Assembly (NCBI GenBank): GCA_016192825.1
Contig: JACPTK010000012.1
Location: 1-43,872 of the forward strand
Direction of reading: 5' to 3'
DNA: 43,872 nucleotides
Source of the DNA: Betaproteobacteria bacterium
GTDB taxonomy: Bacteria > Pseudomonadota > Gammaproteobacteria > Burkholderiales > SG8-41
The position numbers and the translations under genes were made by a program. The stretch's first letter is position 1. The number at the start of each line of letters is the position of its first letter. The notes beneath the pieces were generated by a model. It was not told the DNA's origin. It saw only the letters and a list, made by a program, of their open reading frames with translations, and did no database searches. This document shows, one piece after another, positions 1 to 43,872 of this stretch.

Positions 1-1
1 C

Positions 2-130
2 GGACGCGTCGAACCTCGCGCCGTGAAACGAAGACCCAAGACTCATCCCCTGCTGACCAGACCACGCCATGTTCTCCGCACGCAACTGCTCAAACAGCAG
101 CAAGCGCACATCGCGGCCGGCTTAAGGTAG
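2..130 (+). pseudogene. IS4-family transposase, C-terminal fragment
   Basis: The frame that opens at base 2 ends at the TAG of 128-130. It reads as the well-conserved tail of IS4-type transposases: a GRVEPRAVKRRPK stretch followed by HPLLTRPR. Only about 42 residues lie in the window, so the upstream part may continue beyond the left edge or be missing. The fragment stops 8 bases before the left end of the RayT element. The N-terminal half of an IS4 transposase lies at 8.8-9.2 kb on the other strand, also against a RayT end. Family assignment rests on recognising the tail motif. Confidence 0.6.
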
Positions 131-137
131 TGCCATT

Positions 138-868
138 GGGGACGCACCCCTTTTCCTAGGCCTTCCTTGGCCGCCCGCGGGGTCGCGAGCGCAACATCTG
201 CTTCGCCTGCCGCTCGAGCTTTCGAATGAACCTCTCGGCCCCGCACGGCAATCCTCGCTCAACGTGGCGGCGCAACACTTCCAGCTGCTCCGCCCGGTCC
301 CCCTCCGCCAGCCACTTCGACCAGTCACCGATCGAATTGACTTGCCTCAGCCACTGCGGGTCCTTCGTCAGCACCGAATCCGCTTTCAGCCCACAATGCG
401 CCGCCGCGCTCGACCAGCGGTAATTCTCGGCGCGGCGCACCATCCGCGCACGCACCGGGTTTCGTTCCACATACCGGATTGCCGCCCACAGATAAGTCTC
501 ATCCAGTGCCGAGGAGAAAAACCTCCCCTGCCATAGATGGCCCCTCCACTTCTTGAGTCGATTGATCCGTTGGGCGTAGCGCGTATGCAGCGGCCGCAAC
601 ACCCGCTCCAATGCATCCTCGCGCCCGGGAACGGCCACCAGGTGAATGTGATTGCTCATCAGGCAATAGGCGAGGACCTCGACGCCGTGCTTTGCGCAGT
701 ACTCTGCCAGCCACTCCAGATAAGCCTCACGGTCCGCATCGCTGAAGAAAACATTCTCACGGCGATTGCCGCGTTGGGTGATGTGGTGGGGAACGCCGGA
801 GAAAACCGGACGCGCAAGCCTCGGCATGCGCCGAGAATATCTTTATCTCGAACAAGAGGTGCGTCTCC
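138..868. mobile_element. RayT element copy 1, bounded by inverted GGGGACGCACCCC-type ends
   Basis: The transposase gene is bracketed by GGGGACGCACCCC (138-150, followed by TTTT) and its imperfect inverse GAGGTGCGTCTCC (856-868, followed by TTTTT). The same pair brackets copy 2 at 8181-8193 and 8769-8780. Such small palindromic ends are typical of REP-associated Y1 transposons, which move as single strands and do not duplicate the target. Confidence 0.6.
156..827 (-). CDS. REP-associated tyrosine transposase (RayT/TnpA_REP), intact
   Basis: This 223-residue protein belongs to the Y1 (HUH) single-strand transposases that recognise REP palindromes. The start MPRLARPVFSG followed by HHITQRGNRR is the classic family N-terminus. 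The metal-binding HUH motif is NHIHLV (His60 and His62). The catalytic tyrosine should be Tyr119 in RYVERNPVRA. The C-terminus is basic (RSRPRGRPRKA), as expected for DNA binding. Length is normal for the family. The frame is open and both catalytic motifs are present, so it could be active. Copy 2 at 8.2-8.7 kb is nearly identical but has a 127-bp internal deletion. Confidence 0.9.
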   Translation of the reverse strand: MPRLARPVFSGVPHHITQRGNRRENVFFSDADREAYLEWLAEYCAKHGVEVLAYCLMSNHIHLVAVPGREDALERVLRPLHTRYAQRINRLKKWRGHLWQGRFFSSALDETYLWAAIRYVERNPVRARMVRRAENYRWSSAAAHCGLKADSVLTKDPQWLRQVNSIGDWSKWLAEGDRAEQLEVLRRHVERGLPCGAERFIRKLERQAKQMLRSRPRGRPRKA

Positions 869-959
869 TTTTTCCTCCCCTTTTTCCGCCTTATTCCGCT
901 CACGCTTGGCTGGCAACATCCGGGGTTGCCGGGATCGGCCGAAAATCCAGTTGCGAGAG

Positions 960-1928
960 TCAGCGCTTCTTGAGACCTATCGCCGTTACGACCTTGCCCC
1001 AGCGCTCGTAATCCCTGCGTATCTTTGCCCCGAGCTGCTCTGGCGTCAGCCGCTCGGGATCGACGGATACCGAGACGAGTCTCGAATGAACTTCGGGATC
1101 GTGGGTAACTTGCGCCGATACCTCGTTGAGCCGGTTGATGATCGCGCGAGGTGTGCCGGCGCGCGTCAGCACGGCGTACCAGGACGTCGCCTCATAACCG
1201 GGCAGGACTTCGGCAATGGCAGGCACGTCGGGCAACGACGGCACACGCTTGGGGCCCGTGATGCCGAGCGCGCGCACCTGCCCGGACTTGATGTAGGCGA
1301 GGCCTGACGAGAGCGCGGACATCAGCATCTGGATTTCTCCTGAAGCAACGCCGACGAGCGCAGGCGCGGCGCCTTTGTACGGCACGTGCACGATATCGAT
1401 GCCAGCCATCATCTTGAACATCTCGCCGGCAAGATGTCCGGTTGCCCCGAGCCCCGAGGAGCCGAAGTTGATCGTGCCCGGCTTCGCCATGCCGAGCGCA
1501 ATCAGTTCCTTGAGTGACTTCGCCGGCAGGCCCGGGTAAACCATCAGCGCGAGCGGGCTGTTACCGATGAGCGCGACCGGCGCGAAGTCGCTGGTCGCGT
1601 TGTATTTGAGCTTGATCAGGTGAGGGGCGATCGCCGCTGTTCCGTTGGCCATGACGCACAGCGTGTATCCGTCCGCAGGAGCCTGCGACAGAAGCTCACC
1701 GGCGACGACGCCGCCCGCGCCCACCCTGTTGTCGACGACCACCTGCCGGCCGAGCAGCTCCGTCAGTTTCGTGGCATAAATGCGGGTCACGACGTCGGTC
1801 GGTCCTCCCGCGGCCTGTGCGACGATGATGCGGATCGGCTTCGTGGGATAGTCTTGTGCCGCGGCGGGCGCAGGGACGATGCCCGCGATGGTGCTGAGAA
1901 CAATCGAAATTGCCGTTGCTTTGTTCAT
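960..1928 (-). CDS. Bug/TctC-family tripartite tricarboxylate solute-binding protein
   Basis: A 322-residue periplasmic binding protein of the Bug family, which captures carboxylates or related small molecules for TctAB-type transporters. A signal peptide covers about residues 1-24 with cleavage likely after PAAA, before QDYPTKPIRI. The family hallmarks YPTKPIRIIV and AAGGPTDVVTR (ligand-loop region), and later FGSSGLGATGHLAGE and VPYKGAAPAL, are all present. No TctA or TctB gene is near, so it either partners with a distant permease or serves as a sensor component. It starts 35 bases after the gamma-glutamyltransferase stop and is probably the last gene of that operon. Confidence 0.92.
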   Translation of the reverse strand: MNKATAISIVLSTIAGIVPAPAAAQDYPTKPIRIIVAQAAGGPTDVVTRIYATKLTELLGRQVVVDNRVGAGGVVAGELLSQAPADGYTLCVMANGTAAIAPHLIKLKYNATSDFAPVALIGNSPLALMVYPGLPAKSLKELIALGMAKPGTINFGSSGLGATGHLAGEMFKMMAGIDIVHVPYKGAAPALVGVASGEIQMLMSALSSGLAYIKSGQVRALGITGPKRVPSLPDVPAIAEVLPGYEATSWYAVLTRAGTPRAIINRLNEVSAQVTHDPEVHSRLVSVSVDPERLTPEQLGAKIRRDYERWGKVVTAIGLKKR

Positions 1929-1963
1929 CGCAGGACTCCTCGGTCAAACGACACGAAAGGGCC

Positions 1964-3676
1964 TCAAACGCCCAACGCATAACACGGCCGGCGGGGATCG
2001 GCACCGCCCTCCAGCAAACCCGTGTCTTCCTTGACTCGAATCGCGCACACTGCTCCCGCGCGCCATTCCAGTTCCTGCCACGGCGCCACCTTGTGTCCGA
2101 GCTCTGCGAGTGCGGCCGTGGTCGAGTCATCGATGCGGCTTTCGAGATTGAGCCGGCCCGGGTGATAGGCGTGTGGCTCGGAGGAGGACGGGAAGCTGTA
2201 CGTGGCGAAACGCGGCGCCTCCACGGCCGCCTGTGCGTCCATGCCCCAGACCACGATATTCAGAAACACCTGCAGCATCGCTTGCGGCTGAATGTCGTTG
2301 CCGGGGGAGCCGAATGGCATGAAAAGCCTGCCGTTCCTGAATGCGAGCGCCGGGTTCGGCGTGAGGCGTGGCCGCTTGCCCGGTGCGAGCGCCGCGGGAT
2401 GAGCGGGGTCCGTCCACGACTGCGATCCGCGCGACGACGGGCACAAGCCGGTGCCCGGGATGACGGGCGTCGCGCTCGATCCGTCGCTCGGAGTGGCCGA
2501 AAATGCGTTCCCGTCGCCGTCCACGACGCATACGTAGGATGTATCCGCCAGCGGAGCCGGTTCCCCGAGCGTTGCTTGAGGAAGCGGCCTTGCCCGCGTT
2601 ACGCCCCGTGCATCACCCGGGGGCGGCATTTCCGCCCAGGCCTCCGAAGCCCGGATCAGCCGGCGCCGGGCGGCTGCGTATTCGCTGGACAACAGCACGT
2701 CGAGCGGCACCTCGACGAACCGCGGGTCCCCGTAGTAGTGATGGCGATCGGCGAACGAGAGCTTGAGCGCCTCGGTGAGGTGATGGATGTATGAAGGAGA
2801 GTTGTGTCCCATCGACCTCAAATCGAAACCGGCGAGCAAGTTCAGCGTCTGAGGCAATACGGGGCCCTGCGACCAGGGGCCGCACGCGTGCACCTCGACA
2901 CCCTGGAACTCCACCTTCACCGTCGGCTCGAAGCGCACGTCGTAGGCCGCGAGATCTTCCATCGTGACCCAGCCGCCGCGTTCGCGGTGATAATCCGCAA
3001 TCTTTTTCGCGATATCGCCGCGGTAGAAGGCGTCGCGCGCGACTTTCAGCCCCGCCGCGCGACCCTTGCTGCGGTGCGCCGATTCCTGATCGACCATGTA
3101 CTGCAGCGTCGCGGCGAGTTCCTTCTGCACGAAACGTTCTCCGACGCGCGGCGGGCGGCCATTGGGGAGGAAGACGGCGCTGCTTGCCGGCCACCGCCGG
3201 TAGCTCTCTTCGTGCTCACGGATGTAGTCGGCCATGAAGCCGTGCATCGCAAAACCGTCGCGTGCCAGGCGAATCGCGGCCTGCGCGACGTCGCCTAAGG
3301 ACAGGGTGCCGAACTCCGCGAGGGCCTTGATCCAGGAGGCCGGCGCGGCCGGCATGACGGTGCGCAGGATGCCCGGCGGCATCGCGCCCGCATGCTCGCG
3401 CCGGAAGTAATCGAGGGATGCGGCCCTGGGCCACGTGCCGAGGCCGTCGATGTTCACGACCCTGCGCTCCCGGGCAAGATAGATCATGATCGGCGCGACG
3501 CCGGCGAAGTTTACGCGGTCGGTTTGCAGAACCCCGAGCGCGATTCCGGCGGCGACACCCGCATCGATTGCGTTGCCGCCGGCTTCGAGGATCTGGAAAC
3601 CGGCGTGCGCGGCCGAGTAATGCCCCGCCGAAATCATGTGTCGGCTGCCGGTAATGGACGGGCGATACGTGGCCAT
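1964..3676 (-). CDS. Gamma-glutamyltransferase family protein
   Basis: This 570-residue protein is an N-terminal-nucleophile hydrolase of the gamma-glutamyltransferase/acylase family. The proenzyme cleaves itself before a threonine that becomes the nucleophile. The candidate is Thr379 in ADTSYVCVVDGDGN. The oxyanion-type loop appears as FGSPGND (about 455-461), and the N-terminal ISAGHYSAAHAG and EAGGNAIDAGVA motifs are typical. There is no signal peptide, so unlike exported Ggt it should stay in the cytoplasm, like the YwrD-type subgroup. It lies between the flavin dehydrogenase genes and a Bug protein. A broken copy of the same family lies at 7.6-7.8 kb, also next to a Bug gene. The substrate is unknown; a gamma-glutamyl or N-acyl conjugate is an inference. 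Confidence 0.9.
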   Translation of the reverse strand: MATYRPSITGSRHMISAGHYSAAHAGFQILEAGGNAIDAGVAAGIALGVLQTDRVNFAGVAPIMIYLARERRVVNIDGLGTWPRAASLDYFRREHAGAMPPGILRTVMPAAPASWIKALAEFGTLSLGDVAQAAIRLARDGFAMHGFMADYIREHEESYRRWPASSAVFLPNGRPPRVGERFVQKELAATLQYMVDQESAHRSKGRAAGLKVARDAFYRGDIAKKIADYHRERGGWVTMEDLAAYDVRFEPTVKVEFQGVEVHACGPWSQGPVLPQTLNLLAGFDLRSMGHNSPSYIHHLTEALKLSFADRHHYYGDPRFVEVPLDVLLSSEYAAARRRLIRASEAWAEMPPPGDARGVTRARPLPQATLGEPAPLADTSYVCVVDGDGNAFSATPSDGSSATPVIPGTGLCPSSRGSQSWTDPAHPAALAPGKRPRLTPNPALAFRNGRLFMPFGSPGNDIQPQAMLQVFLNIVVWGMDAQAAVEAPRFATYSFPSSSEPHAYHPGRLNLESRIDDSTTAALAELGHKVAPWQELEWRAGAVCAIRVKEDTGLLEGGADPRRPCYALGV

Positions 3677-3727
3677 CAGTTGCTCCTTCTGTCAATTCCG
3701 CCGGCGCATGATCACGCTGGCGTCCAG

Positions 3728-5143
3728 CTACATCCGTGTCACGGCGTAGAGCGCTGCATCGGTTTTGGGCAGCGCGGCGAGTTCCCCGACCGTTATCGGT
3801 TTTACCGGCGGGCGCAGCCGATAATAGCCTACTTCCTGTGGGGACAGGCCGCGGTGCTCCGCGATGAGCTCGGTCACCGTCAGCCCGCAGAGCCGGCCCT
3901 GGCATGGCCCCATGCCGCACCTGAGGAAGACCTTCATCTGGTTCGGACCTGGGCAGCCGAGCGCGATCGCATCGATGATCTGGCTCGCGGTGGTCTCCTC
4001 GCAACGGCAGACGACGGTGTCTCCGGACGGTTGCCGAAAGATCCTGGCGGGCCGATAGAGCGCGTCGAGGAAGGGCCGTCCACGCAGACACCGCGCAAGC
4101 TCATCCCGGACGTGGGTTTCCTCGGGGTCTGGGACACTGCGGCCGAGGGCGCGCGCGGCAGCCATGGCTGCGAGTCGGCCCCGCCACTCTGCGGCCTCCG
4201 CGCCGGCAATGCCCGCGCCATCGCCCGCGATCGCGATGCCGTCGATGGACGCGTTGCCGTACGCGTCGAGCACGGGGACCCAGCACAGTTGCTCGTCGCT
4301 CCAGCGATGTTTGATGCCGACCGCCATGGGAAGGTTGACGTTGGGCGCAACGCCCTGGTGGAGAAACAGGTTATCGACGGCCAGGCGCTGCGCCGCGCCG
4401 TTGCCGCGACGGTATTCGACGTGGGTTACCCGGTCGTCGCCGATCGCGCGCAACGATGTGATGTCCGCGATGACGGGCGCTTCGCGCTTGACGGCGCGCA
4501 GCAGCTTCATGCCGTCCCGGAAATAGCCCGAAAACAGGAACGGCAGCAAATGCGGCAGCGCGCGGGCCCGGTTCCCCGCGGGCGTCGTATCGAGTATCGC
4601 GGAGAGCTGCGCGCCGGCGTTCAGATACTGCCATGCGATCAGCCACAACAGCGGCCCGCAGCCGGCGAGCACGGTGCGCCCCGCGGGCAGCAGTCCCGCC
4701 GACTTCAGGAGAATCTGCGCCGCCCCGGCACTCATGACGCCCGGAAGCGTCCACCCCGGGATCGGGAACGGCCGCTCGAGCGCGCCAGTGCAGATGACGA
4801 CGCGTCGGGCGGCGGTCAGAACGGATCCGCCGTGCAAAGAAACGCCGATTTCGCGTTCCGGCGTGAGACTCCACACCGTCGCCTCCGGCACGTACTGTGC
4901 ACCGCTCGAGCGGAACGCGCGGGTGAGGTCCATCCCGCGCCAATAACTTGCGCCGAGCACTCGCTTGTCGGTGACCGGCGTCTCTTCGATTGCTCGGAAG
5001 ATCTGTCCGCCGACGCTCGCCTGCTCGTCGAAGAGCACGGTCGACAGCCCCCCTTTCGCGCACAGCGTCGCTGCCGCGAGGCCGGCAGGGCCTGCGCCGA
5101 TGATCGCAACGTCGTAGGAATCGCGTATGGCCACGGGATTCAT
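3728..5143 (-). CDS. FAD/NAD(P)-binding oxidoreductase with C-terminal [2Fe-2S] (BFD) domain, HcnB/opine-oxidase subunit A type
   Basis: The preferred start is the ATG at 5143, which overlaps the TAA stop of the upstream ferredoxin gene (TAATG); an open frame further upstream codes only for the complementary region. The 471-residue protein has an N-terminal FAD Rossmann motif (GAGPAG, residues 16-21) and a second nucleotide-binding motif (about 158). A BFD-like [2Fe-2S] domain near the C-terminus uses Cys379, Cys381, Cys409 and Cys414 (VCRCEE, RCGMGPCQG). This matches the middle subunit of membrane-associated flavin dehydrogenases such as HcnABC, octopine/nopaline oxidase and D-hydroxyproline dehydrogenase. 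It is probably the electron-transfer subunit working with the two genes upstream. Confidence 0.9.
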   Translation of the reverse strand: MNPVAIRDSYDVAIIGAGPAGLAAATLCAKGGLSTVLFDEQASVGGQIFRAIEETPVTDKRVLGASYWRGMDLTRAFRSSGAQYVPEATVWSLTPEREIGVSLHGGSVLTAARRVVICTGALERPFPIPGWTLPGVMSAGAAQILLKSAGLLPAGRTVLAGCGPLLWLIAWQYLNAGAQLSAILDTTPAGNRARALPHLLPFLFSGYFRDGMKLLRAVKREAPVIADITSLRAIGDDRVTHVEYRRGNGAAQRLAVDNLFLHQGVAPNVNLPMAVGIKHRWSDEQLCWVPVLDAYGNASIDGIAIAGDGAGIAGAEAAEWRGRLAAMAAARALGRSVPDPEETHVRDELARCLRGRPFLDALYRPARIFRQPSGDTVVCRCEETTASQIIDAIALGCPGPNQMKVFLRCGMGPCQGRLCGLTVTELIAEHRGLSPQEVGYYRLRPPVKPITVGELAALPKTDAALYAVTRM

Positions 5144-5439
5144 TACGGGAGCCCGCGCTTGCCCGATTGAAGCTCGACGGTCATGCCATCGCGCACTCGA
5201 ACGAGACAGCCCTGGCGGTTGCCGACGCCGTCCACCACTACCAGACAATCGAAGCACACCCCCATCATGCAATAGGGTGCGCGGGGGACGCCGGAAATCG
5301 GTGTGGTGCGGCAGTGAGGGATGCCCGCGGCGAGCATCGCCGCGGCAACCGTGTCGCCTTCGCGCGCGGTTACGGATCGGCCGTCAATCGTGAGCGTGAC
5401 CGTCCGCTCCGCTTTATCAGGCTGCGAGCGCTGGAACAT
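5143..5439 (-). CDS. [2Fe-2S] ferredoxin-like small subunit (HcnA/OoxX type)
   Basis: A 98-residue protein of the Fer2_4 type. Cysteines at 57, 62, 65 and 78 (YCMMGVCFDC and RQGC) fit the expected plant-type [2Fe-2S] ligand pattern. Such small subunits pass electrons between the amine-oxidising flavoprotein and the NAD-type flavoprotein in HcnABC-like and opine-oxidase complexes. It overlaps the upstream oxidase gene by 23 bases and the downstream gene by one base, which indicates strict translational coupling of the three subunits. Confidence 0.9.
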   Translation of the reverse strand: MFQRSQPDKAERTVTLTIDGRSVTAREGDTVAAAMLAAGIPHCRTTPISGVPRAPYCMMGVCFDCLVVVDGVGNRQGCLVRVRDGMTVELQSGKRGLP

Positions 5440-6559
5440 GAAATCTCCGCGAGCTGAAAGGCGCGAACCGGTCGGCGGGCAGCTCGCCTGCCGCTATGCA
5501 TGGCGCGAGGGCGAGAGCATGTGCCGCGGCGAGCGTGACCCCGCTGTGGCAGGACGCGCAGAATGCCCCCGGGCAGGTCTCCGATTGATCGTAGATCGGA
5601 AAGCCGTCTTTCGTCATGACACGCAAGGCGGCCCAGGTGCGCACGATGTTGAGCCTTGCAACGTCCGGAAACATTCGCACCGCGCGGCTCGCGAGTACCG
5701 ATATGACCGGCACTGTCACGCTCGGGTCGGCGCCGGCTTCCTCCACCGAGTCGCCCAACATGACGCTGCCCTCGTCCGTCTGGCGCACGGTCTGCACCAG
5801 GCAGTTCAGAAACGGCTCGGTCTTTTCCGTCACGATGATCTGGCCGCGCTGCGGCCGCACGGGAACGTCGAGACCGACCATGGGGGCGAGGCGCGCATTG
5901 TCGATGCCGGCGGCGAGCACGATCTTCGGCGCACGAATTTCGCGCTGCCGCGTCAAGAGCCGAAACTCACCGCCGGAATACTCGATGCGCTCCGCGCGAT
6001 GCTCCGGGAGATACCTCACGCCGGCCTGCTGCATGCCGGCATGGAGCGCCCGGAAGAGCCGCGGTGAGTTGCAGTGGCCGTCGAAGCGGCTGTAGCTCGC
6101 ACCGACGACTTCGGGGCCGATTCTCGGAATTGCCTGCTTCACCCGTGCGCGATCGAGCATCTCGAACTCGAAGCGCTCCATCCCCGGCTGGTCCTGGATC
6201 GCCTGAAGAAGCGTGCGGCGCTTCTCCAGTTCGATCTCCGACAGCGAAAGGTTGAAGCCGCCCGGACGCTGGAAACCGACATCGATTCCCGTTTGTTGCC
6301 GCAGCATGTCCGCGAAACCCGCCCAGGCGTTCGCCGAACGCATGGTCCAGATGGAATAGGGCGCGAGTCCCAGTCCCTTGCTTTGCACCCAGACCAGCGC
6401 AAAGTTGCCGCGCGATGCGCGAAACGCGATATCACCCTCGTCGAGAACGGCGACGCGCTGCCCGATTTTCGCGAGGCCCCACGCGATGGCCGAGCCCATG
6501 AGCCCGCCGCCGATGACCGCAACATCGATGTCGCGTCTTGACGATTGTGAAGCGTCCAT
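5417..6559 (-). CDS. FAD-dependent amine/D-amino-acid oxidase-like subunit (HcnC/opine-oxidase subunit B type)
   Basis: A 380-residue DAO-superfamily flavoprotein. The dinucleotide-binding motif VIGGGLMGSAIAWGLA lies at residues 15-30, followed by the expected acidic end of strand two (AVLDEGDIA). It is the presumed substrate-oxidising subunit of the three-gene dehydrogenase. Family relatives oxidise glycine (HCN synthase), opines, proline-type compounds or sarcosine, and the sequence alone does not decide between them. It begins 24 bases after... reading in sense, the upstream Bug gene ends at 6584, so the genes are almost contiguous and very likely co-transcribed. Confidence 0.88.
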   Translation of the reverse strand: MDASQSSRRDIDVAVIGGGLMGSAIAWGLAKIGQRVAVLDEGDIAFRASRGNFALVWVQSKGLGLAPYSIWTMRSANAWAGFADMLRQQTGIDVGFQRPGGFNLSLSEIELEKRRTLLQAIQDQPGMERFEFEMLDRARVKQAIPRIGPEVVGASYSRFDGHCNSPRLFRALHAGMQQAGVRYLPEHRAERIEYSGGEFRLLTRQREIRAPKIVLAAGIDNARLAPMVGLDVPVRPQRGQIIVTEKTEPFLNCLVQTVRQTDEGSVMLGDSVEEAGADPSVTVPVISVLASRAVRMFPDVARLNIVRTWAALRVMTKDGFPIYDQSETCPGAFCASCHSGVTLAAAHALALAPCIAAGELPADRFAPFSSRRFHVPALAA

Positions 6560-6583
6560 CGGAGAAATCCATGGAAGGAGAAA

Positions 6584-7585
6584 TCAATCCACTCGTGCGC
6601 CGGCGCGTGCGACGATATCCGCCCACTTCGCGTGCTCGCGCTTGATGTAGGCCGCGAACTCCGACGCATTGCTGCCGCCGGAGAGCATGCCGCGCTTGGC
6701 GAAGGCGGAGGAAATGTCCGGCGAGCGCACCGCGTTGACCATCACGGCATTCAGCCGCTCGACGATGGCCTGCGGCGTGCCCGTGGGAACGACGAAGCCC
6801 TGCCACAGGTTGGTCTCGTATCCCTTGAGCCCGGATTCGTCCACAGTCGGAACGTCGGGCAGCAGCGCATTGCGCTTTAATCCCGTCGTCGCGATCGCGC
6901 GGAGCTTGCCCGCTGCGATGAGCGGCGTGCCCGAGGAGAGGCTCGTCACGCTCATCTGGGTCTGGCCGGCCAGGAGGTCCGTCAGCGCCAGCGGGCTGCC
7001 CCTGTACGGCACGTGCACGATGTCGATCTTCGCCATGGACTTGAACAGCGCGCCGCCGAGGTGGGAGGTCGTGCCGCTGCCCGAGGATCCGTAGAAGATC
7101 TCGCCGGGTTTCGCCTTTGCCAGCGCAACGAGATCCTTCACGCTGCGCACCGGCAACGATGGATGCACAACCATCACGTTTTCCGTGGTGGTCACGAGCG
7201 CGACCGGCGCGAAGTCACGCAGCGGGTTGTACCGCAGGTTGCGATAGAGCGCCGGCGCGATCGCGAGCGTGCTGGTGTTGCCCATCAGGATCGTGTAGCC
7301 GTCCTTCGGCGCGCCCGCGACGATCTCGGAGCCCACCGTGCCACCGGCCCCCGGGCGGTTCTCGACGATGACGCTTTGCCCGAGCATCGGCGCGATCTTG
7401 CCGGCCACCGCGCGCGCAACGACGTCGGTCCCGGCGCCGGGTGGGAACGGCACGACAATGTGGATCGGATGCGTCGGATACGGCTGCGACAGTGCCGGAG
7501 AAGCCACCGCGTAGCACGCGGCGGCAAGGGCGATACCCAACACCGATGGCATGCCCGAAACTCGCCGGACAGGTGTTCTCGTCAT
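6584..7585 (-). CDS. Bug/TctC-family solute-binding protein
   Basis: The start at 7585 is chosen because a purine-rich ribosome site (GAGGAGACGAGG) lies just upstream and the protein then begins with a normal signal peptide. Cleavage is likely near SPALSQ, before PYPTHPIHIVV. The mature part carries the Bug motifs PFPPGAGTDVVARAV, YGSSGSGTTSHLGG and VPYRGSPLALT. Length is 333 residues, normal for the family. It is the first intact gene of the flavin-dehydrogenase operon and 16 bases downstream of a decayed gamma-glutamyltransferase. It may deliver the substrate of the dehydrogenase; that is inferred from context only. Confidence 0.92.
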   Translation of the reverse strand: MTRTPVRRVSGMPSVLGIALAAACYAVASPALSQPYPTHPIHIVVPFPPGAGTDVVARAVAGKIAPMLGQSVIVENRPGAGGTVGSEIVAGAPKDGYTILMGNTSTLAIAPALYRNLRYNPLRDFAPVALVTTTENVMVVHPSLPVRSVKDLVALAKAKPGEIFYGSSGSGTTSHLGGALFKSMAKIDIVHVPYRGSPLALTDLLAGQTQMSVTSLSSGTPLIAAGKLRAIATTGLKRNALLPDVPTVDESGLKGYETNLWQGFVVPTGTPQAIVERLNAVMVNAVRSPDISSAFAKRGMLSGGSNASEFAAYIKREHAKWADIVARAGARVD

Positions 7586-7601
7586 TTTCCTCGTCTCCTC
7601 G

Positions 7602-7840
7602 TTAGTGCGCCCCGCGCAGGGGCGCAATTGTTTGATTGAATCGGCGCCACCAGTCCAGCGCGCAGGCCGGGCGGCGCGTACCGGCGCCCCCTGCAAGCAC
7701 GCCGGTCCGCGCGTCTTTCCTGACTGCGCACACGGCGCCCGCCCGGAAGTCGAGGTCAGGGCCACCACTCGACGTCGTGGCGGAACGCGGCGAGCGCCTC
7801 GCCGGCGACGTTAGCCCTGATTTCGACGGCACGACGGCAG
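7602..7840 (-). pseudogene. Gamma-glutamyltransferase C-terminal remnant with frameshift
   Basis: The minus strand carries DLDFRAGAVCAVRKDAR, then RPACAL, matching ELEWRAGAVCAIRVKED and RPCYAL at the C-terminus of the intact enzyme at 1964-3676. Just upstream, in another frame, ALAAFRHDVEWWP matches AALAELGHKVAPW of the same protein. The two frames meet at about 7760, where one extra base after a TGG CCC pair shifts the reading and creates a TGA. About 75 residues are recognisable, and homology fades above 7840. This is a second, decayed member of the family, placed before a Bug gene like the intact copy. Confidence 0.75.
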
Positions 7841-8180
7841 TTCATGAGTAGAGGTAAGCTGTCTTCATCGATCCTTGGAGAGCCGGACGATATTATCACG
7901 CTTGCCGATCTGCTTCGTAATCACGCCAGAGAAGAAGTGCAGAGAAGAAGGGGTCACCCATTAGAAGGCCGTGGTCAAGGGACGAAGAAAGGTAGCGCAG
8001 TCGTTTGAGTTGCGCCATCCGCTCCAAGTTCTCCACCCTCATTGCCAAGCGCCGTTCTGCTACGCGCCCTGTTTCTCGTTTCAATTGGTGTCGGAGCTGA
8101 TCCGCACCAGTCACCCATCAGGATCAAGGCCGGTGGCTGATCGGTCCTGACTCAGCCGTGCTCCTGGCGATGGGGACAAA
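7841..8180. other. Intergenic stretch without a recognisable gene
   Basis: About 340 bases lie between the decayed gamma-glutamyltransferase and RayT copy 2. Short open frames exist on both strands, including a 72-codon one at 7896-8114 on the minus strand, but none resembles a known family or has a clear ribosome site. The sequence probably consists of further decayed material. Confidence 0.4.
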
Positions 8181-8780
8181 GGGGACGCACCCCTTTTTCT
8201 AGGCGTTCCTTGGCCGCCCGCGGGGTCGCAAGCGCAATAGTTGCTTCGCCTGGCGCTCGAGCTTTCTGATGAATCTCTCGGCCCCGCATGGCAATCCTCT
8301 CTCAACATGCCGGCGCAACACCTCCAGCTGCTCCGCCCGGTCCCCCTCCGCCAGCCACTTCGACCAGTCACCGATCGATTTGACTTGCCTCAGCCACTGC
8401 GGATCCTTCGTCAGCACCGAATCCGCTTTCAGCCCACAATGCGCCGCCGCAGATGGCCCCTCCACTTCTTGAGTCGATTGATGCGTTGGGCGTAGCGCGT
8501 ATGCAGCGGCCGCAACACCCGCTCCAGTGCGTCTTCGCGCTCGGGCACGGCAACAAGGTGGATGTGATTGCTCATCAGGCAATAGGCCAGGACCTCGACG
8601 CCGTGCTTTGCGCAGTACTCTGCCAGCCACTCCAGATAGGCCTCACGGTCCGCGTCGCTGAAGAAAACCTTCTCACGGCGATTGCCGCGTTGGGTGACAT
8701 GGTGGGGAACGCCGGAGAAAACCGGACGCGCAAGCCTCGGCATGCGCCGAGAATATCATCCTGGAAAAGGGGTGCGTCCC
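8181..8780. mobile_element. RayT element copy 2, internally deleted
   Basis: It is bounded by GGGGACGCACCCC (8181-8193) and GGGGTGCGTCCC (8769-8780), a cleaner inverted pair than in copy 1. The interior matches copy 1 closely in the same orientation, apart from one 127-bp deletion. Its right end abuts the truncated IS4 transposase. Confidence 0.65.
8199..8743 (-). pseudogene. REP-associated tyrosine transposase, broken by 127-bp deletion
   Basis: The N-terminal frame (8743 down to about 8451) keeps MPRLARPVFSG and the HUH motif NHIHLV. The C-terminal part (SAAAHCGLKADS to the basic tail) is in another frame. Bases equal to 408-534 of copy 1 are missing at the junction 8450/8451. The loss removes about 42 codons, including the catalytic tyrosine of RYVERNP, and shifts the frame because 127 is not a multiple of three. 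The gene cannot make an active transposase, but its ends are intact and might be mobilised by copy 1. Confidence 0.9.
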
Positions 8781-8790
8781 ATTTTTCCAC

Positions 8791-9237
8791 TTATTCTTTG
8801 GGCAGCAACACCGTGGTGCCGTCCACCAGCCGTACCGCACGGCCTCGCCAACGCCACGGCTGGGCGGCGTGCGCCGCAACCCATCGTCCGCTGTGGCGCG
8901 CCAGCGTACGCACCATCTCCATCGGCAAGCGTTGTCGCGCCCGGCAATAGGCCCCGGTGTGCGTACTGCAGCGCGGCAGCGCCCTGAGCGTGCGCCGTAC
9001 CGCCGCTTCATTCACCGCATTCTGGCAAGAGCGATCCGCATTGAGCGCTTGGGCCAGAAACATCGACAGTGTCTCGGTGGGTGGAAACAACCGCTCCCGA
9101 TGCCGTGGCAACAGCGATTCGACTTGATCCAACATCTCAGGACCGGTCAGCATGTTGAACCACGCATACGCATCGTTGCTGTGGGCATGCTGGTGGACTC
9201 GTCGTTGCAGTGAACTCGCACTCGGATTAGGATGCAT
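8791..9237 (-). pseudogene. IS4-family transposase, N-terminal half only
   Basis: The start at 9237 is preferred because a GAGGAG ribosome site lies about ten bases upstream; the open frame continues to 9282. The residues AYAWFNMLTGPEMLDQVE, PPTETLSMFLAQAL and TGAYCRARQRLP are the typical N-terminal region of IS4 transposases. The frame ends just after RLVDGTTVLLP, which holds the first catalytic aspartate of the DDE domain. The rest of the DDE domain is absent and the sequence runs directly into RayT copy 2. It is non-functional. Confidence 0.85.
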
Positions 9238-9356
9238 TCGGGCTGGCTCCTCGGATGATGGATGGTGGTTTGGCGACTGCACCCATTCATTCGACCAGAG
9301 CCAGCTGCTTTTGTACAGTACATCAGCTACTTACCGCTTATGTAAGCGGCATTCGG

Positions 9357-9471
9357 GTGCGTCCCCTTTTGCCCGGTCTTCGTCTACCGCAAAGATCTGC
9401 TCGCGATTGTTGCCGCGCTGAATAATGCGCAGCGTTTCGCCGGGAACAAAAAACCGAGGCAAGTGGGCCAT
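9357..9471 (-). pseudogene. RayT-like transposase stub (third copy, different subfamily)
   Basis: From the ATG at 9471, preceded by GGAGGG, the minus strand reads MAHLPRFFVPGETL then IIQRGNNREQIF, the standard N-terminus of another RayT subfamily. After about 33 codons it runs into a GGGTGCGTCCCC motif (9357-9368), the same end type as the other two elements, and homology stops. The HUH motif and catalytic tyrosine are gone. A small palindrome (CCGCTTA, TG, TAAGCGG; 9336-9351) lies next to the end. Confidence 0.75.
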
Positions 9472-9533
9472 CGATAAGCCCTCCGGATGAACTGATTTCG
9501 AGCTCTTATTTTCCCGAATCAATGCGTTGCGCT

Positions 9534-9544
9534 GGTCCGACCCC
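9534..9544 (+). repeat. GGTCCGACCCC motif, left of the IetAS island
   Basis: This 11-base motif recurs with one change as GGTCGGACCCC at 13233-13243, in the same orientation. The two copies bracket the ATPase-protease pair. The central nine bases of one copy are the reverse complement of those of the other. They may be ends of another REP-type family or boundary scars of the inserted island. Confidence 0.4.
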
Positions 9545-9602
9545 GTTATTGATGTGTGTCGGTGGAGATAGGTGAGGGGACGATCCAGCTTAGAAAATGG
9601 TG

Positions 9603-9663
9603 TTGACTATCGTTTCAATGAATAGCATAATCGTTTCATGAACAAAGACAATCGTTTCATGAA
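9603..9663 (+). promoter_or_regulatory. Sigma70-type promoter with three 21-bp-spaced repeats overlapping the ietA start
   Basis: TTGACT (9603-9608), a 17-base spacer and CATAAT (9626-9631) form a near-consensus promoter. The expected transcription start is close to 9638, the first possible ATG. The word ATCGTTTCA occurs at 9609, 9630 and 9651, exactly 21 bases apart. The last two copies contain the perfect palindrome TTCATGAA (9635-9642, 9656-9663), and the first has a one-base-longer variant. The repeats sit in the spacer, over the transcription start and over the second ATG, where a repressor would act. No ribosome site precedes either ATG, so a leaderless mRNA is possible. Confidence 0.6.
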
Positions 9664-10801
9664 TGAGCTGTTCCGTATCGTCAACGGGGCGTTACGTCTC
9701 GATGTTGATAAGGTGCGGAATTACACGGCTTTTTTGGCGGATAAGCTTGAGAAGGATGGGGATAAGGTCGCGGCTGGGCGGCTGCGCAAGATGCTAGAGG
9801 AGACCGACCACCAGCTCCGGCCCGCGGATATTGGATTTGCACGGGCCCTACCGGTGGACGCCGAAAGCCGGTTCGCGCTAATCGAGCGGGTGAACCTCAA
9901 ATCGCTGCACGAGCGCCCGATCTTGCTTTCCGAGGACCAATGGGGAGTGGTTAATGAGTTCCTGAGTATCGCCAAGAGTTACGCGCAGCTTGATGCGGAG
10001 GGCGTCGCCGGTTCTATCAGCCTTCTTGTGTACGGGCCACCGGGGACAGGGAAAAGCCGCTTGACGCGGTTTATTGCTCAGGAACTGGGGCTGGAACTGT
10101 ATGTTGCGCGCCTGGACGGGCTAATCTCGTCCTTCCTCGGCAGCACCTCGAAGAATATACGCGCGCTCTTTGACTTCGCCGCCAAGACACCGTGCGTCCT
10201 ATTTCTTGACGAGTTCGATGCAATCGCCAAGCTTCGGGGAGACAGCCAGGAGCTCGGCGAGCTGAAGCGCGTCGTCAACAGCTTCATCCAGAATCTGGAT
10301 TCGCTTGGGCCGCAATCCATCGTAGTCGCCGCGACGAATCATGAGGAACTACTGGATTCTGCGGTCTGGCGCCGCTTCGGTTATCGCCTCGAGCTCGGTT
10401 TTCCGACAGCGGACCTTCGAGCTCAGATGTGGTCGCAGTTCCTCCGGCCTATCGATTTCGGCGAGCGCGACCTTGAGCTGCTTGTTGACCTCTCGGACGG
10501 ATTCTCTGGCTCGGACATTCAGGAGGTCTGCTGGAGGCTGCAACGGCGCCGGATTACGACCGAAGAACCGCCTGAACTCAAGGATGCGTTCCGGATTCTC
10601 CAGAACATCGGTATTGGAGAAGGGCAGGAGCGTAGATTCCTGTCGGCACTCAGGGGCAAGGATACGAATGCGGTCGCGCGTGCTCTTCGTTCCCGAAACG
10701 AAAAGCTGTATAGCCATGCGGCGCTGGCGCACCTCCTTGGCGTATCGAAGGCCACGGCTTACAGGAAGACACTGAAAGGAGCGAAGCAAAATGGCCGATA
10801 G
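9638..10801 (+). CDS. ietA: AAA+ ATPase of IetAS-type defence system
   Basis: A 387-residue AAA+ ATPase. Walker A is GPPGTGKS (133-140), Walker B is VLFLDEFD (187-194), sensor 1 is AATNH (Asn234), and an arginine-finger-like RRF lies at 245-247. The N-terminal ~110 residues form a separate helical domain. The C-terminal end (ALAHLLGVSKATAYRKTL) looks like a helix-turn-helix. The start may be 9638 or 9659; both ATGs fall in the 21-base repeats. The gene overlaps the protease gene by 11 bases. An AAA+ ATPase coupled to a subtilisin-like protease is the known two-gene IetAS antiphage system. Base composition is less GC-rich than the neighbours, which suggests transfer. Confidence 0.82.
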   Translation: MNKDNRFMNELFRIVNGALRLDVDKVRNYTAFLADKLEKDGDKVAAGRLRKMLEETDHQLRPADIGFARALPVDAESRFALIERVNLKSLHERPILLSEDQWGVVNEFLSIAKSYAQLDAEGVAGSISLLVYGPPGTGKSRLTRFIAQELGLELYVARLDGLISSFLGSTSKNIRALFDFAAKTPCVLFLDEFDAIAKLRGDSQELGELKRVVNSFIQNLDSLGPQSIVVAATNHEELLDSAVWRRFGYRLELGFPTADLRAQMWSQFLRPIDFGERDLELLVDLSDGFSGSDIQEVCWRLQRRRITTEEPPELKDAFRILQNIGIGEGQERRFLSALRGKDTNAVARALRSRNEKLYSHAALAHLLGVSKATAYRKTLKGAKQNGR

Positions 10802-13126
10802 CAGAACACCGAGGGGTGATCGGCTTCCAATCAAGCTCATCATGCCTAATCAGGGCAAGGAGAAGAGGGTGCCCGGCGGCGGCGTACCGCCGAAATCCTT
10901 CCGGCCCGTTGATGCTGGCTACCGGAGGAGTCTTGCAAACCAGGTCTCCGCGATCCGCGACGCGATTACTCCCCAAGTCAAGAAGAGCGGCGTTGCGCCA
11001 GTGCGCGTAAAGCTACTTACCAAAGCTGCTGCCAAGAGTCACCGACCGGACCAGCTCTTCTGCGCAGAGACCTGCCCCATTGTCGGTGCTGGGCGGCTCG
11101 GCGAGATATTCGTGAAGGCGTCCCCAGAGGGACTGACGAGGCTGGTAAAGGTTATCGAATCCAACCGATCCCCGCAGGTCGAGAAAGAGCTGTCCTGTGT
11201 CGAGGTAATCGAGGCGGTAACCCCGGCCTATCGGCGGAGAGGGGGATCGACTCGAAAGACGTGCTGCGTCGGAGCCCGCGAAGTAAGGATGGCTTCATCA
11301 CGCGCGTGCGCCTGTTCAATTTCGGAGCGGATCAGGATCAGTCGAAACTCGTAGCCGACTTCGAAGACGCCTGCCGAAGCCGCAAAATTCGCATCAGCAC
11401 AACTGGGTATTCTCCAGACAGCTTCATCTACGGAGCGGAGTGCCGGTCCGTCGAAGATGTGGATGCTCTCTCGCGAGTCATCAGCGTCCGGTCGGTCGTG
11501 AGCATGCCGCTCATCCGGACGCTGCGTCCGAAGATGTTTAATCCGAAGGCATTGCCGAAGGTGTTGACGCGCGAGGATGTTGCCGGCGATGTTCCAGTCG
11601 TTGTCGTTGTGGACAGCGGCATCACTGACCAGATTCCAGAGCTTGAAAGCTGGATTGTGGGGCGCGAGTCAACAGTTGCGCCCGAATATCGCAACAGCGA
11701 TCACGGCACCTTTGTTGCTGGACTCATCTGTTGGGGAAACGAACTTAACCCGACCGTTTCCAGTATAGATTCAAATCCGTGCGCCGCCTTTGACTTACAG
11801 GTGATTCCGAACGACGACCCAAGCAAAGGTGATACGGAATCTCTGCGTGAGCAGGAATTCCTGATTTCGCTTGATACGGCGCTGCAGGAACACGCGAACG
11901 AATTCAAGGTCTGGAATCTATCGCTCGGTACCGACACAATTTGCTCTCTTGATGAGTTCTCCGAGTTTGCGGAAGAGCTGGACAATCTGCAGGAGAAATA
12001 CCAAGTCTCATTCGTCATCAGTGCAGGCAATTTCAGCAATCCCCCGTTACTTGATTATCCACGTAGTAAGGCGCACCTTGAGACAGGAAGGATTACGACG
12101 CCGGCCGACAGCGTCCTAGGAATCGCTGTCGGTTCAGTTTCACACGTTGACTACAAGAAGAGAGGTCCGAAGGAGCACCAGCCGTCTGCGTTCTCCCGGC
12201 ATGGGGCCGGACCGAACTTCGTCATAAAGCCCGATCTCGTTCACTACGGCGGCGCGTGCTCAATCGATGGATCACACATCAGCGGCATCCGATCCGTGAA
12301 TGGGGCCGGGTCGGCCGAGAACCTTGGGACCAGCTTCGCCACTCCGTTGGTTTCCAGAGCACTGGCGCAAATTTATCACCAGATCACGCCAACACCCAAG
12401 CCGGTACTCGCGCGTGCGCTGCTAACGCATCATGCTCGCGACCCCCGGACACAGCAACGAGTCCCTGACGGGGAGGAAAACTTCTTCGGCTTCGGGTTGC
12501 CGGCTCCTGTGCCGCATTGCCTTGAGTGCACGCCTTACACGTCCACGCTTGTCTTCGACGACGTGCTGAGGCCTGGGTATTTTCTCGAATGGAATGATTT
12601 TCCGTACCCAACCGCACTCCACCGCGACGGTAGGTATTTCGGCGAAATTTGGATGACCGTCGCCTTCGCTCCCGCTCGCGGTGCGCGTTGGGGCAGTGAG
12701 TACTGCGAGACCCATATTGACGCGCATTTCGGAGTTTATAGGGAGCGGGTCTCCCGTGAAACCGGCGAGGTCACGAGGGTCTTCGCAGGCCTTGTTCCCC
12801 CGGAGCACAAGAATCCCGGCGTGCTCTACGAGTCCTATCAGGTCGAAAAGCTGCGGAAATGGGCGCCAGTACGCAGCTACTACGGAAACCTGGGCAAGAG
12901 CGGTGAGCGCGGCACCCGCTGGCGCTTGATGGTGCGGCTCCTTACGCGACATGGGATCGAGGAGGAGGACGCTTTTAAGCCTCAGCCGTTCTCTCTCATT
13001 ATCACAATCTCCGATCCGGACAAGAAGGCGCCAGTGTATGACGAGATGGCGCGCAGTGTGCTACACCGTTTCCAGTCACAGAACTTGGCGGTGCGGACCG
13101 TGGCTCGAATCCAACGCCGTTCCTAG
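10791..13126 (+). CDS. ietS: Subtilisin-like (S8) serine protease of IetAS-type system, frameshifted
   Basis: The gene starts at 10791 after an AAGGAG site and overlaps ietA. The first frame runs with sensible coding to about 11240. The remainder continues in the -1 frame from a GGGGG run (11241-11245) to 13126. Joined, it would be about 778 residues. Numbered from the GTG at 11261, the catalytic triad is complete: Asp118 (VVVVDSG), His148 (DHGTFVAG) and Ser358 (GTSFATP), with the oxyanion Asn257 (SAGNF). The N-terminal part before the shift is an IetS-type leading domain. Either one G has been lost (mutation or sequencing error) or the gene needs frameshifting. As read, the protein is split. 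Confidence 0.8.
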
Positions 13127-13232
13127 CGGCGTCAGCTTCGCGTCGATAAGAAAATACCTACACGGATTCCATTTATCGCCCATGTCGGATCAGGAAATTG
13201 GAAAGAAGCATCCCTCATCTCGCCTCATCTCG

Positions 13233-13243
13233 GGTCGGACCCC
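13233..13243 (+). repeat. GGTCGGACCCC motif, right of the IetAS island
   Basis: This is the partner of the 9534-9544 motif, in the same orientation with one base changed. It lies between the ends of the convergent protease and RHS-immunity genes, about 107 bases after the protease stop. Confidence 0.4.
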
Positions 13244-13272
13244 ATTTAACCTTTCACTGACCCTACTTACAT

Positions 13273-13692
13273 TTATTCTAGGCTCGACTCCTTTGGGTTC
13301 TTCGCCTTGCGTAGGCGATTAGCGACTTCGACGATAGCCACAGTTATCGCAAGAGTCACGACAAACGCTCGCATTGGAAACATTACGAAGATGAGCGTCC
13401 ATCCCGCGTCTTCCTTAGGCATCACACCGGTGACGCCAAGCAGGAAAATAATTCCAGCGATAAAAACAGGCGGCGCAATTGCAAGACCAAGGCGAATTGG
13501 CCAGCGGCCGGCATGTAAAACATATGCTACGGCGCCGAGAAATGCTGGGACCCAAAAGAGTAGGAGATCATTGCTTGAGGGGGCCGATTTTTCTCCGATG
13601 TCGAGAAATGAAACGTAAGGATTCGGAACATAGAGAAATATCCATACCAACAGGAAAATAACTATGAGAGCCGCGTTTCGTGCATGACTCAT
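13273..13692 (-). CDS. Small four-helix membrane protein, putative RHS immunity protein
   Basis: A 139-residue protein with four predicted transmembrane segments (about 7-23, 40-60, 66-90 and 99-125) and no recognised family. It starts nine bases downstream of the RHS C-terminal gene stop, on the same strand. Immunity genes of polymorphic toxins almost always sit in this position, and membrane immunity proteins are common when the toxin tip acts in the periplasm or membrane. The function is inferred from position and topology only. It is AT-richer than the flanking housekeeping genes, as immunity genes often are. Confidence 0.55.
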   Translation of the reverse strand: MSHARNAALIVIFLLVWIFLYVPNPYVSFLDIGEKSAPSSNDLLLFWVPAFLGAVAYVLHAGRWPIRLGLAIAPPVFIAGIIFLLGVTGVMPKEDAGWTLIFVMFPMRAFVVTLAITVAIVEVANRLRKAKNPKESSLE

Positions 13693-13701
13693 CTGCGTTC
13701 C

Positions 13702-15648
13702 TTATCTTGTCCAGCCCGTTGGTGGAGTGCCGAATAAACCAGGGGCGTTCGAGATTGCGCCGCTTGGTATCGCGGCTCCAAAAGCTGGATTGGTAACCAA
13801 GTTGCTGGTGAAGGTATTTGAATTCGGCCCGAGCTCGTCATAGGGAATGTTCCCAGATGGAACGTTATTGAACTTAGTAATGATGTCCTTCTCGTAGGCA
13901 CAAGGTATGCACCCGGGTTTCTTCGGAACAATTGGCACCGTCTGTACTGTGGGCGAAAACGGATCATCCCCTTCAACTGGCGATAACGGTGATGCTTGCA
14001 CTTTTCTCCCCGTGCTAAATACCGGTAGCGGCCACAAATTTCCCTGAAGAGAAAGTACCGTAGACCAGTTCTCCTCAGGACAGCCCACATACACGAAACA
14101 ATGCTTTTGCGGGGTTCCAAAAATCTGCCTACTTATGACCCGGCCAGCACGCGCCAACAGTCGGCATTTGACTTCTACGAATAGTCCCTCTGCGTCCGAC
14201 CTACCGAGGGGATCTCCAAGTACGTAGGCGTAGGTGTTGATTCCACCTTCTAGGCCAATCGGATCGCTCTGTATGTATCTCCCGATGGCTGGGTCGTAAT
14301 CCCTAAAATAGTTGTAGTGGTTGCTCGTCTCCTTGTCGAAGTACTGCCCCGGCAGCCGCAGGTTGCAGGTGAAGCTGCCCAGCCCCGAGGGGTTCTCGTT
14401 GGGGGGATTGCCACCGAAGGGGTCTGTCTGATCCCAGCGCCACACCAGTCGCTGCTGCTGATCGTAGATCGCCCGCGGTGTGTTCAGGTGGTCGGTGTGG
14501 ATATAGTAGATCTGCGCGAGCGCCTGGGTCACCGTCACGCTGGTCGCGTCCGAGGTCGTGGCCGCCCCCAGGTTGTCCATCACCCGCGCGGTGAGGCTGT
14601 AGCTGCCTGCGGGCACTCCCGACCAGATTATGCTGTACGGCGGCTCGGTCCGCGTGGCAATGAGGGTTGTGCCGTTGTAGAACTGGACGTTGGCGATCGT
14701 GCCGTCCGAGTCGGTTGCTTCGGCCGTGAGGGTGATGCTCGCCGGGGCCCGGAAGTCGTCGTTGGTAGAGGGGCTGGTGAGGCTCACGCTCGGGGGCGCA
14801 TTGACCAGTACGGCGACCGCTATGGAGGTGGTCACCGCACCCCGGTCATCCGTGGCCCGAGCGGTAAAGGTCAGGCTGCCCGCTGCGACGTTGGTGAGGC
14901 TGAAGGTGTAAGGCCCGCTCGTCACGGTGGCAACCAAGGTCGTCCCCCGGAAGAACTCCACCTGGTCGACTGAGCCGTCGGTGTCGGCAGCCGCCGCCGT
15001 GAGCTCTATCGTCGCCGGGGCGGTGAATAGCGCATTATTCGCAGGCGCGGTGAGGTCCACACTGGGCGGCGCATTCACGATGATCGAAACCGGGGCGGAC
15101 GTCGCTGTCACTCCGAGGTTGTCGGTTGCCCGCGCGGTCAGGCTGTAGGTGCCGGCCGCCACGGGGGTCCAGGTGAACGCATAGGGCGCAGTGGTTGCGG
15201 TTCCTATGAAGTTGCCGCCCGCGAAGAACTCCACCTGGGTGATCGAGCGCCCGCCGCTGCTCGCGGCGGCACTTGCCTCCAGCGGCACGGTGGCCGGGGC
15301 GGTGTAGAGCGCGTCGTTCGCGGGAGCGGTCAGGCTCACCGTGGGGGCAGTGTTTTCGGAGACTTTCTGCTGCGCCTGCTCGGCGGCCTGCGACGGCAGT
15401 TGCGGCGGCACCTTCGGCTTGCCCTGCTGCGCCTCCGCCTCACCCGCGAACAAACCCAGCACCAGGAGCAGCCCCGCCACCACTACTGCATATAACGACA
15501 CTCCACAAAAGCCATCCCGCAGGAAGCCGGGATCCAGAAAGCGTTTGATTGCACTGGACCCCGGCCTTCGCCGGGGCGACGAATTCGGACTGATACAGGG
15601 ATTCCCTGACTCGATCTTCGCAGTTGGTGTCGTCATCACGGTCACCAT
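13702..15648 (-). CDS. RHS C-terminal half: membrane/signal segment, three Ig-like repeats, RHS core end and variable tip
   Basis: A 648-codon frame. Residues 1-48 translate an intergenic repeat; residues 50-73 form a hydrophobic signal or anchor ending in AEAQQ, so a GTG start at 15501 is possible. Three Big_7-like Ig repeats follow (about 101-191, 193-282 and 284-373), each with a VEFF/VQFY strand. The RHS core end spans about 380-489 (YYIHTDHLNTPR, PGQYFDKETSNHYNYFRDYD, RYIQSDPIGL). The last ~160 residues are a variable tip, the expected toxin, with a His516-Cys517 strand, Cys580/Cys583 and a GPNSNTF motif (607-613). The tip family is not recognised. The frame is the same as that of the upstream RHS gene, with one TAG between. 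Confidence 0.85.
   Translation of the reverse strand: MVTVMTTPTAKIESGNPCISPNSSPRRRPGSSAIKRFLDPGFLRDGFCGVSLYAVVVAGLLLVLGLFAGEAEAQQGKPKVPPQLPSQAAEQAQQKVSENTAPTVSLTAPANDALYTAPATVPLEASAAASSGGRSITQVEFFAGGNFIGTATTAPYAFTWTPVAAGTYSLTARATDNLGVTATSAPVSIIVNAPPSVDLTAPANNALFTAPATIELTAAAADTDGSVDQVEFFRGTTLVATVTSGPYTFSLTNVAAGSLTFTARATDDRGAVTTSIAVAVLVNAPPSVSLTSPSTNDDFRAPASITLTAEATDSDGTIANVQFYNGTTLIATRTEPPYSIIWSGVPAGSYSLTARVMDNLGAATTSDATSVTVTQALAQIYYIHTDHLNTPRAIYDQQQRLVWRWDQTDPFGGNPPNENPSGLGSFTCNLRLPGQYFDKETSNHYNYFRDYDPAIGRYIQSDPIGLEGGINTYAYVLGDPLGRSDAEGLFVEVKCRLLARAGRVISRQIFGTPQKHCFVYVGCPEENWSTVLSLQGNLWPLPVFSTGRKVQASPLSPVEGDDPFSPTVQTVPIVPKKPGCIPCAYEKDIITKFNNVPSGNIPYDELGPNSNTFTSNLVTNPAFGAAIPSGAISNAPGLFGTPPTGWTR
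15559..15576 (+). repeat. Dispersed GC hairpin repeat inside RHS coding region
   Basis: A stem CCCCGGC / GCCGGGG with a CTTC loop, inside a GGACCC...GGGGCGAC context, belongs to the very common proteobacterial intergenic repeats that translate as SPRRRPGS or LDPGF. A relative with a CCCGC / GCGGG stem lies at 19658-19671 in the same orientation, so the 1220-residue RHS gene lies between two copies. Confidence 0.6.
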
Positions 15649-15660
15649 GGCGGCCGGGCG

Positions 15661-18600
15661 CTACTGAATTACCGCCAACGGAATATCCCCGAGGTAGAGA
15701 TATTCCTTCTGCATCTGCCCGCCAGCGCTGCTCTCGGCAATGAGCCGCCCCTGCACGTCGTAGTGATAGACGGTGTCGCCCAACGCGTTGCTCTTCCGGA
15801 TTCTCTGGCCGAGCGCATTCACCTGGTAGCTCGTCGCGCCGATCACCGAAACGGTCTGAAGGAGCCGCCCGCGCGCGTCATAGGCATAGGTATTCGCGCC
15901 GTCCGCAGTGATCGAGCCGTTGGCGTCGTGCGCGTAGCTCCGGAACGGGCCGGAACCGGGTGTGATTGAAGCCAGCCGGTTGCTCGCCGTGTCGTAGGCA
16001 TAGATGTCCGTGCTCGAGCCCACCGTCTTGGTGAGGCGATTGCCCACCGCGTCGTAGCCGTAGGCGAATGGCGTGCCCGGAACGATGGCCTGCGTGAGCC
16101 GGTCCAGGCTGTCGTAGCCATAGGTGTTGCCGTTCGCCGGATTGGCGATGTCGCCCAGGAGCGCGATGCGGCTCGCTGCGTCGTAGCCGACGGAGAACGT
16201 CTGGGCGCCGAGGCTGTAGCTCGCGATGCGCCCGTCCTGGTCCTGCCCGCGGGAATAGCTCTGGCCGTTGCCCAGCGTGAAGCTCTTCACGCCGCCGAAC
16301 GGGTGGTACTGCACGTTGCTTAGCAGCACCTGACTTTGATCGTTCGCAGTCGTGGTGATCTGATTCACGCGACCCAGCGCATCGAAGCCATAGGTCAGGC
16401 TGCGCCCCGACGGATAACGGATGTCGCTCAGGCGCCCGGCACCGTCGTAGCCGTAGCCCGTCACATACGAGACGCCATTGATCGTACGCGCCTCGGAGAT
16501 CACCCGCCCGTGCGCGTCATACTGGTACTGGACGCGGCTCGTCACCTGGTTGGCCGCGTTGGTCTCCGTGATGGCCGTGAGCCGCCCGCGTCCGTTCGCA
16601 ACCTGGTCGTAATCGTAGGTTTGTCCCGAGCCGTCGTGAAACGTGATGCTAGTGACGCGGTTCAGCGTATCGTATTGATACGTCGTGGTCTGACCCTTGG
16701 CGTCCCTCTGGGTGAGAAGATTGCCGGCGGCGTCGTAGGTATTGATGGTCGTGCCGGTGTCGGGGCTGATTTGCTGATTGAGGTTGTTGAGCCCGTCGTA
16801 GCTGTAGGTGGTGGCAAGATTGCGGGGATCCCTCACCGAAGTGAGCTGGTCGATCCCGTTGTAGCCGTAATTGACCTGCCCGGAGTCCGGGTCGGTTACA
16901 CGGATCAGGCGGTTCAGCGCATCGTAGGCGTTGGCCGTGACATCCACGGCGCCCGCCAGCGGCCCGTCAATCGAGGTGACGTTGCCCTGGTTGTCGTAGC
17001 CGTACGTCGTGGCCTGACCGGCCGCCCCGATCTCCTGCGCGAGATAATTGAGGTTGCTGTAGATGCGGCTTCGCGTCCGCGCGAGCTGATTCAGGGGATC
17101 GAATACCTGCTCCTGCACGCGGTTGCCCGCGAAGTCGAGCGTGTAGGCAATGCGGTTGCCGAGGCTGTCCGCGATCTGGGTCAGCCGGTGCGCATCGTCG
17201 TAGGCGTAATCCAGGAAGCTCCCGTCCGGAAGCGTCACGCGCGTCAGTTGCCCGGCGTTGTCGTAGGCGTAGGTGGTGGGCTCCCCGCCAACGTTGCGGG
17301 AGGTAAGGCGCAGCCGTTCGTCGTAGGTCAGGTTCGTCACGAGCCCGTTCGGATCCATGATGGCGAGCGGCTGGCCATGGGCGTTGTATTCCGTGATCCG
17401 CGTGAGGTGCCCGAGCGCATTGGTGATCGTTTCGATCTGTCCCCTGCACCCGATCTCGCTCGCCCCCGGGCAGGTCGCATCGTTGGCGTAGTAGGTATAG
17501 GTCGTGACGTCCGATACGTCGGTCCTCGGGCCGTCCATCGTCAGCACCTGGCCGTTGGCGTTGTAGGTAGAAGTCCAGGTACGCGGCGTGCCGGCCGGCG
17601 TTGCGCCGAAGCCCGCCGCCCCGCTCGCGTCGGTCGTCGCCTGGATCGTCCGGCTCAACAGGTTGCCGCGATTGCCCGGGTCTGGATCGGTCGGCTCTCC
17701 ATAGACCATCGTCGTGACGCGCAAGGGCTGCGCGACCGCTGTCGGCGAGCGATAGACAGGGTGCCACTGCGTCGTGATCACGCGCGTGTCCGATGTGTTC
17801 CCGCCGCCGCTCGTCAAGCCTTCCACGCGCAGCAGCTCCAGCCCGCGCGCATCATGCGTGGTGTCCGTGCGGTTGCCGTTCCAGTCGATTCGAATCGCGG
17901 GGAAGCCATTGGCGTCATACCCCGCTCCGGCAGGACCGCACGACGGGCAGGCGGGGCCGGCAATCGCGGTATTCAGAAACACCCCCTGCACGATCTGATA
18001 GCTGTACGTGCGGGTGGCGGCGAGCGTGCTGCTGACATGCGTGGTTACGTTCGCCGTGAGCGAGTTGACGTAGGAAACCGTGACTTTGCCGGCGCCCCCT
18101 GCGTGCTCCGAAGATGAAGCGCGAGCGTATTCGTCGTAACCAAAGGTGGCAAAGCGATTTCCATTTTCGTCGCTGATGCCCGTGAGGCTATTCCGGACGA
18201 TCGCGTTTTCGTAGTGATAACTACGCACCCGGTTGTCGGGGTAAGTCACGCTGGCGAGGTTGTTGAAGCGATCCTCGTAGCCGTAGAGATACCGCCCGCC
18301 GGCCGGGTCCGTCATGGCGCTGATGCGCATACGGCTGTCATATTCGAAGGACAGCGAGCGCCCGAACGAATCGGTCACCTTCTCGATCCGCCCGACGCTG
18401 ATCCCCGATGCGATGTACGTCAGCGTCAACGAAAGTCCCGCCCGGTTGGTGATCGACAGCAGGTTCCCTGAGTCGTCGTAAAGCTCGACTTCGTCGTCCT
18501 TGTTGGTGAGCTTCCAGCCGCTGGGCAACCGCTCCAGTCGCTCGACCACATCGGGATCGGGCAGGTAATTCGCGCCGCTCAGCTTGAAGGCGAAAACACG

Positions 18601-19323
18601 GCCGTCCGGCCGGTCGGCGCCAACGTAGAGGATGTTGGACGGATTGGGGCCGAAGCTCAGCCGGCGGTGATACGTATGCCACCAGTTCACGCCCAGCCTG
18701 GGGGCGGTTACGTCGCGGGTGCCGGTGTTATGCACCCGCTCGAACTTCAGCGGGAAGGCACCCGACCCGACGTAATCCACCTCGCGCTGCAGCTTGTTCG
18801 CTGACCCCGGATAGATGGGGTTGCCGACACCACACGTGGGACAGAAGCCGATGTTCCTGGTGATCGGCGCGTTGCCCGGGATGCAGACCGGCCCTTCGGC
18901 GGGGCTGATCAATCGGCGACCGTAATCCCGATCGCAATAGGGACGAATGCTGATGGTCTTGTTGGGCGTGGTCGGGAAATCGTTGACGCGACGATAATCT
19001 ATGAGAATCTCGAACAGCGAATCGAGAACGCAGTCTTTGTCGATCACGATCAGCTCGACACCGTGAAATGCCGTGGCCTCCGCAATCGCCGCCGCCTTCG
19101 CCGCCTCGCAGCTCGCAAAGCCATCCCTGGCTTCGCCGGCAAAGTCGGGCCAATACCGCCACTTGGCGGGAAGCTCATTCAGGGCGTGCGCGTGCGCGCT
19201 CGCAAGGACTGCAAGCGCGGCCAACGCGAAACTCGGAACCAGCGCGAAGAGCCGCCCGAGGCAGGCCCGGGCACGAGAAGAAAATGCCGCCGCAGAAGGT
19301 TGCATGCGCCCTCCCCTCCGCAT
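15661..19323 (-). CDS. RHS-repeat protein (DUF6531-type head plus YD repeats), ends at in-frame amber
   Basis: A 1220-residue RHS protein. A signal peptide covers about residues 7-47 (ALAALAVLASAHAHA). A cysteine-rich head (about 50-165) is followed by the DUF6531-type entry VGNPIYPGSANKLQREVDY. YD repeats then fill about 300-1200 (many GYDxxGR/LTxxxY units), which normally build the RHS cage. The protein stops at KEYLYLGDIPLAVIQ, just where the core should continue into the DHLNTPR region. That missing end is encoded after the stop, in the same frame, by the next ORF. The start could be either of two methionines, residues 1 or 7. Confidence 0.88.
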   Translation of the reverse strand: MRRGGRMQPSAAAFSSRARACLGRLFALVPSFALAALAVLASAHAHALNELPAKWRYWPDFAGEARDGFASCEAAKAAAIAEATAFHGVELIVIDKDCVLDSLFEILIDYRRVNDFPTTPNKTISIRPYCDRDYGRRLISPAEGPVCIPGNAPITRNIGFCPTCGVGNPIYPGSANKLQREVDYVGSGAFPLKFERVHNTGTRDVTAPRLGVNWWHTYHRRLSFGPNPSNILYVGADRPDGRVFAFKLSGANYLPDPDVVERLERLPSGWKLTNKDDEVELYDDSGNLLSITNRAGLSLTLTYIASGISVGRIEKVTDSFGRSLSFEYDSRMRISAMTDPAGGRYLYGYEDRFNNLASVTYPDNRVRSYHYENAIVRNSLTGISDENGNRFATFGYDEYARASSSEHAGGAGKVTVSYVNSLTANVTTHVSSTLAATRTYSYQIVQGVFLNTAIAGPACPSCGPAGAGYDANGFPAIRIDWNGNRTDTTHDARGLELLRVEGLTSGGGNTSDTRVITTQWHPVYRSPTAVAQPLRVTTMVYGEPTDPDPGNRGNLLSRTIQATTDASGAAGFGATPAGTPRTWTSTYNANGQVLTMDGPRTDVSDVTTYTYYANDATCPGASEIGCRGQIETITNALGHLTRITEYNAHGQPLAIMDPNGLVTNLTYDERLRLTSRNVGGEPTTYAYDNAGQLTRVTLPDGSFLDYAYDDAHRLTQIADSLGNRIAYTLDFAGNRVQEQVFDPLNQLARTRSRIYSNLNYLAQEIGAAGQATTYGYDNQGNVTSIDGPLAGAVDVTANAYDALNRLIRVTDPDSGQVNYGYNGIDQLTSVRDPRNLATTYSYDGLNNLNQQISPDTGTTINTYDAAGNLLTQRDAKGQTTTYQYDTLNRVTSITFHDGSGQTYDYDQVANGRGRLTAITETNAANQVTSRVQYQYDAHGRVISEARTINGVSYVTGYGYDGAGRLSDIRYPSGRSLTYGFDALGRVNQITTTANDQSQVLLSNVQYHPFGGVKSFTLGNGQSYSRGQDQDGRIASYSLGAQTFSVGYDAASRIALLGDIANPANGNTYGYDSLDRLTQAIVPGTPFAYGYDAVGNRLTKTVGSSTDIYAYDTASNRLASITPGSGPFRSYAHDANGSITADGANTYAYDARGRLLQTVSVIGATSYQVNALGQRIRKSNALGDTVYHYDVQGRLIAESSAGGQMQKEYLYLGDIPLAVIQ

Positions 19324-19692
19324 CGCCTGCCCCGGATTGCAGGCGTGCCAACGAAATTCGCAGTGTTTTCGCGCGCCCGCTCGTCGACCTGTTTCGAGGG
19401 AACGCGCGTTTTTGCTTCTTGTGATGGCCCGAATAAGCTACACGCCCCGGATCACCCGCGCAAATCTCACAAAATGTTAGGTTTTGCGCGGCGCGCGTTT
19501 CCCGCGTCGGGTCATGGATTTAGAGCCGATACTTCGCTCGAAGACTGAGAAAATGGTGACTCGGGGCGGGGTTGATCGAAGCGCACACCCCGTGGGAGTC
19601 CGCCGGGTCGGGAGAATGCGATGCGGCTGGCCGGATCGCGACCGGACGTTACGGGATCCCGCCTGCGCGGGGATGACTTCCGCAGAGCATCC
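19324..19692. other. Upstream region of the RHS gene, no gene recognised
   Basis: About 370 bases separate the RHS start from the MITE-like element. The stretch should hold the RHS promoter, but no convincing -35/-10 pair stands out. It contains one copy of the dispersed hairpin repeat (19658-19671, stem CCCGC / GCGGG). No coding frame here has a recognisable product. Confidence 0.45.
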
Positions 19693-19904
19693 CTAGCAGC
19701 CTGTCGGACTTGGCATTCCGACAGGCTGCTCACAGCAAAACCGCCTGCGAATTTCGAATGAAATACGGGATGACGACCCTTATTAGCCTCCAACGGGCAC
19801 GCGAGCAGGCTGAAAACAGGATTTTCACTGCCTTTTTCTTGCGTTCTGGCGCAGGCGGTTTTGCATTTAGGAGTTTGTCGGTCCTAAGTCCGACAAACTC
19901 CTAG
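19693..19904. mobile_element. MITE-like element with terminal hairpins, inner inverted repeat and CTAG at both ends
   Basis: The left end is a perfect 14-bp hairpin (AGCAGCCTGTCGGA, 19695-19708, with 19717-19730; loop 8). The right end is another 14-bp hairpin of different sequence (TAGGAGTTTGTCGG, 19868-19881, with 19890-19903; loop 8). Inside, GCAAAACCGCCTGCG (19735-19749) is perfectly inverted at 19850-19864. A small TGAAAA/TTTTCA hairpin sits at 19811-19827. CTAG occurs at both outer borders (19693-19696, 19901-19904) and may be a target duplication. No transposase is encoded. The right-hand CTAG supplies the stop codon of the next gene. Confidence 0.6.
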
Positions 19905-20596
19905 GTGATGCCCGTCGCCGCAAAAACTTTCTTCGCCGCGTTCGACGTGAGGTTGCCCGCCAGCTTGCGCGCCGCGTCCGGCGCCTCGCTCGCGGCCGTG
20001 GCGGCGGCGTCGTAGCTGGTGATGTTCTGGACCTCGTCCGGCAGCGGCGCCGCGAGCTTCACCTGGCAGCCCTTGTCGATCATCACCATCACTTCCGAGA
20101 TCTGCCCGAGACCGACCGCGCCCGGCGGCTGGGCGGCAACGTGCTCCATCACCCCGGAACCGGTGTCCACCACGACGAGCTTCGCGCCGAGCGCATCCTT
20201 CAGCCCGAGCTTCTCCAGCAGCTTCGCGGAATAGATCCCGCTGGAGGCCCGGTTGATCACCACCATGGTCGCGCCGGTGAGCGCGCGCTTGAACGCCGCG
20301 GTGTCGGAGAGATCGGGGACTGCCCCTTTGGCATGAACGACCACGCCCATGCGCGAGCGCCCCACGAAGCCGCGGCTTGCGGCGTCGATCTTTCCCGCCT
20401 GCTGGAACTCGTCCATCGCCGCCGGCGGCGCGACGATGACGTCCGCCGCCGCTCCGGTCGCGACGAGCTTGCGCAGCTCGGGCGCGGTGTGAAACTCGAC
20501 GGTGACGCGGGTCCCCGTCGCGCGCTCGAACTCCTGCGCGATCTTCGACACGCCGCGCTTCACCGCCCCCGCAGAAAGCACTTTCAATTCGTTCAT
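19901..20596 (-). CDS. ModA-like substrate-binding protein lacking a signal peptide
   Basis: A 231-residue protein of the ModA/SBP_bac_11 group of periplasmic-type binding folds. It begins directly with the first strand (LKVLSAGAVKRG) and continues through FERATGTRVTVEF, ADVIVAPPAAMDEF and the C-terminal AAKKVFAATGIT. There is no signal peptide, so it should be cytoplasmic unless the start is misplaced. No ModB or ModC gene is adjacent. A paralogue (about 45% similar by eye) lies at 20835-21530 in the same orientation. Its TAG stop lies within the adjoining MITE-like element, so the insertion apparently landed at the very end of the gene without removing the normal C-terminus. Confidence 0.8.
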   Translation of the reverse strand: MNELKVLSAGAVKRGVSKIAQEFERATGTRVTVEFHTAPELRKLVATGAAADVIVAPPAAMDEFQQAGKIDAASRGFVGRSRMGVVVHAKGAVPDLSDTAAFKRALTGATMVVINRASSGIYSAKLLEKLGLKDALGAKLVVVDTGSGVMEHVAAQPPGAVGLGQISEVMVMIDKGCQVKLAAPLPDEVQNITSYDAAATAASEAPDAARKLAGNLTSNAAKKVFAATGIT

Positions 20597-20745
20597 GGAC
20601 GCGTCCTCACATCGCTCCGTTTATCGCACGATCGACCGCTTGCGGCACGCTCCGTGCTTTCTGAATTATGGATCTACGGTCGTCCTCTTGCCGGAGAACA
20701 AACTTGAACGCATCTCTAAAATACCAAAAGCCAAAACCAGAATAG

Positions 20746-20811
20746 ACAGGATTAACAGGATTCACATGATTTAATTCGGTTTTTTGATTTTGTTAATCCT
20801 GTAAATCCCGT
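20746..20811. repeat. Inverted pair of 9-base tandem arrays
   Basis: On the plus strand, ACAGGATTA, ACAGGATTC and ACATGATTT follow one another (20746-20772). On the minus strand, ACGGGATTT, ACAGGATTA and ACAAAATCA occupy 20811-20785. The core 12 bases (ACAGGATTAACA) form a perfect inverted repeat, 20746-20757 with 20791-20802. The structure could act as a bidirectional terminator or RNA hairpin between the two ModA-like genes. It has the same plan as the 7- and 8-base arrays elsewhere in the window. Confidence 0.7.
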
Positions 20812-20834
20812 CCATTTGTTATTTTTTGCGACGT

Positions 20835-21530
20835 CTAGTCGATTCCTGTCGCCGCGAATACCGCCTTGGCCTCGGGCGCGCCGAGAAAGCTCGCCAGCGC
20901 GCGCGCCGCCTCCTGCTGGCCGCTCGCGGCAGCCACCGCGGCATCGTAGGCGGTCGCGTTCTGGATCGCATCGGGCAGCGGTGCGACCAGCGCGATGACA
21001 ACGCCCTTGTCCACGAGCTCGCTGATCTCGGCGAGCTGGCCAACACCGATGGCGCGCTCCGGCGAAGCGGCGACATGCTCCATCACCTTCACCGCGTCCG
21101 GCAGCTTGAGGACCTTGTCTTTCGTCGCCTCCCCGATGCCGAGCTTCTCCAGCAGCTGCACCATGTACACGCCGCTCGACGCACCGTTGCAGACGATCTG
21201 CGCGGCGTCGAGCATCGCCTGCTTGAACGTGTCGGTGCTGGAGATGTCGGGCCGCCAGGTGCCCTTCCTGGCAACGATCCCCAGCCTGGAGCGCCCCATC
21301 CGCGCGCGGGTGCCGGCCACCACCTTGCCCTGCTGAACAAGCTCGTCCATCGCCGCCTGCGGCACCACGGCCACGTCGACGGCCTCCCCCGCCAGCACGC
21401 GGTCGCGCACGCCCGGCGCGCCGGCGAATTCCACGCTCACGCGATGGCCCGAGCGCTTCTCGAATTCCGCGGCGAGCCGCGTCACGCCGCGCTTCACCGG
21501 CCCGGCGCCCAGTATTCTCAATGTCGTCAT
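20835..21530 (-). CDS. ModA-like substrate-binding protein lacking a signal peptide (paralogue)
   Basis: A 231-residue paralogue of the upstream-numbered neighbour at 19901-20596. Shared landmarks are LRILGAGPVKRGV, FEKRSGHRVSVEF, VPQAAMDELVQQGK, GASSGVYMVQLLEKLGI and the ending KAVFAATGID. The start at 21530 aligns best with the paralogue; a second ATG lies three codons upstream. There is no signal peptide and no ABC permease nearby. The tandem pair suggests duplication, with each gene followed by a structured repeat. The ligand is unknown. Confidence 0.8.
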   Translation of the reverse strand: MTTLRILGAGPVKRGVTRLAAEFEKRSGHRVSVEFAGAPGVRDRVLAGEAVDVAVVPQAAMDELVQQGKVVAGTRARMGRSRLGIVARKGTWRPDISSTDTFKQAMLDAAQIVCNGASSGVYMVQLLEKLGIGEATKDKVLKLPDAVKVMEHVAASPERAIGVGQLAEISELVDKGVVIALVAPLPDAIQNATAYDAAVAAASGQQEAARALASFLGAPEAKAVFAATGID

Positions 21531-21696
21531 GAGGGGCATTTCTTGTGCGGGGCCTGAAGCCTAGCAAACACGCCGCCCGACGACAACTTTCCGCGCTTTT
21601 TCCCGTCACGCCCCTGTGCTATTCTGCAACCGGCTGTTCGTCTTGCGGTCCAATCCGGAACCGTTTTCGTTTCACCTCTCGAGGAGGATCAAGCTC

Positions 21697-22638
21697 ATGA
21701 AACAGTCGCAGCGCATCCGTGGCGTGCTCGCTCCCGTCGTCACCCCGTTCAGCAAGGACCTGTCCCCGGACCCCCAGCGCTTCATCGGGCATTGCCGCTG
21801 GCTGATCACCCAGGGCTGCGGGCTCGCGGTGTTCGGCACCAACAGCGAGGCGAATTCGCTCTCGGTCAACGAGCGCATCGCGCTGCTCGATGCCCTGCTC
21901 GCCGCCGACGTGGACCCGTGGCGCATGATGCCCGGCACCGGCTGCTGCGCGCTCACCGACACGGTGCGGCTCACCGAGCACGCGGTGAAGGCCGGCTGCG
22001 CCGGCGTGCTGATGCTGCCGCCGTTCTACTACAAGGACGTCTCCGAGGACGGCCTCTACCGCAGCTATGCCGAGGTCATCGAACGCGTCGGCGACGCGCG
22101 GTTGAGGATCTACCTCTACCACATACCGCCGGTGGCGGTCGTGGGCATCACCACCGGGCTGGTGGAGCGGCTGCTGAAGAAGTACCCCACCGCGGTCGCC
22201 GGCATGAAGGACAGCTCGGGCGACTGGAGCAACACCAGGAAGTTTCTCGACGCGTTCGCGAAGCAGGGGTTCGACGTGTTCGCGGGCAGCGAATCGTTCC
22301 TGCTCGCCAACATGCGGCACGGCGGCGCGGGCTGCATCTCGGCCACCGCCAACGTCAATCCGGCCGCGATCGACCGGCTCTACCGCGACTGGCGCAAGGA
22401 CGACGCGGACCAGCAGCAGGAAGCGCTCAACGCCGTGCGCAAGACCGTCGGCCAGTACGTGATGATCCCGGCGCTGAAGGCCGTCGTCGCGCATTATTCG
22501 AACGACCCGCAATGGGCGACGGTGCGGCCGCCGCTCACCGAGCTCACCGCGGCACAGGCGAAGAACGTCATCGACGGGCTCGTGAAGCTCGGCTTCGAGA
22601 TGCCCGGGCTCGAGCAGGCGCAGGCGAAGGCCGCCTGA
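21697..22638 (+). CDS. Dihydrodipicolinate synthase/N-acetylneuraminate lyase family protein
   Basis: The start at 21697 is chosen for the strong GAGGAGG site nine bases upstream; an open frame continues 27 codons further. The 313-residue protein is a class I aldolase of the DapA/NanA superfamily. The Schiff-base lysine is Lys171 in GMKDSSGDW, the conserved tyrosine is Tyr141 in YHIPP, and FGTNSEA (47-53) replaces the usual GTTGE phosphate/carboxylate loop. It probably cleaves or condenses a 2-keto acid. The partner amidohydrolase downstream on the same strand suggests catabolism of a carboxylated or lactone compound, not lysine biosynthesis. Confidence 0.9.
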   Translation: MKQSQRIRGVLAPVVTPFSKDLSPDPQRFIGHCRWLITQGCGLAVFGTNSEANSLSVNERIALLDALLAADVDPWRMMPGTGCCALTDTVRLTEHAVKAGCAGVLMLPPFYYKDVSEDGLYRSYAEVIERVGDARLRIYLYHIPPVAVVGITTGLVERLLKKYPTAVAGMKDSSGDWSNTRKFLDAFAKQGFDVFAGSESFLLANMRHGGAGCISATANVNPAAIDRLYRDWRKDDADQQQEALNAVRKTVGQYVMIPALKAVVAHYSNDPQWATVRPPLTELTAAQAKNVIDGLVKLGFEMPGLEQAQAKAA

Positions 22639-22652
22639 CGCCCGACGAGAGC

Positions 22653-22782
22653 GTGATTGGTGATTCGTGATTGGTAATTGGAAGACAGCGTTTAGGCTTA
22701 GAGCCGTGATAGCTTTCGTGCCCCCTGCGAGCAGGGGAACGAGGTGAAAAGCTCCATTCACTATTCACTAATCACCAATCAC
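22653..22782. repeat. Inverted pair of 4 x 7-base arrays around a central hairpin
   Basis: Four heptamers of consensus GTGATTN run on the plus strand at 22653-22680. Four related heptamers (GTGATTG, GTGATTA, GTGAATA, GTGAATG) run on the minus strand from 22782 to 22755. The outer 20 bases (22651-22670 and 22765-22784) are inverted with one mismatch. A CCCCTGC/GCAGGGG hairpin (22722-22737) lies between. The element fills the gap between the lyase and amidohydrolase genes. Confidence 0.75.
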
Positions 22783-22808
22783 GCAGTTGCAGGTTGCGAG
22801 CAAGTGAA

Positions 22809-23711
22809 ATGAACTTGCAACCTGCCGCCGGCGTGGAGGCGCCGGCTTGCGCGCCGCCTGATTTCCGGCCGCGCAAGCCGCGGCTGAAGCTGCCAGCAAA
22901 GGCGTGCGACACGCACGCGCACGTCATGGGACCCAAGGCGCGCTACGCGTATTCGCCGGCGCGCGTGTATACCCCGCCCGACTGCCTGCTCACCGATTAC
23001 CTGCGCATGCTCGACACGCTCGGCGTCGAGCGCGCGGTGCTGGTGCAGCCCAGCGTCTACGGCACCGACAACACCGTGATGCTGGAAGCGATGAAGGCGG
23101 CGGGCGGACGGCTGCGGGGCGTGGCGGTGGTCGCCGAGGACATATCCGATGCGGAGCTGAAGAAACTCGATGGCGCTGGCGTGCGCGGCGTGCGCGTGAA
23201 CATCGTGGACGTCAAGGACCGCAAGCCGGGCACGCTGCCGATGGACGCGCTCGGAAAGCTCGCGCGGCGCGTTGCGCCGCTCGGCTGGCACATGGAATTC
23301 CTGATGCACGCGGACGAATTCCCCGATCTCGACCGCGCATTCGCCGATTTCCCGGTGGAGATCGTGCTGGGCCACCTCGGTTATATGAACATCGGCGAGA
23401 AACCCGAAGCGCCCGGCTTCCAGGCGCTGCTGCGGCTGATGAAGAGCGGGAAGGCGTGGCTCAAGCTGACCGGCCCGTACCGCATCACCAGGGCGCCGCT
23501 TCCCTACCCCGACACCGTGCCGTTCGCCAAGGCGCTGCTCGCAGCCAACCGCGAGCGCGTGATCTGGGGCACCGACTGGCCGCACGTCATGCTGAGGGGC
23601 GTCATGCCCAACGACGGCGACCTCGCCGACGTGCTGGCCGACTGGATTCCCGATGCGGGCCTGCGCGAGCAGGTGCTGGTTACGAATCCCGCGCGACTCT
23701 ACGGCTTCTGA
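22809..23711 (+). CDS. Amidohydrolase family protein, 2-pyrone-4,6-dicarboxylate lactonase-like
   Basis: A 300-residue TIM-barrel hydrolase of the amidohydrolase-2 family (PF04909). The metal-binding first-strand motif is CDTHAHVMG (His36, His38). Later landmarks are LVQPSVYGTDNTV, the GHLGYMN strand and the C-terminal GTDWPH aspartate. The overall pattern matches LigI-type pyrone-dicarboxylate lactonases and related decarboxylases. The ATG at 22809 is preferred over a TTG five codons upstream. It follows a DapA-like gene on the same strand, and both may act on the same carboxylated aromatic-derived compound. It converges with the FeoB gene, leaving only 12 bases between stops. Confidence 0.88.
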   Translation: MNLQPAAGVEAPACAPPDFRPRKPRLKLPAKACDTHAHVMGPKARYAYSPARVYTPPDCLLTDYLRMLDTLGVERAVLVQPSVYGTDNTVMLEAMKAAGGRLRGVAVVAEDISDAELKKLDGAGVRGVRVNIVDVKDRKPGTLPMDALGKLARRVAPLGWHMEFLMHADEFPDLDRAFADFPVEIVLGHLGYMNIGEKPEAPGFQALLRLMKSGKAWLKLTGPYRITRAPLPYPDTVPFAKALLAANRERVIWGTDWPHVMLRGVMPNDGDLADVLADWIPDAGLREQVLVTNPARLYGF

Positions 23712-23723
23712 CCGGCGGCCCCG

Positions 23724-25778
23724 TCAAGCAAGCACCCGTCCCACCGCCTCGAGCGCGAAGCGCGCAATTCCGCTTACCAGCAGCGCGACGCCGATCGACA
23801 GCGATACCGCAAACATCGCCTCGCGGCGCCCTATTGTCTTCAGCATCACCGCGAACGTCGAGATGCAGGGCAGATAGAACGTGAGAAACAGCAGGAACGT
23901 GAAGATCTGGACGGCGCCGAGGTAACGATCGATCTCGAAGGTGCCGAGCGCCTGGAAGATCATGAGCAGCGACAGTTCCTTGCGCAGGATTCCGAATAGC
24001 AGGGGCACGCCGAGCACGACCGGCAGCCCCAGCCACCACTGCGTAACGGGCGTGAGCAGCGCGTTGAGCACGCGGTCCGCGCCAACGTGGCTCAGGAGCG
24101 CCAGCACGATGCTGCCGCCCACCAGCAGCGGCATGACGATCGTCAGGATGTCCCGCGTGCGCAGCCAGGTTTCCTTGAGCAGCGGCCGCCAGCGCGGCAT
24201 CGCATAGGGCGGAATCTCCTGCACCTGCCCCGGGCCGCTGGCAGGATAGCGCCGCCGCAGCAGCTGTCCGAGGACCGCGATCACCAGCATCGCGAGCAGG
24301 AAGATCGCGAGCACGCCCGCCGCGCCGAGGTATTTGCCGGCGAGCGCGAGAATGATCGCGGAGCGCGCCGAGCAGGGAACGAACATCACCAGCAACGACG
24401 CAACGATGCGTTCGCTGCCATGGCTGCGAGCGCCGATCTCCGAGATGGCGGGGACGTTGCATCCCAGCCCGAGCAGGAACGGCACGGCAACGTCGCCGTG
24501 CAGGCCCAGCCGGTGAAAGCCCCGGTCCACCGCGAACGCGATGCGCGCCATGATCCCCACCTGCTCCAGCGCGACCAGCAGCAGCACGAGCGGAATCATG
24601 TACGGCACGACGATGCCCACGAGCCCGATCAGGCCGTCGGCCACCGCGCGCCCGATCACGCCTGCGGTGGTCTGCGGCTGCCACGCGGACGCCCACTCCA
24701 CGAGCCGGGCCGAGGTCATCGAGTCGAGCCATGCGCTCACGTCGAATACCACGAACAGCACGGCGGCAAACACGGCCGCGCTTCCGGCAAGTCCCCACCG
24801 CCGGCTCAGGAACAGCTCGTCGAGCCAGTAACGCCAGTTGCGGCGCTCGCGCACTCCGCCCGGCCTCGTGGCGGCTTCCGCGAGGATCGCCGCCCGGTGG
24901 TGGCGGTCCGCGTGAAGCTCGTCGCGCAGCGGCCGCGGCAGTGCCCGGTCCGCCGCCGCCCGCAACCGCAGGACTTCGGCCGACTGCCGCGGGAAATGCT
25001 GTCTCAGCTCGTCGAGGAAGTAGTGGTCGCCGTCCCCGATTCGCGCGACGAGCAAATGCAGGGGCACGCGGAAGGCGGCGCGGACCTCCGGCACGCTCAG
25101 GACATTCGAGAGCGGAACCAGGCTGTCCTGGAGGTGTGGGCTCGGCGGCAGCGGGAGCGGGCAGACGCCACGCCGCACGGCCTCGACTGTCGCGGCGAAC
25201 AGGTCCTTGACCCCCTGCCCCATGACCGCCACCGTGGGCACGACCGGCACGCCGAGGCGGCGGGCGAGCACCTTGCTGCCGATGTGCAGTCCCTTGTCGC
25301 GCGCCTCGTCCATCTTGTTGAGCGCGACGACCAGCGGGCGGCCCAGTTGCAGCAGCTCCAGGGTGAGCTCGAGGTGCCGCTCGAGCGCCGTCGCGTCGGT
25401 TACCTGGACGATGACATCCGGAGGCGCGAGAGGCACCGGCGGGCCTTGGGGCTCGTGCTCCGAAACCGGCGGCCGTTCGTCGCCCCAAAGGAGATATTTG
25501 AGCGCTTCACGGTCTCCGGACTCCGGGTCGCGCAGCGAGCGCAAGCTCGGCAGATCGATCACCCGCGCCTCATCGAGCCCGATCTCGACAGCGCACTCGT
25601 CGTACGCGCGCCGGGTGCCGGCCAGCGCGCCGGTGCGTACGGCCGCGCTCTGAACCGCGCGGAAAATCGTGCTCTTGCCGCACCCGGGCAGCCCCACGAG
25701 CGCGATCCGCAACTGGCGGGCGCCCCGGAAGAGCGGGCCCCGCACCGAGATCGTGGCGGTCTTGACGGAGCGCTTCAT
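23724..25778 (-). CDS. feoB: FeoB-like ferrous iron transporter
   Basis: From the ATG at 25778 the protein has 684 residues. The N-terminal G domain carries G1 GLPGCGKST (29-37) and the G4 motif NKMD. The C-terminal membrane part contains the two Gate motifs typical of FeoB, GLGCNVPAI and VPCSARSAI, among about eight to ten membrane helices. It should import Fe2+ across the inner membrane, powered or gated by GTP. No feoA or feoC is present, and the G-domain to Gate linker is long, so it belongs to a divergent FeoB group. The alternative upstream ATG at 25808 would add ten residues. Confidence 0.85.
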   Translation of the reverse strand: MKRSVKTATISVRGPLFRGARQLRIALVGLPGCGKSTIFRAVQSAAVRTGALAGTRRAYDECAVEIGLDEARVIDLPSLRSLRDPESGDREALKYLLWGDERPPVSEHEPQGPPVPLAPPDVIVQVTDATALERHLELTLELLQLGRPLVVALNKMDEARDKGLHIGSKVLARRLGVPVVPTVAVMGQGVKDLFAATVEAVRRGVCPLPLPPSPHLQDSLVPLSNVLSVPEVRAAFRVPLHLLVARIGDGDHYFLDELRQHFPRQSAEVLRLRAAADRALPRPLRDELHADRHHRAAILAEAATRPGGVRERRNWRYWLDELFLSRRWGLAGSAAVFAAVLFVVFDVSAWLDSMTSARLVEWASAWQPQTTAGVIGRAVADGLIGLVGIVVPYMIPLVLLLVALEQVGIMARIAFAVDRGFHRLGLHGDVAVPFLLGLGCNVPAISEIGARSHGSERIVASLLVMFVPCSARSAIILALAGKYLGAAGVLAIFLLAMLVIAVLGQLLRRRYPASGPGQVQEIPPYAMPRWRPLLKETWLRTRDILTIVMPLLVGGSIVLALLSHVGADRVLNALLTPVTQWWLGLPVVLGVPLLFGILRKELSLLMIFQALGTFEIDRYLGAVQIFTFLLFLTFYLPCISTFAVMLKTIGRREAMFAVSLSIGVALLVSGIARFALEAVGRVLA

Positions 25779-25889
25779 CGCATCGTGCGCCCGCCTGCAC
25801 GGGCTCACGCCATGCTAGCGCCGGCCGCCGCGCCCGATCGTGATCCAGATCAAGTTCTGGCGGCGTTGCCCCCCGCGCCGCCATCGAAG

Positions 25890-26019
25890 CGCTGATGCGA
25901 TTGGGCGGCACCGCGATCCCGCGCGCGAGCGCGTTGATGCTGACACCCATGGGCTTCATGAACTCCTCGTAGAGGATTTCCCCGGGCGGAATCGCATTGA
26001 GCGGTCTGGCAGCCATCAT
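25890..26019 (-). pseudogene. HigA-type antitoxin, N-terminal remnant
   Basis: The first ~43 codons from the ATG at 26019 read as a HigA antitoxin: IPPGEILYEEFMKPMG then NALARGIAVPPNRIS, the start of the helix-turn-helix. After this the match ends abruptly and the frame becomes arginine-rich noise running into the feoB region. An AGGTGA ribosome site precedes the start. No higB toxin is seen. It is a decayed toxin-antitoxin module, a common relic near defence genes. Confidence 0.75.
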
Positions 26020-26067
26020 TTCACCTATCCATTAGCACGCGGGCCTGGCTCAGATTGAGGATTCGGG

Positions 26068-28551
26068 TCACCGCCGACTCAACAACGCCAACAGCTCGGC
26101 CAGCTTGTCGAGCGTGCCCGGGTCCGGAACAGGCAGCTTGAGGTAGCGGCGGCCGGTCCCGGGATCGGTTTCCAGCAGCGGGTGCCCGGAGGCCGGCGCG
26201 CCGTCCGGCGCCAGTTCGCGTGCAGCGGACAGGACCTGAGTGGCGAGCTGCAATCCGGCCGTGATCAGTCCCTGCCACGCGTCCGCGGCCCGCTCGTCCC
26301 CGCCATCGCCACGCTCCCGCGCAATCGCTGCGGCGCCCGCCGGTTCCGGCGACGCCTCGGGTAGCTCCGGTGGCCCCACCGCGTCGGGCGGGGCCTCGGG
26401 CGCGATCGGTTCCTCGACTTGCGGCCTTGCAGCGCCGCCCGTGGCCTTCTCCACGCCCTCCATGAAACGGGTAAGCCGCGAGCCGCCGAGGGATATCTCC
26501 GTCTGGCCGCCGTCCAGCACACCGGCGAAGAGCGCCTTTTTGAACCCCAGCAGGGACAGCATGCCCTCCTCGATGGTGCCCTGCGCGATGAAGTTCACCA
26601 CCTGCACGCTCCTCCTCTGGCCCATCCGGTGCACGCGCGCGATGCGTTGCTCCAGCACCGCGGGGTTCCACGGCTGGTCCATGTTGACGACAGTCGCCGC
26701 GTGCTGGAGATTGAGCCCCACGCCGCCCGCGTCGGTGGAGAGGAACAGGCGGCACCCGGGATCCGTGCGGAAGCGGTCCACCAGGTCCTTGCGCCTCTCC
26801 GACGGCACGCCCCCGTGGAACATCACGTAGCCCCACTTGCGAGCCGCCAGCCGGCGCACGATCAACTCGTGGGTGCCCACCCACTGGCTGAACACCACGG
26901 CCTTGGCATCGGAATCCTCGAACAGATCCTCCAGATACGCGATCAGCTCGCCCACCTTGACGCCGTGATCGGTTTCCCGGTCGATGAGCCAGGTGCTGTT
27001 GCACGACATGCGCATGTTCTGAAGCGCGCAGGTGAGCACGCGCTGTTCGGCCTCCGACAGGAAGCGGAACCGGCGCCATTTCGCGACGATGCGGGCGACG
27101 GTCTCCCGGTTCTCCTCGTGCACGGCGCTCTGCTGGGGGGTCATGGCGACGAACACGTTCTTGTCGATCCGTTGCGGCAACTGCGCGAGCACCTCGGACT
27201 TGCGCCGACGGATCATCACCGGCGCGAGGGTGCGCGCGATGGCGGCGAGGTCGCGATAGCCGACGACCCTGCCGGTTTCGTCGCGAACCTGGTGCGCGTC
27301 GAGCAGGCGCCAGGTCGGACCCAACCGGTGCTGGTCCACGAACTGCACGATGGAGATCAGCTCCTCCAGCCGGTTCTCGAGCGGGGTGCCGGTCAGCACG
27401 AAGGCGTAGGGACTGCGGATGCGCTTGAGCGCCCGCGCGGCAATCGTGTTCCAGTTCTTGATACGCTGCGCTTCATCGGCGATGACAAGCTCCGGCGACC
27501 AGTGCTGGATGAACTCCAGGTCGCGCGCAATCGTGTCGTACGCCGCGATCTTCCATCCGGCCGGCGCACCGTACAGCCTTCGGCGCGCGAGCTGCCCCCC
27601 GCCGATCACCAGGGCCTTGCGGCCGGTAAAACGCTCCAGCTCCCGTTCCCATTGGTGCTTGAGCGACGCCGGGCAGATCACCAGCACGCGTTCCACGCCG
27701 AGGTGCTTCGTGAGGATTTCGACCGCCGCAATCGCCTGCACGGTCTTTCCAAGCCCCATATCGTCGCCGATCAGGCACCGCCCGGCGCGCGCCGCGAAGA
27801 GAGCGCCCTCTGCCTGATAAAGATGCAGCGGTTCCCTGAGCAGACGCCGCAGGGTCGCGCTCTTCGCGCTGGCGGGATATGCCGCCTTCAGCAGCGCCTC
27901 GCGCCTGCTTGCGTCCCGCACCTGGGCGATAAAGTCAAGGGCGTCGTCGTAAACCCTGACCGCGTGGTCCGGGCCGGTCTTCGCGAGGAAAGACTCGAGC
28001 CGGGGGAAGCGCTCGAGCGGAAGCTCCCAGCCGGCCGTCTCGCTGAACAGGGCGCCCGCGGCGGCAAGGAGCCGGGCGGGGCAGCGTACGCCCGGACGGA
28101 AGTGCACCGTGCGCCGCGCGCCGTAGCGAAGGTAGACCTCGCTGTAAGGCGGTTGAAATCCCTTTTGCAGCGCGGCGCGGCCGCTTCGGCGGCTCTCAAG
28201 CCGCGCCAGCGTGAACTCGATGTGCTTGCAGGTGCCGAGATCGTTCGTGGCGAAATCCGGGCAGGAGCAGTAGTTGTCGCCCAGCCCCGTTCCGCGGATC
28301 GCCACCCGATACCGCCCGCCGCTCGCCGGATTGCTCACGAGGAATTCGGAGAAGACCGGTTCGCTGCCCGTGTTCTCCAGCACGAAGCCCTGTTCGCGGC
28401 CGAACTGCCGCCGCAGCGCGGCCTGCCACACCTCCGGCGCGACGCCGGCTGGGGGATGAAGGCGCGAATAGCGTGCCTCGCGCTGTGCGTCCTTGCGTCG
28501 CGTTGCGCGCGCTGACGCGCTTCTTCCGGTGCGCCGGTCGCGGCCCGCCAT
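26068..28551 (-). CDS. SWIM zinc-finger SNF2-family helicase/ATPase
   Basis: An 827-residue protein. A SWIM zinc finger (Cys95, Cys97, Cys108, His110: YCSCPDF...TCKHIEF) precedes the SNF2 motor. Motif I is GDDMGLGKTVQ (262-272), motif II is DEAQ (359-362), motif III is LTGTPLENR. The C-terminal lobe carries FLSTDAGGVGLNLQ and RIARVHRMGQ. The last ~130 residues are acidic and alanine-rich with a short conserved end. Such proteins translocate on double-stranded DNA. It is the third gene of a cassette with a Schlafen-type protein and a MORC-like ATPase, and its 5' end overlaps the ATPase frame by 217 bases, an unusually long overlap. Confidence 0.9.
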   Translation of the reverse strand: MAGRDRRTGRSASARATRRKDAQREARYSRLHPPAGVAPEVWQAALRRQFGREQGFVLENTGSEPVFSEFLVSNPASGGRYRVAIRGTGLGDNYCSCPDFATNDLGTCKHIEFTLARLESRRSGRAALQKGFQPPYSEVYLRYGARRTVHFRPGVRCPARLLAAAGALFSETAGWELPLERFPRLESFLAKTGPDHAVRVYDDALDFIAQVRDASRREALLKAAYPASAKSATLRRLLREPLHLYQAEGALFAARAGRCLIGDDMGLGKTVQAIAAVEILTKHLGVERVLVICPASLKHQWERELERFTGRKALVIGGGQLARRRLYGAPAGWKIAAYDTIARDLEFIQHWSPELVIADEAQRIKNWNTIAARALKRIRSPYAFVLTGTPLENRLEELISIVQFVDQHRLGPTWRLLDAHQVRDETGRVVGYRDLAAIARTLAPVMIRRRKSEVLAQLPQRIDKNVFVAMTPQQSAVHEENRETVARIVAKWRRFRFLSEAEQRVLTCALQNMRMSCNSTWLIDRETDHGVKVGELIAYLEDLFEDSDAKAVVFSQWVGTHELIVRRLAARKWGYVMFHGGVPSERRKDLVDRFRTDPGCRLFLSTDAGGVGLNLQHAATVVNMDQPWNPAVLEQRIARVHRMGQRRSVQVVNFIAQGTIEEGMLSLLGFKKALFAGVLDGGQTEISLGGSRLTRFMEGVEKATGGAARPQVEEPIAPEAPPDAVGPPELPEASPEPAGAAAIARERGDGGDERAADAWQGLITAGLQLATQVLSAARELAPDGAPASGHPLLETDPGTGRRYLKLPVPDPGTLDKLAELLALLSRR

Positions 28552-30164
28552 TCAGATGAGCCTTCCGTCTGCCCGATTCCGGACTTCCCGCGACGGGAAC
28601 GCCCGCCCGTCACCGCTTCGCCCCAGCGCGCGAGGAACGCCGTGACGAACCCGTGCTCGCCCGCCGGCTCGACGGCGAGTGGCGCGAGGGCTAGTGCGAC
28701 AGACAGCGCGATGTGGTAACCGTCGGAGCGTGATGCGGCCGCCCGCTGGTAGGCGGGATGCGCGCGGTTCACGAAGATCGTGGATTCCACCAGGCGGCCG
28801 AGCTCCGCATCGCCGGGCCGATCCTCGAACTGCACGGCGAGGCCCAGCTTGACCGGGCGCCGCCGTCGACGCGAATCCGGCATGGCCACTTCGCCAGGCG
28901 GAACACCCTCCCCGGGAGGCGGCGCCGGGGGCGTTTCCTGCCCTTCCGCCGAGCCGGACGATTCCGGCGCGGCGCCCGCCTCGGCCGTTTCCATGCCCGC
29001 GTCCGCCGTTTCAGGGAGTGGCATCGGGGCGAATCCCGGCTCGCCGCCGAGACCCGCCGCGGGCGCCAGAGGCAGGCGCTTCTGGCCGCCGCGGCGGTGC
29101 TCCACCAGCGACGCCAGCAGCGGAAATCCCTCGGCGAGTTCCAGGAGCACGCGTTCCAGGTCGCGTTCCAGCGTGCGCATAGCGCGCGGCCGGGCCGCCT
29201 CGGCCGGTTCAGGAGCGTCTCCCCATTGCGCGAGCTGGCGCACGACGACTTCCTGGATCGCTTTGCGGGCAGCCAGATAAATGGCGCCGCGCTGGCCCGT
29301 CCGGATGAAATCGCCCTTGTTGAGGGTGAGCGAGGTCGCCAGGATCGGCGCCTCGATCACGCCGCCGATCCGGTCCGGCGCGCTCGGCAATACGCCGAGC
29401 CAGTCCCACCCGCGCTTGATGATTTTCCCGTAGGTGCTGACGGCAATTCCCCGCTGGTCTTCCGGCAGCGGCGTGGTCTCACGGTAGAGGTAACCGGCGG
29501 CGGACGGCTTGCGCTTCCGGCCGGCATGGATCGCCAGCGGCGCCATATCGGGCGCGAGGACGGTCTGCTTCGGAAGCAACTCGCCGTTGACTTCGAAGCC
29601 GACGCCCCGGGGGTAGAGCGGCGCAAGGATCGCATCGCAGGCCGGATCGAGCAGCGGCTGATAGTGACGCCGGACCGCCGCCTCGATATAGCCGCCGTCG
29701 GTGAGCGGCGAAAGCGGGTCGGCCAGATGAAGCCGCACGGCCGTGCCCTGCTCGCCCAGCATTCCCGGCGCGGGCATCCACTTCCATGGCGCCCGATGCC
29801 GGGAAGCAAGATGCCATTGCGTTGCGACGTGGCTCTTGCCGCGCCGGGATTCCGTAACCACCTCCTTGCAGATCAGCAGCGCGAGCTTGATGCCCACACC
29901 AGCGAAGCCGATGCCTTGTCCGCGCGTTTTCGTGCTTGCCGCGAGATCGTGATAGCGACGCAAATCCCGCCGCGGCATGCCGGAGCCGTTATCCGAAATC
30001 GTCAGGCTCGCGTCGGCGGGGCTCGCGTTGATTCGAATCAGCGTGGCACCGGAATCCAGCGAATTGGCAATGACTTCCGTGAGGATCGTTTCCTCGACAG
30101 CCCCGGGATATGCGTCCCGCAGGTCTTCGAGGAGGTGCAGCAGGTCAACCCGGGTCTCAGCCAC
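28335..30164 (-). CDS. GHKL (MutL/MORC/HSP90-like) ATPase
   Basis: A 609-codon frame. The Bergerat fold is complete: N box EVIANSLDSGA (30-40), G1 DNGSGM (58-63), G2 GIGFAGVGIKLAL (84-96), which is the MutL/MORC pattern, not that of histidine kinases. A ribosomal-S5-like region follows, then a proline/glutamate-rich linker (about 395-440). The last ~70 codons, over the helicase start, look like arginine-rich antisense-type coding, so the true end may be earlier or a frameshift may exist. Prokaryotic MORC-like ATPases next to SNF2 helicases are known from predicted restriction-like systems (Iyer, Abhiman and Aravind). A nuclease is not evident here. Confidence 0.8.
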   Translation of the reverse strand: MAETRVDLLHLLEDLRDAYPGAVEETILTEVIANSLDSGATLIRINASPADASLTISDNGSGMPRRDLRRYHDLAASTKTRGQGIGFAGVGIKLALLICKEVVTESRRGKSHVATQWHLASRHRAPWKWMPAPGMLGEQGTAVRLHLADPLSPLTDGGYIEAAVRRHYQPLLDPACDAILAPLYPRGVGFEVNGELLPKQTVLAPDMAPLAIHAGRKRKPSAAGYLYRETTPLPEDQRGIAVSTYGKIIKRGWDWLGVLPSAPDRIGGVIEAPILATSLTLNKGDFIRTGQRGAIYLAARKAIQEVVVRQLAQWGDAPEPAEAARPRAMRTLERDLERVLLELAEGFPLLASLVEHRRGGQKRLPLAPAAGLGGEPGFAPMPLPETADAGMETAEAGAAPESSGSAEGQETPPAPPPGEGVPPGEVAMPDSRRRRRPVKLGLAVQFEDRPGDAELGRLVESTIFVNRAHPAYQRAAASRSDGYHIALSVALALAPLAVEPAGEHGFVTAFLARWGEAVTGGRSRRGKSGIGQTEGSSEWRAATGAPEEARQRAQRDARTHSARHAIRAFIPQPASRRRCGRPRCGGSSAANRASCWRTRAANRSSPNSS

Positions 30165-30232
30165 AGTGGAGTCCTTGTTCTGCTCGTTCCGTCCTTACCG
30201 ACTTTGCACCTTGGCGGATGCGCTTGCAGGCT

Positions 30233-31591
30233 TCAGCTTTTCATCGCGAGAAAATACTGCCGCTTCGGATCCTGCGGGCTCGTGCCCACCTCGCGAACCA
30301 ACCCTCGCCCAATCAGATTCATGAGGCGGGTGCGCGTTGCGCGCGGGGAGCGTTTGATCCTGGCTGCGATTGCTTGTGTTGAAAGCCCCTTGCCGCGCGC
30401 GAGTGCTTCCAGGATATCGTGCTCGGTTTCATCCACGCTTGGTGCGCGCGTACGGGTGGTGGCAATAGTGACGCGAAAGCGCGTGCCGATCTCCTCCAGC
30501 GCGGGGTCAGTTAGCCCGGCCTCGCGGCAGGCCGTGGTCATGCGCTGAATGCCGCTGCCCCACTGCTCGATGAGCCCTAGTTCGTGAAATACCCGGCCGA
30601 TGACGCGATTGCGCAATCTAGAGATGCCGTGGCGCAGATCGTCCACCGTCAGACCGAATGGCAACAGCCCGGGGCTCTCGATTTCCAGCCGGTCGTCGAA
30701 CATGGCAAGGCGAATGGGCGCACCGCGCTGGGCATAATCCGCATGCACGACGGCGTTGATCACCGCTTCGCGTACCGCCGCCGCCGGCAGCATCCAACGC
30801 TCCACCCGCCGCAGCGCGCCGATCTCCGCCGCGCGGAGGTTGTGTTTCTGCACGAAGGCTACTGCCGCTTCCACGGCTTGCACAGGGTGGCCGCGAATTT
30901 CGGCGCCGTCGGCGATCCGCGACCGATCCGTGCCGCGAAAACGTCCGGCCTGTATCCAGGCGTCCGGGAAATACCGCTCCCGCTCCTTGCCAAAAAGCAG
31001 CATGCCGCCCACCGTCGGAACCTTGCGCCCCTGATGCACGGTCAGCAGCCGCAGCGTATCCAAGTCCGCGCGTTTGAGTTTGCGCACCGGGGCGAACAAC
31101 TCGGAAGCGGCTCGGAAGTCGAGCGCTTCAGAGTCGAGTTCCGGCATGGCCTGCTCGTCGTAGGTTTCACCCCGGGCAAAACGCCGCAGTTCCTCTCCAA
31201 GTTCCCGATCGGCGCGCCGGTTGGTCGAGCCCACACGCACATATACACCGTCCTCCGACCCGGCGCTCTTGAGGTAATGCGGCCGGCCGGGGCTGGGATA
31301 AATCCTCACGGCAAGCACATGCGTCCGGCGCCACGGCAGGATTTCCAGGTCCGGCATCAAACGCGGCGCAATGCTGTCGGCGACTAGATTCGCCAGGCGT
31401 TCTTCCAGCGCCAGCGGATCCTTGACGCCGCGCACGTTCCGGGATTTGTCCTGCACGCCGATCAAAAGCGTGCCCCCGGCGGTATTAGAGAATGCCACGA
31501 TTGAGCGCATTACTCCCTCCGGCGAAGAGAGATTCTGCTTGAACTCAAGCGTCTTGCCTTCGGGGCGTTTCAGCAATTCCACAAGATCCAT
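30233..31591 (-). CDS. AlbA_2 (Schlafen-type) domain protein with HATPase_c_4 and winged-helix end
   Basis: A 452-residue protein. The N-terminal AlbA_2/Schlafen-like domain (about 1-130) shows EGKTLEFKQNLS and AFSNTAGGTLLIGVQD. The middle has the HATPase_c_4-like module (LPAAAVREAVINAVVHADY, about 270-370, to LIEQWGSGIQRM). The C-terminus forms a winged helix (ILEALARGKGLSTQAIAARI). Proteins of this build are usually called putative transcriptional regulators, but several Schlafen-type families take part in phage defence. It stands 68 bases upstream of the MORC-like ATPase on the same strand, so it is the first gene of the three-gene cassette and may regulate or trigger it. Confidence 0.85.
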   Translation of the reverse strand: MDLVELLKRPEGKTLEFKQNLSSPEGVMRSIVAFSNTAGGTLLIGVQDKSRNVRGVKDPLALEERLANLVADSIAPRLMPDLEILPWRRTHVLAVRIYPSPGRPHYLKSAGSEDGVYVRVGSTNRRADRELGEELRRFARGETYDEQAMPELDSEALDFRAASELFAPVRKLKRADLDTLRLLTVHQGRKVPTVGGMLLFGKERERYFPDAWIQAGRFRGTDRSRIADGAEIRGHPVQAVEAAVAFVQKHNLRAAEIGALRRVERWMLPAAAVREAVINAVVHADYAQRGAPIRLAMFDDRLEIESPGLLPFGLTVDDLRHGISRLRNRVIGRVFHELGLIEQWGSGIQRMTTACREAGLTDPALEEIGTRFRVTIATTRTRAPSVDETEHDILEALARGKGLSTQAIAARIKRSPRATRTRLMNLIGRGLVREVGTSPQDPKRQYFLAMKS

Positions 31592-31600
31592 AGCTCTGCA

Positions 31601-31810
31601 TTGTACTCTGAAGTCCGCGGCGCAGCCAAGCTACAGAGTCCTGTTACTGCCGGCTTCCAGGAAATCGCACCGGCGGCTACAGTAGGAAGTAAGCTTCTCC
31701 TCAGCATTTGCGAGAGCTGCAAATACATAGGCGTGGACTTTCTTGATTTCCTCCGCTCGGGTGAAAAGGACGTCCACGTGTTTGCGCAGACTCGGCGAGC
31801 GCGAAAGTAG
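31601..31810 (+). pseudogene. Possible transposase C-terminal fragment (IS66-like)
   Basis: This 69-codon frame ends SICESCKYIGVDFLDFLRSG plus a short tail, which resembles the C-terminal helix region of IS66-type transposases. There is no credible start or ribosome site, and nothing upstream matches. It is the only trace of content in the 300 bases between the Schlafen-type gene and the TAXI gene. Weak assignment by pattern only. Confidence 0.3.
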
Positions 31811-31892
31811 ATGGGGCTTTTACTTTAACCCCCTTTTCGTGACCTTTCGCGATAGCGGCCTCGAACGAGTTATCGGTGTGGAATTCGACCGC

Positions 31893-32795
31893 TCAACGCA
31901 ATAACCCCGCCTCGCGCATGTAACGCAGCACGCCGGTATGTATCAAATCCTGGCGAGGCGCAGCGGCGAGCGTGTTCTCGAGCGTGGATTCCTGCGCCTG
32001 GTCGAGCTTCTTGCAAAGGGCGGCGTGCCCCTTGTGCAGCGCCTTCGCCAGGCGGTAGGCGACATCGTCCGGCAGCGAGGCGCGCGCCAGCACGAACGGC
32101 CACGAGCCCACGGAGTTGATCGGCCCCGTCTGCCCCGGGTAGCTGCCGGCCGGCATCGTGGTCTGCTTGAGGAACGCGTGCTTCGCCTGAATGCGCTTGA
32201 TCTCCTCCGCGCTCGGCGCGATGAAGCGCGCGCCGGCCGGGCCCTTGGCGATCGCCATGAACGGCGGCCAGCCGACGCCGCCGCCCCACATCGCCGCGGC
32301 GCGCCCGTCGAGCACCATCGGGGGACCGTCCCCCGCCTTCTCCAGCAGGTGCGCTTCGAAGTCCTCCTTCATGTCGAGCCCGAGGCCGTCCATCACGTAG
32401 CGCGCGAGCACGATGAAACCGGAGCTCGCCGCGCCCCACGCAATGGACTTGCCCTTGAGGTCGGAGATGCCGCGGCACGGGCTGTCCGCCTTCACCATGA
32501 ACATCCCGGCCTGCGAATAGGTCGCATTGATGATCCGCAGGTTGTTCGCCCGGGGCCGCCCCAGCCCGTTGATCGCCTCGTAGGTGACCTCGCCGGTGAC
32601 GAGGCCGAGATCGAGCTTGCCCTGGTCGAGCGACACCACGTTCTCGTTGCTGCCCTTGGTGTTGATCGGCTCGATCGCGAGCGTCGGGTCGGTCGCGTTC
32701 AGCGCCTCGGCATAGGGCCAGCCGTAGGCGGGAAACCCGCCGCCCGGCGTCGCGGTGCCCAGTACGATTCTCGTCTTCTGCTCACCTTGTGCCAT
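31893..32795 (-). CDS. TAXI-family TRAP solute-binding protein lacking a signal peptide
   Basis: A 300-residue TAXI-type binding protein. The start is followed at once by TRIVLGTATPGGGFPAYG, the normal first strand of the mature protein. Later landmarks are NTKGSNENVVSLDQGKLDLG and DLKGKSIAWGAASSG. There is no signal peptide and no fused TRAP permease (DctQM) nearby, which would usually be the neighbour. As with the two ModA-like proteins, the mature fold seems to be made in the cytoplasm. An upstream start with a leader was looked for and not found. Confidence 0.82.
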   Translation of the reverse strand: MAQGEQKTRIVLGTATPGGGFPAYGWPYAEALNATDPTLAIEPINTKGSNENVVSLDQGKLDLGLVTGEVTYEAINGLGRPRANNLRIINATYSQAGMFMVKADSPCRGISDLKGKSIAWGAASSGFIVLARYVMDGLGLDMKEDFEAHLLEKAGDGPPMVLDGRAAAMWGGGVGWPPFMAIAKGPAGARFIAPSAEEIKRIQAKHAFLKQTTMPAGSYPGQTGPINSVGSWPFVLARASLPDDVAYRLAKALHKGHAALCKKLDQAQESTLENTLAAAPRQDLIHTGVLRYMREAGLLR

Positions 32796-32828
32796 TTTTC
32801 AATTCTCCGGATTCTTTAAAGGAAAAGG

Positions 32829-32911
32829 GTGATTCGTTCCTCGTTACTCGTCTCTCGTCTTTAGCGCACAGGCTGAAGTTCCAGCCACACCAGGAACGAG
32901 CAACGAGTCAC
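32829..32911. repeat. Inverted pair of 4 x 7-base arrays (GTTCCTC type)
   Basis: Four heptamers starting with GT (GTGATTC, GTTCCTC, GTTACTC, GTCTCTC) lie on the plus strand at 32829-32856. Four partners (GTGACTC, GTTGCTC, GTTCCTG, GTGTGGC) lie on the minus strand from 32911 to 32884. A short GGCTG/CAGCC hairpin sits between. The pair occupies the divergent gap between the TAXI and CREST-like genes. Confidence 0.7.
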
Positions 32912-33050
32912 TTCTTGTTGCTAGCCAGCGAGACGCCGGTGCCCTCCCCCCAATATCGCCCGACCCGTCACCGGCCGATTATAGGGGAGAGCCCGCGATA
33001 TGGTTTATGCTCCGGCGTGAGCCTGACGCATCGGAATAGGAGGAGTCGGC

Positions 33051-33842
33051 ATGGAGGAAACGCAGCGAGCCCGTCCCGGCTGGCGCGAGGCGGCATTGCT
33101 CCTGCTCGTCCTTGCGCCGCTCCTCTATCTCCTGCTGCTGCACGGCGGCCCCATCCCGCAGGACCGCGGCTACCACGTGTTCGTCGACAGCCGCAGCTGG
33201 CTGGGGCTGCCCAATTTCGGGAATATCGCATCGAATATTCTCTTCCTTCTCGTCGGGACGGCCGGAATGCTGTGGAGCCGCCGGAATGCCGGGGCCGGGG
33301 CGCGGCTCTCGTGGGCGGTCTTTTTTCTCGGCGTCGCCCTCGTCTTCGTCGGGTCGGCATATTACCACTGGACCCCCGACGACGACTCGCTGGTATGGGA
33401 CAGGCTGCCGATGACGGTGGCGTTCATGGGCCTGTTCGCCGCGCTGCTGAGCGAGCATCTCCCGGAGAAAATCGAGCTTCCGCTGCTGGTTTCCGCGATT
33501 GCCGTCGGGATCGCCAGCGTCGTGCTCTGGAAGCACAGCGACGACCTGCGCGTCTACATCTGGGTGCAGCTCACCCCGCTGCTGGCAATTCCCTTCGTCA
33601 TTGCCGTTTTTCCCGGCCGGTTCACGCACCGGCATTACCTGCTGTACGGCGTCGGGTTTTACGCGCTGGCCAAGGTCGCCGAGTTCTACGATCAGGGAAT
33701 CTACGCGCTCACTTCGGCGGCGATCAGCGGCCATTCCCTGAAGCACCTGCTCGCCGCGGCCGGCGCGTTCTGCGTCTACCTCATGCTCAAGCGGCGTGCG
33801 CCGCTCGGGAGATCAGAAACCCGTGAGATCGGGAGATCGTGA
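33051..33842 (+). CDS. Ceramidase-like (CREST superfamily) integral membrane protein
   Basis: A 263-residue protein with about seven transmembrane helices. Conserved polar residues on the helix ends fit the CREST membrane hydrolases (alkaline ceramidase, PAQR): a Ser102-x3-His106 pair in GSAYYHWTPDD, Asp117 in VWDRLP, and His228/His232 in GHSLKH. These would bind a zinc ion and hydrolyse an amide or lipid. A GGAG site precedes the start. The last ~12 codons (ETREIGRS and stop) are made from an 8-base tandem array, so the natural C-terminus seems to have been overwritten by the repeat. The substrate is unknown. Confidence 0.7.
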   Translation: MEETQRARPGWREAALLLLVLAPLLYLLLLHGGPIPQDRGYHVFVDSRSWLGLPNFGNIASNILFLLVGTAGMLWSRRNAGAGARLSWAVFFLGVALVFVGSAYYHWTPDDDSLVWDRLPMTVAFMGLFAALLSEHLPEKIELPLLVSAIAVGIASVVLWKHSDDLRVYIWVQLTPLLAIPFVIAVFPGRFTHRHYLLYGVGFYALAKVAEFYDQGIYALTSAAISGHSLKHLLAAAGAFCVYLMLKRRAPLGRSETREIGRS

Positions 33843-33954
33843 GGTCGAGAGGGGGAAATAACCCTTACCTTTGCTCTCCCGCGCTCCCGCGCTCCCGCTC
33901 TCACACCCTCGTGGATTTTGTCGCTCTCCCGCTCTCCCGCTCTCGCGCCCTCCC
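33807..33954. repeat. 8-base tandem arrays: one on the plus strand, two inverted on the minus strand
   Basis: On the plus strand GTGAGATC, GGGAGATC, GTGAGGTC and GAGAGGGG run at 33823-33854, with a further GGGAGATC at 33807-33814. On the minus strand two sets of four octamers (GGGAGCGC and GGGAGAGC types) lie at 33904-33873 and 33954-33923. They fill the convergent gap between the CREST-like gene and the dehydrogenase. The TGA stop of the CREST-like gene is part of a GTGAGGTC unit. Confidence 0.75.
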
Positions 33955-33960
33955 GGCATT

Positions 33961-34869
33961 TCAGAGTCTGACGCCTGTAGATTCTTCCCAGTAGCGCGCG
34001 ATCTGCGTCTGGTCGAGGTTCGGGCCGAGCTTTTCGGCCGCCGCCGACCACAACTCCGAGACGCGCTCGCCGAGCGGCGCGAACGCGCCGACCGATCTCG
34101 CGGTCTCCACCGCGATCTTCACGTCCTTGGCGATGAAGCCCATCGCCATGCCGGTGCCGTATTGGCGCGTCAATATATGAGGAATCACCTTCTTCTCGAT
34201 CGGGTGGTTGCGCCCGGCGCACATCGGGATCAGCGCTTCCGCCATGAGCTTCGGGTCCAGCCCGAAGCGCTTGCCGATCGTCATCGCCTCGATCGCGTTG
34301 ATGAGCGCGCAGGCGTTGACGTAGTTCGCGAGCGCTTTCAGCGCGTGGGCGGTGCCCGTGACGCCGCAGGGAATGAGGTTGCGGCCCATCGCCTGCAGCA
34401 CGGGCCGGACCCGCTCGACCAGCGCCGGTTCGCCGCCCATCATGATGTCGAGCGTGGCGTCCTTCGCGAAGACGACGCCGCCCATCACCGGCGCGTCCAC
34501 CACTTCGATGCCGCGCGGCTTCAGTGCCTCGGCGAGCGAGCGCGTGGCCGACGGATTGCAGGTGCTCATGTCGATCACCACCGCGCCCCTGGCAAGGCCC
34601 GCCGCGATGCAGTTCTCCGAGCCTTCGCCCAGCACGACCTTGCGCACTACCTTGTCGTCGGGAAGCATGGTGATCACGGCGTCCATGCCGTGCGCCGCGT
34701 CCACCAGCGTGGCGGCGCCCGTCCCGCCGTGCTGCGCGACGAACGCCTTCACCACCTCGGGCCGGATGTCGTAGACCGTGACATCGAAGCCCTTCTTCAG
34801 CAGGTGCCCGGCCAGCGGGTTGCCCATGTTCCCGATCCCGATGAAGCCGATTTTCCTGATCGCGCTCAT
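33961..34869 (-). CDS. Beta-hydroxyacid dehydrogenase (3-hydroxyisobutyrate dehydrogenase family)
   Basis: A 302-residue NAD(P)-dependent dehydrogenase. The N-terminal Rossmann motif is GFIGIGNMGNPLAGHLL (8-24). The substrate-binding signature IDMSTCNP lies at 99-106, and the catalytic Lys178 with Asn182 appears in HALKALANYVN. Length and domain order are standard: Rossmann domain, then an all-helical domain. It oxidises a 3-hydroxy acid (3-hydroxyisobutyrate, tartronate semialdehyde or similar). It probably belongs with the downstream-numbered PrpD/DapA genes in organic-acid breakdown, though about 190 bases separate it from the NIPSNAP gene. Confidence 0.9.
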   Translation of the reverse strand: MSAIRKIGFIGIGNMGNPLAGHLLKKGFDVTVYDIRPEVVKAFVAQHGGTGAATLVDAAHGMDAVITMLPDDKVVRKVVLGEGSENCIAAGLARGAVVIDMSTCNPSATRSLAEALKPRGIEVVDAPVMGGVVFAKDATLDIMMGGEPALVERVRPVLQAMGRNLIPCGVTGTAHALKALANYVNACALINAIEAMTIGKRFGLDPKLMAEALIPMCAGRNHPIEKKVIPHILTRQYGTGMAMGFIAKDVKIAVETARSVGAFAPLGERVSELWSAAAEKLGPNLDQTQIARYWEESTGVRL

Positions 34870-35064
34870 GCTTGCCTCTCATGCCGTGACGTATCAAAAC
34901 GATCGAAGTGGTGACGAAATACGACTGGCGACCAAGGATAGCGGATAACCCGTAACGAAAAACGCTGCGAACGACCTCGCGGCGTGAAACCGGCGCTCCG
35001 TCGTCAAAGTCCCGCCACCCGCGTATCGATGCGTATTCCCGGAACGCCCGCGCGCTTCCGTTTT

Positions 35065-35706
35065 TCAGCACAACGGTGAAAAGCGCACCGGAACCACCAG
35101 CATGTTATGCATCCGTATGGAAACTGCGCGGGGTGTGCGATTGAGGCGCCGGTCTACCACCGAGATGGGCCAGATGCCGAGCCGGGAAACGGTATCCCGG
35201 ACCCGCTCGCGCTCGGCAGCATTGGCGTATGCCCATATATGCATCCATTCGTGTTCCGGGCCTTCGTCCGTGTACCAGGCCGCGACCAGCGGCGAATGCC
35301 TGACGCGCTCGTCGATGATTTCGTTCCAGGCTTCGATAACTCCGGGAATCCCTCCCGCGGGATAGGTATAGACGCGGATCTCGTACAAATTGCCCAGCCG
35401 CCGCGGCACGAACGGCGGCGAGAACGGCGCGGGGCGCCAGAGGGTCGCCTGCCTCTCGACTAGAAGGGAACCGATGTCGGGAGGCCAGCCTGCGCGTGCC
35501 GCCTGATCCGCCTCCACCCGCCTCCGCTCGGCCTCGTCCCGATAGGGCCAGACGAGGATCAGCTGGTTAAGCGTACCGACCTCGGTGCGCCAGCACGCGC
35601 CAAGCTGCGACAGCGCCGTCCGGCGGGGCAGCTCGCGCTCGAGCCGCTCCTCGACCTGCGCCAGCGCCCGCGACGTCAGAGCGAAGGTTTCCGTTACGTA
35701 GATCAC
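35065..35706 (-). CDS. NIPSNAP-family protein (two dimeric alpha-beta-barrel repeats)
   Basis: The open frame extends to 35790, but the first 28 codons are arginine-rich; a GTG at 35706 begins the first strand (IYVTETFALTSR) and is preferred. Two NIPSNAP-like ferredoxin-fold repeats follow. The second opens with LYEIRVYTYPAGGIPGVIEAW, the best family signature. These small proteins often sit in catabolic operons and may bind or isomerise a small substrate. It lies 111 bases after a Bug gene stop on the same strand, so co-transcription is plausible. Moderate confidence in the start. Confidence 0.75.
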   Translation of the reverse strand: MIYVTETFALTSRALAQVEERLERELPRRTALSQLGACWRTEVGTLNQLILVWPYRDEAERRRVEADQAARAGWPPDIGSLLVERQATLWRPAPFSPPFVPRRLGNLYEIRVYTYPAGGIPGVIEAWNEIIDERVRHSPLVAAWYTDEGPEHEWMHIWAYANAAERERVRDTVSRLGIWPISVVDRRLNRTPRAVSIRMHNMLVVPVRFSPLC

Positions 35707-35817
35707 GGGCCAGCCTGAAGTCCGGCGGACTCGGCGCCGCCGAAGCCCGACACCGAGTCCGGCGCCCGGTCTCCACCACGCGCACCGCACCGAGACTCGC
35801 GGCGCGGCAGGGCGCGG

Positions 35818-36828
35818 CTATCGCCCCTTCTTCTCATTGATGCCCGCGGCCTTGATCACCCTGCTCCACTTCGCCATGTCCTCGCGTATGATCGCCGCAA
35901 ATTCCTCCGGCGTGCTGCCCACTGCTTCGGTTCCCCTTCTGACGAAGCTTTGCTTGACGTCGTCGCGCTTCAGAGCGCGCGCGACCTCGTCGCTCAGCAG
36001 CTTGACGATCGCGCGCGGAGTCTTCGCCGGCGCGAACATCCCCGACATCGAAGACGCCTCGTACCCCGGCAAGCCCGATTCCGCCATCGTGGGCACCTCC
36101 GGCGACAAGGACGAGCGCCCCGGACTCGCGATGGCCAGCGCTTTCAGGCGCCCCGCGCGGACATGCGGCAGGCCCACCGACCCGGAAACGAACATGAGCT
36201 GAACTTCGCCGGTGACCAGCGCGTTGGACGCCAAGCCGCTGCCCTTGTAGGCGATCCGCACGATATCCACGCCCGCTACGATCTTGAACAGCTCCGCGGT
36301 CAGGTGCGTGGCCGCGCCCGAGCCGGCCGAGCCATAATTGAGTTTTCCGGGATGGGCCTTGGCGTAATCGATCAGTTCCCTGACGCTATTGGCCTTTACC
36401 GAGGGGTGCACAAACAGGTAGAACGGCGCCCGGGTTCCGAGCGAAACCGGCGCAAAGTCCTTGACGGGATCGAAAGGCACCTTGTCGCGCAGGTAAGGAA
36501 GCAGCCACACCGTGCTTCCATAGTAAAGCAGGGTATAGCCATCGGGCGTGGCGTGCGCAAGGATCTCGCCCGCGATCGCGCCGCTGGCCGCGCCGCGATT
36601 CTCGACCACCAGGTTCTGGCCCAGTTGAATGGAGAGCGCCTGCGCAATGGTACGCCCGGCGATCTCGTTTCCGCCCCCCGGCTCGGGCGCCAGCATGCGG
36701 ATGGGCTTGGTGGGGTACGGAAAGTCTGCCGCCTCAACGTGTCCGGCGCCTGCCCCGCAGCCCCATGCAACCGCGCCAGCCAGCGCCATAACGGCGCACA
36801 GGCGCGTTTTCTGCGCACTCCTGATCAT
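35818..36828 (-). CDS. Bug/TctC-family solute-binding protein
   Basis: A 336-residue protein with a signal peptide of about 34 residues; a Cys at position 24 gives a weak lipobox-like CGAGAG, so a lipoprotein is possible but not clear. The mature region begins near ADFPYPTKPIRM. Bug motifs are PEPGGGNEIAGRTI (an altered ligand loop with Asn-Glu in place of Thr-Asp), NYGSAGSGAATHLTAE and IAYKGSGLAS. It follows the DapA-like gene closely in the sense direction and probably captures the substrate of that operon. Confidence 0.9.
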   Translation of the reverse strand: MIRSAQKTRLCAVMALAGAVAWGCGAGAGHVEAADFPYPTKPIRMLAPEPGGGNEIAGRTIAQALSIQLGQNLVVENRGAASGAIAGEILAHATPDGYTLLYYGSTVWLLPYLRDKVPFDPVKDFAPVSLGTRAPFYLFVHPSVKANSVRELIDYAKAHPGKLNYGSAGSGAATHLTAELFKIVAGVDIVRIAYKGSGLASNALVTGEVQLMFVSGSVGLPHVRAGRLKALAIASPGRSSLSPEVPTMAESGLPGYEASSMSGMFAPAKTPRAIVKLLSDEVARALKRDDVKQSFVRRGTEAVGSTPEEFAAIIREDMAKWSRVIKAAGINEKKGR

Positions 36829-36909
36829 GGTCGATCTCCTCGTCGTCAGTGGTTATCTCGAACTTCCTGCTGCACGGTATCTCGGTCCCGGCAGGGTCCG
36901 ATTTTACTT

Positions 36910-37896
36910 TCATGCCTCCTTCACGCGCGGATAGAGCCTGTCCATCCAGCCGCTCGATTCGATCCTCGACTTCAGCCCGGCTTTTTGCTCCTCCGTCAGC
37001 GGGTGCATGGGCGGCCGCACCGGTCCGGCTGCCATGCCCACGAGATCCATCCAGTACTTGATCTGAGGCAGCGGGTGTGTCGCCGCCTGCTTGTCCCGCA
37101 GCACCCGGTACATCGTCTGCCAAACCTCGCGCAGCGGTTCGAGTTCATAGTATTTGCGCGAAGCATCCGCCCCGCGCCCGGCCCGCGCCAGCTCCCAGTA
37201 TTCCTGTATCGGCTGACAGTGCGGGCTCTGCATCAGGAAAACCGACGTCGTTCCCAGCATCACCTGCTGGCCAAAGTGCAGCGTCATCGTCAGCAGGTGC
37301 TCTTCGTTCGACAGGCTCACCACGATCCGATCTCCGCACAGCTCGCCGCAACGCACCGTATGGCGCACGTCGTTGACGGCGTCCTTGACGGCGCAGACAT
37401 TGGGGATCTTCGCCAGCCGCGCGATCGTCTCCGGCGTCATGCAGATGCCCGAGTGATAGGTGTTGTAGAGAAAAATTGCGATATCGACCTGCGAAGCCAC
37501 GTACTCGTAGAACTCGCACACCATTTCTTGCGACTTGGCCCATTCATACGGCGCCCATACCATCACCGCGTCCGCCCCGATCGCTTCGGCATGCCGGATC
37601 AGGCCGATGGTTTCTGCCACACTGTGGTCCGTTGCGTGAACGTAGGCGGGCACCCGCCCGCGAACCGCGTCGACCGCGATCTCCATCGCGCGCTTGCGCT
37701 CTTCCAGCGTGCAGACCCACGGCTCCGAAAAGCCGAAACCCAGCCCCGCGGCTTTTACTTGCAGCATGCGCTCGACGTTGTGGCGTATGCCCGCCTCGTC
37801 GAGCCGGTAGTCCGGCGTGAACGGAAACATCGGGCTCGTCCACAGCCCCTTCATCCGCTCCCGCGCCCAGTCTTTCGCGTCCTTCTTGCTGATCAT
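36910..37896 (-). CDS. Dihydrodipicolinate synthase family protein
   Basis: A 328-residue DapA-superfamily aldolase. The Schiff-base lysine lies in CAVKDAVND and the conserved tyrosine in FLYNTYHSG, where the usual YNxP becomes YNTY. The first-strand loop is GFSEPW in place of GTTGE, so the carboxylate-binding site differs from true DapA. It lies 81 bases upstream of a Bug gene and downstream of two PrpD-type genes on the same strand. This arrangement is typical of operons degrading branched or tricarboxylic acids. It is only distantly similar to the other DapA-like enzyme of the window (21.7 kb). Confidence 0.88.
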   Translation of the reverse strand: MISKKDAKDWARERMKGLWTSPMFPFTPDYRLDEAGIRHNVERMLQVKAAGLGFGFSEPWVCTLEERKRAMEIAVDAVRGRVPAYVHATDHSVAETIGLIRHAEAIGADAVMVWAPYEWAKSQEMVCEFYEYVASQVDIAIFLYNTYHSGICMTPETIARLAKIPNVCAVKDAVNDVRHTVRCGELCGDRIVVSLSNEEHLLTMTLHFGQQVMLGTTSVFLMQSPHCQPIQEYWELARAGRGADASRKYYELEPLREVWQTMYRVLRDKQAATHPLPQIKYWMDLVGMAAGPVRPPMHPLTEEQKAGLKSRIESSGWMDRLYPRVKEA

Positions 37897-37978
37897 GCCT
37901 CTGCTCTCCCGAGAAAACGGCCAGCTATTGCCAGGCCCAAATGCGCCCCATTCTGCGGCGCGACGCTTCCGCCACTCG

Positions 37979-39373
37979 TCATGCCGCGGCGGGCGACAAT
38001 AATCCGCCTATCGCTCCCGCGCCATCGGACGGACGCGAGTCGCCAATGCACTCCTCCAGTCGCGCGGCCCGTTCCACTCCCAGAACCGGCGCGGCGTTGG
38101 CGCGAAACTTGGTCCGCAGGTCCTTCTCCGACAAGGGGTTTCTCCTGTCGCCCCTTGCGATCTTCACGCGCCGCTCAAACACGCGGCCGTCGTTCAGGTG
38201 CAGCCTGACGAACGGCTGCTCGCCCTTGCCGACGCGCTCGTCGACGACGACTCCGACGCGCCGCGCCAAAGCGAGAATATCCGGCCGGCGTATCGCCTCC
38301 GGTGTGAACTGGTCGAGGGCGCCGCCGCCGGTCGCGATCGCGACTGCGACGGCGTAGGGCAGACTGAACCGGGCATCGAGCATCGTCGCCACGTCGTGCT
38401 TGGCGAGTTGCCTGACGTGCGTGGGATTGCCCAGGATGCTGACGCGCGAAATGTGCTCCGCGCGCAGATCCAGCTCCCGCCGGAGATCGAGCACTGCATC
38501 GATGCTGCTGTGAGTGCCGCGGCAGGCAGCATACGGCTTGAAGCCCACGATTCGGATCCGGAAATCCCTGCCCAGTCCCTCCAGGGCTGCGGCAGGCACC
38601 GCCTTCCGCCCCGCATACGTGGGAAAAAACCCGCCCCACTGCGTCTCGAATATGTCGGCGGGCGCCGTAACGCCCTGCCGCGCAAGGCATGCTGCGACGA
38701 CGCCGGCCTGCGCCGCGAAGCCCGGGTGCACGCGCTTGCTCATCGCGCCCTCAGGAATGAAGGCCCACGTCCCGCATGCTTGGCTGCCCGCAAAACCGCG
38801 CGCCCACTGCATCTGCTCCTTGTCGAGCCTGATCAGTCGTCCGACTGCCGCCGCCGCGCCGAACCCTCCGCACACGCTGGTCGAATGCCATCCCCCGTCC
38901 TTCAACGGCAGATTGCCGCCCGCCCCCTCCAACACGCGGCGGGCAACGTCGTAGCCGGCTACTATGGCGGTCAACAGATCGGCGACACTGGCGCCCGCGC
39001 GCACGGCCGCCCCGAATGCCGAGGGCACGATAACGGCCCCCGAATGGAGGCAGCCTTCGAAGTCGTCCATCTCCCGTGCGTGAATCGCGGCCCCGTTCAC
39101 CAGCGCGCCCAACGGCAGCGGCATTCGCTCCTGCGTTCCCCATAGCAGCGTGTCGCCGGAGCCGCCCGCGGCATCGCGCATAGCCAGGCGAATCCGTCGC
39201 AGTTCGTCGGTATCCGATCCCGCCAGCCCGCATCCGAGGGCGTCGAGCAGCGCCATCCGCGCCCGCGCGCGCACGTCCTCCGGAAGGTCCTCGTATCGCA
39301 ATCCGGCCGCGAACCGGGCGAGCGCGCCACTGATGGTCGCATCGGTCGGCAGTGGCAATCGGTCTTCGGGCAT
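37979..39373 (-). CDS. MmgE/PrpD family protein
   Basis: A 464-residue member of the 2-methylcitrate dehydratase (PrpD)/cis-aconitate decarboxylase fold family. Family landmarks are ALLDALGCGLAGSDT near the N-terminus, GALVNGAAIHAREMDDFE (the active-site region), and HSGAVIVPSAFGAAVRAG. The helical domain and the smaller C-terminal domain are both present and the length is normal. It starts 17 bases after the stop of another PrpD-type gene, so the two are co-translated or nearly so. The pair may form a heteromer or act on two related acids. Confidence 0.9.
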   Translation of the reverse strand: MPEDRLPLPTDATISGALARFAAGLRYEDLPEDVRARARMALLDALGCGLAGSDTDELRRIRLAMRDAAGGSGDTLLWGTQERMPLPLGALVNGAAIHAREMDDFEGCLHSGAVIVPSAFGAAVRAGASVADLLTAIVAGYDVARRVLEGAGGNLPLKDGGWHSTSVCGGFGAAAAVGRLIRLDKEQMQWARGFAGSQACGTWAFIPEGAMSKRVHPGFAAQAGVVAACLARQGVTAPADIFETQWGGFFPTYAGRKAVPAAALEGLGRDFRIRIVGFKPYAACRGTHSSIDAVLDLRRELDLRAEHISRVSILGNPTHVRQLAKHDVATMLDARFSLPYAVAVAIATGGGALDQFTPEAIRRPDILALARRVGVVVDERVGKGEQPFVRLHLNDGRVFERRVKIARGDRRNPLSEKDLRTKFRANAAPVLGVERAARLEECIGDSRPSDGAGAIGGLLSPAAA

Positions 39374-39390
39374 GACCTACGGTCCTTCCG

Positions 39391-40770
39391 TCACCGCAGG
39401 GGACGCAATGCGTCCACCAACCCCCGGATATCCGGGAGCGTCTCGATCTCGCGCACCTGCGCAATCACGCGTTCAGATTGCTTCCGGCCAAGCACGGGCT
39501 CCGCGATCATCCGGAATTTGCCTTCGATGTCCGCGTCGGTCGGGTTGAGATAGCGCGAATTTTCGCTGCGATCGACTTCCACGCTGTGAACGCCGCCGCC
39601 GCTCAGCCGGATCGTCACCCGGCACAGGCTGCGCGCCGGATACTGGCGCTCGTATTCGTCATTTTGCGTAACGCGCACCCGTTCCGCCATCGCGCGGATG
39701 GCGGGGTCGCGCAGCATGTCGCCGCCATACGCGGGCCCAAGCAACTGCGCGGGATCACCCGTGCAGACCGCAACTGCAACGCAATGTGGAAGGCTCGCCC
39801 GCGCAGTGTGATCCGACCGTGGGTGAGGATCATTGAAAAGCGCGGTACGGCGCATGCAGTCGACATGGATTTCCTCGACCTCGCCGGCACGGACGTCGTG
39901 CCGCCGGATCAACTCAAACGTCGCGTCAAGCGCGGCCGCGAGAGGGCCGACGGTCGCGTAATACTTGGTCAGTATTCCGCTGAGGATTTCCCACTGCGTG
40001 AACGTTCCGTCGGCGGCGATTCCTTCCGTGAGGCGGTCCGGGTGGTTGTTTTCCGAGATGACCGGCAGCCAGATGCCCACGCTCTCCGGCGCGCCCCCGA
40101 CACCGCGCGCCGCCATCTCCGCAGCCAGCAATCCCGTCGCGCAGGCGTGGCCGCCGACCAGCCATTTGACATTGCCGCCCTGGCTGACGCGGCCTGTCGC
40201 GGCCGGCAGCAGGCTGATGACGGTTCCGAGCGTCTTCCGCATCTCTTCCGCACCCAGCCCCATCAGGTGGCCAGCGGTGACGGCAGGGCCGATCGCCCCG
40301 AGCAAGCCGATCGTTGACCAGCCCTTGTAAAACGCGTGCGGGTGCAGCGCGCGCCCGAACCGGATCTCCACCTCGTAGCCGGCGATTACCGCCGGAAGCA
40401 GCGCCGACCCGCACAGGCCATCGCGCTCCGCCATGGCGAGCGCGATGGAGATGATCTCGCAGCCCGGGTGGACCGTACCCCGCGGCGCCGCGTCGGCGAG
40501 TTCCAGCCCGTAGATATAGGTTGCATGCGCCAACCCCACGAGTCCGGCCGTCGTCTTCTGTCCGCCGGGCAGCAGCGTCGCTTCTGGGTTGCCGCCTTGC
40601 GCCAGGACATAGGATCGAATGGCGTCCGAGATTCCTGCGTAATATCCGGCCACCAGGCAACCAAGCGTGTCCAATATGCGCTGTTTCGCGCATCTGGCCG
40701 CTTCGGGAAGAAGCGAATCGAATCGCAATCCCGCCGCTGCGCGGCCAAGCATTTGCAACGGATCATGCAC
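39391..40770 (-). CDS. MmgE/PrpD family protein (paralogue)
   Basis: A 459-residue protein of the same fold family as its downstream neighbour. Landmarks are RILDTLGCLVAGYYAG, LAHATYIYGLELADAAP and HPGCEIISIALAMAER; note ELAD where the neighbour has EMDD. It is the first gene of the PrpD-PrpD-DapA-Bug set. The two PrpD-type proteins are clearly diverged, so the duplication is old. Likely reactions are dehydration, isomerisation or decarboxylation of a tricarboxylate. Confidence 0.9.
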   Translation of the reverse strand: MHDPLQMLGRAAAGLRFDSLLPEAARCAKQRILDTLGCLVAGYYAGISDAIRSYVLAQGGNPEATLLPGGQKTTAGLVGLAHATYIYGLELADAAPRGTVHPGCEIISIALAMAERDGLCGSALLPAVIAGYEVEIRFGRALHPHAFYKGWSTIGLLGAIGPAVTAGHLMGLGAEEMRKTLGTVISLLPAATGRVSQGGNVKWLVGGHACATGLLAAEMAARGVGGAPESVGIWLPVISENNHPDRLTEGIAADGTFTQWEILSGILTKYYATVGPLAAALDATFELIRRHDVRAGEVEEIHVDCMRRTALFNDPHPRSDHTARASLPHCVAVAVCTGDPAQLLGPAYGGDMLRDPAIRAMAERVRVTQNDEYERQYPARSLCRVTIRLSGGGVHSVEVDRSENSRYLNPTDADIEGKFRMIAEPVLGRKQSERVIAQVREIETLPDIRGLVDALRPLR

Positions 40771-40957
40771 CTCGAAACCGATTAAGAGCGGAGCTTCAAG
40801 AACACTGCGCTGCCATTCCGTCTTCGGAACGGAGGGAGCGTCTGGCTTTGCAATGGTAGCAGAGCGCGGCGCGAACCAGTACGCGGAGCCGGCGCAAATG
40901 TCACGATGCGGACTGACCGTGACGGACGCCTTACGGCGGGTCGGCGAACGGGCCGTG

Positions 40958-42076
40958 CTACCAGACCGCGCCGCGCGCGGTGATGGGCCAAATCGCCTCT
41001 ACCTTGCCGCCGCGCACGCACACGTAGTGGTCGTAGAGATTGACCGTCGGGTCGCAATGGCCGGGGATGAGCTTCAGCTTGTCGCCTACTGCCAGGCGCG
41101 CCGTTGCGTCGAGCTTCAGCACGCCGTGTTCGTCGGACGCCTTGATGTACTCCGCGCCCCCGACTTCCGCGACCTTCGGCATGCCGGAATCCACGCTGGA
41201 GGCCTTCAGCCCCGCGTCCACTACCGCGCGGTCGGCCGCCGGGCGGCTCATCACGGTCGCCCACACGAACAGGCTGTGCTCGAAGCGCGGGATGCCGCTC
41301 TCGGTCCAGTCGTTCTTCGAGTAATCCACGTCCATGAAGATGTAGGAGCCCGCCTGGAGTTCGTGGTAGACCCCGCTCACCGCCTCGAAGAGATAGGTCC
41401 CGGTGCCGGCGCCGGTCACCTTGTCGCAGGCAATGCCAGCCTGAGCGAGCCGCTCCGTCGTCCGCCTCACCTTCGCGCACGCCGCCTCGATCGCCGCGCG
41501 CCGCTCCTCCGCCTTGCGCAGGTGCTGCGCCGCGCCCTGGTAGGCCTGCAGCCCCGCGAAGCGCAGGCTCTTCGAGCGCGCGATGGCATGCGCCAACGCG
41601 GCCGCCGGCTCGCCCGGCTCCACGCCGCAGCGGTTGGCGCCCACGTTCACCTCCACCAGCACGTCGAGCATCACGCCCGCCGCCCGCGCGGCCTCGTCGA
41701 GCGCCGCGACATTGCCCGCGTCATCGGCGCACACCGCGACGCGCGCCCGCTTCGCGAGCGCGGCGAGCCGCCTCAACTTGGGTGCCCCCACCACCTCGTT
41801 CGCGACCAGCACGTCGGGCACGCCGCCCTCCACCATCGCCTCGGCTTCGCTCACCTTCTGGCAGCACACGCCGACCGCGCCGCGCGCGAGCTGCCGCAGC
41901 GCGATCTCGGAACACTTGTGGCTCTTCGCGTGCGGGCGGATATTGATCCTCTTGCCCGCGAGCGAGGCGTCCATGCGGTCCAGGTTGCGCTCGAACGCGT
42001 CGAGATCGAGGAGCAGCGCGGGCGTATCGACGTCGGCGAGGCTCATGCCGACGGCGGCGGGAATATAGGCGGACAT
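40958..42076 (-). CDS. D-threonine aldolase/D-3-hydroxyaspartate dehydratase-type PLP enzyme (DSD1 family)
   Basis: A 372-residue fold-type III PLP enzyme. The PLP lysine is Lys51 in RPHAKSHK. The divalent-metal site is His340 and Asp342 in PGHCDPTVNLYDHY. The AlaR-like barrel (about 15-255) and the C-terminal beta domain are both complete. Enzymes of this family cleave D-threonine or related D-3-hydroxy amino acids, or dehydrate D-serine or D-threo-3-hydroxyaspartate. A second ATG at residue 11 is a possible start. About 190 bases separate it from the PrpD operon, and a large repeat gap lies upstream. Confidence 0.88.
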   Translation of the reverse strand: MSAYIPAAVGMSLADVDTPALLLDLDAFERNLDRMDASLAGKRINIRPHAKSHKCSEIALRQLARGAVGVCCQKVSEAEAMVEGGVPDVLVANEVVGAPKLRRLAALAKRARVAVCADDAGNVAALDEAARAAGVMLDVLVEVNVGANRCGVEPGEPAAALAHAIARSKSLRFAGLQAYQGAAQHLRKAEERRAAIEAACAKVRRTTERLAQAGIACDKVTGAGTGTYLFEAVSGVYHELQAGSYIFMDVDYSKNDWTESGIPRFEHSLFVWATVMSRPAADRAVVDAGLKASSVDSGMPKVAEVGGAEYIKASDEHGVLKLDATARLAVGDKLKLIPGHCDPTVNLYDHYVCVRGGKVEAIWPITARGAVW

Positions 42077-42096
42077 CTATTCGGCCAAGGAACTGC

Positions 42097-42271
42097 GTGA
42101 GTGGTGATTAGTGAGTAGTGATTGGAGAGTACCCCCTCACCCCAACCCTCTCCCCTGGGGAGAGGGCGACAGGGCTGGAGGCCGATTCACAGCTCACGAA
42201 TTACGATTCACGCATTTCGAGAAAGCCTTTAGCGGGGTTGGTCCAATCACCAATCACCAATCACGAATCAC
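42097..42271. repeat. 7-base tandem arrays: one on the plus strand, two on the minus strand, with central hairpin
   Basis: Plus-strand units GTGAGTG, GTGATTA, GTGAGTA and GTGATTG occupy 42097-42124. Minus-strand sets of four lie at 42211-42184 (GTGAATC, GTAATTC types) and 42271-42244 (GTGATTG types). Between them is a hairpin CCCTCTCCCC / GGGGAGAGGG (42146-42166), a widespread bacterial repeat. The TGA stop of the cupin remnant is part of the rightmost GTGATTC unit. Confidence 0.75.
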
Positions 42272-42503
42272 GCCTTTACCGGCCCGGTATAGGCGCCCTT
42301 CTTCGGATCCACCGGCATCCCCATGATGCCGTGGCTCATGTCCTTATGCGCTCGCCCTCGACGACCGGCCCTTCGGCGGTCGAGTAGCCGGTGCCGGCCC
42401 CGATCCCGGCCATCTGCGTGAGCGGGAAGATGAAGCGGCCGTTCCCGGCCTTGACCGCGCCCTCGATTTTCGTCTGCGCGCCGGCTTTTCCGCTCGTGGT
42501 CAT
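42268..42503 (-). pseudogene. Cupin-domain protein with its central barrel deleted
   Basis: From the ATG at 42503 the frame reads a cupin-type lead (GPVVEGERI at its end). A stop follows in frame, but a shifted frame then reads SHGIMGMPVDPKKGAYTGP, the standard C-terminal tail of this cupin group. The middle, with the metal-binding HxH and the beta barrel, is missing. The junction is near 42350. The parts add up to about 75 residues, against roughly 130-150 for a complete protein. It lies upstream of the D-threonine-aldolase-type gene on the same strand. Confidence 0.6.
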
Positions 42504-42705
42504 GCGCGAGTCCCTGCCTGGTTGAAGTCCGCGAAGCATAGAGAGCGGCCGGTGCCGCGTCAACCGCATCCGCCCCTTCCGCGCCGCGAAAAGGTGACAG
42601 CGCGGCGGAGGGTGTATAGGATTTACCGCAGCGACCGGGGCCCCGGCAAGATGCCGGTCACGCCATCACACCCGCCCGGCGCGACCATCAACGAAGGAGG
42701 AAACC

Positions 42706-43704
42706 ATGAATCTCGTGATTGCACTGCTGCGCCGGACAGGGCTTTGCCTAGCCGCGGCCGCGATACTCGCGCCCGCCACCGCCGCCGCGCAGGAATGGAA
42801 GCCCTCGAAAAACGTGGATATCGTGGTGGCGTCCGGCGCCGGCGGCTCATCCGACCGCACGGCGCGCGTGGTGCAGCGGCTGCTGCAGGCCAACCCCGCG
42901 TTTCCCAGCATCAGCGTCACCAACCGCCAGGGCGGCGGCGGCACGGTCGCGTGGACGTATCTCGCGCAGCAGCCGGGCGACCCGCACTACATCGCCACGT
43001 TCTCGCCAACGATGGTCACCAACCAGCTGCTGGGCGTCGCCAAGCTGCGCTACACCGACTTCACCCCCTTGAGCATCATCCTGCGGGAGTACGTACTGGT
43101 GACGGTGAACGCCGACTCGCCGATCACTTCGGGCAAGGTCCTCCTCGAGCGCATCCGGAAGGACCCGACGGCGCTGAGCTTCGCGTTCTCGGCCGCTCCC
43201 GGCAACCACAATCACGTCGTCATCGGCATGATTTTCAAGGCCGCCGGCGCCGACCCCAAGCAATCCAAGGTCGTCATCCAGAAATCCGGCGGGGCGGGCG
43301 CGACCGCAGTGATGGGCGGCCATATCGACGTGCTGGTGGGGGCGCCCGCCAACGTGCTGCCGCACATCCGGGCCGGCAAGATGCGCGCGATCGGCTTGAG
43401 CGCGCCAAATCGCCAGCCGGGCGCGGCGGCCGAGCTGCCGACGCTGAAGGAACAGGGGATCGACGCCGTGTTCTACAGCTGGCGCGGCTTCCTCGGGGCA
43501 AAGGGCCTCACGCCGGCCCAGGTCGCGTTCTGGGACGCGGCGTTCGCCAAGGCGCTGCAGGTGGAGGACTGGAAAACGGATCTCGCGAAGAACGCCTGGG
43601 CGGAGGATCTGAAGAACGCCGCGGAAACCCGCAGGCATCTCGACAGCGAGCAGGAACTGATCGCGAGGATGCTGGGCGAGCTGGGCCTCTTGAAGCGGAG
43701 CTAA
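42706..43704 (+). CDS. Bug/TctC-family solute-binding protein (divergent)
   Basis: A 332-residue binding protein with an AAGGAGGAAACC ribosome site before its ATG. A signal peptide covers about residues 1-28 (LAAAAILAPATAAAQ, before EWKPSKNV). The loop GAGGSSDRTARVVQ replaces the usual PxGGxTD, and later landmarks are NRQGGGGTVAWTY, FSAAPGNHNHV and QKSGGAGATAV. It belongs to the divergent Bug subgroup seen with TctAB-like transporters for other organic acids. It is transcribed away from the aldolase region. A 7-base tandem array follows its stop immediately. Confidence 0.9.
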   Translation: MNLVIALLRRTGLCLAAAAILAPATAAAQEWKPSKNVDIVVASGAGGSSDRTARVVQRLLQANPAFPSISVTNRQGGGGTVAWTYLAQQPGDPHYIATFSPTMVTNQLLGVAKLRYTDFTPLSIILREYVLVTVNADSPITSGKVLLERIRKDPTALSFAFSAAPGNHNHVVIGMIFKAAGADPKQSKVVIQKSGGAGATAVMGGHIDVLVGAPANVLPHIRAGKMRAIGLSAPNRQPGAAAELPTLKEQGIDAVFYSWRGFLGAKGLTPAQVAFWDAAFAKALQVEDWKTDLAKNAWAEDLKNAAETRRHLDSEQELIARMLGELGLLKRS

Positions 43705-43732
43705 GTGATAGGTGATAAGGGATAAGGGATAA
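43705..43732 (+). repeat. 4 x 7-base array directly after a stop codon
   Basis: GTGATAG, GTGATAA, GGGATAA and GGGATAA follow the TAA stop of the Bug gene without a gap. This is the sense-strand half of the array plan seen in other gaps; any inverted partner would be at or beyond the window edge. Confidence 0.7.
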
Positions 43733-43740
43733 GGGGGCGT

Positions 43741-43806
43741 GGCTCAGCGTTCGTCCAACACTTTTTTGACGTTGACGTGACGGGGGCTCAGCGTTCGTCC
43801 AACACT
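43741..43806 (+). repeat. 22-bp direct repeat, 44-bp period
   Basis: The same 22 bases, starting GGCTCAGCGTTC and ending CCAACACT, occur at 43741-43762 and 43785-43806. The spacer is 22 bases long. No gene is visible in this end of the window. It may be the edge of a repeat family or an element end. Confidence 0.7.
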
Positions 43807-43872
43807 CATGATTCACCCTGGAATGGTTTGTGGATTCGATGATAGGGGATGGTGTTCAACAAGGGCTGTTCG

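Follow-up and report, generated by a model that had tools for sequence, protein, structure and literature searches.

Intergenic gaps framed by inverted heptamer arrays: probable gene-less IVS-like elements

Introduction

Short tandem heptamers lie between the genes of cyanobacteria as STRR sequences, much like the arrays described here, and REPIN/RAYT elements and MITEs are, like the present elements, short, inverted and intergenic, with gene-less copies. The present elements differ from REPIN/RAYT elements and MITEs in having no link to Y1, no target-site duplication that could be seen, and arms made of tandem heptamers. The IVP/S23 protein, to which they do show a link, is a four-helix-bundle protein related to Avd of diversity-generating retroelements; the structure 2gsc is that of an IVP from Xanthomonas (XCC0516).

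Three described systems come close. The 23S IVS of Coxiella burnetii, in the available part of PMC4990558, has an S23p ORF, tandem heptamers and a 28-bp stem that RNase III cuts at the first repeat. The 23S IVS and the present elements have in common terminal inverted repeats, a 28-bp stem, heptamers in the arm and, in the gene-carrying forms seen here, an IVP/S23 gene between the arms. Such an ORF is present in some IVSs, which RNase III excises with no ligation afterwards. The published IVSs, however, sit in rRNA helices, whereas the present elements occupy gaps between protein genes, have many copies and many words, and carry no gene in our window.

The heptamers GGGNATC of Xanthomonas and GGGGA(C/T)T of Nostoc are G-rich and have been proposed to form quadruplexes; as far as the accessible text of PMC4692102 goes, GGGNATC-type repeats are generally not tied to mobile elements, and IVP does not appear in its treatment of heptamers. 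Present arrays and GGGNATC repeats both keep unit positions 1 to 4 and 6 conserved, both have four units as the mode, and both form inverted pairs at gene edges (PMC4692102, in part). In contrast to GGGNATC, the common words here are without G tracts, GTGATTN and GTGACTN having no GGG.

Finally, TAACTGA repeats occur in Beggiatoaceae, Cyanobacteria and Bacteroidetes (PMC4679880, accessible part). They too are intergenic heptamer arrays with a patchy distribution across phyla, but they are mainly direct and unpaired, and in the strain studied there most lie close upstream of start codons.

Results

Four intergenic gaps in the window (the whole stretch analysed, 43,872 nucleotides) are framed by 7- or 8-bp tandem arrays, at 22653–22782, 32829–32911, 33823–33954 and 42097–42271, with left and right arrays pointing inward, as the original prediction had it. 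In gap 1, the left arm (22653–22680, plus strand) reads GTGATTG GTGATTC GTGATTG GTAATTG, and the right arm (22755–22782, minus strand) reads inward GTGATTG GTGATTA GTGAATA GTGAATG; the core between them (22681–22754) holds a GC-rich hairpin and no gene. The arms of gap 2, delimited by eye, are GTGATTC GTTCCTC GTTACTC GTCTCTC on the left (32829–32856, plus strand), where a similar element exists in the relative G006, and, read inward, GTGACTC GTTGCTC GTTCCTG on the right (32891–32911, minus strand). Gap 3 is built of 8-mers. Its left arm (33823–33854, plus strand), GTGAGATC GGGAGATC GTGAGGTC GAGAGGGG, has an imperfect fourth unit, and the ORF ahead of it (33051–33842) stops within it. Two arrays of four 8-mers follow on the minus strand, at 33873–33904 and at 33923–33954, the second reading inward GGGAGGGC GCGAGAGC GGGAGAGC GGGAGAGC. 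Gap 4 starts with the five units GTGAGTG GTGATTA GTGAGTA GTGATTG GAGAGTA (42097–42131, plus strand), followed by a core hairpin (42134–42166) that fits the published TMECO intrastrand-triplex pattern and by two four-unit arms on the minus strand, at 42184–42211 and at 42244–42271 (GTGATTC GTGATTG GTGATTG GTGATTG). The lone array foreseen right after a stop codon is also present (43705–43735, plus strand): it directly follows the stop codon of TctC, with the drifting units GTGATAG GTGATAA GGGATAA GGGATAA, and its partner could lie beyond the end of the contig, which has 43872 bases.

Two details of the prediction had to be softened. It had given each array exactly four units; four is indeed the mode, but not a rule, since counts made by eye are 4+4 for gap 1, 4+3 for gap 2, 4 on the left with two right arrays of 4 for gap 3, and 5 on the left with two right arrays of 4 for gap 4. 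It had also given each gap its own word, but GTGANTN is common to gaps 1 and 4. As for the view that the arrays belong to no named family, positions 22000–43872 of the window gave no Rfam covariance-model match at E≤1; the resemblance to the G-rich heptamers of Xanthomonas and Nostoc (PMC4692102) and to the heptamer-ended 23S IVS (PMC4990558), both judged on parts of these papers, means that this view has to be qualified.

A 903-kb sample of the source genome contained 163 period-7 arrays (Markov control, 1) and 24 period-8 arrays (Markov control, 0), a density far above the chance level with which the arrays were to be compared. For the GTGANTN word, that sample contains 105 runs of at least three units, mostly of four (56), three (20) or five (19). 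GTGANTN array pairs were inward in 25 cases and outward in none, and a partner scoring at least 12/20 was present inward for 65 of the 105 arrays, versus outward for a single one. The permuted-word controls comprised 12 words; one of them, ANTNGTG, is the real word rotated, and there is also overlap with it in some of the others. A reversed-word control was unusable as a null because AGKGNTN also matches real AGGGATG arrays. At many sites the outer flank of GTGANTN arrays resembles AAMNGC, and array edges abut stop and start codons.

Arrays from one gap were compared with arrays from different gaps. Of the 32 pairs of neighbouring period-7 arrays, 31 were more similar inverted than direct, and 20 had an inverted similarity of at least 0.75, versus 17.5% of random array pairs. 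The other 12 pairs, including mixed ones such as GTGATAA with AAGGATG, were below 0.75. Within a gap the word matches as a class, but not base by base at positions 5 and 7 of the unit. One orthologous gap was followed through the 30 best-matching of 81 related genomes. Species differ there in their word, left and right tending to change together: over 30 species, left-right sharing was 0.174 within the own species versus 0.075 with other species (0 of 5000 permutations).

At the level of single units there was no covariation: whether or not G-U pairs were allowed, in-register comparison gave no greater likeness at positions 5 and 7 than out-of-register comparison, and base-pair selection within arms was rejected on these grounds. 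The gaps can nevertheless fold into long hairpins (z of −7.3, −4.3, −2.7 and −6.2 for gaps 1 to 4), gap 3 being the weakest, with 1 of 200 shuffles folding as well. By these values the complementary ends of all four gaps can form a stem, as those of an IVS do. The earlier suggestion of a selected RNA or DNA structure is backed by this folding potential but not by unit-level covariation.

One and the same gap can be filled in some relatives and empty in others. The gap after the DHDPS gene has a few bases in G006; G002 has nothing but the left arm there, and in G004 a GTGACCG pair is present. In relatives, array pairs also separate nuoC from nuoD and atpD from atpC. Out of 30 nuoC-nuoD loci in one genus, 14 were empty (0–12 bp), 13 had an arm, an IVP-like ORF and an inverted arm, and 3 were of another kind. 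The filled loci carry several different words, and the four IVP-like ORFs checked match PF05635. The whole insert measures 453–487 bp in this gap. Inspecting the nuoC-nuoD sites by eye revealed no target-site duplication, the compared species being only about 81–93% identical there.

Simple copy-paste predicts common cores for young copies, whereas cores differ between gaps here: those of 25 pairs from the source genome have at most 13 bases in common, and among the matches listed the complete sequence of one core occurred at its own locus and nowhere else. Remnants of an IVP gene in the cores of gene-less pairs received no support. The proposal that the element is copied as a unit agrees with the empty and filled states and with the gene-carrying version that has similar ends, but not with gene-less arms that recur without their cores.

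IVP/S23 (PF05635) genes are found beside or between similar arms, in the source genome and in others. In relatives, an array lay within 300 bp of 26 of 30 IVP loci, 13 of which had arrays on both sides; none of the 30 Y1 loci had one, and among 311 random intervals 26 did. All seven IVP loci of the source genome had an array, five on both sides. In the phylum set the figure was 19 of 28, the other 9 being without a detected array, and among chosen IVP loci 6 of 8 had one and 2 did not. For 13 IVP segments of g156, the outcome depended on the gene bounds: with bounds from the protein match an array was present at 12 of 13, and with loose bounds arrays lay beside 5, none on both sides. The period was equal left and right at all 16 both-sided loci, and inverted similarity was 0.815 for arrays of one locus versus 0.320 for arrays of different loci (0 of 20000 permutations), with low values at two of the 16 (L313, 0.31; L318, 0.41).

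Arrays and IVP genes co-occurred over 60 relatives (Spearman 0.71, kinship ignored), and in the phylum set IVP genes were present in 19 of 25 array genomes versus 43 of 372 others (p 3e-12, kinship again ignored). No PF05635 match was found in 6 of these 25 array genomes, nor in G027, which has 24 array matches. The contig of the window is likewise without a PF05635 match, and its gaps have no IVP ORF between their ends. Elsewhere, an IVP gene in G058 is flanked by GTGATTN arms like those of the window, one in the source genome by GTGACTN arms, and GGGNATC-type arms lie on both sides of the IVP gene in G286 and G411 and on one side in G203.

Word similarity went with protein similarity over 76 IVP loci with an array (0 of 2000 permutations). 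It also did so over the 56 loci (0 of 5000) that remained once 12 repeat copies, most of them from the nuoC-nuoD site, had been taken out, followed by proteins more than 90% identical. Leaving out the GCGARTA lineage, the relation was weak (r 0.15, 100 of 5000 permutations, 47 loci). In 20 scanned IVP loci there was no 23S rRNA. Because of this, and since the window copies lie between protein genes and not inside rRNA (helix 9, 25 or 45), the elements are termed IVS-like and not rRNA IVSs. A search of the open-access PMC literature found no report of an IVP-heptamer link outside rRNA, an absence that is weak evidence.

Discussion

The arms form inverted pairs, their words match as a class, and they were inserted between genes at sites that are empty in relatives. 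Our reading, to which we give a probability of about 70%, is that the short elements of the window belong, as forms lacking a gene, to a class of IVS-like elements residing in mRNA spacers, between ordinary genes of this and other bacteria. Each framed gap would be a small element inserted between a pair of genes, with roughly four heptamers or octamers in each of its inverted terminal arrays. The gene-carrying form would have one IVP/S23 gene between its arms, and the window copies would be short forms lacking it. By analogy with 23S IVSs, arms of 4 × 7 = 28 bp may pair in the transcript and be cut by RNase III, so that an element placed after a stop codon and ahead of the next start would do little harm. 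The IVP protein may help the element to spread, acting in trans on gene-less copies. Array slippage and template switching between arms could make the words agree within an element and yet let them drift from one element to the next.

Those two processes could also act with no mobile element at all, the arrays being purely mutational satellites made by slippage and copied from arm to arm by hairpin template switching. Words do drift stepwise along some arrays, and the longest GTGANTN array, of 13 units, is nearly uniform. At one gap, moreover, the left arm is all GCGAATA in L188 and L205 and all GCGAGTA in L198, with core and right arm nearly the same, and template switching is documented (PMC8794818, in its available part). 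We nevertheless hold this explanation to be unlikely: a single gap differs between its filled and its empty state by a whole insert of 453–487 bp, one word class with a common outer flank recurs at many sites, and the four-unit mode persists although the units differ.

That the arrays are transcription terminators or 3′-end signals, as strong hairpins and arms often beginning at stop codons would suggest, is quite improbable. With genes called by a home-made gene caller, the orientations of 131 gaps with arrays (96 tandem, 20 convergent, 15 divergent) follow those of 505 background gaps of at least 60 bp (351, 62 and 92). The genes nuoC-nuoD and atpD-atpC lie within operons, and the array pairs that relatives carry inside them are at places where transcription must pass.

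We give very little credence to a translation barrier, in which the 7- or 8-bp period would set TGA or TAG in all three frames. GTGANTN does contain TGA, and the gene's own stop codon falls inside 17 of 52 stop-side arrays, but with GTGANTN excluded an inward stop is present in 33 of 104 arrays, near the estimate of about 29% for random words (outward, 21), which makes this weak as a general cause. G-quadruplex elements, proposed for GGGNATC repeats, share the four-unit mode and inverted pairs seen in Xanthomonas (PMC4692102, in part) and the position at gene edges, yet GTGATTN, GTGACTN and GCGARTA have the identical layout without GGG in the unit or G tracts, which contradicts quadruplexes as a general cause and leaves them scarcely credible. 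Movement by Y1 transposases, as for REPIN/RAYT elements, is just as implausible and largely refuted: the inverted pairs are short and intergenic and the source genome has Y1 genes, but no array lies near the 30 Y1 loci, copy numbers of Y1 and arrays are uncorrelated (Spearman 0.12, 25 genomes), and the arms are not single hairpins.

If the IVS-like reading is true, the puzzle of the role and origin of the rRNA IVS and S23 and that of the origin of intergenic heptamers become one, and heptamer arrays taken for quadruplexes or regulatory sites may be the ends of insertion elements. IVP would be a concrete candidate factor, arms of 28 bp and four units a testable anatomy, and RNase III cutting in mRNA spacers a direct assay. 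More tentatively, one may picture a genome-wide class of RNA-level parasites made of IVP genes with heptamer-array ends and of many gene-less copies in mRNA spacers, excised by RNase III, with an Avd-like IVP that reads the ends and spreads them with a cellular reverse transcriptase. The unexplained heptamers of Xanthomonas, cyanobacteria and others might then be footprints of one class, and rRNA IVSs a special case.

Occurrence in other collections

The source genome yielded no 16S rRNA. The array layout occurs with other words elsewhere in the phylum. As to carriage by phages, the GTGANTN pair was found in 7 stretches of a viral collection of about 2.9 million contigs. In a named-genome collection, from which the source genome's own records were possibly left out, the anchored pair was found in 8 stretches, six from the Betaproteobacteria MAG nzgw576, one from the Betaproteobacteria MAG K_Offshore_80m_m1_178 and one from an ANGP1 MAG.

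Tandem arrays in the window

The assembly, of 5.1 Mb, consists of 123 contigs, and the window is the entire contig C4 (43872 bases). As the original prediction had claimed, inward-facing tandem arrays of short units frame four of its intergenic gaps (gap 1, 22653–22782; gap 2, 32829–32911; gap 3, 33823–33954; gap 4, 42097–42271), and one further, unpaired array (43705–43735) follows a stop codon. Genes around the gaps are ordinary, among the neighbours searched. All four gaps fold as hairpins by computation, gap 3 being the weakest. Two stricter claims, that arrays have exactly four units and that each gap has its own word, held in part. Unit counts, by eye, were 4+4 in gap 1, 4+3 in gap 2, 4 with 4 and 4 in gap 3, and 5 with 4 and 4 in gap 4; four was the commonest count (56 of 105 GTGANTN runs with three units or more), but three and five occur. 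Gap 2 has the word GTTNCTC, with an outer unit GTGAYTC, and gap 3 the octamer GGGAGANC, in an array that contains the end of the preceding ORF, whereas GTGANTN is common to gaps 1 and 4.

The hairpin in the centre of gap 4 (42134–42166) fits, in reverse complement, the TMECO intrastrand-triplex pattern that has been published for E. coli (PMC4666352); 0 of 100 shuffles did so. Elsewhere in the window, an RHS-repeat protein of 1220 aa is encoded on the minus strand (15661–19323). A repeat at the contig end (43736–43872), with copies of 95–100% identity on five other contigs (C5, C83, C73, C97 and C9), the C5 and C9 copies also at a contig end, is probably a mobile element and the cause of the break in the assembly.

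Abundance, position and anatomy of the arrays

A sample totalling 902,728 bases, made up of the window and 48 stretches of the same genome picked by place, contained 163 arrays of period 7 and 24 of period 8, densities that are inflated because the first 20 stretches were chosen on contigs with known matches, often around those, the other 28 mostly by contig number. A third-order Markov copy of the sample gave seven arrays over all periods, only one of them of period 7, so that the excess is beyond chance expectation. Arrays of period 9 (18 in this 903-kb sample) make a second class, distinguished by that period; one, of unit ACAGGATTN, lies at 20746–20771 of the window and recurs as an inverted pair in locus L032 (16153–16251).

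According to the corrected gene calls, intergenic sequence makes up 20.7% of the sample but contains 168 of 187 period-7 and -8 arrays. The outer neighbour of GTGANTN arrays was a stop codon in 52 cases (median distance 5 bp, the stop falling within the array itself in 17) and a start codon in 47 (median 18 bp); six arrays fall within called genes, and the outer side was the nearer one in 87 of 98. That the arrays are transcription terminators is disfavoured, since the gene orientations around array-bearing gaps agree with the background.

Array pairs within 200 bp were inward-facing in 25 cases, outward-facing in none and in the same direction in two; 65 of 105 arrays had an inward partner whose word was of the same class, and one had such a partner outward. 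The outer flank approximates AAMNGC (A 0.63, A 0.71, A/C 0.79, any, G 0.66, C 0.80; 79 arrays of the first 568 kb), and GAC begins the inner side in many arms. Cores of the 25 pairs (16–123 bp, mostly 33–78) are unrelated, with core-core matches of 10–13 bases. The suggested test for covariation between paired arms was negative: unit positions 5 and 7, which vary, showed no in-register match, and the arms therefore have a common word class rather than base-by-base complementarity.

Turnover of gaps between relatives

Behind the DHDPS gene, one genome (G006) has an almost empty gap, another (G002) a left arm alone, a third (G004) a GTGACCG pair and a fourth (G012) a different inverted pair. Several further relatives have no array there. 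CACAGAG-type repeats, inverted as a pair, take the place of heptamers in the L062 gap of G012, the orthologue of window gap 1. Adjacent gaps in the same genus turn over similarly.

In g156, another genus, a chosen locus was matched in 81 of 81 genomes. The query contained both flanks and the array pair, and the best 30 of 81 loci were compared, a set thus biased to uninterrupted gaps; arrays were present in 30/30, nearly all as inverted pairs, although L210 has a decayed left arm and a few more loci a weak one. Longer inserts or short gaps occur there in other genomes. Words include GTGAGTA, GGCAGTA, GCGAATA, GTGAATG and an octamer. Left and right arms shared more with each other than between species (0/5000 permutations, best 30 of 81, related species and so not fully independent), in agreement with the prediction that arms are more alike within a gap than across gaps; the own right arm ranked first in 1/30 and within the first six in 21/30. 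A gap and its flanks have different histories: L203 and L213 have 96% identical flanks and gaps as dissimilar as unrelated ones, whereas L188 and L205 have 99% identical gaps and 91% identical flanks. Among the matches listed, those that covered the core of the latter gap completely came from that one locus, in three genomes, and its arm matched many loci.

Insertion sites and the gene-carrying form

Some g156 arm pairs enclose an ORF. Six such ORFs matched PF05635, the 23S rRNA-intervening sequence protein (IVP), well above the cut-off, five of them also matching the bAvd model weakly; for the two tested in PHROGs, the relative was Avd of diversity-generating retroelements. Related solved structures are 2rld and 2gsc (XCC0516 of Xanthomonas campestris). 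Among 60 relatives, 26 of 30 IVP loci had an array of period 7 to 9 within 300 bp (both sides in 13), compared with 26 of 311 intervals placed at random within these IVP loci and 0 of 30 loci of Y1 transposases, the rival association (gene bounds approximate). The window itself has two Y1 matches (PF01797; 459–788 and 8468–8704, minus strand). In its genome, eight PF05635 matches make seven loci, all with an array, five on both sides. Arrays were also found at 19 of 28 phylum-wide loci (both sides in 10; one extra locus was unplaceable, and two of the 28, L351 and L363, also belong to the nuoC-nuoD comparison below), within 400 bp at 6 of 8 chosen loci, and at 5 (loose bounds) or 12 (protein-match bounds) of 13 further g156 segments. 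At 16 both-sided loci, left and right periods were equal in 16/16, the own partner was the best match in 13, and inverted similarity was 0.815 for the own pair versus 0.320 between loci (0/20000 permutations). IVP genes flanked by window-type arms occur in G058 (GTGATTN/GTGACTN) and in the window's own genome (GTGACTN); in G286 and G411 an IVP gene has GGGA-type arms at both its ends, in G203 at one. A cluster that differs from paired gaps, L179 (G015:C38:35001–55000), has 16 single arrays in one direction, one opposite and three pairs in 20 kb, and includes two IVP genes.

Between nuoC and nuoD (30- and 49-kDa NADH dehydrogenase subunits), 14 of 30 loci had 0–12 bases and 13 had an arm, an IVP-like ORF and an inverted arm (453–487 bases; four ORFs checked by Pfam), although filled sites may be over-represented since the query included part of an IVP gene. 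The three other inserts measure 372 (L276), 604 (L285) and 125 bases (L264), in three species. Several IVP lineages with different words used this site, and visual inspection of the 30 loci showed no target duplication. A gene-less array pair lies between the ATP synthase beta and epsilon genes; inserts within such gene pairs must be tolerated in the message.

Array and IVP match numbers correlated over 60 relatives (Spearman 0.71, one word class only; 0.64 in a family of 36; kinship ignored), versus 0.12 for Y1 and arrays in 25 genomes. In 397 phylum genomes, IVP was found in 19 of 25 with arrays and 43 of 372 without (kinship ignored); six array genomes had no PF05635 match, and G027 had 24 array matches and none to PF05635. 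Word similarity increased with IVP identity (r 0.57, 76 loci, 0/2000 permutations), also after removal of repeated sites and near-identical proteins (r 0.35, 56 loci, 0/5000), but only weakly once the GCGARTA lineage was removed as well (r 0.15, 47 loci, 100/5000). Closely related IVPs thus have a common word, which turns over at greater distances.

Relation to intervening sequences

The 23S intervening sequence (IVS) of Coxiella has been portrayed as a selfish element. It contains an S23p ORF, and its terminal inverted repeats form a 28-bp stem; it has a tandem heptamer, GACAGAT, three times plus a degenerate fourth, in strain-variable number, and RNase III cuts at the first repeat (PMC4990558). 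Its ends, so described, have the same anatomy as the present arrays; its location differs. Heptamer arrays of Xanthomonas and Nostoc with a four-unit mode, inverted pairs and a gene-edge position have been discussed as quadruplexes (PMC4692102). No paper linking such gene-edge arrays with the 23S IVS was found among those listed by searches of open-access PMC texts.

The framed gaps are real and occur beyond the window too. The elements insert into short spacers and have inverted arms of one word class, their long form contains a gene for IVP, and the occurrence of arrays and IVP is linked; the best reading of the arrays is as termini of IVS-like elements that reside in mRNA spacers. Arms would likely pair in RNA and be cut by RNase III, four units giving a predicted 28 bp and three 21 bp; about 21 bp is roughly the lower limit for this enzyme. 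Template switching and slippage probably keep the arms alike. In one g156 gap, species differ along the whole left arm, the remainder being nearly the same.
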